Assembly (NCBI GenBank): GCA_032622095.1 | Contig: CP136069.1 | Coordinates: 2,327,462-2,391,461, forward strand | Direction of reading: 5' to 3' | DNA length: 64,000 bases | DNA from: Siphonodentalium dalli | Lineage: Eukaryota; Mollusca; Scaphopoda; Gadilida; Siphonodentaliidae | In this document: piece by piece, positions 1-64,000 of the stretch | Numbering within the stretch: position 1 is the stretch's first letter | Layout: each line of letters begins with the position of its first letter | The notes under the pieces: model-generated | Told to the model about the DNA's origin: nothing | The model's input: the letters and a program-made list of their open reading frames with translations, nothing else | Databases searched by the model: none | Translations under genes and position numbers: made by a program

Positions 1-23
1 TCTTATACAGTTGTCCAAAAACT

Positions 24-207
24 AAGTCAACTCGTACCCTGAGTCACTTTGAGTTTATCATATTATTTTATGGACATTAACATAGTCAACTCGTGGAGTG
101 ATGTGACTACAGTTTACCAAGACCAAGTCAACTCGTACCCTGATTTTACAATGTCATACACAAAGTCATTTCAATGACTTTGATATACTGAGTCATCTCG
201 AACCCTG
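24..207. repeat. degenerate 18-bp motif repeats
   Basis: The motif AGTCAACTCGTACCCTGA or part of it occurs at about 25-42, 84-95, 125-142 and 190-207, with spacing of about 40-65 bp. It is an interspersed short motif array without coding potential. The rest of the first 350 bases holds nothing else recognisable. Confidence 0.5.
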
Positions 208-478
208 CGCTCGGGTATACAATCGATATGAAACGAGGACTACTGTCAGGAAAGGTATTTATCAGTTAATTAAATTTTAATTAGAATTTCTTATCACATC
301 ACCGGGACAATTTTTAGGTGCTATTTTTAGGAAAAAAAATCACACATCAAACTTTGGAGCATACCAAGAAGGAGAACTGTTACGTTGTTGTCACCCTCAA
401 TCACGAGAAAATTCAATTTAGATTTCACCATGGATATTTAATTACGATCAAAATAAACGACTTTAAACTCCTTTGTAG

Positions 479-769
479 GCAAATATTTACATAGTGCACT
501 CAAAGGCTCCAAAATATCTCTCTGAACACTTTACCACAGTTAGCTCTTACTGTAGCTATGAATTAAGATCAGGGCAACAAAAAATCACAATCCCTCATGT
601 AGGTCCTTTTGGCTCGGACAGTTTCTGTTATACAGGAATAGTACTCTGGAATGATTTTTCTAACCAAATTGATCCCAAAGGTAACAACACATTATGGACC
701 AAGGCCATTCAATCAGAGTATTTTAATAGATATAAAAAATCTGAAAGTTCTATCTATAAGTACTATTAA
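479..769 (+). pseudogene. C-terminal remnant of a non-LTR retrotransposon ORF2
   Basis: The open frame gives about 91 residues ending in a stop at 767-769. It has the look of the region after the reverse-transcriptase catalytic core in LINE polyproteins: 'KAPKYLSEHF', then 'YELRSGQQKITIPHVGPFG', then 'FCYTGIVLWNDF'. In many LINEs the matching region reads Tyr-Leu-Ser, then Thr-Arg plus a basic stretch, then Phe-x-x-x-Gly-x-x-Leu-Trp-Asn. The frame is closed by a stop just upstream (476-478) and no catalytic motif is present, so this is a 5'-truncated dead copy. The downstream sequence to the (ATCTT)n tail at about 1598 is a plausible 3' UTR. The LINE clade cannot be assigned from this fragment. 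Confidence 0.6.
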
Positions 770-1600
770 CAAAGTAGGCGATTGTGTAGTTTCATCATGC
801 ACTTAGGAGAGTTTGCTTTGTATATAACTTTGATTTAATGTCTAGAGTGTGGGTAGCCTTTGACTGTGGTGTCGTAGTACGTGATCGAACGGTGTCATCC
901 AGGTCGAAGGGAATAACATCACCTTACTGTCCATGGTACACTACGATAAGTTGGTGCTAGCCTTATAATCACCACATAACCACTGAACCTACACAATAGT
1001 CAAAGACACCCTCTCACCTATTTTAATCGATATATCTCCATATTTTTTAACTCTCGTGGAAAATATGTGCCGTTCAGCTCACTGTCATCTATCGTGACTT
1101 TAATTTCAACTGACCGTTTACATCTCATTGGTTAACTATAACATTATATATTTTAAAACCATAGTTTGTGATGGTAGGAAGCGTACGGGTGTGTTCCGGT
1201 CTCTCATGTGGCCTGAATCCATTGGGGACCATAATGGAAATAAATGGTCTTAGGACTGTTTTCTTATGCTATCCCCGCTGGTTTTTGGTCACCTGTTAGT
1301 GCCGGACAACTCCTTTACAGGCTCATAATCCTATATAAACGCCATACTCATGCTGGGCATTGGTCAGCTACGGTGGTGGTGATGTACCACATGGTACAAC
1401 ACATCCTTCCGTAGATGACCAATGTCCAGTAATAACTCAAATAATTTCTATATCTTTACAATCTGTGTTAATCTGTCACTTGTTACATGTATATCACATA
1501 TATACCATGTATTCCTGTTTTTTTATCTATACATGTAGGTTGTCCTACACAAATGTGTGTCTTAAAGACCATTAAAACGTATCTTATCTTATCTTATAGC
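770..1600 (+). mobile_element. probable LINE 3' UTR with short tandem tail
   Basis: There is no gene here. The segment follows the retrotransposon frame and ends in three copies of ATCTT at 1581-1598, the kind of short tandem tail seen at the 3' end of several LINE clades. No flanking target duplication was identified, so the boundaries are uncertain. Confidence 0.4.
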
Positions 1601-1682
1601 CCGTCTTTGTTACACTAAATCCTGTTCGGTGATTGGTCAACTGCCAATTGGGTGACCCGTTTCATACCCCAATTAGTCCAGT

Positions 1683-3925
1683 GCATTTATGGTTTCACCT
1701 CAAAATAATTGCAACACAAAGTTTCTCAGTGGGAATAAGTACTTTAACCCATCACAAATAATATACTAAAAATCAACAAGAATCAAGAAATGCGAAATTG
1801 ATGAATTTTGTGAAATAAATTTGTCAAAATTTGGTAAAATACTCATTTTATAGCTTTTTAAGGATGTTTATAAAAAACTTCCTTTCACATGTCCTTCCAT
1901 TTATATATCCATTCTGTAGAGTGCACAACCCTGATTACAGAACAGAAAACCTTTCCTAGATACGTTCAGTATTTTTTGAGTTATGTGCCTCCAAAATTTG
2001 GAGTTTGTCTAAATTTCTCAAAATTAGTTAAAATCCATTTTTTATGGTCTTGTATTTTAAAAAATAAAGAAAAATGAAGGGATTCCTTGTTGTTTTAGTC
2101 ATTTCCTCTCTAGGTTGTGCTCAAAATATGATTTCTTTATGCATCTATGATTGAGAGGACAAAAATATTCTTAAACAAAATGTGTGTTCCACCATTGTAT
2201 GGACAGCCAAATTTGCCTGTGGTCCAGAACCGGCGTGATGAAATAGCATATTTGATGTCATACAAATCAATAATTATATATCCATAATCCCTGTCTTTCT
2301 CATAATCACTTAAGTATACATCGTTAAACACATGGTAAAGGAATTTCCCAAATCATGGTGTAGAAAATCAGATTATGGCCCTATTAATCTTTAGAATTGA
2401 CTCATCTAAAAATGTCATTTTGGGGCGTTTTTTGTTCAATTTTAAAGGTTTTTGTGTATAAATTGTAAAAACAATGTATGTTTAATGTGCAAAATCATTT
2501 GAACTTTCCTCCTGAAACACTTTAGTGTTGAAATAAATGCCTTATGTTGGATATGTCAATGAATGTCACTGAATTTCACTAATTTTTCTGGAAACTGATG
2601 CCAAATTTGAATATGTGAAAAATGGGGTAGGGGAAACCATATTGACAAAATCTAGAAAATATGGACCTTGATGCATAAAACTTTAACATCACCAGCTCCT
2701 ACAAACCTTATTCTTTCATACAGAGTAAACTGCTTCCTGTTTTGATGTTCATATTTAGAGCTACGATCCTTTTTGTTGTAACTCAAAAGCGAAATGGCGA
2801 ATCATTATTTCGGGCTGGTTCTATATAACATGCTGATAAAAGTTCTAAATCAACATCTAATAATAATTAAAGTACTAAACTGTTTACCATGCAAGAATAA
2901 TCTGCACAAACTGGAATAAAACAACCCTTTTTATCCAATGACTAGAATATGGTGACAAGATCATAGCCTTTGTGATTTCATCTACCCCATTATCAACATT
3001 CAAATTTGGAGTCAGTTTCTTGAAAAATATGTGAAATCCAGTGACTGTTGATTGGCATAACCAATGTAATCATATTTTTCCCAACACTAAGTGTTTTAGG
3101 AGGAATGTTCAAATGATTTTACACATTAAACACTAATTGTATTCATTGTTGTTTACTATTTGTGCACCAAAAAACTTTAAAATGGACAATAACACCACAA
3201 AACAGTCCAAAATGGCATTTTTGGAAAACAGTCAATACAATGGATTCATAGGGCCATAAGTTGATTATGGCACATATATGTTGAGCAATTCCAGCACAGT
3301 GTATTTAACCTAGTATACTAAGAGGTTATGAGAAATACAGGGCATATGGATATCAATTTATTGAGTTGTATGACCTCAAATATGGTATTTCATCACACCA
3401 GTTCTGTGTCATAAGGCAAATTTGGCTAAGTCCATACAATGGAACACACATTTTGTTTAAGAATATTTTTGTCATCAAGATCATTGATGCATAAAGAAAT
3501 CATTTTTTGTGAACGATATAGTGAGGCAACTAATACAACAGTAAGATATCCCTTCATTGTTCTCTAGTTTTTAAAATACTAGACCCTAAATTATGGATTT
3601 TAGCTAATTCTTCAGAAATTGAGGCTCCGAAATTAGACAAACTCCCAATTTTGGAGGCACATAACTAAAAAAATTCTCCACGTATCTGGAAAATGTTTTC
3701 TGTTCTGTAATCAGGATTGTGTACTCAACAAACGGATCTACACATGTGAAAAGAAGTTTTTTATAAACATCCTTGAAAAGCTATAAAATTTTACCAAATT
3801 TTACTAAATTTATTTCACAAAATTTATCAATTTCGCCTTTCTTGATCCTTTTTGATTTGTATTATGTTGTTTATAATTGGTTAATAGACTTATTCCAGCT
3901 AAGAAACATTGTGTTGCAATTAGTT
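1683..3925. repeat. long imperfect inverted repeat (arms about 0.9-1 kb)
   Basis: Left arm about 1683-2640 matches the reverse complement of about 2985-3925. Anchor pairs: AACCCTGATTACAGAACAG (1929-1947) against its inverse near 3705; GTGCCTCCAAAATTTGGAG (1985-2003) against the inverse near 3650; the 'TTTGCCTGTGG' block near 2212 against 3415; and the CCTGAAACACTTAGTGTT-type block near 2515 against 3085. The arms have diverged, with many substitutions and small indels, so the structure is old. Confidence 0.75.
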
Positions 3926-3987
3926 TGAGGATTGCATGGCACTTTATTCTCATAAATGCACTGAACTAATAGGCACGAAGATCCTAT

Positions 3988-4395
3988 ATGAACATGGGAG
4001 GGAAAGATGTTATGAGTTATGTATTCAAGCGAACATCCCAAGCAATAATAATGAGTGCTCCGTCTCTCAAGATCGACAACGACGTTGTACACATCGACCC
4101 ACAACTCTTGTTTCAGAGGCTTATCACTGTTGCCAAAGCGCCGACCAGAGGTGATGTAACCTGCTGTATCAGACTTTTAGGTAGAAATGGATTTCATTTA
4201 CATACACTATCACCAAGTGCAGTGTTGGAAGGGGCTTAATTTTGAACCAACTGATTGGGGATGGCAGGTTAAGGATGGGCGGCTTAATCCTATCAAATGT
4301 GAGGAACCACCAGCTCCAATTCGTTGTAAATGTAAAACGGACTGCAAAAGCAATAGGTGCACATGCCTTATCAGAAAATCAGAACGATCTATCCA
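3988..4395 (+). pseudogene. remnant of a multi-copy invertebrate CXC-motif protein
   Basis: Two frames must be combined. The first (from 3988) gives about 83 residues with 'VFKRTSQAIIMSAPSLK' and 'VHIDPQLLFQRLITVAKA'. The second (from 4187) gives 'YHQVQCWKGLNFEPTDWGW', 'KDGRLNPI', a 'PPAP' linker and a Cys-rich tail 'RCKCKTDCKSNRCTC'. That order (DWGW block, Pro-rich linker, then CXCXXXC-type cysteines resembling a tesmin/TSO1 half-motif) is recalled from large, unnamed, multi-copy proteins of cnidarians and molluscs. Their function is unknown to me. A frameshift, a missing middle and loss after the first cysteines make this copy non-functional. It sits inside the foldback element, so it probably moved as part of a transposon. 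Confidence 0.55.
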
Positions 4396-5164
4396 GACTT
4401 ATTATTTTTTCAAAATTCTATATATTTTTAATGAATTTCTCTATTTTTTCTCTTTTTTCACTATTTTGCCACAAGATATGGACAACTTAGTGTCATTGAT
4501 ACCTCAACCTGGCCTAAAATTGATGGAAAATCCCATATATAACTGACGGACAACAGTCCAAGTCCAACTATGGCAATTTTCTAATGCATAAACATGTAAT
4601 GTGAAATTCCATTTTTCTCTGATTCCATTTTTACATCTTTCACCCTAAATTATTTTGATTATTTTGATTATTTGCTTGTAGTAACAACATGAAAAAACCC
4701 CACAATTGTGGATATAACTATATAACAATAGTTCCAAGCCCAGTTATGACAATTTTGCAACTGCATCAGGAGTTATTGTAGACTTCCAGTTTTCACTGAA
4801 TTTTGGCAAATTTTTGACCCAAATTTTTCAAATTTAATCAATATTTATAGAATAAAATGATACAAAATCTTGGATACAACTGTACCACAGTTTATCATTG
4901 TGAAAATATAACAATTGTATGTTTACATCAAGAGTTATTAACAAAAAATGTTAATCTCCATTTTTCACCAAATTTTCATCATTTTCGCCACTTTTTGCCT
5001 CAAAAAGGCCATTTTGCATGTTCAGATTTTTGTTGATTTTTAGCTGAGTATACTCTATGATGCTCCCAACCAAAATAAAACATAAACTTTTGTGTTGCAA
5101 TTATTTTGAGGTTCAGCCCTATTTTCTCATAAATGCACTGGACTAAATAACACAGACCGTAACA

Positions 5165-5600
5165 CGAACATGACATCATAATTTGTTGACCTAATCTGGC
5201 CTAAATCACTGAAAGCGATCAGCAGAATAATTTGTTGTGCTTTTAAAAGTTCAGCCGAATTGCATATGAAGCCATTTATTTATATCAATTAGTTGCTAAT
5301 TTAAGTGCTTGTAAATCTTATATTGGGCTGAATTAATGTGCTGTGTAGGCTAGTCTCATATTCTTGGCATATTTTGTGATAATAAATAAATTAGAATACA
5401 TTCGTATTTGTTATGGGAATAAATCATCAAAAAGAAATGAATGTAGTGGGTGTTATTGGATACAGCGCTGTAGCGTTGGCAGACAAATTTAGTGAAAACT
5501 GCCCAAGCGACCACAATAAAAAGTAAAATAGGTTTTGTAAAAATTGGTCTGGAACCCTGAATACATCTTTAATTAATTAATTAATGTTAACCTTCTGATT
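5165..5600. other. non-coding, nothing recognised
   Basis: AT-rich sequence between the foldback element and the first STIL-like exon. A short AATT/TTAA-rich run lies at about 5570-5585, just before the polypyrimidine tract of the next exon. Confidence 0.5.
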
Positions 5601-5604
5601 ACAG

Positions 5605-6318
5605 TTTACCAGAATCCAGCCAATGGTTCCTGACGTCTCACTAATAATGAATGACACAAACCCAATTCCGAAAAAAATCTGGTCCGTCAGCTCCCAACAC
5701 TGCTCCGAAAACCATGAATTGCAGTGGATTCGTGTGACCAAGTACAAAGCGACCTGCTACAATCTCTGCACAGCATCAGAATATGAGGCCGCCGCAACCT
5801 GGAATGACTGGTTCTCAGTCTCAACATGGAACTACTGGTTCCCAGGGGTATCCACAGCGTCCGTATAATAATGTGAATCCAGTGTCTCTCAAGGATATCT
5901 GGTTAATAGCCAGACGCCATCTTCAACTAATGTTCTCAGACAGATTGTTCCGTTAATGCAGCAAAAATGTGTGCCAAATGGCTATAATCAAACTAATAAA
6001 TCTCGGACTATGTTCAATCAATCTCAACATCATCTAATCAACATATGGGCGTGGCTTCACAGCAGAATCACCCTATGAGAGTGGGTGACTGGTCAACATA
6101 TGGGCATGCATGGCCCCACAACAGATGGGTATGGTTGCTCAACAAAATCAGATGATTAGCGGAGCTTCATAAATGATTGACGGTTCTATGCCCGGGGGCA
6201 GCACTCTTCCTCGTACCTTTGTGATAAATCAGCCAATCGGTTCACAAAGATTGACTGGACCTCAGTTAAACTATGTTACTCAGAACACTTTTTCAGTTTC
6301 AGGCCGCTAATTCAGCAG
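5605..6318 (+). pseudogene. STIL: STIL-like Gln/Pro-rich exon relic
   Basis: An acceptor (CTTCTGATTACAG) precedes 5605 and a donor (CAG then GTTAGTAT) follows 6318. All three forward frames are interrupted, but each holds a low-complexity Ser/Pro/Gln/Asn-rich stretch that continues the previous one after a single-base shift. Examples are 'KRPATISAQHQNMRPPQPGM', 'HGTTGSQGYPQRPYNNVNPV', 'QMGMVAQQNQMISGAS' and 'STLPRTFVINQPIGSQ'. The composition fits the disordered central-to-C-terminal half of STIL, a centriole-duplication scaffold that binds PLK4 and SAS-6. Assignment of this exon rests mainly on its position upstream of the better-matched exons at 13.0 and 21.8 kb. At least three frameshifts or stops point to a pseudogene or to uncorrected read errors. 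Confidence 0.5.
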
Positions 6319-6400
6319 GTTAGTATATAATATCTCTGAATGATCTGTGCCGAATTTGGCCGCTAGTTCAGCAGGGCAGTATGTAACATGTCTTAATCGG
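6301..6400 (+). repeat. tandem copy of an exon 3' end and its splice donor
   Basis: GGCCGCTAATTCAGCAGGTTAG (read in two parts, 6302-6323) is repeated about 57 bp later as GGCCGCTAGTTCAGCAGGGCAG (6358-6379). In the second copy the donor GT has become GC. The copied piece contains the last bases of the STIL-like exon and its 5' splice site. Confidence 0.75.
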
Positions 6401-6772
6401 TATGATATATTTAAACGGACATAGCCTATTTGAACCTTCAAGTGATCCTTGATTCTCCTAGGTGGCACATGATTTAATTATGTTAACTGGTTCAGTGCTG
6501 AAAGCCCATATTAGGACCCTATGTAAGAGTGCTGGAAGCCCAGATATGGGCTTTGGCAATGACACTGTCTTGTTTAGTCAACTCTTGTTTAATTTAATCA
6601 TTTAAATAGCGTTTGTCAGGTAATATTTCAGAAATATTGTTACATATATAATTAAAATGGGACATTGTGAAGTTTGAATGGATGCCAACCAATAAAATTA
6701 TCAGAAAAGGTACTTATATCGCAAAAAGTTTGAGAAAAATTACAAATGTTTTGCCCTAAAGGGCGGCCGACA

Positions 6773-7110
6773 ACCAAGCTCATGACCATAACCTAATCAG
6801 ACATCCAGGCTCATATTGATAACCTACTTTGACAAACAGACAACCAGACTCATAAACATAGCCTAATGAGACATCCAAGCCCATAACCATTGCCTAATGA
6901 GACATCCAGACTCATAATCATTGCCTAATGAGACATCCAGACCCATCACCATAGTCTAATGAGACACCAAGGCTCATAACCATAGCCTAATGGCTAATGA
7001 GACATCCAGGCCCATAGGCATAGCCTAATGAGACATCCATACTCATAACCATAGCCTATTGAGACATCCAAGCTCATAACCACAGCCCAGAGAGACATCC
7101 AGGCTCATAA
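6773..7110. repeat. about 32-bp minisatellite, about 10 copies
   Basis: The unit is roughly GACATCCAGGCTCATAACC followed by ATAGCCTAATGA. Copies differ by a few substitutions, and one has an internal duplication of TGGCTAATGAGA. It lies in an intron of the STIL-like gene. Confidence 0.9.
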
Positions 7111-7493
7111 CATAATCACAAATGCATAATATATGGGGGTTAAATTTGAGAAAAGAGTGCAAATTATCAACTCCGAGCATAAAATTCAATAATTTTCTGT
7201 TTGTTGAAATATATATACGCGTTTTATTACGTGTGTATAGGCTATTTAGCAGCGAACCAGTTAATGTTGTTATGGCAACGTAACAAGAATTTCAGAAGTT
7301 TGTGATATTAAAATCATTGCAAAACAACGAATGTTGATTGGAAAAGCTGAGAATAATATCACTTTTGTTTGTATTTGGGCATGTAATAAATATAGAGACT
7401 GTATACTCCCTCTAGTCCAGAGAAAAAATACCTACAGTTTGTTCATTGTATTCAATTAAATTTCAATGTATCAGAATGTATTGATTGAAATAG

Positions 7494-7909
7494 TGTGTCT
7501 GACATTTGCAGAATGAGGTCCGCAGAGGGGTAATTTAGTCATGCTATCCCGCACGGTGGGCTCGTATCACCAAATTCACCCTCTGCTAACCTCATCTGCT
7601 TAGGCGTCAACTGATATGGGAGACCAAGGATCAGATTGAAGTTCCCCAGTTTAAGGTTGCTGATTTTCACCCATTAGTCACCTCGATTAAGCAATTTATC
7701 TTCTGCAATTTATGTGATATAGAAACTGAATAGAAGGGAAAAAGTAACCAAAAATAATATTAATTTGAGACTAGAGATACTTTTCAGTAGATGAGCCTGA
7801 AGCAGAATGATGTCCCTATAGCGTGAATTTAGTTATGCTAGCCCGCTGTGTGGGATAGCGTCACTAAATTCACCCTCTGGGTACCTCATTCTGCAAATGT
7901 CAGGCACTA
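7494..7909. mobile_element. family E palindromic MITE (copy 1)
   Basis: Inverted ends: CATTTGCAGAATGAGGTC at 7502-7519 and its inverse near 7888-7905. Inside, each half is itself a hairpin built from GGGTGAATTTAGTGATGC and its inverse. The same family recurs at 43.3, 46.0, 52.4 and 59.7 kb. Confidence 0.75.
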
Positions 7910-7957
7910 TTTGCCCAGATCACCAATAGGTTACTCACGCATCCACTACACTTTCAG

Positions 7958-8139
7958 ATGAATATAAACGATCTCAGCTATTAACAGCACTGATGGTGAC
8001 ATCCAGCCCCGGCTCATCAGGATTCATCACAACCACAAACTCCACCCACAGAACAGCTGGCCCACGATATCTCTTCTGAATTACTGACACCCTTCAAAGA
8101 AACAGCTAATCTTCGCGATAACATCCACTCATTTATCAA
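7958..8139 (+). pseudogene. STIL: STIL-like short exon relic
   Basis: It is bounded by CTTTCAG before 7958 and by the donor GTGAGTT from 8140. The first third reads 'EYKRSQLLTALMVTSSPGSS'. After a one-base shift the rest reads 'SQPQTPPTEQLAHDISSELL' followed by 'TPFKETANLRDNIHSFIK', which runs open into the donor. The helical, charged second part would suit the coiled-coil region of STIL, but I cannot place it by residue. The frameshift agrees with the disabled state of the neighbouring exons. Identification depends on context. Confidence 0.45.
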
Positions 8140-8260
8140 GTGAGTTCATGTGTTAGTAACCCACAGGGAGCCTCACACAGATGGAAGCATGCACTACAGA
8201 GTGTCGTCTGCTCCAGTCTATATGAGGCTCTCTATGTGTAGATATTTATCAAGTGAGTTC
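8125..8260 (+). repeat. exon end plus donor duplicated around hairpin H1
   Basis: ATTTATCAAGTGAGTTC, the exon end and donor at 8131-8147, is repeated at 8244-8260. The hairpin element H1 (8158-8239) lies between the two copies. The same exon-end/donor string with the same hairpin is amplified again at 13.4-13.7 kb. Confidence 0.8.
8158..8239. mobile_element. hairpin element H, copy 1
   Basis: About 82 bp with imperfect inverted ends: AACCCACAGGGAGCCTCACA at one end and the inverse of AACCCATAGAGAGCCCCACA at the other, with GGAAGCATGCACTACAGAGT in the loop side. At least 15 copies occur in the window. Confidence 0.8.
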
Positions 8261-8398
8261 GTACTTATAAATAATATTTTCTCAACAATCATTCAATTTC
8301 TACTAAATAAATAATATCTACTAATATAATATTTAGCAAATCATTCGATAATAAGCCCAAGTTTGGAATGCATTAATAAATCGATAAAGTCAAGGAAT

Positions 8399-9145
8399 CA
8401 TAATAGAAGAGGTGCCACGATTATTGATTTTGATAATCGATAATTGGTCGTCAATAATTGATTAATCGTATCTAATATCAATAACAGTGGAAGTATTCCG
8501 TAATATGGCCAATTGTCTGGGTGTTGGTTAAAAAACTTGTTTGTTGTAATTTTTACGTTAATAATGTGCACCATAAACCACCGGTAATGACTAATGAGCA
8601 CAATGTATTCAATACCAGCACATTTCTCGGCGATTGTGAGTTCATTAGAACGAACGTAGCCATTAACTTCAGTGTTATGAATAGCCAAACATACAAACAA
8701 TATAAAAGTAGGAATGCATGACGGACCGCCGATAGTTCCTAAAAAAAGGAATCTAATGTTACGGAAACTTGAAGTTTCAGCAAACTTCCAGAGTGTGGAT
8801 GACAATCACAAAGGTGCCCCAGAAATTTCAGGACTGAGAAAAAGTTAAGTAATTGATAATAGTGAGTTTCATTCAGCAGTCACCATCGATAAGTGATAGC
8901 CTGTACTAGTAACATCTAAGTATATTCATGTTGTCGGAATCTCTTTGATGCACGATCAAAGGTTGTTAAGCCTTCGGTTGTAGATTAAACTGTGTAAAAC
9001 AAACACGGTATTCAATAATACCCGGTACTTTCCGACGTCCGAAATAAATAACGGAGATTAATCAACGACGGAAATGGTAATCGATTATCGGCTTTATCAA
9101 CGGTTCATCGATTATACGATTAATCATGGCACCCCTACATAATAG
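8399..9145. mobile_element. hAT-type MITE with 8-bp target duplication
   Basis: The element spans 8407-9137 and is flanked by perfect direct repeats CATAATAG at 8399-8406 and 9138-9145. The inverted ends read AAGAGGTGCCACGATTATTG and, from the other side, TAGGGGTGCCATGATTAATCG (read in part). An 8-bp target duplication with GGTGCCA-type ends is characteristic of hAT elements. No transposase is encoded. A 44-residue open stretch on the + strand (8719-8846, containing 'GPPIVPKKRNLMLRKLEV') is not recognised. Confidence 0.85.
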
Positions 9146-10900
9146 CTTTTAATTTTAACAAATTTGATGAGTTGCGTAATGTATGTTTTTTGTCATTTGG
9201 CACTGCATAAATTTGATATAGCAAGGTACCTGTATATTTGATATAGGAAGGTACCTGTATATTTTGCATTGAAAACATCAGGTTAAATCCTCATTTACAT
9301 AAATATATAACATCCCATGCTTATTCCGGCCAATCGGCTTCATAATCCTGGTCGAGCCATATGTAAATGAGAGCTCAAAAAAAAAGAAATATTTCAGAAT
9401 TACTCACTAATTTAGTTATAAAATAGATAATGATGTATTGTTGATCGTTATGCATAGATAAATTATCAGCCGACAAGTCAGCATTGAGCACAAGATATTT
9501 TAGTTGATTGTTTATCGATTTTTAAAAAGTTGGATAGATTTTCGAAAAAATAGGATGGCAACATTGTTTGAGCAGAATCAACCTGGATATTTGACGTCTT
9601 GGGAGACAATATTCAGTGGTCAAATATGTATTAAATGCTATGGATAGAAATGGAATTATGGGGCGTTTATGGTATTAATTGAAAGTGGAATCCTTGGCCG
9701 ACACACCCGTGGCAACATCCATGCCATTGTTCGGATAAATAGGCTAAATTTGTCAGATTTCGAAATGATTGTAAATCAGGAGAATTCTATCGTTCCCCTT
9801 GTCTCTAGTATTCTACCACTGACATAAATGGTCTAACAGCGAACACGAGGTGGTTCCTCATTCGTCCACAAATATGACTGCAGTTGATTGCATGAATGCA
9901 GTTGAGTACTGAGGTAACACCGGTGGTCAACCTTGTTAAGGAGGGTTGATTAATTAGAGCATAGCTGTACACGCTTGTTTATATAAACAGGCTGCCAGCA
10001 TCTGGCCTCAGTGTCACTTGATTTCTTATAAAAATTAATTGATCAGCGATATCGTCAGGGCATGTTGGGAATGTCTGCATAAGACGTTCATGTACTACAG
10101 CATTCTCATTCCAAATTAGCATGTAAGCATAGTATCGTCTCGTGGTTTACTAATAAAACATTCAAACGTACCTCATCAATATACGAGATTTGAATATGAG
10201 ACTTAATTTTGAGGATAGTATTCTCAGAGTAAGATATAATGAATATGAAGGGAGGAGAAACTTCCGTAAATAAACGAAACAGTAGCAACTGCATTCAACA
10301 TCAAAGCATTTTAATTTTTTTACACGCATGCACAGTGTCGGTTCTACAACTTAAGCTGGTTAAAGTGACAGTATATTATATCTAATATTGTCACAAAACA
10401 TTCAAGACAACAACATTCACAAATCAACCCATCTAGGCTATTTACGTAATATGTGTCTGATTAAAGGCTGCCATGTGTATTGAGTATGTAATACGGGTGA
10501 TAGGAGGTGGTATTTGAACTTGACATAAGACACGCTTTCAAACGACAATCACATGTGATTTATCATTAACGCCTGAAATTGAAGACTATGATCGTCGTTA
10601 TTTAATGTGTAGGAGGTTGGTTATAACAATGTCGTTGGAGAAAAGTGCTGGGGAATTCTTTGGAGAATGGGGCCGTGTTTCAGTTGGCCGTCGATTTGAT
10701 AAGAGGATTGTATATGTTCTCAAACTTGTGGAACTAGAAGGTTGTTTCAAACTAGTTCGATGTGATCCCCATGCATGCAATAACTGGTCAATATTTAATG
10801 AAAGCTTGATTATGCTTTAAGTAAATGTTTAGATATACACATTTGAAATAAGGATGCCATTCTTTGGCTGAGATTTTTATTTTATTTTATGCTTGAATAT
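9146..10900. other. non-coding intronic stretch
   Basis: No gene is recognised. A relic of the family F terminal repeat (TTGATTAATTAGAGCATAGC then TGTA) lies at about 9946-9970. A short tandem duplication ATATAGCAAGGTACCTGTAT / ATATAGGAAGGTACCTGTAT is seen at about 9215-9260. Confidence 0.5.
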
Positions 10901-11068
10901 TATAATGAATTGTCATTTTTTAAATCCTAAGCATGATGTCCGAAAGTTTATACACATAACTTCCTGTATTTGTTGGTTCCTGGAAATCCATGTACAAAAT
11001 TGAGTCCAAAAGTTTATACACATAACTGTTCCTGTATTCGCAGATTCATGTAAATCCATGTACGTAAT

Positions 11069-12037
11069 TACAGTAAAACCTCTCCAAACCAAACACCATT
11101 CGGACCAGCCCTTCTGTTCGGTTTAAAAAGGTGTTCGGTTTATAGAAAATCGTACTACGGTCGGAATGTATTGACGTCACTACTAAGACTAAGAGTTGTC
11201 GAATCACAACCAACTCATTATTGATTAATTAAACTGTATTGAATAAATTACCAACTAAAATATAAATAACAATAGATAAAATAAATATAATAAGAATTAG
11301 AAACATGGTCTATTAAGATATAATACATGTATAGATAAGGCAGGAAACTTGGAAAAGATAAATTTTATGGTGATTTTTTAAAATTTCGCTAAAAATTTCA
11401 CATCATTAGTAGAGTAGTTTATTTAATATTCGTACCAATTTGCGGTGTTTTGTTCGGCGAACGCTTTGAACTGGATTATAACGGCAGCTGTCTGATTAAA
11501 TAACTATATGCTTATTTAACACTTTGAGTGAACAAAGGTGACTTCACAGTTAATACCGTGCTGACACTATGTTTTTACATCAATCACTGAGATGAATTGG
11601 ACTTTTTACGACCACTGTCCAAACTCAACACTAATTAGCTAAAAGTACACGATGGTAGTCTATTGTCACCACTAAAGTTTTAATCAACCTGTCACAATGA
11701 ATGAGCCATCACGACCACTCAGAGTTGAATGTATAGACCAGAAATTTAAACTTATAAAGGATCCCCAGTCTAGAGCCAAAACGAGCTCAGCATCAAGTAT
11801 GTCAAATCTACCGCACGTGCGTTCGGCTGGTAACGCTTTCCACATTTGGATGTCGGAGGTAATAATTAATGTATTCATTCACTTTTGGAATATAAAAGCC
11901 ATCCGATGTTCGGAATAGAGAGTTTCCGGTTTACATAGGTAATTTTTAGTGAGAATGCACTTTTGGGTCCAGACAATTTGTTCGGTATGGAGAGGGATTC
12001 GGTTTATAAAGCTCCGATTTGGAGAGGTTTTACTGTA
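11069..12037. mobile_element. pogo/Tc1-mariner-type non-autonomous element, copy 1
   Basis: Bases 11071-12035 have inverted ends CAGTAAAACCTCTCCAAA and TTTGGAGAGGTTTTACTG, flanked by TA on both sides. CAGTAAAACCTC-type ends with TA duplication fit pogo-like members of the Tc1-mariner superfamily. The short open frame at 11697-11918 shows no DDE-transposase motif that I can recognise. The flanking DNA has about three copies of a block containing TCCGAAAGTTTATACACATA. Confidence 0.85.
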
Positions 12038-12039
12038 TG

Positions 12040-13020
12040 TCCGAAAATTAATACACGTAACTGTACCTGTATTCACGGGTTCATTTAAATCCATGCTATT
12101 AGAATGTTTCACTGATGAGTGTTTTATATTCCTTAAAGGCCTACTTAATTTTCGAATCTCCAGAAAACATGATTTACAACATATTCGATAATATATGCCA
12201 TTTGAAAGAAGTAGCCCCAAAACATTGTATTGTCGAATAAACTGTGAACTTGTGTGACACTGACGTGTGTTATGTGCTTAATTTCGATCTGGTGTGTACT
12301 GCCAGTTTATTATTTTCTATGGAAGGGGAATAACTCTTATCTTTTAGTTTTGAATTATGATGCATTCTGGGATGAATAATGGGGGAAGTCTCGTGGTGAA
12401 TCTGATAATCTATATCATTTGGTGGAGGCCTTTAGGCCACAGCTCTTCCGTATTCTGGTGGACTATTTATATTTCTGGTCCCTCTTACAAATGGTATATA
12501 ATATGGAATATCTTGTGTATAACGTGATCTGGCCAATCAAAAATTAAGTGGGGCTTTAAATATTGCAGTTTATCTGGGACAGCATAAACTCATAAATAGA
12601 CAAAATAGATAAAATCATTTATATTTATGCAGATGGTTCTATTCCCATCTACATGACCACTCTCCTCAGTCTAATGAGTTCCTGGAGTGAAGTGATTCTG
12701 GCACAGACATATCTCTGAGTTTTGTAAACTGGAGATGGATTATCTGAGAATGTTCTGTGGACGCTTTTTTCTCGGTTTGTAAGGGTACTTAAAATCTTAC
12801 TTCAAGATGAATCATGTGTGTCTGTTTCAAATCTCAGAGTATGCCTTCACAGTCAGTCAGGGGGACCCTGCTGAGATGCAAATGCTGTTGATGTGCGCAA
12901 ACATAGTATCTTTTTTTATTGGCCTTATCATTAACCATTACCTATATAGGAGCCATCTTTAGCATGTTAAATCATTACCTATATATGACCCATGTTTAAC
13001 ATTTCTGTCCTAATTTTACA
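12040..13020. other. intronic, no gene
   Basis: This stretch holds duplicated DNA up to about 12685. Near the exon at 13022 there is a degenerate two-copy repeat containing CATTACCTATATA (about 12937-13000). Confidence 0.5.
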
Positions 13021-13021
13021 G

Positions 13022-13205
13022 GTATTACAATCCATCCATGAATTCCACCGTAATTCCGAACATCAATTACAACTCTGTTATGTTCGACTTGGACACAGAC
13101 TCGTCCATGGAGATAAACGCCATGGCGATGAAATATCTATAGGACGAAGACCTGACTCGAGTGATGAAGCTACAGAGCTCCGCCATCTACAAAAAAGCGA
13201 AACAG
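13022..13205 (+). pseudogene. STIL: STIL-like exon with premature stop
   Basis: The acceptor is TAATTTTACAG and the donor is AAACAG then GTACAG. From phase 1 it reads 'YYNPSMNSTVIPNINYNSV', 'MFDLDTDSSMEINAMAMKYL', a TAG stop at 13140-13142, then 'DEDLTRVMKLQSSAIYKKAK' and Q. The 'DTDSS...NA-AMKYL' arrangement resembles the segment of vertebrate STIL just upstream of its STAN motif (from memory), where an acidic, Ser-rich run is followed by 'AMKYL'. The frame is otherwise open on both sides of the TAG, so a single substitution explains the break. A read error or a real nonsense mutation are both possible. Confidence 0.6.
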
Positions 13206-13252
13206 GTACAGAAGAGCACTCTAATAATGCAGCTACTAGGTAATTAGTTAGT

Positions 13253-13336
13253 AACCCACATGGAGCCCCACAGAGATGGAAACACACACTACGGAGTGTC
13301 GTCTGCACAGACTATGTGGGTCTCTCTGCTATGGGT
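13253..13336. mobile_element. hairpin element H, copy 2
   Basis: A diverged copy beginning AACCCACATGGAGCCCCACA and ending near TATGTGGGTCTCTCTGCTAT. It lies 47 bp after the donor of the preceding exon. Confidence 0.7.
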
Positions 13337-13377
13337 GTATGTTTGTGTAACTTGGTGTATATTCTTCTTATACATTT

Positions 13378-13800
13378 AGTTCCCACAGGGAGCCTCACAC
13401 AGACTGAATCATGCACTGTGGAGTGCTGTCTACTCTATGTGGGGCTCTCTATGGGTCGACATTTATCAAGTGAGTTCATTTGTAATAACACACAGGGAGC
13501 CTCACACAGATGGAAGCATGCACTACAGAGTGTTATCTGCTCCAGTCTATGTGGGGTTCTCTATGGGTCGACATTTATCAAGTGAGTTCATGTGTAATAA
13601 CCCACAGGGAGCCTCACACAGACTGAAGCTTACACTATGGAGTGCTGTCTACTCTAGTCTATGTGGGGCTCTCTATGGGTCGACATTTATCAAGTGAGTT
13701 AATGTGTTATAACCCACAGGGAGCCTCACACAGATGGAAGCATGCACTACATAGTGTAATCTGATCCAGCCTATGTGGGGCTCTCTATAGGTTTGTGTTT
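13378..13800. repeat. tandem array of hairpin H plus a copied splice donor (copies 3-6)
   Basis: Four H elements (about 13378-13459, 13488-13569, 13599-13680, 13708-13791) are separated by GTCGACATTTATCAAGTGAG-type spacers. The spacer repeats the exon end and donor found at 8131-8147, so the unit of about 110-115 bp was probably copied from the earlier intron. Confidence 0.85.
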
Positions 13801-14150
13801 TCTATATAGTGATAAAGAGTGAAAATGTTTAATTTTGAATGAATATTCTTGAAATAGAATGATGGACATTGCATTTCAGTTCAAATTTTGCAACTCAACC
13901 ACTTTTGTTAAATGTTGATATGATTAAAATTAAATGTGATAATGTTGCATTAATTTTACTTGAATTTTCTAGTTGCAATCAGTTATGTTACATGTTGTCA
14001 GGGTTAACCCTTTCTATACAAAATACTCATTGATTAGTATTTATCCCTTAGGAAATGTTCAGATAATAAGTTCATTAAAACCATAATTATGTTGTTTGTT
14101 GAACTTTTTATCTGAACATTTCCTAAATAGGATTCCTTCTGCACTTTTAT
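13800..14150. other. intronic, no gene
   Basis: AT-rich. TCAGATAATAAGTTCA (about 14060) and its inverse near 14112 form a loose palindrome. A related string occurs at 51680-51720. Confidence 0.45.
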
Positions 14151-14153
14151 GAT

Positions 14154-15665
14154 AAGGCCAAAAAAAATTAATAGTTCGGCTCTCGGGCCCCGGCGCATTG
14201 CCAAAAAGACCCCGCGTAGATGCTTTTTATTTCGAAAAATAACCTGGAAACGAAATCTGCGTACGATGAAATTTCTAGACTAATACAAAACTAGGAATTA
14301 AAACCGGAACGAAACTTCACATCATTACCGTATTGTCGCGGGTCATAGGAAATAAAAAGCATTAAAACATGGGTGGTCTGACGTGAACCAATAGAGAAGT
14401 AAGTATTTTTATGTAAGTATATCCTAAACCATCAGATGTCTGTTCATCGCGGTATAATTCAAATCCAAAAAAATTTTGTTCCGTATTGTGAACTCTGCAA
14501 TTCCGCGAGATTAATATTCCGCAAGACCGGAAATGTTAAAAATCGTCGGAAAATAAATGAAATTAAACTAATGCAGATCCAAAAATGGACATGTTGCTCC
14601 CAATTGAAGTAATCCACAAGACTAAAACGATTAGAAAGTGGTCTATCGTGTCAGTACCCGGCGATATAAACCGGGACCAGTTGCCAAAGACTTATTTAGC
14701 GGTAAAATCGATGATGTTCAACATGATGAAAATCCCGTTCCCGAAGAAATTAACCCTTACCACGAACACTCTCAGGGTAACACGGTCATCCATGTATTCG
14801 TCTCGGACAAGAAAACGGGGGAGTTTCAAAGAATAACTTTGAGTGCAGGTGTAGAGGAAACTGTTCAGTCATTTGTTCGATATATCAGGATTGAAATCAA
14901 ATTGAAAACTGACTTAAGCAGTGGTTCTGAATCAGCACCTAGTGTTAGCAGTCAACAGAGACAGAATGCATTCGAGATTTTGTTGAACAGTAGCAGAAAA
15001 CTTTGCTGGCCAGATAAATATTCTGAAGTGGATAATCGGGATATACAAAAAAATCATGTCCTGTATAATGATTTCATCGACTGGCTCCAAGAGCAGAAAC
15101 TTGGCTTCATGCCAAGTCATGTTAATACAGCAGGAAAAGATTTCTGCAAATTTGTTACAGATACACTCTGGTACGTGGATCCAGTCAGGAACCGATTTCA
15201 AGAACGGAGCATTTTATTGCCGAAAGTATTCGATAGATTCACCCGATACAATAACCCGAAGCTTCACAAGCATAAAATACCAAACATCTGCTTAGAAGAT
15301 TTAATAACACATGCCACTACCCTTGACCGTGTGACCGACCAACCGATACAAGACAGTCAACACTAATATAATATAAGTGACATTTATGTGTCAACACATG
15401 CAATGAACCACTGTTCTTTTTATTTTGTGAGCATTCCCTCATGTTTTTGCATTAAAGTTGTTGATAAAAGTTGTTGATAAAATTCTTCAGTCCAAAAAGG
15501 ATATATTACATGGTATAAAGTAAGGTAAAAGTAAGATAAATCAATTCCTTTTGCATCAGAAACACATCATAAATAATTATAAAAAATAAAAATAAAATCC
15601 TGCCTCCCTCACTGATTTGAAAAAAAAATTGCCCGAGAGCCTAATAATATATTTTTCTTGGCCTA
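14154..15665 (+). mobile_element. 1.5-kb TIR DNA transposon with an unknown ORF
   Basis: The left end (14154-14188) and the inverse of the right end (15631-15665) match over about 35 bp: AGGCCAAAAAAAATTAATAG then TTCGGCTCTCGGGC against AGGCCAAGAAAAATATATTA then TTAGGCTCTCGGGC. No clear target duplication was found. The interior carries one coding-looking frame (14638-15366). Copy 2 of the segmental duplication keeps only its right part (18124-18812). Confidence 0.65.
14638..15366 (+). CDS. transposon-borne protein of unknown function (242 codons)
   Basis: The frame opens after a stop at about 14632 and begins with GTG rather than ATG. A second frame from ATG at 14585 reads 'MDMLLPIEVIHKTKTIRKWS' and 'IVSVPGDINRDQLPKTYL', so a one-base shift may split the true start from the body. 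The body is soluble-looking and charged, with no signal peptide or membrane segment. It has an N-terminal beta-rich part ('VIHVFVSDKKTGEFQRITLS'), a Ser-rich linker (about residues 95-110), and an aromatic C-terminal domain with 'VLYNDFIDWLQEQKLGFMPS' and 'FCKFVTDTLWYVDP'. I do not recognise the family. In the duplicated copy at 18134 the C-terminal part differs by only a few residues, including Asp to Val, Ser to Cys and Gln to Pro. It lies between 35-bp TIRs, so it may be a transposon accessory or captured protein. Confidence 0.5.
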   Translation: MVYRVSTRRYKPGPVAKDLFSGKIDDVQHDENPVPEEINPYHEHSQGNTVIHVFVSDKKTGEFQRITLSAGVEETVQSFVRYIRIEIKLKTDLSSGSESAPSVSSQQRQNAFEILLNSSRKLCWPDKYSEVDNRDIQKNHVLYNDFIDWLQEQKLGFMPSHVNTAGKDFCKFVTDTLWYVDPVRNRFQERSILLPKVFDRFTRYNNPKLHKHKIPNICLEDLITHATTLDRVTDQPIQDSQH

Positions 15666-15860
15666 AGTTGTCTGCCTATATTTCCTGAACACCCCTCCAG
15701 ATGAAGAACAGACCATTCCAATGTAGACTTTTATAAATGACGGAAGAATCCATTTTGTAAAGAAAGGGTTAAAAGACTCGGGTGGAAGTAATAGTTTTCA
15801 TGACTTAAAGATGGTCACTCTTTTCCTAAACACGTTTTTTATATATATATATATATATAT

Positions 15861-16131
15861 ACTAGCCGATGAGCCGACGTTGTCCGGGCTATTCAAAAAC
15901 CAAATTTCAATTTCCGAGATCTGGTCTGCGCATGCGCGAAGCTGGCGTCGCACGGGCTCGGCGACCCGATAAAATTCGTATCCGGGGCTGCACGGGCTCG
16001 CCAATATGACAACGACCACCGCCTGGTCAAACTACACACACGTACCAAGTTTAGTCCCGATCGGTCGAGAATCGTAGATTTGTATTAATGACAGACAGAC
16101 AAACAGACAGAGGTCTTCAAAATATATATGA
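15861..16131 (-). mobile_element. Helitron-like non-autonomous element (copy 1)
   Basis: Reading the minus strand, it starts near ATCTCATATATATTTTGAAG (16131), passes a (TCTG)n run and the block CCGATCGGGACTAAACTTGG, and ends GGCTCATCGGCTAGT at 15861. The CTAGT end preceded by a GC-rich hairpin fits Helitron/Helentron 3' ends. A TA run at 15840-15860 lies just outside that end. Confidence 0.7.
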
Positions 16132-16389
16132 GATAACTAATCTATAAATACTAATGTGTGTCTCTGACTCTCTCTCTCTGAATGTTCCTTATAGCCGTCC
16201 ACATTTCTGCACCGATTGCGATAACATGAATTGTCATTTTTTAAATCCTAAGCATGATGTCCGAAAGTTTATACACATAACTTCCTGTATTTGTTGGTTC
16301 CTGGAAATCCATGTACAAAATTGAGTCCAAAAGTTTATACACATAACTGTTCCTGTATTCGCAGATTCATGTAAATCCATGTACGTAAT

Positions 16390-17367
16390 TACAGTAAAAC
16401 CTCTCCAAACCAAACACCATTCGGACCAGCCCTTCTGTTCGGTTTAAAACGGTGTTCGGTTTATAGAAAATCGTATTACGGTCGGAATGTATTGACGTCA
16501 TTACTAAGACTAAGAGTTGTCGAATCACAACCAACTCATTATTGATTAATTAAACTGTATTGAATAAATTACCAACTAAAATATAAATAACAATAGATAA
16601 AACATGTTATAATAAGAATTAGAAACATGGTCTATTAAGATATAATACATGTATAGATAAGGCAGGAAACTTGGAAAAGATAAATTTTATGGTGATTTTT
16701 TAAAATGTCGCTAAAAATTTCACATCATTAGTAGAGTAGTTTATTTAATATTCGTACCAATTTAATTTGCGGTGTTTTGTTCGGCGAACGCTTTGAACTG
16801 GATTATAACGGCAGCTGTCTGATTAAATAACTGTATGCTTATTTAACACTTTGAGTGAACAAAGGTGACTTCAGAGTTAATACCGTGCTGACACTATGTT
16901 TTTACATCAATCACTGAGATGAATTGGACTTTTTACGACCACTGTCCAAACTCAACACTAATTAGCTAAAAGTACACGATGGTAGTCTATTGTCACCACT
17001 AAAGTTTTAATCAACCTGTCACAATGAATGAGCCATCATGACCACTCAGAGTTGAATGTATAGACCAGAAATTTAAACTTATAAAGGATCCCCTGCAGTC
17101 TAGAGCCAAAACGAGCTCAGCATCAAGTATGTCAAATCTACCGCACGTGCGTTCGGTTGGTATCGCTTTCCACATTTGGATGTCGGAGGTAAAAATTAAT
17201 GTATTCATTCACTTTTGGAATATAAAAGCCGTCCGATGTTCGGAATAGAGAGTTTCCGGTTTACATAGGTAATTTTTAGTTAGAATGCACTTTTGGGTCC
17301 AGACAATTTGTTCGGTATGGAGAGGGATTCAGTTTATAAAGCTCCGATTTGGAGAGGTTTTACTGTA
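16390..17367. mobile_element. pogo/Tc1-mariner-type element, copy 2
   Basis: Bases 16392-17365 share the TA flanks and 18-bp inverted ends of copy 1 (11071-12035). Small indels separate the copies, for example an added AATT near 16760 and TGC near 17094. Confidence 0.85.
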
Positions 17368-17973
17368 TGTCCGAAAATTTATACACGTAACTGTACCTGT
17401 ATTCGCGGGTTCTTTTAAATCCATGCTATTAGAGTGTTTTATATTCCTTAAAGGCCTACTTAATTTTCGAATCTCCAGAAAACATGATTTACAACATATT
17501 CGATAATATATGCCATTTGAAAGAAGTAGCCCCAAAACATTGTATTGTCGAATAAACTGTGAACTTGTGTGACACTGACGTGTGTTATATGCTTAATTTC
17601 GATCTGGTGTGTACTGCCAGTTTATTATTTTCTATGGAAGGGGAATAACTCTTATCTTTTAGTTTTGAATTATGATGCATTCTGGGATGAATAATGGGGG
17701 AAGTCTTGTGGTGAATCTGATAATCTATATTATTTGGTGGAGGCCTTTAGGCCACAGCTCTTCCGTATTCTGGTGGAATATATATATTTCTGGTCCCTCT
17801 TACAAATGGTATATAATATGGAATATCTTGTGTATAACGTGATCTGGCCAATCAAAAATTAAGTGGGCCTTTAAATATTGCAGTTTATCTGGGACAGCAT
17901 AAACTCATAAATAGACAAAATAGATAAAATCATTTCTATTTATGCAGATGGTTCTATTCCCACTCTCCTCAGT

Positions 17974-18123
17974 GGTTTGCCACACATGGTCGACGAGTTT
18001 ATCAGCCATTGAAATCACTGTTAGATTAGCCGTAAGTGTGCGGATTTCCTCCACCATTAAAACTGGCAATGTCGTGATATGGCCTTAGTGGCTAAAGCGA
18101 CATAAAACCCCAATCAATCAATC
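17974..18123 (+). mobile_element. 5'-truncated tRNA-SINE fragment
   Basis: It matches the reverse complement of the SINE at 31767-32093 from TGGTTTGCCACACATGGTCG through TGGCAATGTCGTGATATGGC to the tail CCCCAATCAATCAATCA. It fills the gap where copy 2 lost 2.3 kb. Confidence 0.85.
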
Positions 18124-18133
18124 ATTCGAGATT

Positions 18134-18520
18134 TTGTTGAACAGTTGCAGAAAACTTTGCTGGCCAGATAAATATTCTGAAGTGGATAATCGGGATATAC
18201 AAAAAAATCATGTCCTGTATAATGATTTCATCGACTGGCTCCAAGAGCAGAAACTTGGCTTCATGCCAAGTCATGTTAATACAGCAGGAAAAGTTTTCTG
18301 CAAATTTGTTACAGATACACTCTGGTACGTGGATCCAGTCAGGAACCGATTTCAAGAACGGAGCATTTTATTGCCGAAAGTATTCGATAGATTCACCCGA
18401 TACAATAACCCGAAGCTTCACAAGCATAAAATACCAAACATCTGCTTAGAAGATTTAATAACACATGCCACTACACTTGACCGTGTGACCGACCAACCGA
18501 TACAAGACAGTCCACACTAA
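18134..18520 (+). pseudogene. truncated copy of the unknown transposon ORF
   Basis: 128 codons match the C-terminal half of the protein at 14638-15366, with a few substitutions. The N-terminal half and the left TIR are gone because the SINE junction cuts into the frame at about 18124. The reading frame is still open to its normal stop. Confidence 0.7.
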
Positions 18521-18912
18521 TATAATAATATAAGTGACATTTATGTGTCAACACATGCAATGAACCACTGTTCTTTTTATTTTGTGAGCATTCCCTCATG
18601 TTTTTGCATTAAAGTTGTTGATAAAAGTTGTTGATAAAAATCTTCAGTCCAAAAAGGATATATTACATGGTATAAAGTAAGGTAAAAGTAAGATAAATCA
18701 ATTCCTTTTGCATCAGAAACACATCATAAATAATTATAAAAAATAAAAATAAAATCCTGCCTCCCTCACTGATTTGAAAAAAAAATTGCCCGAGAGCCTA
18801 ATAATATATTTTTCTTGGCCTAAGTTGTCTGCCTATATTTCCTGAACACCCCTCCAGATGAAGAACAGACCATTCCAATGTAGACTTTTATAAATGACGG
18901 AAGAATATATAT

Positions 18913-19190
18913 ACTAGCCGATGAGCCGATGTTGTCCGGGCTATTCAAAAACCAAATTTCAATTTCTGAGATCTGGTCTGCGCATGCGCGAAGCTGGCGT
19001 CGCACGGGCTCGGCAACCCGATAAAATTCGTATCCGGGGCTGCATGGGCTCGCCAATATGACAACGACCACCGCCTGGTCAAACTACACACACGTACCAA
19101 ATTTAGTCCCGATCGGTCGAGAATCGTAGATTTGTATTAATGACAGACAGACAGACAGACAGAGGTCTTCAAAATATATATGAGATAACT
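18913..19190 (-). mobile_element. Helitron-like non-autonomous element (copy 2)
   Basis: Duplicated version of 15861-16131, with the same CTAGT end and a four-unit (ACAG)n run in place of the interrupted one. Confidence 0.7.
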
Positions 19191-20897
19191 AATCTATAAA
19201 TACTAATGTGTGTCTCTGACTCTCTCTCTCTGAATGTTCCTTATAGCCGTCCACATTTCTGCACCGATTGCGATAACATTTGGCACTCCAGGTAACATGG
19301 TCTGGGTCTGTCCGACGTCTCGTTAATGTCATATCCACATGGGCAAACAGGTTTCTCCGGAACTAATGGCCCTCTTGGTAACATGGGATGGGTCCTGACT
19401 CGCCCGACATCGCTTTTTGACGTTATGACGAATGCACTGAAATTTGATACGGCCATGTATTTTGGCTCCATGTGTAGCATGAGCTTGGTCCGTACTCCAC
19501 CTGACATCATGTCAGGCCTCAGCCTAGGGGTCCAGAACAGGGAGACTTGAAGTCTCCCTCCAGGAAATTTAGGGAGACTTCAGGGAGAAGTGGGGAGACT
19601 ACCAAAAATTAACAATTTTCAAATATCGCTTTATTTTATAACATCTGACAATAAAATTTAAAAAAAGATAAAATAAGAAATAAAACTAAAAAAAATTGAC
19701 TTTATCTGAAATTAGCTTAATTAATTGTTATTATACATTTAAAAATTTTGGAAATGTTTTGTGTAGCTATCATTTAAGCAAGACAATTATCAATTTACAG
19801 TAGTAGTTAATTTTTTAACTAAATGAATGTAGTATTATTTCCTAGACTGCAGCTTGGAAGATACGTTTGTACAGTCTGAATCATGATGCATGTAACTTTG
19901 TAAGTTTAATTTGGTCACGGCTGTAATGTGGGTGTCCGCTAAAATAAACAATAAGGACTAACTAACAAAGGAGTTGCAAAAGCTTTTATTAATTAATGGC
20001 CTCCCTTAATTAATGCCAACATCACTGGTATAATCCGATTAAAGCAATAAACTTGACATTATTTTAATTACGGAAGCGGTCTCTTCAAAAAGCCCGACGC
20101 GGTCTCTTCAAAAAGTCCGACGCGTTACCGAAACGAACTTCCGAAGCGCCTGGTACATACTCTGATAATGTCGTAATTGTTTTATATCTGAAAAGCGGGA
20201 CTGCGGCCTTTTAAGTTAATTAAAACATTTATTTGTGACACTCACGATGGTCAGTAACAACACAGATGTTAACATCTCATCGTGTTTTCAGCGTGTCAAA
20301 ACATTCGTGATTAACATTCATTACCGCAAAGGGAATAAAGGCGACTGAATAACAACACAAAACAATAGGTCATATTTTATTTTTTATTTTAACACTTGGG
20401 TCTTTGTCTCTGCATCGTCTATTTCTTTTTGGGATGGCCGCCACAATTCATCTATATACGGACATGTCCGGAAAAGAAACTAGAAACAAAAATTAAGAAA
20501 AAAAAAAAAAAAATCCCCCTAAAATTGACGATAGGGCGAAGTTAGCGACAGTAAGGTGACAATCTCGCCCGAGTCGCCTTGTGAGCTGAGGCCTGCATCA
20601 TGTGTTGATGTTATGAGAACTAATGGCATTACATCCGCACTGAAATTCAGCCCTCTGGGTAACATGGACTGAGTTCTGATTCCCTAATCTTGCGCTTTGA
20701 TGTTAATGTCCGCACAGGCATTGTGGTTCTCAGAATCTACTGGGCGGATCTCACTTAAATTTGGTGTGGTATTTCGGCCCTCATGGTAACATGGGCTGGG
20801 TCTCAACTTCGCCTTTATTTTCTACAGTATCAGAACAAAGTACTTTAACAATAAAATGCTCTTTAATATCCCTGCAAAGGCGGGTACATCCACTAGT
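19191..20897 (+). mobile_element. second Helitron-like element, split by a hAT element
   Basis: It begins CTATAAATACTAATGTGTGT with a (CT)n stretch, contains units with 'GGTAACATGGGCTGGGTC'-type blocks at about 19290, 19375, 20660 and 20790, and ends GGTACATCCACTAGT at 20897. The block 19513-20595 is a later insertion. No Rep/helicase coding is seen. Confidence 0.6.
19505..20603. mobile_element. hAT-type element nested in the Helitron-like element
   Basis: Bases 19513-20595 are flanked by perfect 8-bp direct repeats CATCATGT (19505-19512 and 20596-20603) and have 11-bp perfect inverted ends CAGGCCTCAGC. The interior includes GGGAGACTTGAAGTCTCCC (a hairpin at 19541) and a two-copy 27-bp repeat with GCGGTCTCTTCAAAAAG (20079-20128). 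No transposase is encoded. Confidence 0.8.
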
Positions 20898-20899
20898 AT

Positions 20900-21605
20900 A
20901 TATATATATTTCCGGGGCCCAATCTGGGGTATAATATCAGTTGAAGATTCCTGTCCAGAAATGCTTCTATCCATTAATTTTTATTTTATATCCATATTTT
21001 ATTATATAATGCGATAATTAAGTGGGGCATATTCTGTTACCATTTTTAGAATTTTAGAAAGAGTTATCAGTCCTTCCAACATGGAAAACACGGCGAGAAC
21101 ACTTATTTGCTCTCGCAATTCAGAAGACAGGTGTGATTGTGCCCATAATATAATCGTAAGTTGGGCTTTTCTCAAACAAAATGTCATTGTGGGATAGACC
21201 TATGTCCAGTTACACTTTCACATGCCCATAATTTAACTGAGATGGGAAAGGTTCTAAATATACCTTCAAATAGCTCAAAATATTGAATCAACGATTACAG
21301 TGACCAGAAACATTTTGACAAGAGGGACGAGTGCTAATTTTAGCCCCCATGAATTAAAAATTATGGGTGCGAAAGCAATCGCTCCTGTCTCCTGGTATCC
21401 CGCATGGTACACTCATAATGAACGCGAGCCGTAAATTGTCCCAAATTGTTTATATGTATATTTTATACCAGAAAATTCAAAATAAAATCAATATTAATTG
21501 ATGGAGTCATTTCCTGACAAGGGTCTTCGATTCATTCGTATTATTTTAGACCCAGGGAACTACATAAAACTTGTTATTTGAAGAGATAGACAATCAGTAA
21601 AGTTT
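20900..21605. other. intronic, no gene
   Basis: AT-rich. A TA run at about 20897-20910 follows the Helitron-like end. No coding or repeat unit was recognised in the remainder. Confidence 0.45.
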
Positions 21606-21610
21606 CCTTG

Positions 21611-21784
21611 GAGTAATAAACTATGAATTAACTCGCATTCTCATCTTATTTATAGGTAGCGATAAGGAGAGTAATAAACTATGAATTAACTCGCATTCTC
21701 ATCTTATTTATAGGTAGCGATAAGGAGAGTAATAAACTATGAATTAACTCGCATGCTCATCTTATTTCTAGGTAGCAATGAGGC
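21611..21784 (+). repeat. 58-bp tandem triplication carrying the splice acceptor
   Basis: Units at 21611-21668, 21669-21726 and 21727-21784 each contain GAGTAATAAACTATGAATTA, then a pyrimidine-rich CTCATCTTATTTATAG, then GTAGCGATAAGGA. The last unit is the real exon edge (TTCTAG then GTAGCAATGAGGC). Each unit has a complete AG acceptor and the first 13 exon bases. Confidence 0.95.
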
Positions 21785-22588
21785 GAGTACACCAAACGTG
21801 ACGAAATTCGGGATGTCACCGAATAACCTGACAATGGGAACGAACCAGTATGTGGAACATCATGGACTTCTAAGTGAAACAGTAACAACAACAATGCTAA
21901 TGAGACATTATTTCCATTAGACAAGACGATACAGTTGAAAGTAGATTATAGTGTTAATATTCCTGATATACCTATGAATGGGATGATGGCTAGTGATTCG
22001 ATTCAGTCAATGAGGATAGATTTGACACATCATCATACAAATGGGCTGGCGAGTGATTCGATTCAAATGACGAGGATAGCTTCGCTGCGTCATCATGATT
22101 ATCGTTATGGTAACCAGATGTCTCCTGTGAAAAATTGTGTTTTTTTTAGACTCACGACTCACGTGTTCCTCCTCAGCCGTTTGTTGATAAGAACCAATAC
22201 TTGTCGCCACTGATGAACCATGCTGGTGACAGATTTAATAACAGTGACGGCTAGTGGCAGATACCTGTGCAGCAATTCTCAATTTCAAGATCGTCACTAT
22301 GTCAACCAGCCACACCAAGGAAACAATTCACCATACCAACCTCATCGCTATGGTAATCAAACTAACAATCGGAGACCTGCTCCAGTGAGAAACGAGAATA
22401 TCCATCCTGCCACAGATTCAAGTCCAGTCAGTAGTTGCTATGGCAACCAGGCTTATACAGCCACCAGTCTGAAGAAGCATATTGGAAACATTAACCTGGT
22501 TCAGGAGGAGTATATGTTCAATGCTATTCAAGAAGAGGACAATATCTTAGATATACCAAAACTCAGACAGTTACCAAAATTATTATAA
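21772..22588 (+). pseudogene. STIL: STIL-like terminal exon with STAN-like motif
   Basis: The first frame reads 'SNEASTPNVTKFGMSPNNLT' followed by 'MGTNQYVEHHGLLSE', which matches the STAN motif pattern of STIL (Ser-Pro-Asn-Asn, a Tyr six residues after a Met, then Gly-Leu-Leu). A stop follows unless the frame shifts by one base near 21900. The next frame gives 'LDKTIQLKVDYSVNIPDIPM' and a His/Asp/Ser-rich run. A further shift near 22140 gives 'PPQPFVDKNQYLSPLMN', and another leads to 'NSPYQPHRYGNQTNNRRPAP'. The end is 'EEDNILDIPKLRQLPKLL', like the conserved extreme C-terminus of STIL. The STAN motif binds SAS-6 in vertebrates. Three or more frameshifts within 0.8 kb imply a pseudogene or uncorrected indels. 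Confidence 0.65.
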
Positions 22589-22589
22589 C

Positions 22590-23430
22590 TAACCTAGTAA
22601 ATAGATCAGGGTTCCAGGCTAATTTTAATATTCCCATTTTTTTTTAAATGAGACATATTATGTTATTGGTCTTGCCGTCCATCCGTCTGTTTGCTTTGTT
22701 TTCTTGATGATAACTTTATATAGTCTCAACTGAATGGAATGAAATTTGGTATATGGGATTACTAGCACAAATTACAGATGGACCAGGAAGTGTTCAATGC
22801 AGGCTATTGTAATATGCTGAGTGCGATAAATTATTTGATAATTTGGCCAATAAATGCATTAGTAAGTTAGTACAGTACATCTGGGGATAGTGCTGAGTGG
22901 TATTTCGGTATACTGATTATAACGGTAAGATTTTCAATACCGTTACCGTCATTTTTTCCATAATCGGTAAACCTTGAAGATGGTATTATCGGGGTTACAG
23001 GTCATACTGGCCCGTTACCGGGTACATTGTGGTTTACCTTTATCGGAATACAAAGAAACTACTTGGTTTCTTTACACCATAGTTATCATTCTGACAGTTG
23101 AAAGAAACTGTTCATTCTTATGTCACTTCTTTCCTGAAGTCATTTGCCAAAAAATGCATTCCTTCACTACCGGGGACAAAATCCAGCCCAATATTATATT
23201 GCAAGTATGATTGCATCATGCATTCTGTGCTATTTTTAAACCACTGAATGTGTGGGACAGCTCATTATGTCCTGTGGTGTTATCGAGTGGGAATGATTGA
23301 TCAGGCCAAAATAAATTGAATGTGCGTTTCCAGTACCCGCCCGCCCCAATCTAAAACACCAAGCCCAACATCATTTTATTGATTTTGACCTTTTTCGTCG
23401 ATAAACATTTTTGTTAATCATCGCCAGATC
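22590..23430. other. intergenic, no gene
   Basis: A block rich in TACCG/CGGTA palindromes at about 22895-23030 resembles one at 62905-62995, so the two may be relics of one MITE family. Nothing else was recognised. Confidence 0.4.
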
Positions 23431-23431
23431 T

Positions 23432-23886
23432 TTTTTATACCCCCCGCAACGAAGTTAGGGGGGGTATACTGGAGTCAGCTTGTCCATCCGTCTGTCGTCT
23501 GTCGTCCGTTGTCCGTCCGTGGACACAAATTTATCCGGAGTTTTTCTCAGTCGTTTTTTGATCAATTGTCGTGAAACTTGGCACAGACATCAACCACCAT
23601 GGGAACCTGTGCACCTGCGATTATGACGTCTGTCGGACTTTTTTTCGTGGAGTTATCCCCCCTTTTTCAACTTAGAAATTTTTTCGCAACATACATAATT
23701 TTGTCCAAGCTTTTATTTCTACATTTTTCGGTCAATAGGTTTAAGATTAGGGTTATGGTTGTACACCTGCAATGGGAACTGTTATTTTATTATTTTAACT
23801 AAATGTTTACTGACATGTCAAACATCTTAGTATTTTAAAAACAGGGGGGTATCCGTAGTCCCATTGGGACAGTCACACCTCTAGTT
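23432..23886 (+). mobile_element. Helitron-like element of the 'TATACCCCCC' family (copy 1)
   Basis: It starts TTTTATACCCCCCGCAACG with an immediate inverse GGGGGGGTATACTGG, then a (CCGTCTGT)n-like run. It ends GGGACAGTCACACCTCTAGT. The same ends recur inverted at 58149-58600 and in a diverged form at 24113-24727. Confidence 0.65.
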
Positions 23887-24112
23887 TAAGTTTGGTCATG
23901 CAGTTTACTATTTTACGATAATGATTCCACAAGTGTCCGATCATTGCTACCTAGCTCATTTAGTAGGCAAGCAGAGAGTCCTAATTTTTGAGTATTCAAA
24001 CCAAATGGTTGCCGATTACCACAATACGAAGGGGAACACCCCGACATTGTTACTCAGATATAATTTTTTGTACCTCCAGTGCCTGGCCTAAGTTTTACGG
24101 GAAAATGGCTAA

Positions 24113-24727
24113 TTATACCCCCACTTTCGAAGAAAATGGGGGGTATACTGGATTGACTGCGTCCGTCCGTCCGTCCGTCACGCTTTCTCCGTCCGTTCGT
24201 CCGTCCGTCCGACCTCATAACTCGAACAACTATGAACCGATATTTCATTAATTTTTTGTATGCAATCTCCTTAGGACGGTCTCTCCTAATGACGCTAATT
24301 GCGGTTCGGTCCGACTTTTTTTTTTCAAGTTACGCCTCTTTTTCGACTTATTTTGACTTAGAAAATTCTTTCCGACTTAATAACTTTAACAAATATGAAC
24401 CGATTTCAATAATTTTTGGTATACATGCTTCTCACAATACCCTCTCTACATGATGCGGCTAGGGATTGGCTCAGACTGTTTTTCGTAATATTACACCTCA
24501 TTTTCGACTTATTTTGACTTAGAAAATTCTGTCTGACTTAATAACTTTTAACAAATATGAACCGATTTTAATAATTTTTTCTGTACAAGCTTCTTGTGAC
24601 ACCATATCGATATTATTAGTCCAAATTTTTCTTTAAACTTAAAAATCTTTTTGGTTGAGTTTACGGATAATGCGGGTTGAATTTGCCACGGTGGGGGTAT
24701 GCTAGCACTCGAGTGCACACCTCTTGT
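24113..24727 (+). mobile_element. Helitron-like element of the 'TATACCCCC' family (copy 2)
   Basis: It starts TTATACCCCCACTTTCGAAG with the hairpin partner GGGGGGTATACTGG and a (CCGT)n run (24161-24210). It has two internal repeats of about 150-170 bp carrying ACAAATATGAACCGATTT. It ends near GAGTGCACACCTCTTGT. Confidence 0.6.
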
Positions 24728-24747
24728 TTTAATTTAGTTGTCGTCAT

Positions 24748-24772
24748 ATATATATATATATATATATATATT
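24748..24772. repeat. (TA)n microsatellite
   Basis: About 12 uninterrupted TA units. Confidence 0.95.
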
Positions 24773-24774
24773 TA

Positions 24775-25590
24775 TCACCCCATTTATTCATTTTCATAAA
24801 AATAAATAAAATAAAACAAATTAAAGATGTTATGTTTAGAATATCTTATGCATGAAATCACCAATAAGTTATCCCCAGAGTATGTTATACTTGTGATAGT
24901 TACGTTACGCACGCGATGTTCTCCTGGCGTATTGCGATAATCGCCAACCAAACCGAATGACATTTTTATTGATGATAAACCAGTTCTGATAGAAATGTCG
25001 TTGCTAACGAATTTATTGAAATAAATACATGTATCATGAAGACATGATGTTAGTTGTAAATAATAACATAGTTATACTATCCTGCAGTCAGCAGAAGATT
25101 GTCGTAAATTGTAAAATCTGAGACCAATTAAAAAAATTAGTGGAAAATTAATATTGCGACAACATCAGACATTTTGCGAGAATTCACACCAATGTCACCC
25201 AGTGTTCCAGGTTAGCTAACCCATATGTTACCAGAATTGTTACTCAAACTGTTATAATCACTATTACCATTAACTGCTAATGGGCAACTCATTGAAAGTT
25301 TATAATTTTGAGTATCTAATTTTGGGACTTGATTAAGTAATAATTAAGAATCTGTGATATCGAGACCAACATCAGTACATGTAAAGAAACCATTGGTGCA
25401 ATCTGTTTTTCGTTTGCGGTATTTTTATTCTACATGTAGGTAACCGCATGCGAACTGAACGGTAATTTGCCTCAAATTTGCACGCCTGGACTGTTCGCTA
25501 TATAATTTTAATAGGCCTACATAATGAATGTCTTCTCATTGACTATGTCAAACAGTAATACAGTTATCTACTATATAATTTGAGACTTCC
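24775..25590. other. intergenic, no gene
   Basis: AT-rich sequence without recognised coding or repeat units. Confidence 0.45.
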
Positions 25591-25591
25591 G

Positions 25592-25628
<37 letters not shown>

Positions 25629-26426
25629 ATATATGTGGGTACTTCATGGAATCCAAAACGCGTGTACAGATTGAGCTCAAACTTCGTATATAAGTGTAAA
25701 ATCCCACCAACATGGCCGTGGTCGCGTTTTGGAGAAGCTCAGAGCACCGTTTCTCCAATCCCAAATCACCGCAATCGGCACTTTGCGCTTAATCGCGTTG
25801 ATATATAAAGAGCGTTCATTTTCCGCAGTGTCTATATAAAGAGCGTCGTTTTCGCTATCTACTTATCTGTATGACGGGAGTCTGTAGCATGTCGCTCGAA
25901 ATATTATGCAGAGACATTTCACGACGGGAAGCGTTTGTTTTCAATTCAATGCAATGTTATCGCTCGAGCGTTGTCTGTCGTTCCTAGGAAGGGGGGATTT
26001 CTACGGGTAAATTTCGTTTCGCTATCTACTTATCTGTATGACGGGAGTCTGTAGCCTGTCGCTCGAAATAGAGAGACATTTCACGACGGGAAGTGTTTGT
26101 TTTCAATTCAATGCAATGTTATCGCTCGAGCGTTGTCTGTCGTTCCTAGGAAGGGGGGATTTTTACAGGTAAATTTTTCCGCCAGAAACAAAAAATTTAA
26201 TTAAAACAATTTAAAATTAAAAAAAATTTAAAAATAAAAAAACAATTCAGAAAAAAAATATATTAAATTTAAAAAACATTAAATTCATATTAAAAAATTT
26301 AAAAAATGTCATGTTTCTGACGAAATTTGGTACAAATGCAGCACAAGTGTCTCGGAACCTGTTGCAATTGCTTTTTTGAACAAAGCCATGGGACGAATGC
26401 CGCCAGTGGCGGGCTAACCTGCTAGT
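25591..26426 (+). mobile_element. Helitron-like element 1 of a head-to-tail array
   Basis: It begins in a (TA)n(TG)n run, contains a two-copy tandem repeat of about 165 bp (about 25850-26014 and 26015-26177, with TATCTGTATGACGGGAGTCT), then a poly-A/T-rich part. The 3' end has a perfect stem CCGCC-AGT-GGCGG (26400-26412) followed 10 bp later by CTAGT at 26422-26426. Confidence 0.75.
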
Positions 26427-27050
26427 CTCATATATATTTTAAAGACCTCTGTCTGTCTGTTTGTCTGTTTGTCTGTCATTTATACAAATCTACGATTCTC
26501 AACCGATCGGGACGAAACTTGGTACGTGTGTGTAGTTTGACCAGGCGGTGGACGTTGTCGTATTGGCGAGCCCGTGCGGCGCCGGCTTCGCGCATGCGCT
26601 GACGAGATCTCGGAAATGGGTGGAGCTATCGACTTGAAATTTGCTATGTGAATGTATCTTGCCCCGGATACGAATTTTATCGGGTCGCCGAGCCCGTGCG
26701 ACGCCAGCTTCGCGCATGCGCAGACGAGATCTAGGAAATGGGTGGAGCTATCGACTTGAAATTTGGTATGTGAATGTATCTTGCCCCGGATACGAATTTT
26801 ATCGGGTTGCCGAGCCCGTGCGACGCCAGCTTCGCGCATGCGCAGACGAGATCTCGGAAAAGGGTGGATCTATCGACTTGAAATTTGGTATGTGAATGTA
26901 TCTTGCCCCGGATACGAATTTTATCGGGTCGCCGAGCCCGTGCGACGCCAGCTTCGCGCATGTGCAGACGAGATCTCGGAAACGGGTGGAGCTATCGACT
27001 TGAAATTTGGTTTTTGAATAGCCCGGACAACGTCTGGCTCATCGGCTAGT
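26427..27050 (+). mobile_element. Helitron-like element 2 with 122-bp core repeats
   Basis: It starts directly after the CTAGT of element 1, with CTCATATATATTTTAAAGAC and a (TCTG)n run. It then holds about four 122-bp units (GACGAGATCT at 26601, 26723, 26845 and 26967) and ends GGCTCATCGGCTAGT at 27050. The layout (microsatellite plus tandem core) resembles non-autonomous 'Pearl'-type Helitron relatives of molluscs. The minus-strand elements at 15.9 and 18.9 kb are shorter, single-core relatives. Confidence 0.8.
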
Positions 27051-27828
27051 CTATTATATATTTTGGAAGATCTGTCTGTCTGTGTGTGTGTGTGTTCGTG
27101 ATGAACTCAAAAACGGCCGACCCGATTTCGATGAAACTTCGTATGTGAGGGTACTATCGGTCGGGAAGTGGCATAGGCATATTAATTTTCAGATCCGAGG
27201 TCAACTTTTCACGTGCCGAGGTCAAATCTGTTTTTACGCTGTGTTACGGGACTTTCATTTGAGTTTGGTGCTTACAAATCGATTCGAAACAGCGCGAATA
27301 ATAAAATGCCAGTCACAATAATGACACTGAGAATCTTTCGTGTTTCCTCTTTCCAACGATATATAATGCGTATGTATCCGTTTTAGTTATCTGCCTCAAT
27401 TATCAAGAAGAAGTGGTACTATCTTCCATCAGGATAAAAACAATGCGTAACTTCTATGACGTCGTTAGAGGTCATAACGTTAGATCACGTTAACGCTTAA
27501 CCGGCCGATGCATTTGACTGTTTCAGACGTCTTGGCGATATCTCGGGCACCGATGGTAATTTATCTTTACGTTGAAACTTGATAATTAATGAGCGTGTGT
27601 ATATGAGGCGCGTTTATATACTTGAGTGGAAATCAAATCGGGTTAAACTGGCGGATGTTTACGGACGAAATTTGATGCATAGGGTATCTCGGTATCCGCT
27701 GGGCCAATTTCCCGGTATCCGCTGGGCCGATTTCCACCATTTTTGGGGTGTTGGTGTTTGACCCCACCTGACCTTCAAAATGGTCAATTCAAGGTCAAAG
27801 CCCGGACGAAGTCGGGTCACCTTCTAGT
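27051..27828 (+). mobile_element. Helitron-like element 3
   Basis: It starts CTATTATATATTTTGGAAGA with (TCTG)n(TG)n and ends with the stem CCCGGACGAAGTCGGG, then TCACCTTCTAGT at 27828. It abuts element 2 with no spacer. Confidence 0.8.
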
Positions 27829-28432
27829 CTATTATATATTTTGGAAGATCTGTTTGTGTGTCTGTATCTGTGTGTCTGTGTTCGCGATGAACTCGAAAAC
27901 GGCCCAGCCGATTTCGATGAAACTTGGGTATATGGGGGTATTTTCGGCCGGGGGGTGGCATGGGCCTATTAATTTGCCTGTGCGACGTGACCTTGACCTT
28001 TGAAATCGGGTAATTTCAAGGTCAAACGCCCGAATATCACGGGATTTCAATGAAACTTGGTATGTGTGGGTATCTTCGGTCGGGGAGTGGCATAAACCTA
28101 TTAATTTGTCCGTGCGATGTGACCTTGACCTTGAAATCGGGTCAATTCAAGGTCAAATCGCCAATTTTGATGGGATTTCGACGAAATTTGATACATGGGG
28201 GTACTTTTGTCAACTGAGTGTTTTGGACGGGTCAAATCGTGACCCTGACCTTGACCTTCAAAATAATAAATTCAAGGTCAAATCGGGTAAAACCGGATGG
28301 ATTTCGACGGGCACGTTTGTCGGGTACTTTTGTCCGGGCAGTGTTTTGGACTGGTCAAATCGTGACCCCACTTGACCTTCAAAATGGACAATTCAAGGTC
28401 AAAGCCCGGACGAAGTCGGGTCACCTTCTAGT
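27829..28432 (+). mobile_element. Helitron-like element 4
   Basis: It has the same start (CTATTATATATTTTGGAAGA) and the same hairpin-CTAGT end as element 3, with a different interior of four units containing GACCTTGACCTT-type blocks. It completes the four-element array. Confidence 0.8.
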
Positions 28433-29085
28433 ACTATATGTAGTAGTCGACACGTCCCGATGATTCTTTTGGCATACTACTCCCGCATAGCCAATTATAA
28501 GCCTGGCATGCATTATTAATATATTATAATATATATGTAAGGCTGGTTGAAAGCTGTGATAGATAAATGTTTGTGCACAGTGAAGAAATAAAAACAGTTG
28601 GGTGCACTATCATGTAAATGAATTTCATTGGAGATGATTGATTTATAAGTATTGCTTTCGGATATTAATGCATATATTATTTTCTCTATTTCTGATGTCT
28701 GACTTCATAACTGCTCATTGTGTTCGGTTGTTAGTTAACTTTTGAAAATGCAAATTGGCCCACCCTCCCCAATATTTTTTATACCTGTTACCAGAAACAC
28801 GCATTCATGTTAGTTTGGCCTGACATTCATATGTATATGATTTATAATAATTAACCGGGAAGTGAATAATAGTTCTATATTAAGTTAAATACTTTGAAAG
28901 TAATAAATCCTTATTTCCCGGCATTTAATAAAAGCATACTTATTCACACCCGGCGGAACATTCCAATACCCAACTTTAATAAGAGCATGTGCTCTGTGCA
29001 AGTCGGCGGGGTTATATCAAAGCTCTTGGATGTATCCGCTGAATGATGGTTCCATAACTCGCAATTATTACATGTATTTGAGATC
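28433..29085. other. intergenic, no gene
   Basis: AT-rich. AATATATTATAATATATA forms a short palindrome near 28520. No coding sequence was recognised. Confidence 0.45.
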
Positions 29086-30139
29086 AGTGTACCTTGTCAT
29101 CAATCCATGCATGATGCATACAGACAAATGATACATTGCCATTCTTTCACACGGCACAATCGTTTCGACAATTCTACGACCGATTCCACGATTCTGCAGC
29201 TTGACAACCACGGTGCTACAGCGGTTTAACGATTCTGCGACCAGGCTGATGCGATAAACACGAAAAAAACATTGAGAAATGAATAATTCCAGAAATACGG
29301 ACAGGAATGTACCATATATTATATTTCTATTAGGTACGGCGATCTTCGATTCGATAATCTGTAAAGAGTTCAGCACTAGACAGTTAGCACAACAATACAT
29401 AATCTTTGACATAAATAGACCAGTTGTTTTGGATTTACACACATCACTGTGTGAAATTCATCTTTAGAGTTGAGAAAATATATATAACGTCCTATAAAAT
29501 TTAGTGGAAACCAAATAATAACATAGCCATACGTCTTTGGGTGATTTTTCACAACTAATGTTCACCTCAGTTCTGTGATTGATGTCGCTGTGTCCATATT
29601 TGCGTGGGTATCATCGCACTCAATTGACAATGCCGAGTAGTCAACTATGACAACGACGATTGTGCGACCAGCAATTGAAATTTCATTAAATTGTGCTCAC
29701 GAGAAGTCGCTTTCTAGTGAATGTCATGCTCGCTATTTATAATAGACATGAATACGCATATGAGTCACCTCAAGGCTACGAGATTAAGACTCTTTAATTT
29801 GGAGCCAGCTGAGGAAAATAAAGTAATGTCGAATTGTATATTGCTATACTGTACAGGTTTAATTTCCATATCCGTGTACCACACATTACATGATTTAAAT
29901 TGCCTTTCCGCCTATCCTACTTTCCTTCCGTCTGTCTGTACGCCTAACTAGCAGCCGACTCACAATGCCTCAGTATTTTCTTATTGTCAACATGTCTTAT
30001 TCTCAGTTGCGTTGTGGTATCGATGTTGGGGAAGGGTCGCCTTAGAAATTAACTCCACACTTGAAACTTAATTTTGTTTTGAGCATAATTCCACATTTTG
30101 ACATCCAGGTATCGGAGATGATAATATATATATATGTAT

Positions 30140-30205
30140 ATATAGAGGGAGAGAGAGCGGAGGGAAGGGTGAGAGGGAGAGAGAGAGGGGAGGGAGGATA
30201 GATAA
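30140..30205. repeat. GA-rich simple repeat next to a (TA)n run
   Basis: ATATATATATATGTATATAT is followed by a purine run of GAGAGAG/GGGA type. Confidence 0.9.
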
Positions 30206-30674
30206 TCTCTAATGAGTTTATTCGAGATGTTCTTTGCGAGGCTTGGAACTTAAATGGACGAGGTTAATAAATTGCATATAATTGGGACAAATTTGAAATC
30301 CACTTAATCACATAACCACATTTTAACAAGGAAAACAGGCTAAAAAAAACTGCGATTAAAAAAAATAATATTGATTTGCTTACCACAACACAAGAGGAAG
30401 TAAAGACACCTTCAAGACAAAATAATGTTCCATTTTAAATGTGTCTTTTAATTTTGGCAAAAGTGTATATATTGTATCACTAAATGATGAATAGGCGCGT
30501 GCTTCCCGGGATACTTGACATCACACCAGCAATGACCGCGCGGATTAATACTATTTTCGAAAAGTCTCGCATGACACCAACACTAGATATTGCAAATTTT
30601 TTTCCAACTCCTTTGCATTGACGAAAATAGATACAAAAACAAAGAGGCAAATTGTGGGACTATATTATCTCCGT

Positions 30675-30987
30675 CATATATATCTTGGACACTGAATGAA
30701 CTAATGGTTATATATTTCTTGCTTGCAAGATCATAGAAGTCGTTTTAAAATCGGTGAAAGATGCGACTTATCTTGCGACGTAGAAGAAATAAAAGGATCA
30801 AAATCTTACTTGTCATTCGCTTCTATAGCGAAAGGACTCACACGATTGGTCCAGAGGTAAAGTTGTTTAGGTTTGACAGTGCGCGTACTGTAGGTACTCC
30901 GTACCGATTTTTAAAACGACTTCTATGATCTTGCAAGCAAGAAATATATAACCATTAGTTCATTCAGTGTCCAAGATATTTATTATA
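30675..30987. repeat. near-perfect 80-bp inverted repeat with about 150-bp loop
   Basis: ATATATCTTGGACACTGAAT through GACTTCTATGATCTTGCAAG (in inverse sense) pair almost without mismatch over about 80 bp. The high identity suggests recent origin or gene conversion between the arms. Confidence 0.9.
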
Positions 30988-31754
30988 GGAGATACATATT
31001 TTGGGTAAATATTATTTTTCATCGCCAGCCAGAGTGCGCTATACTGTCGTATACATTTGTGAAGCGTCTCTGTCGACGCCGTAAATATATTCATTCTGCG
31101 TGCATTTTTAGCTTCTTTTAAGGATTTTGATATTTTAAAAAAAGGTATAAACACAGTTAAGAAACTCATTTTATAAAATGTTATATCCCAACATAACTCG
31201 TTTGGGATCCTCTATATAAATCATTATTATCCGTCCTTAATTACCACTATATATTTTTCGTGAACGCGGGCATGTATTTCATGAATATTCAAAAATCCAT
31301 ATATGGAATGCACCTCCAGAACTTTGACATGTAGACTAAAACCGCAATTTTTCTGTTATCCATCCCTTTAATTTTTATATTTTTTTAAAGTGTTGCTCAT
31401 TATTTTTCAGTTTCAGATAACCACACCCGGCTCTTTCGAAGTATTTTAACTAATACTTTCATACAAACATCTTTATAAAAGTAACTAAACGGTCAATAAT
31501 TTTTCGAGGACATCTTTATATGTAGGGCCTACCTGCTAATCAGAATATGACTAAAATAACTCATGTTATGGTAGGCTAAGTGGTGACATTTTCGTATAAA
31601 CAAGTCAACTTTACAGAAATTACAAAAACGCTGGGTGCACTAAGAAGAAAAATGTTCAGGTACATGTAAGTTGGGCATTTTGTCATGTTCTAATCTAAGA
31701 ATGCTCGTTTAGCGACAAATATCTTATGTGACTTGGTCTCTATATCTTCACATG

Positions 31755-32105
31755 TGGGGACCAGTATTGATTGATTGATTGATTGATTGGGGTTTTATGT
31801 CGCTTTAGCAACTAAGGCCATATCACGACATTGCCAGTTTTAGTGGTGGAGGAAATCCGCACACTTACGGCCAATCTAACAGTGATTTCAATGGCTGATA
31901 AATTCGTCGACCATGTGCGGCAAACCACCGGCCATCGGCAAGTAACTGGCAACTTCACCAGATAACGATTTCGAGTTACAAAGTCCACGATGGAAACATG
32001 TGGATTTGAACCCTTATCGCCAGCGCTGGAAGACGAAATGGCTTGGAGTTGTACCCCTAACCGATTGAGCCACCGAGGCCCCCTGGGGACCAGTAAATAC
32101 ACAGT
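31755..32105 (-). mobile_element. full-length tRNA-derived SINE with 12-bp target duplication
   Basis: The element spans 31767-32093 on the minus strand, between perfect direct repeats TGGGGACCAGTA (31755-31766 and 32094-32105). From its 5' end it has a tRNA-like head with an A box (TGGCTCAATCGGTTAGG) and a B box (GGTTCAAATCC) at normal spacing. The body contains AATGTCGTGATATGGCCTTA and the tail is (CAAT)n. It would be transcribed by RNA polymerase III and depend on a LINE for movement. The head lacks a plausible full cloverleaf, so it is not a tRNA gene. Confidence 0.9.
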
Positions 32106-32799
32106 ACTGTATTGAATCCAGGACATGTGCATTGTATAACGAAGGCACAGTTCCAAACATTATTGATGCAGCATAATGGGCTTACATGCAGAACTAAGCT
32201 GCCCGATCAGTGACAGATACGTCATATACAAATGAAAATTACCGTTCAACGAGTCGCACAATCGTCGTCATGGTCGAGGCGGGGTGTTGCCAAATAGTTG
32301 ACATTTTTACTGCATTTCTGTGTTTAGTTTAATCGAATATTGCGTCAACAGAGGTACGAATATGACAAATAATACATTTATGCTTATCAAAGCTTATGTT
32401 GGATGTTAATTTTCGCACTGTTAAGGTCCCTTTGTAGCCCAAGAAATGACTTTTTGCGATCGGTTCGCGGTTTGATCTGATTATCCAGATTTGACAGATG
32501 TGACTCATTTTATGTATAGATCTCATCTTCGTATGTATTCCGTGAGTCAACCTGGTGGACCTGCAAAGTCTACTCTACACGACGAATACAAGAAGAAGCC
32601 CACTTTTATCGTCCCAATTCAGTAAAAAGCCCGTTTATCTAAGTTTGTCATAAAATATCACGTATAATAAGGTCACAGAATCGTTAAACTGCCGTAGCAC
32701 CGTGGTTGTCAAGCCGCATAATCGTGGAATTGGTCGAATCATTTCCTTATTTATTGTAAGCTGTGTAGCTATTCGATTTCCTCCAAAAACAGTTGACTT

Positions 32800-33310
32800 G
32801 TGTACCAAACGATTACTACTTAATGGGTGTTTTAAGGGATTAGTTGAAATAATTGGTAATACGGTATACCGCAGTATGGTTTTAGGACGACATGTGCTGT
32901 TAATTTATTCCAACATACCATCACTATTAATATGTGTGTTGATATTTATTATAAGTGTTATTTATATTACTTATTAGTTAAACATTTCTTACACGGAACA
33001 TCTCTCGATAAATACGTAATTTTCAATTTACCAATTACCAGGAAAACGTGATAGAATTATTTAAATTTACAACCACCTGGTGTTGTTTATGTTTACCTTA
33101 TGAGTGCTATGATGGAAAAAGCCGTCTTATTCAAGAGGTCAAATGCATTCATACTTTTTAGTTGTGGAGTTCCGAAAAAAGAAAAAAAAAATTCTACAGA
33201 ATAAACCAGTTGATTGTCACAATGGTGATATTTGATTACATTTATTGGTGGTTTTATGTGAGCTGGTCACTAACGTGTAAAGCCTGTTATAGATTGTGTA
33301 TTTAGGTATT
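32800..33310. other. non-coding; relic of a foldback-element end
   Basis: GGTTTTATGTGAGCTGGTCA and CTAACG (33250-33276) match 48722-48750 at the right end of the foldback element at 47.5-48.9 kb, so this is probably a decayed relative. The 91-codon open frame at 32702 runs into it and is not recognised. Confidence 0.4.
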
Positions 33311-33379
33311 ATCGGACGTAAACTAGCATCTCGCTAGTAGCGCTATAGATAGATCAAAAGAGCTTGTGATGCAAATTTT

Positions 33380-34290
33380 ACAACAAAAGTGCCCACAAAA
33401 GCCTGACCTTGATATCACGAGCTGAAAATTTTCATTATTTGGAATGCAGTAGTGTTTGTGGTCTACCAACTTCATATGGGATCTTTGAGGTGACCTCTAG
33501 ATGGACGTCATCAATTTGTTTTATTTGTCGAAATTCATCAAAAAACACTAGCAGCCATTGTGATTTCAAATTTTAACCCATTGGGACACCCTGCAGCCAG
33601 CATTTATTGGAGAATTGTTTTGAAAATTTACATTCATGTTTAGAATCACCTCTGGATGGTAACTATCGAATTTGAACAATTTTCAATCAAATACATGGCC
33701 ACTGGCAGATATCTTGGATGTTACTCTTTGCATGACTAAATCCTTTGGCACACCCTACAAACCACATCCCTGATCCGATCGTCACCAAACTTCAGATGAA
33801 TCTCCTGTTTACTCTTTTCTTTACTAAATAAATCCTTCGGCACAGGACACAGCCCTCAACCGATCATCACAAAACTTCATATTAATTTTCAGGGGGAGCA
33901 ATTTTACAAATTTCTTTACAAATCCAGCCACTAGCGGCCATCGTGAATTTCAAATTTGAAACCATCGGCACACCATGCATTCAACATTTATCGGCGAAAT
34001 GTTTTGAAAATTTACAGACATATTCAGGTTGAATTCTAGATAGTAGTTATCAAATTTGAATGATTTTCGATCAAAAACATAGCTGATGGCCTATCAATGG
34101 ATTTTACTCTTTCCATCACTAATATTTCGCCATGTCCTACAGCCAACATTTTTTAGCGAACTGATCCCAACCTTATGGCTGACCTCTGGTATTATTTAGA
34201 CATTTAAACTTTCCGCATTCTTTATCGCTCCATATTTGGAATTATCCCCTCTCTCCGAGTTTGGCTACAGTGCCAGCGATGTCGGTATAA
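33380..34290. repeat. diverged copy of the 'AGCTCAACTTA' satellite-bearing element
   Basis: About 150-bp units with GCCATTGTGATTTCAAATTT and TTTTACTCTTTCCATCACTA. It ends TTATCCCCTCTCTCCGAGTT then TGGCTACAGTG, matching the end of the younger element at 39420-39460. Confidence 0.6.
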
Positions 34291-34310
34291 CTGGAACCAT
34301 GAATACTTCT

Positions 34311-34569
34311 TTAACCCATTCATGATGGGAGCTGTGCTGGTTTAGCATTAAAGATCCTGTGCCATGCATTCTCTTATATATGCGAGTCTCCCATAGGGAG
34401 CCTCGCATATATTAGAGAATGTTCTGGCTTACAAGATCAAGTTAAATATTGTTAGGCCAATGCATTCTCTGATATATGCGAGGCTCCCTATGGGTGACTC
34501 GCATATATAAGAGATGCACTGGCACAGGGTTTTGCAAATTTCCGGTAGCTCCAGTCATGAAAGTGTTAA
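34311..34569. mobile_element. family P double-hairpin MITE, copy 1
   Basis: TTAA-bounded with ends TTAACCCATTCATGATGGGA and the inverse-like CCAGTCATGAAAGTGTTAA. The interior has two hairpins, each built from GCATTCTCTTATATATGCGA and its inverse around a CCCATAGGGAGCC-type turn (about 34355-34412 and 34461-34520). They are joined by ACAAGATCAAGTTAAATATTG. Confidence 0.85.
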
Positions 34570-34639
34570 ATAGAGAAATTATTACTGAACCGTCCTTTGC
34601 ATTACCGAGTCACATGACCTGATTAGTGTAAGAGAAAAC

Positions 34640-34961
34640 ATTTGCTATACAGGTTGCTATTTGCTATGGCAACTATTACTGGCTTTTGTGATGTTGATGT
34701 AACATCTATCTAAATGTCAGTGAATGGAGAATCTTATAATTAAATGTATTATTTGTGGTGAAATGTACTTTCCGGCTTGACAGTCTTTCCATCTGTCTGA
34801 ATGTCAGTGAATGCAATCTAGTTGAGGTGGAGTATTCATTCAATGCAAGTCAAGAGGAGGACAACATCTTAGATATACCAAAAATGAGAGTTACCAAATG
34901 TTTTGTAGCTAGCTTAAGATGTAACATGTATTTGAATGAAAAACTTTTATATAAGGGATAA
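34640..34961 (+). pseudogene. STIL: partial second copy of the STIL-like terminal exon
   Basis: Bases 34840-34890 encode 'YSFNASQEEDNILDIPKM', closely matching 'YMFNAIQEEDNILDIPKL' of the exon ending at 22588. A weaker match (GTTGCTATGGCAAC-type sequence near 34655) extends upstream. The normal end 'LRQLPKLL' is replaced: the frame runs on into 'RVTKCFVASLRCNMYLNEKL' and stops at 34961. It is a diverged partial duplicate 12 kb downstream of the main copy and cannot encode a normal STIL C-terminus. Confidence 0.7.
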
Positions 34962-35245
34962 TCTTGGTTTCCTAATGTAATGTCACAGTTTATAGACATT
35001 ATGTTGAACCACAAACCTATAAATTACATTTTTATAAACAGTTTGCGATTTAGCACGATTCTTTGTAATTATATTAAGAAACCAAAGTTAATACTTATAT
35101 ATTATGACATCGAGTGAAAAATATCAATCTGTAAATTCATTTTGATTTGGAAATATCATCATATATTGTGAACTTGATCATGCCATTGCCATGATGTTGT
35201 GATGAAATTCTTACGTTTACTTCTGCCCTAATGTAATTATCCTAT

Positions 35246-35476
35246 TTAACCCTTCCATGACTGGAGCTTCCTGAAATTTTGCGAAAACCCTGTGCCAATG
35301 CATTTTCTTACATATGCATAGGGAGCCGCGCATATATAAGAGGAAGCATTGGCCTAACAATATTTACCTTGATCTTGTAAGCATTCTCTTATATATGCAA
35401 GTCTCCCTATGGGAATGCACTATAGCACAGGATCTTTAATGCTTCACCAGCGCAACTCCCATCATGAAAGGGTTAT
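35246..35476. mobile_element. family P double-hairpin MITE, copy 2
   Basis: In inverse orientation relative to copy 1. It starts TTAACCCTTCCATGACTGGA and ends CCATCATGAAAGGGTTA, with two partly deleted GCATATATAAGAG hairpins. Confidence 0.8.
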
Positions 35477-35574
35477 ACACATTAGCATTTTGGAAACCAA
35501 CGGAAAAATGTTATAGAATATAAAGTGGATGTAATTATTATATAACAAAAGAAGTCCAGATGTCTGTGTGTCCG

Positions 35575-36150
35575 GATGTCAGTAACCGCAGTGGGGGGAA
35601 ATCTGTCTATCCTGGGAGGAATCTCCGTCTATCAAAGTATCCTGGGGGAATCCGTCTGTCCATGTGTCCTGGGGGAAATCTGTCTGTCCATGTATCCTGG
35701 GGGAATCTGTCTGTCCATGTGTCCTGGGGGTAATTCGCTGTCCATGTGTCCTGGGGGGAATCTAGGTCTGCCCATGTGTCCTGGGGAATCCGTCTATACA
35801 TGTGTCCTGGGGGAATCTATCTATCATGGGGGTGATCTGTATATCCATATAGCCTGGGGGAAATCTGTCTGTCCATGTGTCCTGGTGGTATCCTTCTATC
35901 CATTGTGGATTGGGGGGATCTGTCTGTACATGTGCCATGGGGGAATCTGTCTATACATGTATCCTTGGGGAATCTGTCTATCCATGTGTCCTGGGGGAAT
36001 CCGTCTATCCAAGCATCCTGGGGGGGGATCTGTCTCTCCATGTGTCCTGGGGGTATCCGTCTGTCCAGGGAGAAATCTATCTATCCATGTGTCCTGGGTG
36101 GAATCTGTCTATCATGGGAGGAAAATCTGTCTATCCATGTGTCCTGTCCA
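35575..36150. repeat. about 27-29-bp minisatellite, about 20 copies
   Basis: The unit is near TGTGTCCTGGGGGAATCTGT then CTGTCCA. The unit contains no stop in any forward frame and almost none in reverse, so long open frames appear on both strands. These are by-products of the repeat. Confidence 0.95.
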
Positions 36151-36249
36151 TGTGGACTGATGTCAGTGAACGTGAATTTACATTTGTCTGAGCTTAATAG
36201 CCCCAGAACATTCATGCAAAATACGTCTTACCTTTATCAATATCATACC

Positions 36250-36950
36250 AACCTTGTTGTGATTTACTATGAGTATAAATGTATCTAACTTGCCATCGCA
36301 TCTGCAGAACCACGGTGGCCTCTTGGTGTGCATTGTATGGGAATGAATGCACCTTACCTTTATCAATATCATATCAGCCTCTTTGTGATTTAGTACGAGT
36401 ATAAATGTATCTGACTTGTTCGGGCATCACATCTGCAGAACCATGGCAGTCTCTTGTTGTGATTTAGTATGAGTATAAGTGTATCTAACTTGTTTGGGAA
36501 TCACATCTGCTGAACCATGGCGGCCTCTTGTTGTGCATTGTCTGAGAATGAATGCAACTTACCTTAATGAATATCATATCAGTCTCTTGTTGTGATTTAG
36601 TATGAGTATAAATGTATCTAACTTGTTTGGGCATCACATCTGCTGAACCACGGCGGCCTCTTGTTGTGCATTGTCTGAGAATGAATGCATCTTACTTTCA
36701 TGAATATCATATCAGTCTCTTGTTGTGATTTAGTATGAGTATAAATGTATCTAACTGGTATGGGCATCACATCTATGGAACCGCTGTGGCCTCTTTTTAT
36801 TATTTAGTATATTTATGAATGTATCTTACTTCTGAGCATCAAATATTAAACCACAGTTGTTATGACTGAGTATGAATGTCAAACCCATATGGGCATCCTA
36901 TCTACGGAACCATGGCGGCCTCTTGTTAGTATGAGTATGAATGTAACTAA
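36250..36950. repeat. about 130-bp tandem repeat, about 5-6 copies
   Basis: Units contain GAGTATAAATGTATCTAACT and GGGCATCACATCTGCTGAAC then CATGGCGGCC, at about 36270, 36399, 36470, 36604, 36738 and 36926. Later copies are shortened. Confidence 0.85.
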
Positions 36951-36959
36951 CCTGTATGT

Positions 36960-37358
36960 TATATAAATAGGATTTATTTATTTATTAAACTTATCAAACG
37001 CAATTTCAATCTATAAATTTTGTCATTCCCTCGAAGCCCCACACCAAATATGAGCCCATTCAGTTCTGGAGAGACCTTTTAAGAATGGAAATAGTTATGT
37101 CGCTGGTTATGCCTTATTTGACATGGTGACCCTTTTTTAACAAATCTGTATCCCAGTCACATAGGGACCATAACGCCAAATATGACCAACTCAATCTTCA
37201 GGTGCTGGAGACCTATGAAGAATTGCTATGGATGGAAAATCCCTAGTCACCCTAAGAACCTCCATACAAAATATGAGTTAATTACCCCCGATGGTTCTTG
37301 AGAAGATGCTTTAGAATTTACTATGGAGGGAAGTAGGTATGTCACTGGCCCCGCACTT
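36960..37358. other. non-coding, related to the flank at 40.98 kb
   Basis: It shares 'CCCAGTCAC...ACCAAATATGA' and 'GTTCTGGAGA' blocks with 40985-41060, suggesting that both belong to one larger repeat that the satellite elements entered. Confidence 0.45.
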
Positions 37359-39465
37359 TTTAGCTCAACTTACTTTTGTAAGTTTGAGCTATTGCCATGG
37401 TTTGGCGTCCGTCGTCCGTGTGTGCGAGTGTCCGTCAACAATTTCCTTTGGCGCGGGCTACAGGTCGTACCTTTGGTCTGATCTTTATGAAATTTGTCAT
37501 GAATGAGTCATTTTGGGGTCATTCGTCCAAAAAACATGGCCACTGGCAGCCATCTTGGATTTCAAGATTCAATCCATTGGGCGCGGGCTACAGGTCGTAC
37601 TGTTCGTCTGATCATGAAATTTGTCATGGGTGTTAATAATGATATGTAGATGGGAACGAGTCATTTTGGGGTCGTTCGGACGAAAAACATGGCCGGCAGC
37701 CATCTTGGATTTTACTCTTTGCATGACTAAATCCTTTGGCGCGGGCTACAGGTTGTACCTTGGTCTAATATTTATGAAATTTGTCACGAATGTTGACATT
37801 GGCATGTAGATGGGAATGAGTCATTTTGGGGTCATTCGGCCAAAAAACATGGCCGCTGGCAGCCATCTTGGATTTCAAGATTTAATCCATTGGCGCGGGC
37901 TACAGGTCATACTGTTCGTCTGATCATCATGAAATTTGTCATGGATGTTAATAATGACATGTAGATGGGAACGAGTGATTTTGGGGTCGTTCGGCCAAAA
38001 AACATGGCTGCCAGCAGCCATCTTGGATTTTACTCTTTGCATGACTAAATCCTTTGGCGCGGGCTACAGGTCGTTGTTTTGGTCGGAAGTTTATGAAATT
38101 TGTAATGGATGTTAACACTGTCATGTAGATGGGAACGAGTGATTTTGGAGTTGTTCGGCCAAAAAACATGGCCGCCAGCAGCCATCTTGGATTTTACTCT
38201 TTGCATGACTAAATCCTTTGGCGCGGGCTACAGGTTGTACCTTTGGTCTAATCTTTATGAAATTTGTCATGAATGTTGACATTGACATGTAGATGGGAAC
38301 GAATCATTGTGGGGTCATTCGGCCAAAAAACATGGCCGCTGGCGGCCATCTTAGATTTCAAAATTCAATCCATTGGCGCGGGCTACAGGTCGTACTGTTC
38401 GTCTGGTCATCATGAAATTTGTCATGGATGTTAATATTGACATGTAGATGGGAACGAGTCATTTTGGGGTTGTTTGGCCAATAAACATGGCCGCCAGCAG
38501 CCATCTTGGATTTTACTCTTTGCATGACTAAATCCTTTGGCGCGGGCTACAGGTTGTACCTTTGGTCTAATCTTTATGAAATTTGTCATGAATGTTAACA
38601 TTGACATGTAGATGGGAACGAATCATTGTGGGGTCATTCGGCCAAAAAACATGGCCGCTGGCGGCCATCTTAGATTTCAAAAATCAATCTATTGGCGCGG
38701 GCTACAGGTCGTCTGATCATCATGAAATTTGTCATGGATGTTAATATTGACATGCAGATGGGAACGAGTGATTTTGGAGTTGTTCGGCCAAAAAAGCATG
38801 GCCGCCAGCAGCCATCTTGGATTTTACTCTTTGCATGACTAAATCCTTTGGTGCGGGCTACAGGTCGTAGCTTTGGTCAGATGGTCATGAAATTTGTCGT
38901 GAATTATAACAATGACATGTAGATGGGAACGAGTCGTTTTGGGGTCATTCGGTCAAAAAACAAGGCCACCAGCATTTTACTCTTTGCATGACTAAATCCT
39001 TTGGCGTGGGCTACAGGTCATACCTTTAGTCTGATCTTTATGAAATTTGTCATGAATGTTGACATTGACATGTAGATGGGAACGAATCATTGTGGGGTCA
39101 TTCGGCCAAAAAACATGGCTGCCAGTGGCCATCTTGGATTTCAGAATTCAATCCATTGGCGCGGTCTACAGGTTGTACTGTTCGTCTGATCATCATGAAA
39201 TTTGCAGGTCGTAGCTTTGGTCAGATCTTCATAAAATTTGTCATGGATGTTAACAATTATACGTAGATGGGAAACGAGTCCTTTTGGGGTCAATTGGCAA
39301 AAAAAAATGGCCACCAGCAGCCATCTTGTATTTTACTCTTTGCATCACTAAATCCTTTGGCACAGGTTAGACATTTCAATTAGCACCTTTCCTATTCCTC
39401 CATTTACTGTCAACCATTAAATTATTCCCCTACCTAAGTTGAGCTACAGTGTCATTGACACTTTC
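37359..39465. mobile_element. satellite-bearing element with about 12 units of about 160 bp
   Basis: It starts with a hairpin TAGCTCAACTTAC-TTTT-GTAAGTTTGAGCTA (37363-37392) and ends CCTAAGTTGAGCTACAGTG (39434-39452), so the AGCTCAACTTA ends are inverted. Between them, GGCGCGGGCTACAGGTCGTA recurs about every 160 bp (37453, 37581, 37740, 37893, 38057, 38220, 38375, 38537, 38697, 38850, 39003, 39158) with GGCCAAAAAACATGGCCGC in each unit. The organisation resembles a non-autonomous element that expanded its core in tandem. Confidence 0.8.
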
Positions 39466-40560
39466 ATTTTAAAAAAAGGGGGCATACTGTTTTGCACCTG
39501 TCCATCCGTCTGTGCGTCCTGTGTCCGTAGTTTTATTTGGATTTTCCATTCTAGAGTTATTCATCTTTGTTTATCTGGAAATAGTGGCTTTTTGGTCCGT
39601 CTGGTGTCTGTTCATGTTGTAACTTCATCAGTTGTGCTGGGATCTCAACCAAATTTGGTGTGGATGTTCACAACTATGAGGACATTAAATAGAGGGTTCC
39701 ATCGTTTTGTTCGGATTTTCCATTCTAGAGTTATTCATCTTTGTTTATCTTGAAATGTTGGATTTTTGGTCCATCTAGTGTCTGTTCATGTCATAACCTG
39801 AACAGTAGTGCTCGGATCTTAATGAAATTTTGTATGGATGTTCACTACTATGAGGGCATTCAATAGAGGGTTCCATCGTTTTGTTCGGATTTTCCATTCT
39901 AGAGTTATACATCTTTGTTCATCTGGAAATGTTGACTTTTTTGTTCGTCTGGTGTCTGTTCATGTCGTAACTTCGACAGTTGTACTGGGATCTCAATGGG
40001 ATTTGGTATGGATGTTCACTACTATAAGGACATTAAAAAGAGGGTTCCATCGTTTTGTTCCGCTTTTCCATTCTAGAGTTATTCATCTTTGTTCATCTGG
40101 AAATGTTGGCTTTTTGGTCCGTCTGGTGTCTGTTCATGTCGTAACTTCAACAATTGTGCTGGGATCTCAATGGAATTTGGTATGGATATTCACTGCTATG
40201 AGGACATTCAATAGAGGGTTACATTGTTCTGTTCTGCTTTTCCATTCTAGAGTAATTCATCTTTGTTTATCTGGAAATGTTGGCTGTTTGATCCATCCGA
40301 TGTCTGTTCAGCTCATAACTTGAACAGTAATGCTCGGATCTCAATGAAATTTTGTATGGATGTTCACCACTATGAGGACATTTAATGGCACATTCAAATG
40401 TTTGTTTTGTTTTTATTGTTCTATAGTTACTCATCTTTGTTTATATGAAGATGCTGATTTCTGGGTCCATATGTCTGAGTATAGCCATCATAAGTTATAG
40501 ATGTGCCCACACTAGGCGGTATGCCACGAGGGGGTATGCACCGGACGACAGTCCATCTCT
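39466..40560. mobile_element. second tandem-core element (about 174-bp units)
   Basis: GGGGGCATACTGTTTTGCAC starts it, with a (CCATCCGTCTGT)-type run. About five units then carry TTTCCATTCTAGAGTTATTC (39544, 39718, 39892, 40066, 40241). It ends GACAGTCCATCTCTTGT. The same 130-bp block lies on both sides (39340-39465 and 40855-40982), so it may have inserted into the satellite element together with a duplication. Confidence 0.7.
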
Positions 40561-40985
40561 TGTTAAATTTGTCATGAATGTTGACATTGACATGTAGATG
40601 GGAACGAGTAATTTTGGGGTCATTCGGCAAAAAAACATGGCTGCTAGTGGCCATCTTGGATTTCAAAATTCAATCCATTGGCGCGGTCTACTGTTCGTCT
40701 GATCATCATGAAATTTGTAGGTCGTAACTTTGGTCAGATCTTCATAAAATTTGTCATGGATGTTAACAATGACACGTAGATGGGAACGACTCCTTTTGGG
40801 GGTAAATTGGCCGAAAAACATGGCCGCCAGCAGCCATTTTGGATTTTACTCTTTGTATGACTAAATCCTTTGACGTAGGTTAGACATTTCAATTAGCACC
40901 TTTCCTATTCCTCCATTTACTGTCAACCATTAAATTATTCCCCTACCTAAGTTGAGCTACAGTGTCATTGACACTTTCATTTGAT
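40561..40985. repeat. continuation of the 160-bp satellite element
   Basis: Two to three further units (GGCGCGGTCTACTGTTCGTC at about 40680) and a second copy of the element end CCTACCTAAGTTGAGCTACA (about 40943-40962). Confidence 0.75.
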
Positions 40986-42490
40986 TTGGTGACCTCAATC
41001 CCAGTCACCAAATATGACTAAATTCTGGCTTGCAGTTCTGGAGAAAAAGATGTTGACCGACACGATGGTGTATCTGTATTGTAGTGAAGTTCCCTCCATT
41101 ATTTGTCGAGACACTGCTGTAAGCATGAATCATAAGACGCGTGTAATCTGACAATAACGGGCCAATGCTTGACACGAATTTTTATATTTTTTATATTATG
41201 CTTGTATATTATCCATTGATTTCCATATCATGTTATATGTATGTTTTCTTTATTTTCTGTATGTGTACATGTACATGTATATTGCCATACCCGAATGTAT
41301 TTGTTTGTGGTCGTGCAATAAAGATCTATCTACATGTATGTTGATCCTTTTATGAAGCCTTAGTATATAACATGCCACATAGCCAAGGGTAGGTCCAATG
41401 GGCTATTTTCGCCAGTGCATGGAATTTTTGGGAGGTACGTGTCCTGGTGCCATTTTTCTCGAGGCACCTGCAGATTTCGCACTGAATATTGCTAACATGC
41501 ATGTAAATACAGCAGTCTACATGTTTTACATTTGTAATACTCAAACTTATACAACTATTTTAACTGTGGGTTGAAATTAGTTCAATTTGGTATTCCATGT
41601 ATTATGTATAGCCATGCAAGGGGCAAATCCAACATTCCGAGACATGGGCCTCCTGACCTATTTTTCGCCATGCAGAGCAAACAATTTCTGCGCCATTTTG
41701 AGTAACGGAAAATATCTTGCCCGGCGCCAAGTTTTGGGCGCCCGAAGTTTCAACACTGAATATTTCTATCGAAAATAAATAATGCAATTCTCACAGTGGA
41801 GTCAAAATTTATACAATTCCATTTATATATAACAAAGAGCATATGATGATAAACATGAGTCGACTACACTCTATTATACAATGTTGTCCGATCATTCGAT
41901 AGTACTATATATCCAATCATCAGACCATCGAATGCTCAGACTAACGCACTGGCGGCAGTACATGTATCATCATAAAGAGATTCACTGGACTGAGTGGCCA
42001 TACCGGTATCAATTTGCTCACTTGGTAACGATAATAAGTGATCGTCCGAAAATAATGTAAATATTATCCATAAATGAATTAAATTAACATTTAACCAATT
42101 AAGTGTGCATTTGTTGTGTCCATCTCTGCTATAAAATAATGAAACATTATCTTAAGCAATAATGAAGCCAGTAAGCAATCACATTCACGCAACTGAAGTT
42201 CGACATACATGAATTTTGCTAGATAAGTTACATCAGCTGTGCACTGTTTCGGTGGTCTATAAAGCATAGCTCAGTCTATAACAGTATTTGTGCATGTGGT
42301 CTTTCGTTGGCTTCATAATCTATCTTCGAGAAAAAGCAAAGGTGTCCGTTGAGAATGCAACTGGTGCCAATGATTCGTTACAATTCGAATCAGTACAGCT
42401 GATTTTGCATCGAATCAAATCAGACAAAATATTCCGAATCGAATTGATTCACAGGGCCCTACATTAAGCTTTATATATATCGCCTCGGTT
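40986..42490. other. intergenic, no gene recognised
   Basis: TCGTGCAATAAAGATCTATC then TACATGT (41315-41340) could be a retroposon 3' end. Two related blocks of about 150 bp (about 41395-41490 and 41640-41770, both ending CACTGAATATT) suggest a decayed two-copy repeat. A block rich in GAATCGAAT palindromes sits at 42370-42460. None is identified further. Confidence 0.4.
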
Positions 42491-42492
42491 AT

Positions 42493-42575
42493 TAACCCTT
42501 TAAAAAGCCCCACATAGACTGTAGCAGACGATACCCTGTGTGAGGCTCCCTGTGGGAGGCTCCCTGTGGGTTAAA
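42493..42575. mobile_element. hairpin element H, copy 7
   Basis: It starts TTAACCCTTTAAAAAGCCCC and ends GAGGCTCCCTGTGGGTTAAA, with an extra tandem GAGGCTCCCTGTGGG at the right end. Confidence 0.75.
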
Positions 42576-42579
42576 CATT

Positions 42580-43265
42580 AAACTGTTTGGCCCAATGAAA
42601 TTTTCTTTGGCCATTTTCCAAAATAAATGGCCACCGACAGCAAGAACCCTGTTTCCATGCGAATATATTTCACATATAATTTATCAATCTACAGTATTAA
42701 TCGACGGAACGTTTTTGAACTTTTGAAAACTAAAATAACTTGGGTTTTTCCAGGGTGGCGATTGGACGCTCACTAACTCACTCATTGACGATTAATAAGT
42801 TGATTGGAAATTTAAATATGGTCTCATTCAGTATATCTGAAAATTTGACAGGTACCATTTTGAAATGACCAACATTTGGTGCCTGTCATTTTGACAGTCA
42901 GTAGAAAAAACATTATTTTGAGCCTTGATTTTGATACCAGGAACAGGGCAGAAATTTGACAAATGTTAAAGTAACAAGACATACAGAGATCAACAGAAAC
43001 TTCTATATTTCTCAATATATATAAAATATCTGTTAAATATTACAAACTGAATATATGGATAATAAGAATTTGTCCATCTTTTAATTGGATATAACTTTCA
43101 ATCACAGTTGTTGGAAATTCTTATCACAATCGGCCAGTAAATAAATTCACATACCATTACTTTAAAAATAATATAGACAAGTATGGAAAGCTTCTGTGTG
43201 AGATTGACGTGTCGCCATCTGAGATTGCGACGTCATAACCATAGTATTGCTTGTTATTAGTATAG
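42580..43265. other. intergenic, nothing recognised
   Basis: AT-rich, without coding or clear repeat units. Confidence 0.4.
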
Positions 43266-43267
43266 GA

Positions 43268-43546
43268 TGTGACCAAGCCTGAGTTTAGTGTGCCTGTCAT
43301 TTGCAGAATGAGGTCCTCAGAGGGTGAAATGAGGTCCCCAGAGGGTGAATTTAGTGATGCTGGCCTGCTATACCTCATTCTGCATGGCCTCATCTGCTAT
43401 GGGAGACATATACTCAGATTGAAGTTCCCAAATAGTGAATATTGTTATATGCACCCATTGGGAACCTCAATTATGTGGGATAGCGTCACTAAATTCACCT
43501 TCAGCCAATGACAGAAGCACTAAACTCAGGCTTGGTTATGACACAG
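43268..43546. mobile_element. family E palindromic MITE, copy 2
   Basis: The outer ends TGACCAAGCCTGAGTTTAGT and the inverse ACTAAACTCAGGCTTGGTTA mark the full element. Inside are the TCATTTGCAGAATGAGGTCC block and a partial tandem copy of GAATGAGGTCC-CAGAGGGTGAA. Confidence 0.85.
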
Positions 43547-43549
43547 GGA

Positions 43550-44750
43550 AGGCCGCCCGTAACTTTAATGATGATCTAACTCTTCCCAGAAAGTTTAATA
43601 CACATTCCGGGGTATAAAATAATAGATATCAATAGAGTAGTTTTAACAATTAATATTTATTTTATATAGTCAGTTTTCAGAGTAGGCTGGTCGTCAGAGG
43701 GTTAGACCCGGAATAAATATGTAATGAAGTCATAAATTCATAAAAACTACCACACACTTTGTGGCAAAACATTACTTCGCATGTTGCATGCACGAAATTA
43801 TTATGTTTGGATGCATTCTAAAACCAGAACTTTAAAGACTTAAGTCATTAGGTTTAATCCCACCCATCAGATGGATTTGTTTTAATGATATGTGTACCTT
43901 TAATGATATTTAACAATACTTTTTTCATTTCTAGTTGGTTTTCCGATATGTTGCTTTCGTCATAGCATGGCTTGGAGTGACGGCCAATATTGACAGCCAT
44001 TTCATGGCCACAATTGCATTAGTTTCTGTCCTTGTCACTCTATTCACCCCTGTATTCTAATTTCACAAAAACTGCATATATATCGATTGGAGGAGTAAGG
44101 CTTTCTGTTGATGCCGAAGACAGATATTGTTGAAAAACCAACTTGCCAAGGCCGAAAAAAGGGTATTTTTAAAATTGCTGTAAAAATGTTTGCTCAATGT
44201 GGATTTTAGCGGATTTTGGATATGTTATAGAGGAGATATTCCTGCTTCAAATGACGCCAAAATACCTTCATTACAAATTTATCAAGGGTAGGCACCTAGT
44301 TTTGGGTTTGACGACCAGCCTAGAGCTATTTAAATAATCTTCACAAAAAAGTTCAGAGCATACCAAAAGCATAACAAGAAGGACAACTCTATCTTGTTAA
44401 CCAGCATCCATCAAGGCAAATTGTATTTCAACTATGGATCTACCACGATCTTACGATTTCATCTGTATTTTATTCACGAAATAACTGTTTGTAGTCTTCA
44501 AATTGGGATTGTTGTTGTTGTAATTGTGCCCCAGAAGAGATAGACCATCTATAAAGTGATATTTATTGGTGGATTTTGATAATAAAATTTCCAGCAACTG
44601 TTCCAATGGTCATGTCAGTTGATTGCAATGTTGTATGATTATCAGTCGGTTAATGCAGTGCTCAAACCAACATTGAATGATTATTTCGAAACTGCTAGTG
44701 TTGTGAAACTGCTAAAAGCATCAATGGATTTAAAGATGCATAATCCGAAT
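43550..44750. other. intergenic; weak retroposon similarity
   Basis: GAGCATACC, an AAGAAGGA-AACT block and TTCA-CTATGGAT-type sequence at 44345-44440 resemble 356-440 at the left edge of the window, so both may belong to one old repeat. No gene was recognised. Confidence 0.35.
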
Positions 44751-44752
44751 AA

Positions 44753-44916
44753 CAGTAATGCCCTAAATAATCGACTCCTTAACAACAGCAGAATTATGGG
44801 TAATTTTTCAGGATTTAGTTGGAAATATGGCTTGTTGCCATTCATTGGAAAGCCCTCACTCTCAATTACCCATAAATCTGCTGTGGTTAAGGAGTCGATT
44901 ATTTAGGGCAATTCTG
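44753..44916. mobile_element. family F long-hairpin MITE, copy 1
   Basis: Ends CAGTAATGCCCTAAATAATC then GACTCCTTAAC, and the inverse. The arms are about 80 bp, trimmed at the centre. An apparent 95-codon frame across it is an artefact. Confidence 0.85.
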
Positions 44917-45570
44917 TAACACTCACAAATTACTATTTCACTGGCTTCAGCTGGTTTCGGGGGTAAAAGATATTTGATTTGAGTCGAGGAAACCACCCAT
45001 CAAAGCTCAGTGTGATCAGATACCGAGTTTTGAAATCTATTACTTTTCACCACCAGTAATTTTTAGTGGCCTGGTAAAAAGTTGACGAGAAGACGGTCTC
45101 GAACCAAGTTGCAGATGAAGATGGATAACTCTAAAATCAAGTTAGATATTTCATTTCATTTTGTTGAACAAAACGTTGAAAAATAACAGGTTTTGGGAAA
45201 TTTTATATTATATTTAATTGTGGTTAGCATTATTTTTGGGCAATCTATCCATTCTGATAACTGAAGCGGCATTTCAAAAACATTTTGTTGTTGCTGGAAT
45301 CTGATGATATGGGGACCATCCAAACGGATTGAGTACCTTTAAGGTGTTGTTCCTAACAATCGATCATCGCAATAAAGATTATTCGGATATGTTAACCAAT
45401 CAACTACCAGTATTTTATGAGGTGATATGATATGTTAACCAAGCCAGTATCTGATAGCATATGATTAAATTATTGATCAATTCTGTTTCCTCCAATTTCC
45501 ATTTTCAATGAGATTTAACAATTAAATTATCAATGAATATATACAAATATATATATACGGTAGACGACTC
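44917..45570. other. intergenic, nothing recognised
   Basis: No coding or clear repeat units. Confidence 0.4.
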
Positions 45571-45576
45571 TCTTTA

Positions 45577-45940
45577 GTGCATGCTTCCATCTGTGTGAGG
45601 CTCTATGTGGGTTAAACGCTCAACTTCAGCGATATCATTGGCTCATTCATTAGAGAGCCCCACATAAACTTGAGCAGATGACACTCCATAGAGCATGCTT
45701 CCATCTGTGTGAGGCTCCATATGGGTTAAACATTAAACTTTTTATCTTATTAATCGCCTCGATTAATAGAGAACCCCACATAAACTGGAGCAGACGACAT
45801 ACTTCCATCTGTGTGAGGTTCCCTGTGGGTTAAACACTAAAGTTTACATATTGCCTCTGTTCAGAGAGCCCCACACAGACTGGAGCAGACAACACTCCAT
45901 TGTATTCTTCCATCTGTGTGAGGCTCCCTGTGGGTTACCT
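45577..45940. mobile_element. cluster of hairpin H elements, copies 8-11
   Basis: Inverse orientation. Copies lie at about 45577-45614 (half), 45651-45729, 45768-45833 and 45860-45935. Each ends CTGTGTGAGGCTCCCTGTGG then GTTA, separated by short spacers with ATCGCCTCGATTAAT-like sequence. Confidence 0.85.
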
Positions 45941-45998
45941 ATAAAATATTCATGAGTCATTTCACTTATCGGAGTGGGTGCAAGTCTGGATAATGGTA

Positions 45999-46228
45999 TG
46001 TCTGTCATTTGCAGAATGAGGTCTCCAGAGGGTGAATTTAGTGAAACTGCCGCACAGAGTGGGCTAGCATCACCAAATTCACCTCTGGGAACCTCATTTT
46101 CCTTATCTTCTGCCTAAGCAAAATGAGGGCCCCCAGAGGGTGAATTTAGTGATACTAGCCCATCTTGTGGGATAGCGTCACTAAATTCACCATCTGGGGG
46201 ACCTCATTCTGCAAAAAACAGACACACA
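45999..46228. mobile_element. family E palindromic MITE, copy 3
   Basis: TCTGTCATTTGCAGAATGAG to the inverse GACCTCATTCTGCAAAAAAC, with two internal GGTGAATTTAGTGA hairpins. Confidence 0.85.
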
Positions 46229-46479
46229 ATTATGTCCCCTGGGACTGTTGTGGTTCTCTCTCAATAAGTTTGTAAAAATCGAACTTTAGACCGATTCTAC
46301 ACATGGTTTCCATACAAGAACAGTCTTTTGACCAATATTTGTAAGAGATATGGATGCAAGTTAGTCCAAAATTTTAATGCGTGCAACTCGAAAAGTGTTC
46401 CACACAAAATGTCTGACAAACTTGACACATACTCCATGGAATGCAAATAAATCAACATCCAGTTCTTAAGTGACAATAC

Positions 46480-46920
46480 TGACTGGGTGAGACTCCCAGC
46501 TGTCCACAGAAACTCCCATGTAAGCGACCGGTGTGCATACTGATTATAGTGTGGTCCATTTCCATGGAGATAATGAATCATAAATTGACGCACATGATAG
46601 CATTGTAAAATCTTGCCTGGTTAAGACATCAGGCACTCACATCTGTCCACAGAAACTCCACTGTAAGCAATCTGTATGCCGATTATAGTGTGATCCGTTT
46701 CCATGGAGACATGGAATCATATGTTGACTAGAACATAAGAGTTATTCACCAGGTACGTTTCAACATGCACACTCTGCTATAACCAATCGGCCTATACACT
46801 AATACTGATTATAATGTGATCCGTTTCCATTGAGATACAAATCACTTTATATTGTGATCAGTTTCCAAGGAGACCCAAGTCATTTTGTAGAGTGCTCCAT
46901 TTCCATGGCGATGGCAGATC
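46480..46920 (-). repeat. tandem copies of the CRYZ stop-codon region
   Basis: The block ATTATAGTGTGATCCGTTTC then CATGGAGA-ATG-AATCATA occurs at about 46540-46580, 46680-46720 and 46805-46835, with shorter versions at 46855 and 46890. The last reaches the stop at 46919. Two of the units also share CTGTCCACAGAAACTCC upstream. It lies in the 3' UTR or just beyond. Confidence 0.75.
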
Positions 46921-47080
46921 ATACTTTGAGGACCATCTTGCCTGAAGCAGCGGCAGTTTGAATGATATCGACATGCGCCTGGGAGGCACTCTCCAGCGCG
47001 TACACAGGTCCGACATGTGGGCGGAGCCAACCAGCCGTCAATCCATCCTCTATGTATTTGTTCAATTCTTTGAACTCTTC
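46919..47080 (-). CDS. CRYZ: CRYZ-like quinone oxidoreductase, terminal exon
   Basis: The acceptor is TTAAATTACAG before 47080 and the stop is TGA at 46921-46919. 53 codons in phase 0: 'EEFKELNKYIEDGLTAGWLR' then 'PHVGPVYALESASQAHVDII' and 'QTAAASGKMVLKV'. This is the C-terminal end of zeta-crystallin/NADPH:quinone oxidoreductase of the MDR superfamily. It shows the family's closing 'GWLxPxxG...YxLExxxxAHxxII' and 'GKMxL' pattern. The family makes one-electron NADPH-dependent reductions of ortho-quinones in the cytosol and can bind AU-rich RNA. No frame damage is seen. With the other four exons the window holds 186 codons, against about 329 for the human protein. Confidence 0.9.
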   Translation of the reverse strand, partial: EEFKELNKYIEDGLTAGWLRPHVGPVYALESASQAHVDIIQTAAASGKMVLKV

Positions 47081-47153
47081 CTGTAATTTAATAAATGTCA
47101 TTGAATGGAGCCTCATGGAGATAAATACATGCCTTCATTTCACAAACCAAATT

Positions 47154-47326
47154 ATATAGAGAGTAATAATTGGTCCCGAGAATTATGCTAAATAATTCAC
47201 AAGAGGCGTGACACGTCAGTAAGAAATGAGTGTGCATTAGCGCACGAGTTTCTTACCCAAACATCTCTCGCTTCGAGTGAATTATTGAACATAACTCTCA
47301 GAACTAATTGATTACTCTATATATTA
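47154..47326. mobile_element. palindromic MITE (TATAGAGAGTAAT ends)
   Basis: The left end TATAGAGAGTAATAATTGG and the inverse of the right end TATAGAGTAATCAATTAG match, followed by a second match GAATTATG-AATAATTCAC. The length is about 170 bp. It lies in the last CRYZ intron. Confidence 0.7.
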
Positions 47327-47475
47327 CACTTGTACATCAATTTTGTTCGCCAAATATGATTAAAACACACAGAATTAATGCATGAAAGTCCAGATGTGGA
47401 GAAAGATCAACCATAAAAAATTCAGTCTAGATCAGTAAGCGACGTAACGTCAATGACGTCACGGGAAATGACATA

Positions 47476-48862
47476 ATTCACTATAGTCCAAGTCTTCTTG
47501 TACTAAAACCAGCTAAGATATTGGGATGGCGATTTGCTGTTTTTAGTCCAAGCCCGCTTGTATACCATTCCTATCACACGAGTTACGCCCACGATCTGTG
47601 GCGGGAATTTGTGGTGTATTTTACTCGATTTACCTAGAAAATCAATACATGATGCTATATACATCGGAAAGGCTTACATCTTATGGTCATAATGGTGTAT
47701 AATAATCTAACTTTAATGTTAAATTACACATAGAATATTCCGGTTGATTGCCACAAACATCGATTTGTTTCTCTGTTTGTTTACGTTTTAACCGAAAGCC
47801 GAAGTGGTCCGAATAAGTTCGGCATAATCCGCTGTTTGTTCTGGGAATTCTACTTTCCGTTTCTATATATAGCGCGGGTTTTCCGAACAAAAATGGCGAA
47901 AACCGATCGCCCGAAAGTCCAGTTTTCTATGTGCTTTCAGAACAATTCCCGCACTAAAAACTTAATGACATAATGGAGGATCAGAACGGTAGTTTTGTTG
48001 ACAATTTTCGCAAGCAACTTGTCAAAATTGGAGCAAATTAGAACTCTTGTGTCTGACTTGCCATGCGTGTGATGTGCATTTTGACATCTGTGTTGATAAA
48101 ATAATCGGAGAACCGAATCACACAGTTACGAAATATAGTTCTTCCGTTTTAGTGGGACTTTTCAAACTTAAGGTTAAAAATTTATACAAATTTGATTTGA
48201 TTTTTTGTGTGCTTAACAAGAGCAGTATATTGCCCTGTTCGCTTAGTATATATCTTAATTTCGCGGAAGTCCACCAAATATGGGTGAAATGTAGCACCAT
48301 ATAAGGCATATTATATCTAATGCTCGTAACTTGTGTTTACACTGTCTTAAACGTTGAGAGGGTTCTAATTCCCGTAATTTATTTAGTGTATTACATTTAT
48401 ATCTCCAATGTTTAATTAATCTATTTATTATTTTATTTATTGACATACATAATTACGATTACAATGGAGAATTCATCGTAATGTGCGCTGTTGTCCAAAA
48501 TCTACGGAATATTTTCAACGGAAAATGCCGAACACAGTTCGCGAGGTCAACCGAGTTCGCATACTTTTAAAAAATTGTAAACATTGAGGTAAATGTCTCT
48601 TTTCGCATTAAATTACCGTTTTAAATTCACAACTGATGTGGGTTTCAGATAAAATAGCATGTCTTCTGCAGAAAATATCCGTTTATTGTCGCAATTGTGA
48701 TATTTTATTTCATATAATTGTGGTTTTATTTGAGCGGGTCACTAACGCTTAAGCTCTGTCATAAGAGAGCATATAGGACGGGCTTGGACTAAAAACAGCA
48801 AATCGCCATCCCAATATCTTAGCTGGTTTTTGTACAAGAAGACTTGGACTAAATTCACTAGT
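47476..48862. mobile_element. 1.4-kb foldback element with about 95-bp near-perfect ends
   Basis: AGTCCAAGTCTTCTTGTAC, then CAGCTAAGATATTGGGATGG, then CGATTTGCTGTTTTTAGTCC (47485-47560) returns inverted at 48775-48860 with almost no mismatch. The 1.2-kb interior has no transposase. A short frame from ATG 47893 ('MAKTDRPKVQFSMCFQ') is not recognised. The right interior (48700-48760) resembles 33230-33290. Confidence 0.8.
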
Positions 48863-48869
48863 GACATTA

Positions 48870-49820
48870 CCATTTTTAATTAACAGCGTAGGAGTGTAAT
48901 AAATTATAATCATCCCTCCATGACCTCAATGATACATGAAACCATGGGCAACAGGATGGGGTGGGTCTGATTAGAACAAGAGGTTGCACTGGGATACCCC
49001 CGATGTGCAAATTCAAATGTGGGCATTGCCGACGCCATCAACTAAGAGGGACCTCCACAATTGTCTCCTCCATTCAAAAAATGGTTCTAAAACATCAGCA
49101 GAAGAGCCGGATGCCACAAATTGTGAAAAATTGACAAACTAAGAGCCGTAAATCATGCCCAAAAAATTGGATGAGCCTTTTTCCTCACTGATTTGAGATG
49201 TTGTGGCAAGGAGCAGAGTAATTTCCAGGCCAGTTTTGGTACGTGTACCAGGTATGGGATCCCAAACTCCAGGCGCCCAAAAAACAGTTAGAAATGGAAT
49301 AAAAATACTCAGATAATTTGTTTTTGACCATTACTACTAAAAAACAAACAACAACTAACACTAAATCATCAAATAAAGCAAAAAATTGTATTTAATGGCA
49401 GTACTAGGGGGAGGCCACCCCATACCCTCCCCCAACTTAGGGCTGCAGCCTTTGGATATGACTTTGGCATATAAAACAGGAGTCCCCAAATAATTACTGG
49501 AAACTGCACTGGCAAGGAGCTTGAATAACAACAATTATTGAAATCTGTTAATCTGTTTCCTAGATAGGCTATATATCTGATTCTGTGATGTCACCAACTT
49601 TTTAGATAATACGACATCAAAATATTTAATTTAGGAATATAGGAAACAACTTTTGTCGAACAGTGGAGCAGTGGGCTCAAAGCACTAACCATAAAATCTA
49701 TTTACTGTTTCTTTCAATCACTGGTATTCCAAATTAGTGGAATTGTGCGTTGGCCTCTTATTTAGAATATATGGCATATAAAAGTGAGCAAATCATAATT
49801 GTTTTTTTCGAATGATCATG
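48870..49820. other. CRYZ intron, no gene
   Basis: Non-coding intron sequence without recognised repeats. Confidence 0.45.
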
Positions 49821-49824
49821 GCTA

Positions 49825-49969
49825 CAGTAATGCTCTAAATAATCGACTCCTTAACCACAGCAGAATTATGGGTAACTTTTCAGGATTTAGTCAGAAATAT
49901 GGCTTGTTGCCATTCATCGGAAAGCTCTCACTGCTGTGGTTAAGGGGTCGATTATTTAGAGCATTACTG
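49825..49969. mobile_element. family F long-hairpin MITE, copy 2
   Basis: CAGTAATGCTCTAAATAATC to the inverse GATTATTTAGAGCATTACTG. The left arm is longer than the right because the centre has been lost. TA is on the left flank and TG on the right. Confidence 0.85.
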
Positions 49970-51450
49970 TGTAATGAATTTATAATGGTCCAGTAGTGGA
50001 TCAAATTCTCGGAACCTCTCCATCAGAAAGTTTAATGTTCACAACAAACGGGTTATGTCCCAAATGTAATTTGGGTATTTGACATAAAATAAAACTTGAC
50101 CAACATTTCTACTATAGCCCTACAAGCGCAGATTTTATTAAGGATTTGATAATCCATAGATGTCCTAATATTTCTTGAATCGATAGGAAATGCATAATTA
50201 TGAACAAAGCAGAAGATACATTCAGGTTGATGCGAATTCAATCAATGGGGAAAGTTACATGATGACCTTGTTCGTTGCCTTTCATTGAAATCGACATGAT
50301 GATCTATATGAATGAAATGAACATTATGACATGGACATGATTCTCCATCTAGTATCTCAAATGGAGAGCTCCACCAGCGTCAAAAATATAATAGTTAATT
50401 TCATTAAAAGGCTCCCAGTTCCCCTCTCGACAACCTAGAACTAGCTTCACTTTTGCACACTTAGATGTCGGTAGTTTATACTCTATTATAATTTGTACCA
50501 AACAAACAGAACTTGTATGTGTACATTATGAATCTTGACTCAAATGGCGCCACTTTTGACATCTATAAACCATACCAAGATTCCTCATATCATGGAGATG
50601 ATTATGTATAAGTTTGGTGGAAATCAGCGACAATTTTTTTCTGCCCCTCCCCCGTTTGTTCCCCTGACAACAGCATCACTTTAGAAAATTCTAACCTGCA
50701 CCATTATCTTTCTCGTAAAAAGGTACCCCAAATAGACCCCTCTGTTGTTATCTAGATGGTCCCCTGTGAATTTCTATAGAACACATACAGACAGACAGAC
50801 ATTCGCAAATATATATATAAGATAATAATTTGTACCAACAAACAGATACTTATGAACCCCTGGGTAAATGATAAAAACCCCACAAAATAAGGCTTATAGT
50901 TCATCATGTCAGAACTAAAGTGTTCTATCTCCGTAAAAATACTATTATACAATGAGTTTCGAGACAAAACATATCATATCTTAGGATCTTGGGTGTACTC
51001 ACGAAAAAAACACTTTGGAGATAGAACAATTTGCATAAAATTTTCTGTTTTTATTCCGTGCTATAGTGGTTTTTATGTTTGTCAATCATATAAAGGTGCA
51101 AAAATCCCAAATCATGCCATTTTCTGTGTTATTTTAACCAAATAATTATCATAGAGATAAGATGTTCACACCTAGGAGTGAGAAATGGTGGGAATCTATA
51201 AACTGATTCTGATCAGATTTTTGTTTAAAGCCACAGCTACATGTGAGTGATTTAATTATGGTTCGTTAATTACGGTAGCAAACGGTCAAATTATTTGTTT
51301 GAGTTATAAAGATGGTGATTGTGTCATCTGATAATTAGGGGATAGAGAAATAAACTATAAAAGGAAAAGAAACTTTCCAGAGAAGATGAGGCCTAAGCAG
51401 AATGCAAATGTGCGGCACCATATTTAAAAACAGACCAGCCTACATACTGA
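49970..51450. other. CRYZ intron, no gene
   Basis: A run (ACAG)n followed by ATATATATATAAGATAATAA at 50785-50830 looks like the microsatellite part of a Helitron-like relic. AAGTGTTCTATCTCCGTAAA (50920) and TTTGGAGATAGAACA (51014) form a short inverted repeat. A family E fragment lies at 51379-51402. Confidence 0.45.
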
Positions 51451-51451
51451 C

Positions 51452-51547
51452 CTGGTTTGACATCATCACGCTGACGCCAGTCACAATGCCTTCCTTAGCC
51501 ATTATAGATCGTGGACTGATTTCTATCGGACCTCTGGCACCAACGAT
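51452..51547 (-). CDS. CRYZ: CRYZ-like quinone oxidoreductase, penultimate exon
   Basis: The acceptor is CAG before 51547 and the donor GTCAGTATG from 51451. 32 codons, phase 0 at both ends: 'IVGARGPIEISPRSIMAKEG' and 'IVTGVSVMMSNQ'. It corresponds to the 'VGSRGxIEINPRxxMxKExxIxGV' segment of zeta-crystallin, in the Rossmann-fold cofactor domain, where the Arg after Gly-Ala/Ser is a candidate NADPH-phosphate contact by family analogy. No boundary duplication is seen at this exon, unlike most others. Confidence 0.9.
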
Positions 51548-51760
51548 CTGGAAATTAAAACTTTTGGTATATTATCCCTTTCTGCACAGAATGGCTTGAA
51601 ATAATTCTTTTGGAGGGCTGTTCATGCAAAATCAGCAGACAACAGACAGATGAACTTATAATACAAATGCTGAAGGATTACTGTTCAGATAATAAGTTCA
51701 ACTTATCTGAACCTTTCCTAAAGGATAACGACTCATCTGTGAGTATTTAGTAAGGATGGA

Positions 51761-52142
51761 TTAAAGACATATTATGTACTTGTTCGGGTGCATGAAACTG
51801 ATAAGTTAGTATCCAGGTGCTATGCCAACTGGAGGAATAGATCATTCTACTAACATCACCGAAAATTTCAAGCAAATCGACCGTACCACTCCATAGAAAA
51901 CATTGTCTGAACTACGCTAAATTGTAAATACTGATAATTTACTACTCGAATCGGGACGTTTCTATCAGCGATAAACTAACGAAAACAATTTCACCATCGG
52001 CAGTCAATGCATTTAAATAATAAAGAAGAATGTCGGTGTGTGTTGTCAATTAAGATATAATATTTGTAAAATAACTACTTTGAACAAGATTATTCTCAAT
52101 TTCTATTTGATCACCCTACCGGAGTGTTTCACATCACTTTAA
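51761..52142. mobile_element. TTAA-bounded MITE, copy 1
   Basis: TTAAAGACATATTATGTACT at the left and TTTCACATCACTTTAA at the right. The same 382-bp element is found inverted at 57676-58057. TTAA borders suggest a piggyBac-type origin. Confidence 0.7.
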
Positions 52143-52433
52143 AGATATCCTGTCCGATTTTACACAGTAAAACTAGGATCCTGCGAATATTCGATGTTCA
52201 ATTCATTATTCCACTCGGTCCCAATATTTGATTGCAATATGTTCAGGTAAACCCTATCATTCTCCATTACTTAAATTTTTGTGATTGTGATACAGATGGA
52301 AAATTATCACGCTAATCGCAGGTTCCGTGAAAAGTCTGAACAATTTTAAGCATCAACCAGACGGTCAACATTAGGTTTCAGAGAACAGGAATAATGAACA
52401 ATTTATTCAGACAGGCAGGCAAGGATCAACTCA

Positions 52434-52728
52434 CAATCACAGGCTCAATTCATGGTTACAGAATGAGGTCCCCACAGGGTGAATTTAGTGACGCTATCCC
52501 ACATGACCTCATCTGCTATGTGAGACATAGACTCAGATTGAATTCCCAAATGGTGAATATTTTGATGTAAACCCATTGGGAACCTCAATTATGAAATGCG
52601 TCTAAACAGAATGAGGTCCCCAGAGGGTGAATTTAGTGATGCTAGCCTGCTATGCAAGATAGCGTCACTAAATTCGCCCTCTGGGAACCTCATTCTGCAA
52701 AATGACAGACACACTAAACTCAGGCTTG
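52434..52728. mobile_element. family E palindromic MITE, copy 4
   Basis: From TTACAGAATGAGGTCCCCAC to ACTAAACTCAGGCTTGGTCA, with two hairpin halves. The right outer end is complete and the left outer end is worn. Confidence 0.85.
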
Positions 52729-52777
52729 GTCAGTAATGTATGACATCCATCTCAAACCTCGCTGATAAAGTTTAATA

Positions 52778-52864
52778 TTTAACCCACAGGGAGCCTCACA
52801 CAGATGGGAGCATGCACTACAAGTGTCATCTGCTCCAGTCTATCTGGGGCTCTCTATGGGTTAG
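52778..52864. mobile_element. hairpin element H, copy 12
   Basis: TTAACCCACAGGGAGCCTCA to TCTGGGGCTCTCTATGGGTT. A near-consensus copy. Confidence 0.85.
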
Positions 52865-53059
52865 ACACTCATAACTATATCAGGCTTGTTCACAACATAG
52901 CATGAGATTTGAACAGCTTATGACAACATGTATGTACATGGGATGTGACCACACACAGAAGTTCATGGTAATCACCATGGTCATGTGACCTCTTCAAAAT
53001 GTAGGTGTAAATAACACATTTTGGCTGGGTATGGGTCCCTCCCTGAAGTATGTCAACCA

Positions 53060-53425
53060 GTGAAGGCAAACCCTTGCGAAAAGAAATCCGAGCTTTTTTT
53101 TAAAAAGTTTGGGAATCCTAGGAATTCATAGGATTTCCAAGGTTTGAACCAAGCTTTTTGAATGAAAAAATGTCTCAGTGTTGACCAAACCTTGGTAAAG
53201 CTAAGTAAAGCTTGGATCTAAATTTTACCAAACTTTACCAAGCTTTACCACGGTTGTCGCATAAAGTGAAACCTTGGAAAAAGCTTGGAAATCCTTGTCT
53301 CAGTGTTGACCAAACCTTGGTAAAGCTAAGTAAAGCTTGGATCTTAACTTTACCAAGGTTGTCACATGAAGGGGAACCTTGTAAAAGCTTGGAAATCCTT
53401 GGAAAAGCTTGGTAAAGCTTAGTCG
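53060..53425. repeat. CCTTGG/AAGCTT minisatellite, left part
   Basis: Irregular units with AAACCTTGGTAAAGCTAAGT and TTACCAAGCTTTACC. A unit of about 110-130 bp with GTCTCAGTGTTGACCAAACC occurs twice (53172 and 53298). Both strand senses of the core appear. Confidence 0.8.
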
Positions 53426-53638
53426 CAAGTCACATGACTGGGTCACATGACTATGCAGACGTCACTGTTGTCTGTGGCAGACATTTTGAATCAACTGTTG
53501 CAGTGAGTTTAAATTTTCAGGTAATTTATTGCTTGTGTGGCCCTAATGTTTTCTATTTGACTCATAGAATATGGTTGTAGTGATATTTTTATTTATGATA
53601 TTATTTTAACAATTGTTTTACCATTTTCAAGAATGACC

Positions 53639-54037
53639 TTAACCCTTTACCCAACAGAAGGGCCATGTGCCAATGCATTATCTTATATATGCGAGTCGAC
53701 CATAGGTCGCCTCGCATATATAAGAGAATGCATTGGCTTAACACATTAAAAATTATAAAATTGTTAAAGAATGTAAGAAAAAATGGTAAAAAGTGTTAAA
53801 AAAAGATTTTTTTTAGGCCAATGCATTCTCTTATATATGCGAGGCGACCTATGGTCGACTCGCATATATAAGAGAATGCATTGGCACAGGGCATAACTGT
53901 AACTATCACAATGTGGTCAAGGAGCCGGTTCCAATGATATCCATAGTTGTATGGTTCTATTGAGACAGACCGAAGATATTTTAGGCTGTTGAAGCTTTAT
54001 TTGGCCGGTTTTGGCCGGTTTGTTGGGTAAAGGGTTA
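53639..54037. mobile_element. piggyBac-like MITE with two family P hairpin cores
   Basis: TTAA at 53639-53642 and 54034-54037 flank perfect inverted ends CCCTTTACCCAACA and TGTTGGGTAAAGGG. The interior has two hairpins with the same GCATTCTCTTATATATGCGA arms as family P but a GTCGACCATAGGTCG turn. The outer ends differ from family P, so the hairpin core is shared between two end types. Confidence 0.85.
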
Positions 54038-54311
54038 AGGACCACTATCTACCTTTTCATTCCAAAGGCTTGTCTATTATTGTCTATCATCCTATACATT
54101 GTACATGGTATAACATACCATAAAGTAACATTTATCTCAATCTAAATAGAATTAAAACATTCTGATTTAAAAGTGAACTTTGAATGAATAATGGCATGGT
54201 TCAAGACTGTTGTAAATTTCAAGAGATTGTATCATTAAGGATGATGATATTGTCAAAGTTGAAGCCTTTGCAGTGCCATTAGAGTCTGAGATTTTAACCT
54301 TTTAAATACAA

Positions 54312-54870
54312 AACAATTTTAACCTTGGTAAAGCTTGGTAAAGCTAGGCTGCAACCTTGGTAAAGCTTAGCTGTAACCTTGGTCAAGGTTGCAACCTTGG
54401 TAAAGCTTGGTAAAGCTAGGCTGCAACCTTGATAAAGCTTGGTAAAGCTAGGCTGCAACCTTGGTAAAGCTAGGCTGCAACCATGGTAAAACTTGGTAAA
54501 GCTAGGTTGGAAACCTCGGTAAAGCTTGGTAAAGCTAGGCTGCAACCTTGGTAAAGCTTGGAAAAGATAGGTTGGAAACTTTGGTAAAGCTTGGTTGGAA
54601 ACCTTGGTAAAGCTTGGTTTGTAACCTTGGGAAAGCTTGGTAAAGCTAGGCTGCAACCTTGGTAAACCTCGGAAAAGTTATGATTAAGATATTGTTAAGC
54701 TTGGAAATCCTTGGATGAGCTCGGTTGAATTTTCTGAGGTATTCCAAGGTTTTCCTAACTTGAAACGTTCCAATACCGCCCCAAGGATTTCCAAGCTTTT
54801 CCAAGTTCTCCGATCCTAGGATATCCTAGGAATTCCAAGGAATTTTCCTAACTATTCCAAGGTTTTATTT
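54312..54870. repeat. CCTTGG/AAGCTT minisatellite, right part
   Basis: About 12 units of 30-35 bp (GCAACCTTGGTAAAGC then TTGGTAAAGCTAGGCT), decaying after 54660 into CCAAGGATTTCCAAGC-type sequence. Because AAGCTT and CCAAGG/CCTTGG are palindromic, both strands read alike. Confidence 0.9.
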
Positions 54871-54935
54871 TGGTAAGTGAAGTGAGAAATAAATGCTAAG
54901 AATTACCAATTTCTGCATTATATCACCCATATATA

Positions 54936-55086
54936 CAGAAATTGACTCATTGCCATTCATCAGAAAACTCTCACTGAGAGCTTTCTGATGAATGGCAACA
55001 AGCCATATTTCCGACTAAATCCTGAAAAATTACCCATACCAGTAATTCTGCTGTGGTTAAGGAATCGATTATTTAGGGCATTACTG
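54936..55086. mobile_element. family F long-hairpin MITE, copy 3 (left arm shortened)
   Basis: The right arm is complete to GATTATTTAGGGCATTACTG. The left arm keeps only CAG plus TGCCATTCATCAGAAA. Confidence 0.8.
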
Positions 55087-55423
55087 TACTCATATAAACA
55101 TGAATATGCATCAAATAGCCATTAGTATGGAAACCCAGATGGTTGCCACGGTCACATGACCTCTATGAGTGGCTATGAACTTGTGATGCCTATGTCTAAT
55201 CACATATGAAGTTTCAACAAATTATTACAAGCAATACTTGAGATACACTATGTTACCCATGTACACACATAATGTTTTTATACATGTATGGTATACTTGG
55301 AAGTGGGGAATCTTTCCGTGGTGCTGACTGGCAGCGAAAGAGTTATTATGAGGTTTTGATGACCAGATATCGACTTTGAATAGAAAAAGAACCTCAATGC
55401 CTTCTAAGTGTATAAACCATAGA

Positions 55424-55496
55424 TAGCCCCACATAAACTTCAGCAGACGACACTCCATAGTGCATGCTTCCATCTTTGTGAGGCTCCCTGTGGGTA
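55424..55496. mobile_element. hairpin element H, copy 13
   Basis: Inverse orientation: AGCCCCACATAAACTTCAGC to GTGAGGCTCCCTGTGGGTA. Confidence 0.8.
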
Positions 55497-55857
55497 CATA
55501 CAACTACATGAAAAAATAGATTTACTTTGTTCTTATGTTCATTATTAATAACTCTCCAGTAATTACAATTCACATGTCAAAACCATTGTTATGTAAACAT
55601 TACTGTTACAGTGGAATTACAGATAAAAGTCCAATTAGTCAGGTCAGTAACATTTGAAAAGCTCAACGCATTGAAAAATATTCTGAAAATCATATTCAGT
55701 TTCTCCAAGTTCTCCTTATCAGTGATTTTAATGCATACATTTATATATTTTGGCACATTTATCCACTGCGAGTGACTTGGGTACAGTACCTTTAATTTCA
55801 GTTATCGCACATGTATGTTAACACACACTTCAGGGAGAATAAAATAATTGAGTTTAC

Positions 55858-55959
55858 CACAACAGTTCCATGGAAGCTCATGAGATCTATGTCACTTTGT
55901 AGATTAACGTTGGACAGCATCTCAATAGTTAGATTCACACCAGATTCACCAACTTTAGC
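55858..55959 (-). CDS. CRYZ: CRYZ-like quinone oxidoreductase, third exon seen
   Basis: The acceptor is TTTTTTCAG before 55959 and the donor GTAAACTC from 55857. 34 codons, phase 0: 'AKVGESGVNLTIEMLSNVNL' and 'QSDIDLMSFHGTVV'. It matches the 'GxxGxDxIxEMLANVNLxxDLxLLxxxGxxVVVG' segment of zeta-crystallin. The exon's first 38 bases and acceptor are repeated three more times upstream in the intron. The exon itself is intact. Confidence 0.9.
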
Positions 55960-56945
55960 CTGAAAAAACAAGAGGCCGGTCACAATCAGCAGATGTGTAA
56001 GCCACACATTCAGCCATTTATAATATGCATCTCGATAGTTAGATTCACACCAGATTCACCAACTTTAGCCAGCAAATACAAGAGGCTGGTCACAATCAGC
56101 AGATGTGCAACCCACACATTAAACTATTTATAATAAACATCTCGATAGTTAAATTTACACCAGATTCACCAACTTTATAGCCTGAAAAAACAAGAGGCCG
56201 GTCACCACAATCGGCAGATGCGTAACACACACATTCAACCAGGGTTCTTGCTGACACTTGCCAAATTCGCCAATGGCAAAAAAAATTCACATTTGGCAAA
56301 AAAAAAATTTATTTGGCAAAAGTTTTGGCAAGTCACATTTTAATTCCTCACTAAAGTTGAAAAATATTGGTCAATCAATACCATTCATTTTAGGAAATTA
56401 GTACAATGGAATATATTAGTAGTGTTTTATATGGTTTCGGAAAAGTTCACACCTCCATTAATATGCAGTTAATTAGTATCGATGGGTGGAGGGATTACCC
56501 GTATTAAGTGTGATGGTGGTGTTTACATAGCTAAATTAATCCTCTTGTGATGTTCCATTATGATAAAGCAACGCTTCTACCATCATTGTATTGTTCGGTG
56601 ATTGGTTTATTGCTGTATGATAAACCACAATAGAGATGAGAGTATAATAATTAACTAACTGCTTTTCTATCGATATCAAACCGCGAGTGTTGGAACATAA
56701 GACTTAATCAAGGTAGCAGAAAATGATACTATTAGTGATAATATTTGGCAAATTCTAAAAAAAAATTGGCAAAAAATATTTACATTTGGCAAATTATTTG
56801 GCAAAAGTCAATTTCGGTCCAGAGCGGACCCTGCATTTAACTACTTATAATATTCATCTTGACAGTCAGATTTACACCAGATTCACCAACTTTAGCCTTC
56901 AAACAAAGAGGCCGGTCACAATCAACAGACCTGTAATCTGCATAG
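55922..56945 (-). repeat. acceptor plus exon start of CRYZ copied four times
   Basis: GATTCACACCAGATTCACCA then ACTTTAGCC (exon start, minus strand) with the adjoining intron block AAGAGGCCGGTCACAATCAG occurs at about 55930-56010, 56040-56115, 56152-56225 and 56868-56935. Copy 2 has lost the AG (CTG in place of CAG) and copy 3 has a 2-bp insertion in the exon part. Copy 4 has been pushed away by the hAT MITE at 56240-56833. Confidence 0.9.
56232..56841. mobile_element. hAT-type MITE within the acceptor array
   Basis: Bases 56240-56833 have ends CAGGGTTC and GGACCCTG and an 8-bp target duplication CATTCAAC / CATTTAAC (one mismatch). The interior has many TTTGGCAAA motifs near both ends (sub-terminal repeats). 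Confidence 0.75.
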
Positions 56946-57233
56946 ATCATGCCATGAATCTCTAGCCTGCCTAACACCCGTAAAGATCATATTCCACCAG
57001 TATAAAACCTTGGAACTTTTTGAAGTTTTGACAGAGAACTTTATAAAGTCGAAAAAATAAAGCGGGGAATATATTTCTTAGTTATTATCTGTTACTTTCT
57101 AAATAGTTTCTGATGTCTGATTGCGTTTTAAGATGACAAATGTGTCAATGATGAGGACAAATGTTTCAATGATGAGGACAAATTGGATAATTCAAATATA
57201 TTTTAATCAGGTGTCTAACATTTATTTTGTTGA

Positions 57234-57530
57234 GATACTCATCATTTCTATGGTTACTCATAGCTTTATCTAATCGAGATATCCATCGTTTCTATGGTTA
57301 CTCATACTATTATTTCATCAAGATATCCATCGTTTCTATGGTTTTACTCATACCTTTATTTCATTGAGATATCCATCGTTTCTATGGTTTTACTCATACC
57401 TTTATTTCATTGAGATATCCATCGTTTCTATGGTTACTCAAACCTTTATTTCATCGAGATATCCATCGTTTCTATGGTTACTCATACCTTTATTTCATCG
57501 AGATATCCATCATTTCTATGATTAAACACA
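57234..57530 (-). repeat. CRYZ exon end plus donor repeated about seven times
   Basis: On the minus strand the 43-47-bp unit is ATAGAAACGATGGATATCTC, then GATGAAATAAAGGTATGAGT, then AACC. It contains the last 11 codons of the exon ('HRNDGYLDEIK') and the donor GTATGAGT. About six extra units follow the true donor in the intron, down to 57234. Variants include insertion of AA and loss of some bases. Confidence 0.95.
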
Positions 57531-57637
57531 TGATCGGCACCATTTCTTCCTACTACGTCCATCCCCATCTGGGACCCTGCTGTTGCAAACACCTCCATGC
57601 CCAGATGCTTTCCGATCTGTACGCAGGCCAATCCAAC
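57488..57637 (-). CDS. CRYZ: CRYZ-like quinone oxidoreductase, second exon seen
   Basis: The acceptor is CATGTTTTCAG before 57637 and the donor GTATGAGT from 57487. Exactly 50 codons, phase 0: 'VGLACVQIGKHLGMEVFATA', 'GSQMGMDVVGRNGADHVFNH' and 'RNDGYLDEIK'. With the previous exon it completes the NADPH-binding motif 'GASGGVGLACVQIGK' (GxxGGVG type) of the MDR fold. 'FATAGSQ' and 'NGADHVFNHR' match the second strand and the following helix. The exon is intact even though its last 33 bases are tandemly repeated in the intron. Confidence 0.92.
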
Positions 57638-57675
57638 CTGAAAACATGAAAAATATTATTTGTACGCAAGCCAAT

Positions 57676-58057
57676 TTAAAGTGATGTGAAACACTCCGGT
57701 AGGTTGAGCAAATATAGAAATGGATAATAATATTGCTTAAAGTACCGGTAGTTATTTTTACGAATATAAATCCAAATTGACAACACACACCGTCATTCTT
57801 ATATATTAATTAAATAGAATGATGCTAGATGGCGAAATCTTTCCGTTAGTTTATCGCCAATTGTTGCGTCCTGAATTGAGATGTAAATATTTACAATTGA
57901 GCATAGTTCAGATGATGTTTTCTATGGAGTGGTATGGTCGATTTATTTGAAATTTTCGGTGGTGTTAGTAGAATGTAACATTCCCCAGGTTGGCATAGAG
58001 CCTGAGAACTAACTTATAAGTTTATCGCACTCGAACAAGTCCATAATATGTCTTTAA
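57676..58057. mobile_element. TTAA-bounded MITE, copy 2 (inverse orientation)
   Basis: TTTAAAGTGATGTGAAACAC at the left and CATAATATGTCTTTAA at the right. Internal blocks such as TCTATGGAGTGGTATGGTCG match the inverse of 51761-52142. Confidence 0.7.
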
Positions 58058-58148
58058 CCTGCTGAAAACATAAAAAAAATATTCTGTACGCAGGCCAATC
58101 CAACCTGAAAACATGAAAAATAAAATTTTTCCTGTATAAATACCAACT

Positions 58149-58600
58149 AGAGGTGCGAGTGTCCCAATGTGACTAAGGATACCCCCCCCCCCCCTGTGTT
58201 TTAAAAACACTAAGATATTTCACATGTCAGTAAACATTTAGTTAAAATAATAAAATAACAGATTCCCATTGAAGTTGCACAAACCTAACCCCTAACACTA
58301 ATCCTAAACCTATTGACCTAAAAATTGTATAAAATTATATATGTTGCGAAACTTTTCTAAGTCGAAAAAGGGGGATAACTCCACCAAAAAAAGTCCGACA
58401 GATGTCATAATCACAGGTGCACAGGTTCCCATGGTGGTTGATGTCTGCGCCAAGTTTTACAGAAAACCATAAAAAAAACTCCAAACAAATTTGTGTCAAC
58501 AGACAACGGATGGACGACAGACAATAGATGGCTAAACTGATTCCAGTATACCCCCCCCCCCCCCCCCGCACCCAACAATTTTTTTGCAGGGGGGTATAAT
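58149..58600 (-). mobile_element. Helitron-like element of the 'TATACCCCCC' family (copy 3)
   Basis: On the minus strand it starts ATTATACCCCCCTGCAAAAA, has a GTATACTGGAATCAGTTTAG block, and ends CACTCGCACCTCTAGT at 58149. It is the same family as 23432-23886. The poly-C runs (58182-58195 and 58552-58567) are its terminal (C)n tracts. The long open frame through here is not a gene. Confidence 0.65.
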
Positions 58601-58844
58601 TAAATATGGTCGGATATGACAAATACATTGCATATCTCTCTATCTTATGACAGCATTTCTGTTCAGTGACATTATGCAGCCTGTGTTTATGGATAGAGTC
58701 GGATATTTTGATAACCATTGGCTGCGATTTGGGAAAAGAATTATTGCGATGCCCAGCCGGCACGAAAAAATTAACTGGGTGTATGGCGGTCATGAGAATT
58801 ATCGCGGTGTATGGTGATCGCAAAACAAATCGTACATCCTGATA

Positions 58845-59005
58845 TATAGAATCGTACATCCTGTTTATATATAGAATCGTACATCATGATATATAGAATC
58901 GTACATCCTGTTTATATATAGAATCGTACATCATGATATATAGAATCGTACATCCTGATATATAGAATCGTACATCCTGTTTATATATAGAATCATACAT
59001 CATGG
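58845..59005. repeat. about 24-28-bp AT-rich tandem repeat
   Basis: About seven units of ATATATAGAATCGTACATCC with TG or ATG endings. Confidence 0.95.
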
Positions 59006-59450
59006 TAAAACAAATTAAAGCGACTATAATTTACTTGGCTACTGCATTTAAAAAGATATGTCAAAATCTAGCTTTTGCGGAGATACCACTTGACCGCGGT
59101 TGACTGGTGGTATGACTGCGGTCATTTCCGGCCTATAACCTTGTTAAAGGGGTTGATTAATTAGAGCATAACTGTATATCTCTTTCTTCAGTCTATTAAG
59201 ATATTTACCAATTTGCCTGTGGTTTGAAATACGAGCCTTCTGAAAGTTTGAGGCGATGACAGCATTGTATTGATGGATTGGATTTGACCATGATTTTTGT
59301 GATACAATTCAGAATATCTACCACAAAATAACATTCATAAATCCATGGGAACCAAGGTTACTGACCAATCAGGATGAGCCTTGTATGCAGATTTAGGCAA
59401 GGTCATATTTCAAACTGCATAGTCTTGATCATAACAAGAGTTACAGTGAG
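59005..59450. other. CRYZ intron; relic of a family F end
   Basis: TTGATTAATTAGAGCATAAC then TGTA at 59153-59176 is a family F-like terminal repeat, as at 9946-9970. Nothing else was recognised. Confidence 0.45.
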
Positions 59451-59453
59451 AGC

Positions 59454-59552
59454 TTTCCGATGAATGGCAACAAGCCATATTTCCGACTAAATCCTAAAAA
59501 GTTACCTATAATTCTGCTGTGGTAAAGGAGTCGATAATTTAGGGCATTACTG
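59454..59552. mobile_element. family F MITE, copy 4 (right arm only)
   Basis: CAGTGAGAGCTTTCCGATGA to TTTAGGGCATTACTG. The left arm is missing. Confidence 0.8.
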
Positions 59553-59605
59553 TATTTCTTAAATAAACATCATCATACATTTGAAGTATAAGTTGATAAA
59601 CTTAC

Positions 59606-59657
59606 CCCGCCACTTGCTCCATGAACCAGTAATGTCTGACCTTTCTTGGCATGACCC
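59606..59657 (-). CDS. CRYZ: CRYZ-like quinone oxidoreductase, first exon seen
   Basis: The acceptor is TTTCTAG before 59657 and the donor GTAAG from 59605. 52 bp: one base completing the previous codon, then 17 codons 'GHAKKGQTLLVHGASGG'. This is the beta strand and first Gly of the NADPH-binding loop of zeta-crystallin ('VLVHGASGGVG' type). About 140 N-terminal residues should lie upstream (higher coordinates), but no matching exon was found to 64000. They are probably outside the window. Confidence 0.88.
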
Positions 59658-59726
59658 CTAGAAATAAACAACGCTCAGAAATAAACAGATAAAACAACAC
59701 TTAGAAATAAACTGATCAAGCTTCAG

Positions 59727-60085
59727 TTTAGTGAGTCTGTCATTTGCAGGTCCCCAGAGTGTGAATTTAGTGACACTATCTCACATAGCAGGCTAGCATA
59801 ACCAAATTCAACCTCTGGGGACCTCATTCTGCACGGCCTCATCTGCTATGGTAGACAAAGACTCAGATTGAATTTCCCAAATGGTGAATATTGTGATTTA
59901 CACCCATTGGGAACCTCGAGTATGCAATGTGTCGTCTGCCAATTTGAGGATATAGAGAAACTAAACTAAAAAAGAAATAGATTCTATGTGAAGAAGTTTA
60001 TACAGAAATTTGATAATAAACAAACTTTCCAGAGAAGATGATGTCTAAGCAGAGAGTGAATTTAGTGGGGACCTCATTTCTTTAT
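59727..60085. mobile_element. family E palindromic MITE, copy 5
   Basis: TTTAGTGAGTCTGTCATTTG to about GTGAATTTAGTGGGGACCTC. Partly deleted on both halves. Confidence 0.8.
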
Positions 60086-60417
60086 AATGTGGGATATGTT
60101 GAGATAACAAAGAGCCAATGAGCAGTTGTTATCTGATTATTCCTAAAGGAACTGCATGTAATCATCAATGCATATTTAATCAAGAAAGGGTTAAACTTTA
60201 AAGGCTAAATCTTGCTGTAATGTCAGACCTTTGTGGCGTGACCCCCTGGAAATAAGCCAAATAAAACAACAGTTATATAAATAAAATAAACATAAAATAC
60301 AAATAAAACAACAGTTATATAAATAAAATTAACATAAAATACAAATGCAGAAGGAATCCTATTCATTGGTTGGAAATATTCTGAAAAACTCAATTACAAC
60401 ACTGTATAAATGGTATA

Positions 60418-60619
60418 CAGTAATGCCCTAATTAATCGACTCCTTAACCACAGCAGAATTATGGGCAACTTTTCAGGATTTGGGCTTATTGCCATTCATC
60501 GGAAAGCTCTCAGTGAGAGCTTTCCGATGAATGGCAACAAGCCATATTTCCGACTAAATCCTGAAAAATTACAAATAATTCTGCTGTGGTAAAGGAGTCA
60601 ATTAATTAGGGCATTACTG
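60418..60619. mobile_element. family F long-hairpin MITE, copy 5
   Basis: CAGTAATGCCCTAATTAATC to the inverse GATTAATTAGGGCATTACTG (one mismatch in the inverse). The arms are about 95-105 bp with almost no loop (CTCA-CTGAG). The left arm lacks about 20 bp present in the right arm. Confidence 0.92.
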
Positions 60620-61930
60620 CATGTCGGCCCTAGCAAATTTGTTTAAAGATACCATCTGATGTGACAGCGGAGATTTAATATAGTTACAACCAATAAATGT
60701 GTTCTTAAACTTTTAACAGGCAGTTCTCTAGTAATAATGTGACTTTGACAGACAAACTGATGACAGAGGGTCTGTTTCTTCGCGCATGCGCATATCATTA
60801 TTTTTAGAAAGAAAAAAAAATTTATCGTCGGAAAATGGGAAATACTTCATTAGAAATTTTGCGATCAAAGCACAAATTAATTAATATAATGCTTATACTT
60901 TGCATGAATGAGTCACACGTATGTTCATACCTCTGATTTTAGCAGCCAACTTGGTGACAGGGGGCTGTTTCTTCGCACATGCACAGAGGTGCATTTTGAA
61001 AGGATAAGAATTTTGTTATAAATATATAGCGCGACCAAAGGGAGCCGCAATATCTACATGTATATTGAACGTGGAATAGACTGTCTCAATGAAATACCTT
61101 GACATATTTCACCAAACAATTGTTCAGTCAGCATAGTAGATTGCTATAGGATTGAGCTTGTATACATGTATATACATCCCAGTTAAGAGCATCATGAGTT
61201 ACGTAGTCAGAAAGACTATATAACGTCAGGTGCCTCGGGTGTAGACCATTTAACATTCAGGACGTCAGGGTTCAAAGGGTTAAGGTTCAATCGCAGGTGG
61301 TTTTCTTCTTGTCTAGAATATCGATGGCAGATGGCAGGTGGAAAAATGCCATACACGAGAAGACCTGACCCCGCACCCTGGAACACTACACATGTAAACA
61401 GGTTGTAGAATATTTGTGACAGGAGCTACTCCTATGTATGCCAAAATGTAACATACATGTACGTTACTGTTGCTGCGCCCATATTCTATGAGGAATGGAT
61501 ATAAATAACAAATGATCGAGGCCAGTTTTCCAGTTGCAGATTGTAGAGTGTTTGGTGTCTTCATTGCACATCATTAAGAACATTTGCGACCATAACCAAG
61601 AAAAATATAGCACCAGAAGCAGCTGTCACCAGATCCGTGTACATACGTTACCAAATTTCAAAAGTATTTATACGAACGATATACGAGTTTCTCGAAATAC
61701 ATAATCGTGGATGCACTGGAACATCTGAATGTCGCTGAGTGTGATTGTTCATTTTAAGCCTGTAACATACATTACCATATGTTTTGAATAATTTATTGAG
61801 TTCAAGTGATATTTCTTATAGATAACCATCTTCGATCATCAAAATAAATTTTAGTCTAAATGTGTAAAAGGTGTTAGCTTGTGCTACATATGTCGATGTA
61901 GCATACGTTACTGTAGCATAAATTACTTTG
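60620..61930. other. CRYZ upstream intron or flank, no gene
   Basis: A diverged two-copy repeat of about 200 bp is marked by GACAGAGGGTCTGTTTCTTC (60764) and GACAGGGGGCTGTTTCTTCG (60957), each followed by a CATGCGCA-like string. Nothing else was recognised. Confidence 0.45.
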
Positions 61931-62203
61931 TAACCCTTTGATGATGGGAGCTACGCTGGTGCAGCATTAAAGATCCTGTGCCAGTGATTTCTTATAACAT
62001 ATATGCGAGTCTCCCATAGGAAGCCTCGCATATATAAGAGAATGCACTGGCTTACAAGGTCAAGGTAAATATTGTTAGGCCAATGTATGCTCTTATATAT
62101 GCATGGCTCCATATGGGAGATGAGAGACTCAATTATATAAGAGAATGCATTGGCACAGGGTATTCACAAAATCTCAGGAAGCTCCAGTCATGGAAATGTT
62201 ATA
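61931..62203. mobile_element. family P double-hairpin MITE, copy 3
   Basis: TAACCCTTTGATGATGGGAG to CCAGTCATGGAAATGTTATA, with hairpins at about 61985-62046 and 62083-62155. Confidence 0.85.
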
Positions 62204-62240
62204 AACCAAGATATCTCAATAAAACCGTGATCCAAATACA

Positions 62241-62453
62241 CAGTAATTCCCTAAATAATCGACTCCTTAACCACAGCAAAATTATGGGTAACTTTTCAGG
62301 ATTTAGTCGGAAAAATGGCTTGTTGGCAATCATCAGAAAGCTCTCACTGAGAGCTTTCCGATGAATGGCAACAAGCCATATTTCCGACTAAATCCTGAAA
62401 AGTTACCCGTAATTCTGCTGTGGTTAAGGAGTCGATTACTTAGAGCATTACTG
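62241..62453. mobile_element. family F long-hairpin MITE, copy 6
   Basis: 213 bp with arms of about 105 bp and no real loop. Ends CAGTAATTCCCTAAATAATC and TTACTTAGAGCATTACTG. It is nested between family P copies: the DNA before and after (61931-62203 and 62465-62607) is family P. Confidence 0.92.
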
Positions 62454-62464
62454 TATATAACAGA

Positions 62465-62610
62465 AAACATTGGACTAACAATATTTACCTTGACCTTGTA
62501 AGCCATGGCATTCTCTTATATATGTGAGACTTGCATATATAAGAGGATGCACTGGCACAGGATCTTTAATGCTGCACCAGTATGCATCCCGTCATGAAAG
62601 GGATAATAAC
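62465..62610. mobile_element. family P MITE, right-half copy
   Basis: From GGACTAACAATATTTACCTT through one shortened hairpin (62510-62555) to GGATCTTTAATGCTGCACCA and CCCGTCATGAAAGG. Confidence 0.75.
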
Positions 62611-62637
62611 TGCGGCGATATATAAAGTTTAATGTTT

Positions 62638-62717
62638 AACCCACATGGAGTCTCACACAGATGGAATCATTCACTACGGAGTGTCGTCAGCTGCAGTTTA
62701 TGTGGGGCTCTCTATGG
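62638..62717. mobile_element. hairpin element H, copy 14, fused to family P
   Basis: It begins AACCCACATGGAGTCTCACA. At GGGGCTCTCTATGGGAGACT (62703-62722) the H right end passes without break into family P sequence (CGCATATATGAGAATGCACT). Confidence 0.8.
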
Positions 62718-62797
62718 GAGACTCGCATATATGAGAATGCACTGGCACAGATTCTTTAATGCTGCACCAGTGCAGCTCCCATCCTGAAAGAGATAAT
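62708..62797. mobile_element. family P fragment joined to H
   Basis: GACTCGCATATATGAGAATG to CAGCTCCCATCCTGAAAG: the right third of a family P element, without its own left end. Confidence 0.8.
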
Positions 62798-62827
62798 AAC
62801 CGAGGCGATATATAAAGTTTAATGTTT

Positions 62828-62897
62828 AACCCACAGGGAGCCTCACACTGATGGAAGCATGCACTGCAGAGTGTCGTCTGCTCCAGTCCATGTGGGG
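62828..62897. mobile_element. hairpin element H, copy 15
   Basis: AACCCACAGGGAGCCTCACA to CCAGTCCATGTGGGGGG. It is preceded by the same leader (GAGGCGATATATAAAGTTTA then ATGTTT) as copy 14. The right end is lost. Confidence 0.8.
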
Positions 62898-62899
62898 GG

Positions 62900-64000
62900 A
62901 TCAGGGTTGTCAAAGTACCGACGGTACCACAACTTTCGGTACCGGTTCCGTACTGATGTTCAGTACCGCAAACCGGGTCGGTATCGGTACTCATTGAGTG
63001 GACTTTTATACAGCAAATAACTTTTGTTTCGTGGGGTTCCATCATCAATTATTCATTAAGTTCAAGGTTTAGTCAAAGAACGAAAATGAAAATCTCAACG
63101 ACATTTACGATTAAGTTGTTGTCTGCAGCGGTTTTCGGTAAGTCGCAAAGGGAGGATTTTTTAAAAGACGGAATACAGAGTGGAACGAATGTAGACATGT
63201 ATGTTTGACTACTGGGTCGGCTAACATTGTAGACTTATCTGGATACACGGTACACCACTTTATTTGTGTGGTAATTAATTAGAGAACTCACTAATCGGCC
63301 ATATTACTCGCATGTTGTAATTTCATAAATGATGTCACCCAATGAAACCAAAGTCGTCTCCAGTAAGCAGAGTTGTAGTTGGCTAGTTCGAAAATTTGAA
63401 ATAAATTTAGAGAGAAAATAGTCAATACTCTCTGTGTCTGTGACATTAACTTTATATCACAATAAAAGTTAAAACAAGGTAAAATAAAACTCAATAGATG
63501 TCACTCATGTGATCATAAGCATCATTACTTCACAATACTCTGGTAACTCTGCCCTGGTTGCCCATGCCTCCATGTCACCACTCACAAGTCACAAATATCC
63601 CGTCATTCGAGTTCTACAGTGTCAACATCCATGTCATCATATATATCCATCGATGGTAATTTGGGTGTTTGGCACTTTTGCGCCTTGTGAACTTGTCGGT
63701 GCCCAAGCAGCCCAACAGACTCCTCTCAAATGATGCATGTGTCATAAATTTATACCGCGAAACGGCACGTGCATAATTGCATCCGGCGGCATTCCAGCCG
63801 CATCCAAGAAATGCAGTTATCACAAGCGCCTACACAATGCATGCATTCTGTCAATTTAGTGACAAGTTGTCATAGTGCGGCATACAGTGCCTTTGATGTT
63901 TGAATGTGCTGATGATATCACGATGACCAATCGCAGTTTTGTTTGGCGCGATGTTGAGCTGCTTAATTAACCCTTTTTATTTGTTAAGATGTATATTAAT
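62900..64000. other. flank, no gene recognised
   Basis: A palindrome-rich block of GGTACCG motifs (62918-62995) resembles the block at 22.9-23.0 kb and may be a hAT-type relic (CAGGGTTGTCAAAGTACCG at its start). The remainder to the window end shows no exon I can identify on either strand. Confidence 0.45.

Follow-up and report, generated by a model that had tools for sequence, protein, structure and literature searches.

Short tandem arrays lie across several exon-intron borders of two genes in this stretch of DNA (64,000 nucleotides in full, referred to below as the window). The locus raises the question of whether duplication favours exon edges here, whether splice sites or introns are being gained, or whether arrays of an ordinary kind happen to cross borders. 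It is probable that the border-crossing arrays are length-unstable minisatellites of the 'mirages' type, located in a repeat-rich duplicated block and crossing exon edges by happenstance. They do not prove a novel mechanism of intron formation.

Two genes in a recurring block

The gene on the reverse strand is predicted to encode CRYZ (quinone oxidoreductase). It has a full reading frame, in which eight exons read through to a single, terminal stop codon, and the in-window exons, when joined, contain a zinc-binding dehydrogenase domain (Pfam PF00107, E 1.9e-22). The following exons were located in the window:

46919 to 47080, reverse strand: last exon (tblastn); acceptor edge without array or spanning copy
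51452 to 51547, reverse strand: exon 7 (tblastn); both edges without array or spanning copy
55858 to 55959, reverse strand: exon 6 (tblastn and frame check)
57488 to 57637, reverse strand: exon 5 (VGLACVQIG...DEIK; tblastn, frame check, Pfam ADH_zinc_N), one exon of the intact 8-exon frame
59606 to 59657, reverse strand: exon 4; a 26-bp x2 array (59666-59716) stops 8 bases short of the exon

The gene on the forward strand is STIL-like, as suggested by collinear similarity to a human STIL sequence used as query; the matches are mostly weak, and the ending LRQLPKL is common to the gene and the query. Five pieces are collinear with the query, one to the left of the window (E 1e-4) and four within it (E 0.32-1.8). 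Two more matches (E 2.3 and 2.6) are weak and out of order, and a Pfam search of the STIL-like frames gave no match. The pieces in the window are:

5605 to 6318, forward strand: STIL-like exon piece; frame broken, with internal stops
7958 to 8139, forward strand: putative STIL-like exon piece with a GTGAGT donor, without match to the human STIL query
13022 to 13239, forward strand: STIL-like exon piece; the STIL-matching stretch contains an in-frame stop
21772 to 22588, forward strand: STIL-like last exon, ending LDIPKLRQLPKLL; frame of this copy broken

Read from the final acceptor, the last-exon frame is at most 49 codons long in 15 of 17 genomic STIL copies, including all seven copies with more than one acceptor unit. 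The last exon is intact in two of the 17, both with one unit.

The genome comprises 2.2 Gb in nine contigs, in which the housekeeping genes PGK, ATP synthase beta and enolase were located. Both genes of the window are part of one block with further copies elsewhere in the genome, and therefore they are not independent witnesses, contrary to the initial annotation, which had treated them as two unrelated genes. Tandem arrays (TRF, counting periods of 10-500) cover 13.45% of the window (about 12-13%), compared with 31.0% of one 100-kb flank and 29.9% of the other. Ten open frames were scanned for host genes, nine from the 200 kb of flanks and one from the window. Two contain a reverse transcriptase domain, one has an endonuclease domain at the cut-off, one a DUF below the cut-off, and six gave nothing.

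Arrays and copies at splice borders

Copies of CRYZ exon edges, and the repeats after its stop codon, are located as follows:

57221 to 57524, reverse strand: exon 5 donor array (TRF, 44-bp x6.8), crossing the donor; about 33 exon bases and the donor in each unit
55916 to 56241, reverse strand: exon 6 acceptor array (TRF, 110-bp x2.9), crossing the acceptor
56834 to 56936, reverse strand: fourth unit of the exon 6 acceptor repeat, with an inserted stretch between it and the array
58083 to 58122, reverse strand: exact 40-bp duplicate of the edge at the exon 5 acceptor; the real edge lies 467 bp downstream
60217 to 60255, reverse strand: acceptor edge of exon 4 repeated in degraded form 588 bp upstream
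46492 to 46912, reverse strand: diverged repeats after the CRYZ stop codon (38 bp and longer; TRF and alignment)

The exon 5 donor array, claimed to hold about seven units, was confirmed, with 7 units in the window and, in two paralogues, 10 and at least 14. The claimed fourfold exon 6 acceptor likewise stood, as three tandem units and one displaced at about 56.9 kb; the copy in C1 has one unit fewer. The exon 2 donor, to the right of the window, carries a 31 bp x10 array (9.9, 9.7, 11.4 and 6.4 units across copies). In the paralogues read, the arrays of exons 2, 5 and 6 are found at the corresponding borders. Two other claims for CRYZ failed. The supposed double acceptor at 59657/60245 is not tandem, being a 40 bp match at 85% identity with its parts 588 bp apart. 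The repeats at the stop region, claimed as about five copies, begin about 7 bases past the stop codon (46919) and leave it uncopied, and therefore are no border case.

The corresponding features of the STIL-like gene are:

21611 to 21789, forward strand: last-exon acceptor array (TRF, 58-bp x3), crossing the acceptor
6301 to 6397, forward strand: donor edge in two diverged copies, the second without GT
8157 to 8239, forward strand: hairpin H, a palindromic repeat of the dispersed kind, flanked on both sides by a donor-edge copy
13382 to 13792, forward strand: array of H together with the donor edge of 7958 to 8139 (TRF, 112-bp x3.7)

The annotated threefold acceptor was borne out by TRF (58 bp x3.1, 95% matches). 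Among the 17 genomic copies read, ten have one acceptor unit, five have two, one (the window) has three and one has five. The window has three units versus two in C1, with almost identical downstream sequences (end branches 0 and 0.0012). The arrays show both 58-bp and 66-bp junctions, and in single-unit copies, e.g. L032, the 58-bp segment is flanked by GAGTA. The two donor cases are weaker. At 6301-6379 the annotated doubling exists as a 40-bp match (82.5% identity, 56 bp apart), but its second copy reads GGCAGT, with no GT donor, and TRF found no array at the site; the pair recurs in the two other genomic copies read (C1 and C9 0.89 Mb). At 8131-8260 the exon edge does recur exactly over 17 bases, 113 bp on and past H, but H itself is a dispersed repeat with at least 65 genomic matches (40 of 976 candidates scored). 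The donor at 8.1 kb had no match in two stretches of C1 and C9 0.89 Mb (L055, L056).

Extra CRYZ copies often retain GT or AG, which would be expected if intron gain or alternative splicing were in progress, with the extra sites in use and kept by selection. A precedent is the potato RdRp gene, reported to have gained an intron after a duplication that crossed an intron-exon border (PMC4974935). The duplicated segments cross borders here as in potato; unlike in potato, no new intron was seen among the paralogues of this genome compared, and the arrays adjoin existing introns. Use of the extra CRYZ donors would give a stop in ten of eleven and a frameshift in one of eleven (script-matched copies; some units were unmatched), and a stop also follows from each of the two additional exon 6 acceptors that have AG. 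The last exon is broken in each of the seven STIL copies that carry additional acceptors. Intron gain or alternative splicing in progress is very improbable. The suggestion that selection tolerates spare splice sites fits in its weak form, in that extra copies can remain intronic; every spare CRYZ site checked runs into a stop or shifts the frame.

Assembly of tandem arrays readily produces length errors, and one globin mirage in a lancelet draft appeared misassembled (PMC3087553). Arrays at the same borders, with internal variants of their own, were found here in further copies, located on different contigs or at a great distance on the same one, and it is very improbable that the arrays are assembly errors. 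The precise number of units may nevertheless contain errors.

Under the minisatellite reading, a short segment would be duplicated in tandem through slippage or microhomology-mediated repair, and the array would then grow or shrink through slippage or unequal exchange. If a splice site falls within the duplicated segment, its outermost, original copy would continue to join the exon, which stays unchanged, and the additional copies would turn into intron. The event would for this reason be nearly neutral in CRYZ, and it would be neutral in the broken STIL copy; duplications would be tolerated because the outermost site survives. In favour of this reading, local copies are scarce in CRYZ exon interiors (0.039) compared with introns (0.098-0.338).

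Frequency of copies near exon edges

The initial annotation held that most of the nine exons it recognised carry an array across one edge. Three clear border-crossing arrays stand among the seven cases it listed. TRF arrays contain 3 of the window's 16 splice borders, and a local ungapped copy spans 6 of the 16. Preferential duplication at exon edges, driven e.g. by transcription-linked breaks, by polypyrimidine tracts or by microhomology close to splice sites, is an unlikely though not negligible explanation, which may apply in lancelets as well. In its favour, a local copy spans 7 of 23 borders versus 2.7 expected (P ~0.01, 0.013 at the loosest thresholds), and for 5 of 14 CRYZ borders a TRF array is no more than 10 bp away, versus 1.85 expected (P 0.042). 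The exon 2 donor array points the same way, at an exon which the initial annotation had not seen. Furthermore, the rate of spanning copies in CRYZ introns climbs towards the exons, from 0.098 at 400 bp or more to 0.143 at 100-400 bp, 0.325 at 20-100 bp and 0.338 at less than 20 bp. For the 20 exon bases nearest the border it is 0.271.

Against such a bias, the strictest thresholds give P 0.19 for the spanning copies, a second local-copy test on CRYZ gives 4 of 14 borders versus 1.7 expected (P 0.095), and CRYZ borders within a TRF array number 3 of 14 (P 0.25). The base rate of local copies over 264 kb is 0.31, equal to the observed border fraction. Paired donor motifs show no excess genome-wide, with 2856 versus 3078 for the reversed pattern, in a coarse count of matches in which long arrays weigh heavily. 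All edge tests were made after the fact and on one gene block. With P from 0.01 to 0.25 depending on the test, the proposed excess at exon edges is not established. The rise in rate towards CRYZ exons and several nominal P values of 0.01-0.04 are nevertheless not predicted by plain neutrality. Should duplication favour edges genome-wide, which is doubtful, splice borders would be a hot spot of minisatellite birth, and the paralogues would record its steps (1, 2, 3 and 5 units) at one acceptor.

Comparison with known systems

Variable internal tandem repeats in human segmental duplications are described by De Grassi and Ciccarelli 2009 (PMC2812944) as minisatellite expansions that alter the gene structure of recent paralogues. 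Here too, paralogues differ through minisatellite expansion. Half of the variable human repeats reportedly alter proteins, whereas the extra units here appear to stay intronic.

The closest known kind is the 'mirage' minisatellites of lancelets, reported for Adh3, the globins BflGb6 and BflGb9, troponin C and PGBD5 (PMC3087553, PMC3902484). These are described there as tandem copies of exon-intron boundaries, donors or acceptors, in units of 10-160 bp, with a unit number that is unstable between haplotypes and with AG or GT kept in many units (PMC3087553, PMC3902484). If arrays of the mirage type exist outside lancelets, they would supply, more generally, the material from which new introns and alternative splice sites could arise. 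With 1 to 5 units among the 17 copies read, the STIL-like acceptor represents a natural time series in which array birth and turnover are testable. The arrays at the CRYZ exon 2 donor, exon 5 donor and exon 6 acceptor and at the STIL-like last-exon acceptor differ from lancelet mirages in being located in a multi-copy duplicated block, one of whose two genes, the STIL-like one, is broken, and in a host taken, from lancelet genome size and chromosome number, as not a lancelet. As in lancelet mirages, their units hold both exon and intron bases and vary in number, here between paralogues and in lancelets between haplotypes.

Genes of the window and their copies

The window (C9:2327462-2391461) belongs to a genome of 2.227 Gb in nine contigs, C1 to C9. 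CRYZ, a quinone oxidoreductase gene, is located on the minus strand, with five exons inside the window and three just to the right of it. The eight exons join into one frame whose sole stop is terminal, and the joined in-window exons match the zinc-binding dehydrogenase domain in Pfam (PF00107, E 1.9e-22). The STIL-like gene is located on the plus strand and owes its name to a comparison with human STIL. Five pieces are collinear with this query: the leftmost lies outside the window (E 1e-4), the other four inside it (E 0.32-1.8); the ending ...LRQLPKL is common to both, and two further weak matches fall outside the collinear order. The window copy is broken: its first and last pieces contain stops or frameshifts, and a STIL-matching stretch is interrupted by an in-frame stop.

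STIL-like pieces gave 113 genome matches. Distinct last-exon places number 30 (C1, C2, C3, C6, C7, C8 and C9), a count that omits matches to the last ~35 residues alone; 28 lie at most ~15 Mb from a contig end, and the remaining two are at 34.5 and 40.5 Mb of C8. CRYZ exons have three fuller copies (the window, C9 at 0.83 Mb and C1 at 263.4 Mb) and partial copies on C3 and C7. Arrays are present in both genes, described in the initial annotation as unrelated, but STIL-like pieces and CRYZ exons recur together in one block, so the two genes are not independent witnesses.

Repeats at exon borders

Three of the border-crossing arrays reported initially are clear in the window: those at the CRYZ exon 5 donor, the CRYZ exon 6 acceptor and the STIL-like last-exon acceptor. 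The two STIL-like donors are weaker cases: the twofold donor has its copy pair, and the donor beside hairpin H has a donor copy beyond H. H is itself a dispersed repeat, with matches on C1, C2, C4, C5 and C7 at a distance from the STIL-like copies. A supposed duplicate CRYZ acceptor (59657/60245) shares 85% over 40 bp at a distance of 588 bp and is not tandem. At the CRYZ stop, listed initially as a fivefold array, the repeats begin downstream of the stop codon. Three cases go beyond the earlier list:

CRYZ exon 2 donor, outside the window: array of 31 bp x9.9
CRYZ exon 3 acceptor: array of 48 bp x2.3 that ends just outside the AG, 2 bases from the exon
CRYZ exon 5 acceptor: exact 40-bp copy of the exon edge, 467 bp upstream

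For the window, Tandem Repeats Finder (TRF) gave 72 rows. The share of sequence in arrays of period 10-500 is 13.45% there, 31.0% in the left 100 kb and 29.9% in the right 100 kb, so any border has a fair chance of falling in an array. The other repeats are as follows.

Other repeats of the window
8157-8239, 13249-13792, 45562-45937 and elsewhere: hairpin H, dispersed palindromic repeat
10905-12647 / 16226-17962: direct duplication, 97-99% identity, 5.3 kb apart
14969-15749 / 18123-18906 and 15853-16227 / 18905-19279: direct duplications, 97-99% identity, ~3.1 kb apart
37501-39141: ~164-bp tandem units x10.4, between the STIL-like gene and CRYZ

A 243-aa open frame (14635-15363) touched by the direct duplications has no Pfam match. 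Hairpin H also occurs at regular spacing, e.g. at C2 8.77 Mb and C7 207.9 Mb. Another genomic stretch (L017:6020-9154, minus strand) holds what looks like a non-LTR retroelement, with reverse transcriptase and endonuclease domains in two neighbouring open frames.

Local copies of sequence crossing a border (spanning copies) were scored at 23 borders, two of them stops and the other 21 splice borders, and the expectation came from positions drawn at random within these gene spans; all P values here are post hoc and nominal. At the two loosest thresholds seven of 23 were positive against 2.7 expected (P 0.013 and 0.011); a score that omitted the spanning rule gave eight of 23 at its own loosest thresholds. 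Stricter thresholds left six (P 0.036), five (P 0.073, 0.059 and 0.037) or three (P 0.19). For CRYZ, a circular-shift test gave 4/14 borders against 1.71 expected (P 0.095); TRF arrays met 3/14 against 1.67 (P 0.25), or 5/14 against 1.85 with 10 bp slack (P 0.042). The local-copy rate in CRYZ climbs towards the exons, which keeps alive the reading of a duplication process biased to exon edges. Against such a bias, the spanning-copy rate at the 23 borders shows no excess over the base rate of 264 kb (0.31). Genome-wide, paired donor motifs were not in excess either (2856 vs 3078 in the reversed pattern).

Unit numbers and spare splice sites

Unit numbers differ between copies of the block. The CRYZ exon 5 donor has seven units in the window, ten on C1 and at least 14 at C9 0.83 Mb, where two more lie ~2.5 kb further on; an insert of that length appears to interrupt this last array (stretches L047 from 834 and L048 1-89). 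The exon 2 donor has 9.9 units in the window block, 9.7 at C9 0.83 Mb (plus a second copy with 2.4), 11.4 on C1 and 6.4 on C3. The exon 6 acceptor is present three times on C1 vs four in the window and at C9 0.83 Mb.

For the STIL-like acceptor, 17 of the 30 last-exon places were read: ten copies have one unit, five have two, one has three and one has five. A tree built from the array's downstream sequence requires three changes between one and more units, at least two of them forced by well-supported branches. Between the window and C1 there is a difference of one unit, despite almost identical downstream sequences. Junctions of both 58 bp and 66 bp are present. In single-unit copies (e.g. 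L032) GAGTA stands on each side of the 58-bp segment, which is compatible with slippage or microhomology repair.

Extra CRYZ donor copies matched by script, which caught only some of the units, number 11 (six beside exon 2, five beside exon 5), two of them without GT. Ten would bring a stop; the remaining one, 31 nt into the intron, would shift the frame. A stop would likewise follow the two extra CRYZ exon 6 acceptors with a conserved AG and, after eight codons, both extra STIL-like acceptors, the latter in an already broken gene copy. Judged by these predicted stops and the frameshift, the extra sites are probably dead ends. The STIL-like last exon is intact in two of the 17 copies (L032 and L033, on C3 at 2.8 and 2.5 Mb), both single-unit.

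Comparison with known systems

In the literature covered, which was partial and is no proof of absence elsewhere, descriptions of 'mirages' came from lancelets only. Variable minisatellites have been described in human genes in segmental duplications (PMC2812944), and in potato an intron was gained after a border-crossing duplication (PMC4974935). The lancelet mirages are tandem repeats across exon-intron borders with unstable unit numbers and reportedly undisturbed splicing (PMC3087553; PMC3902484).
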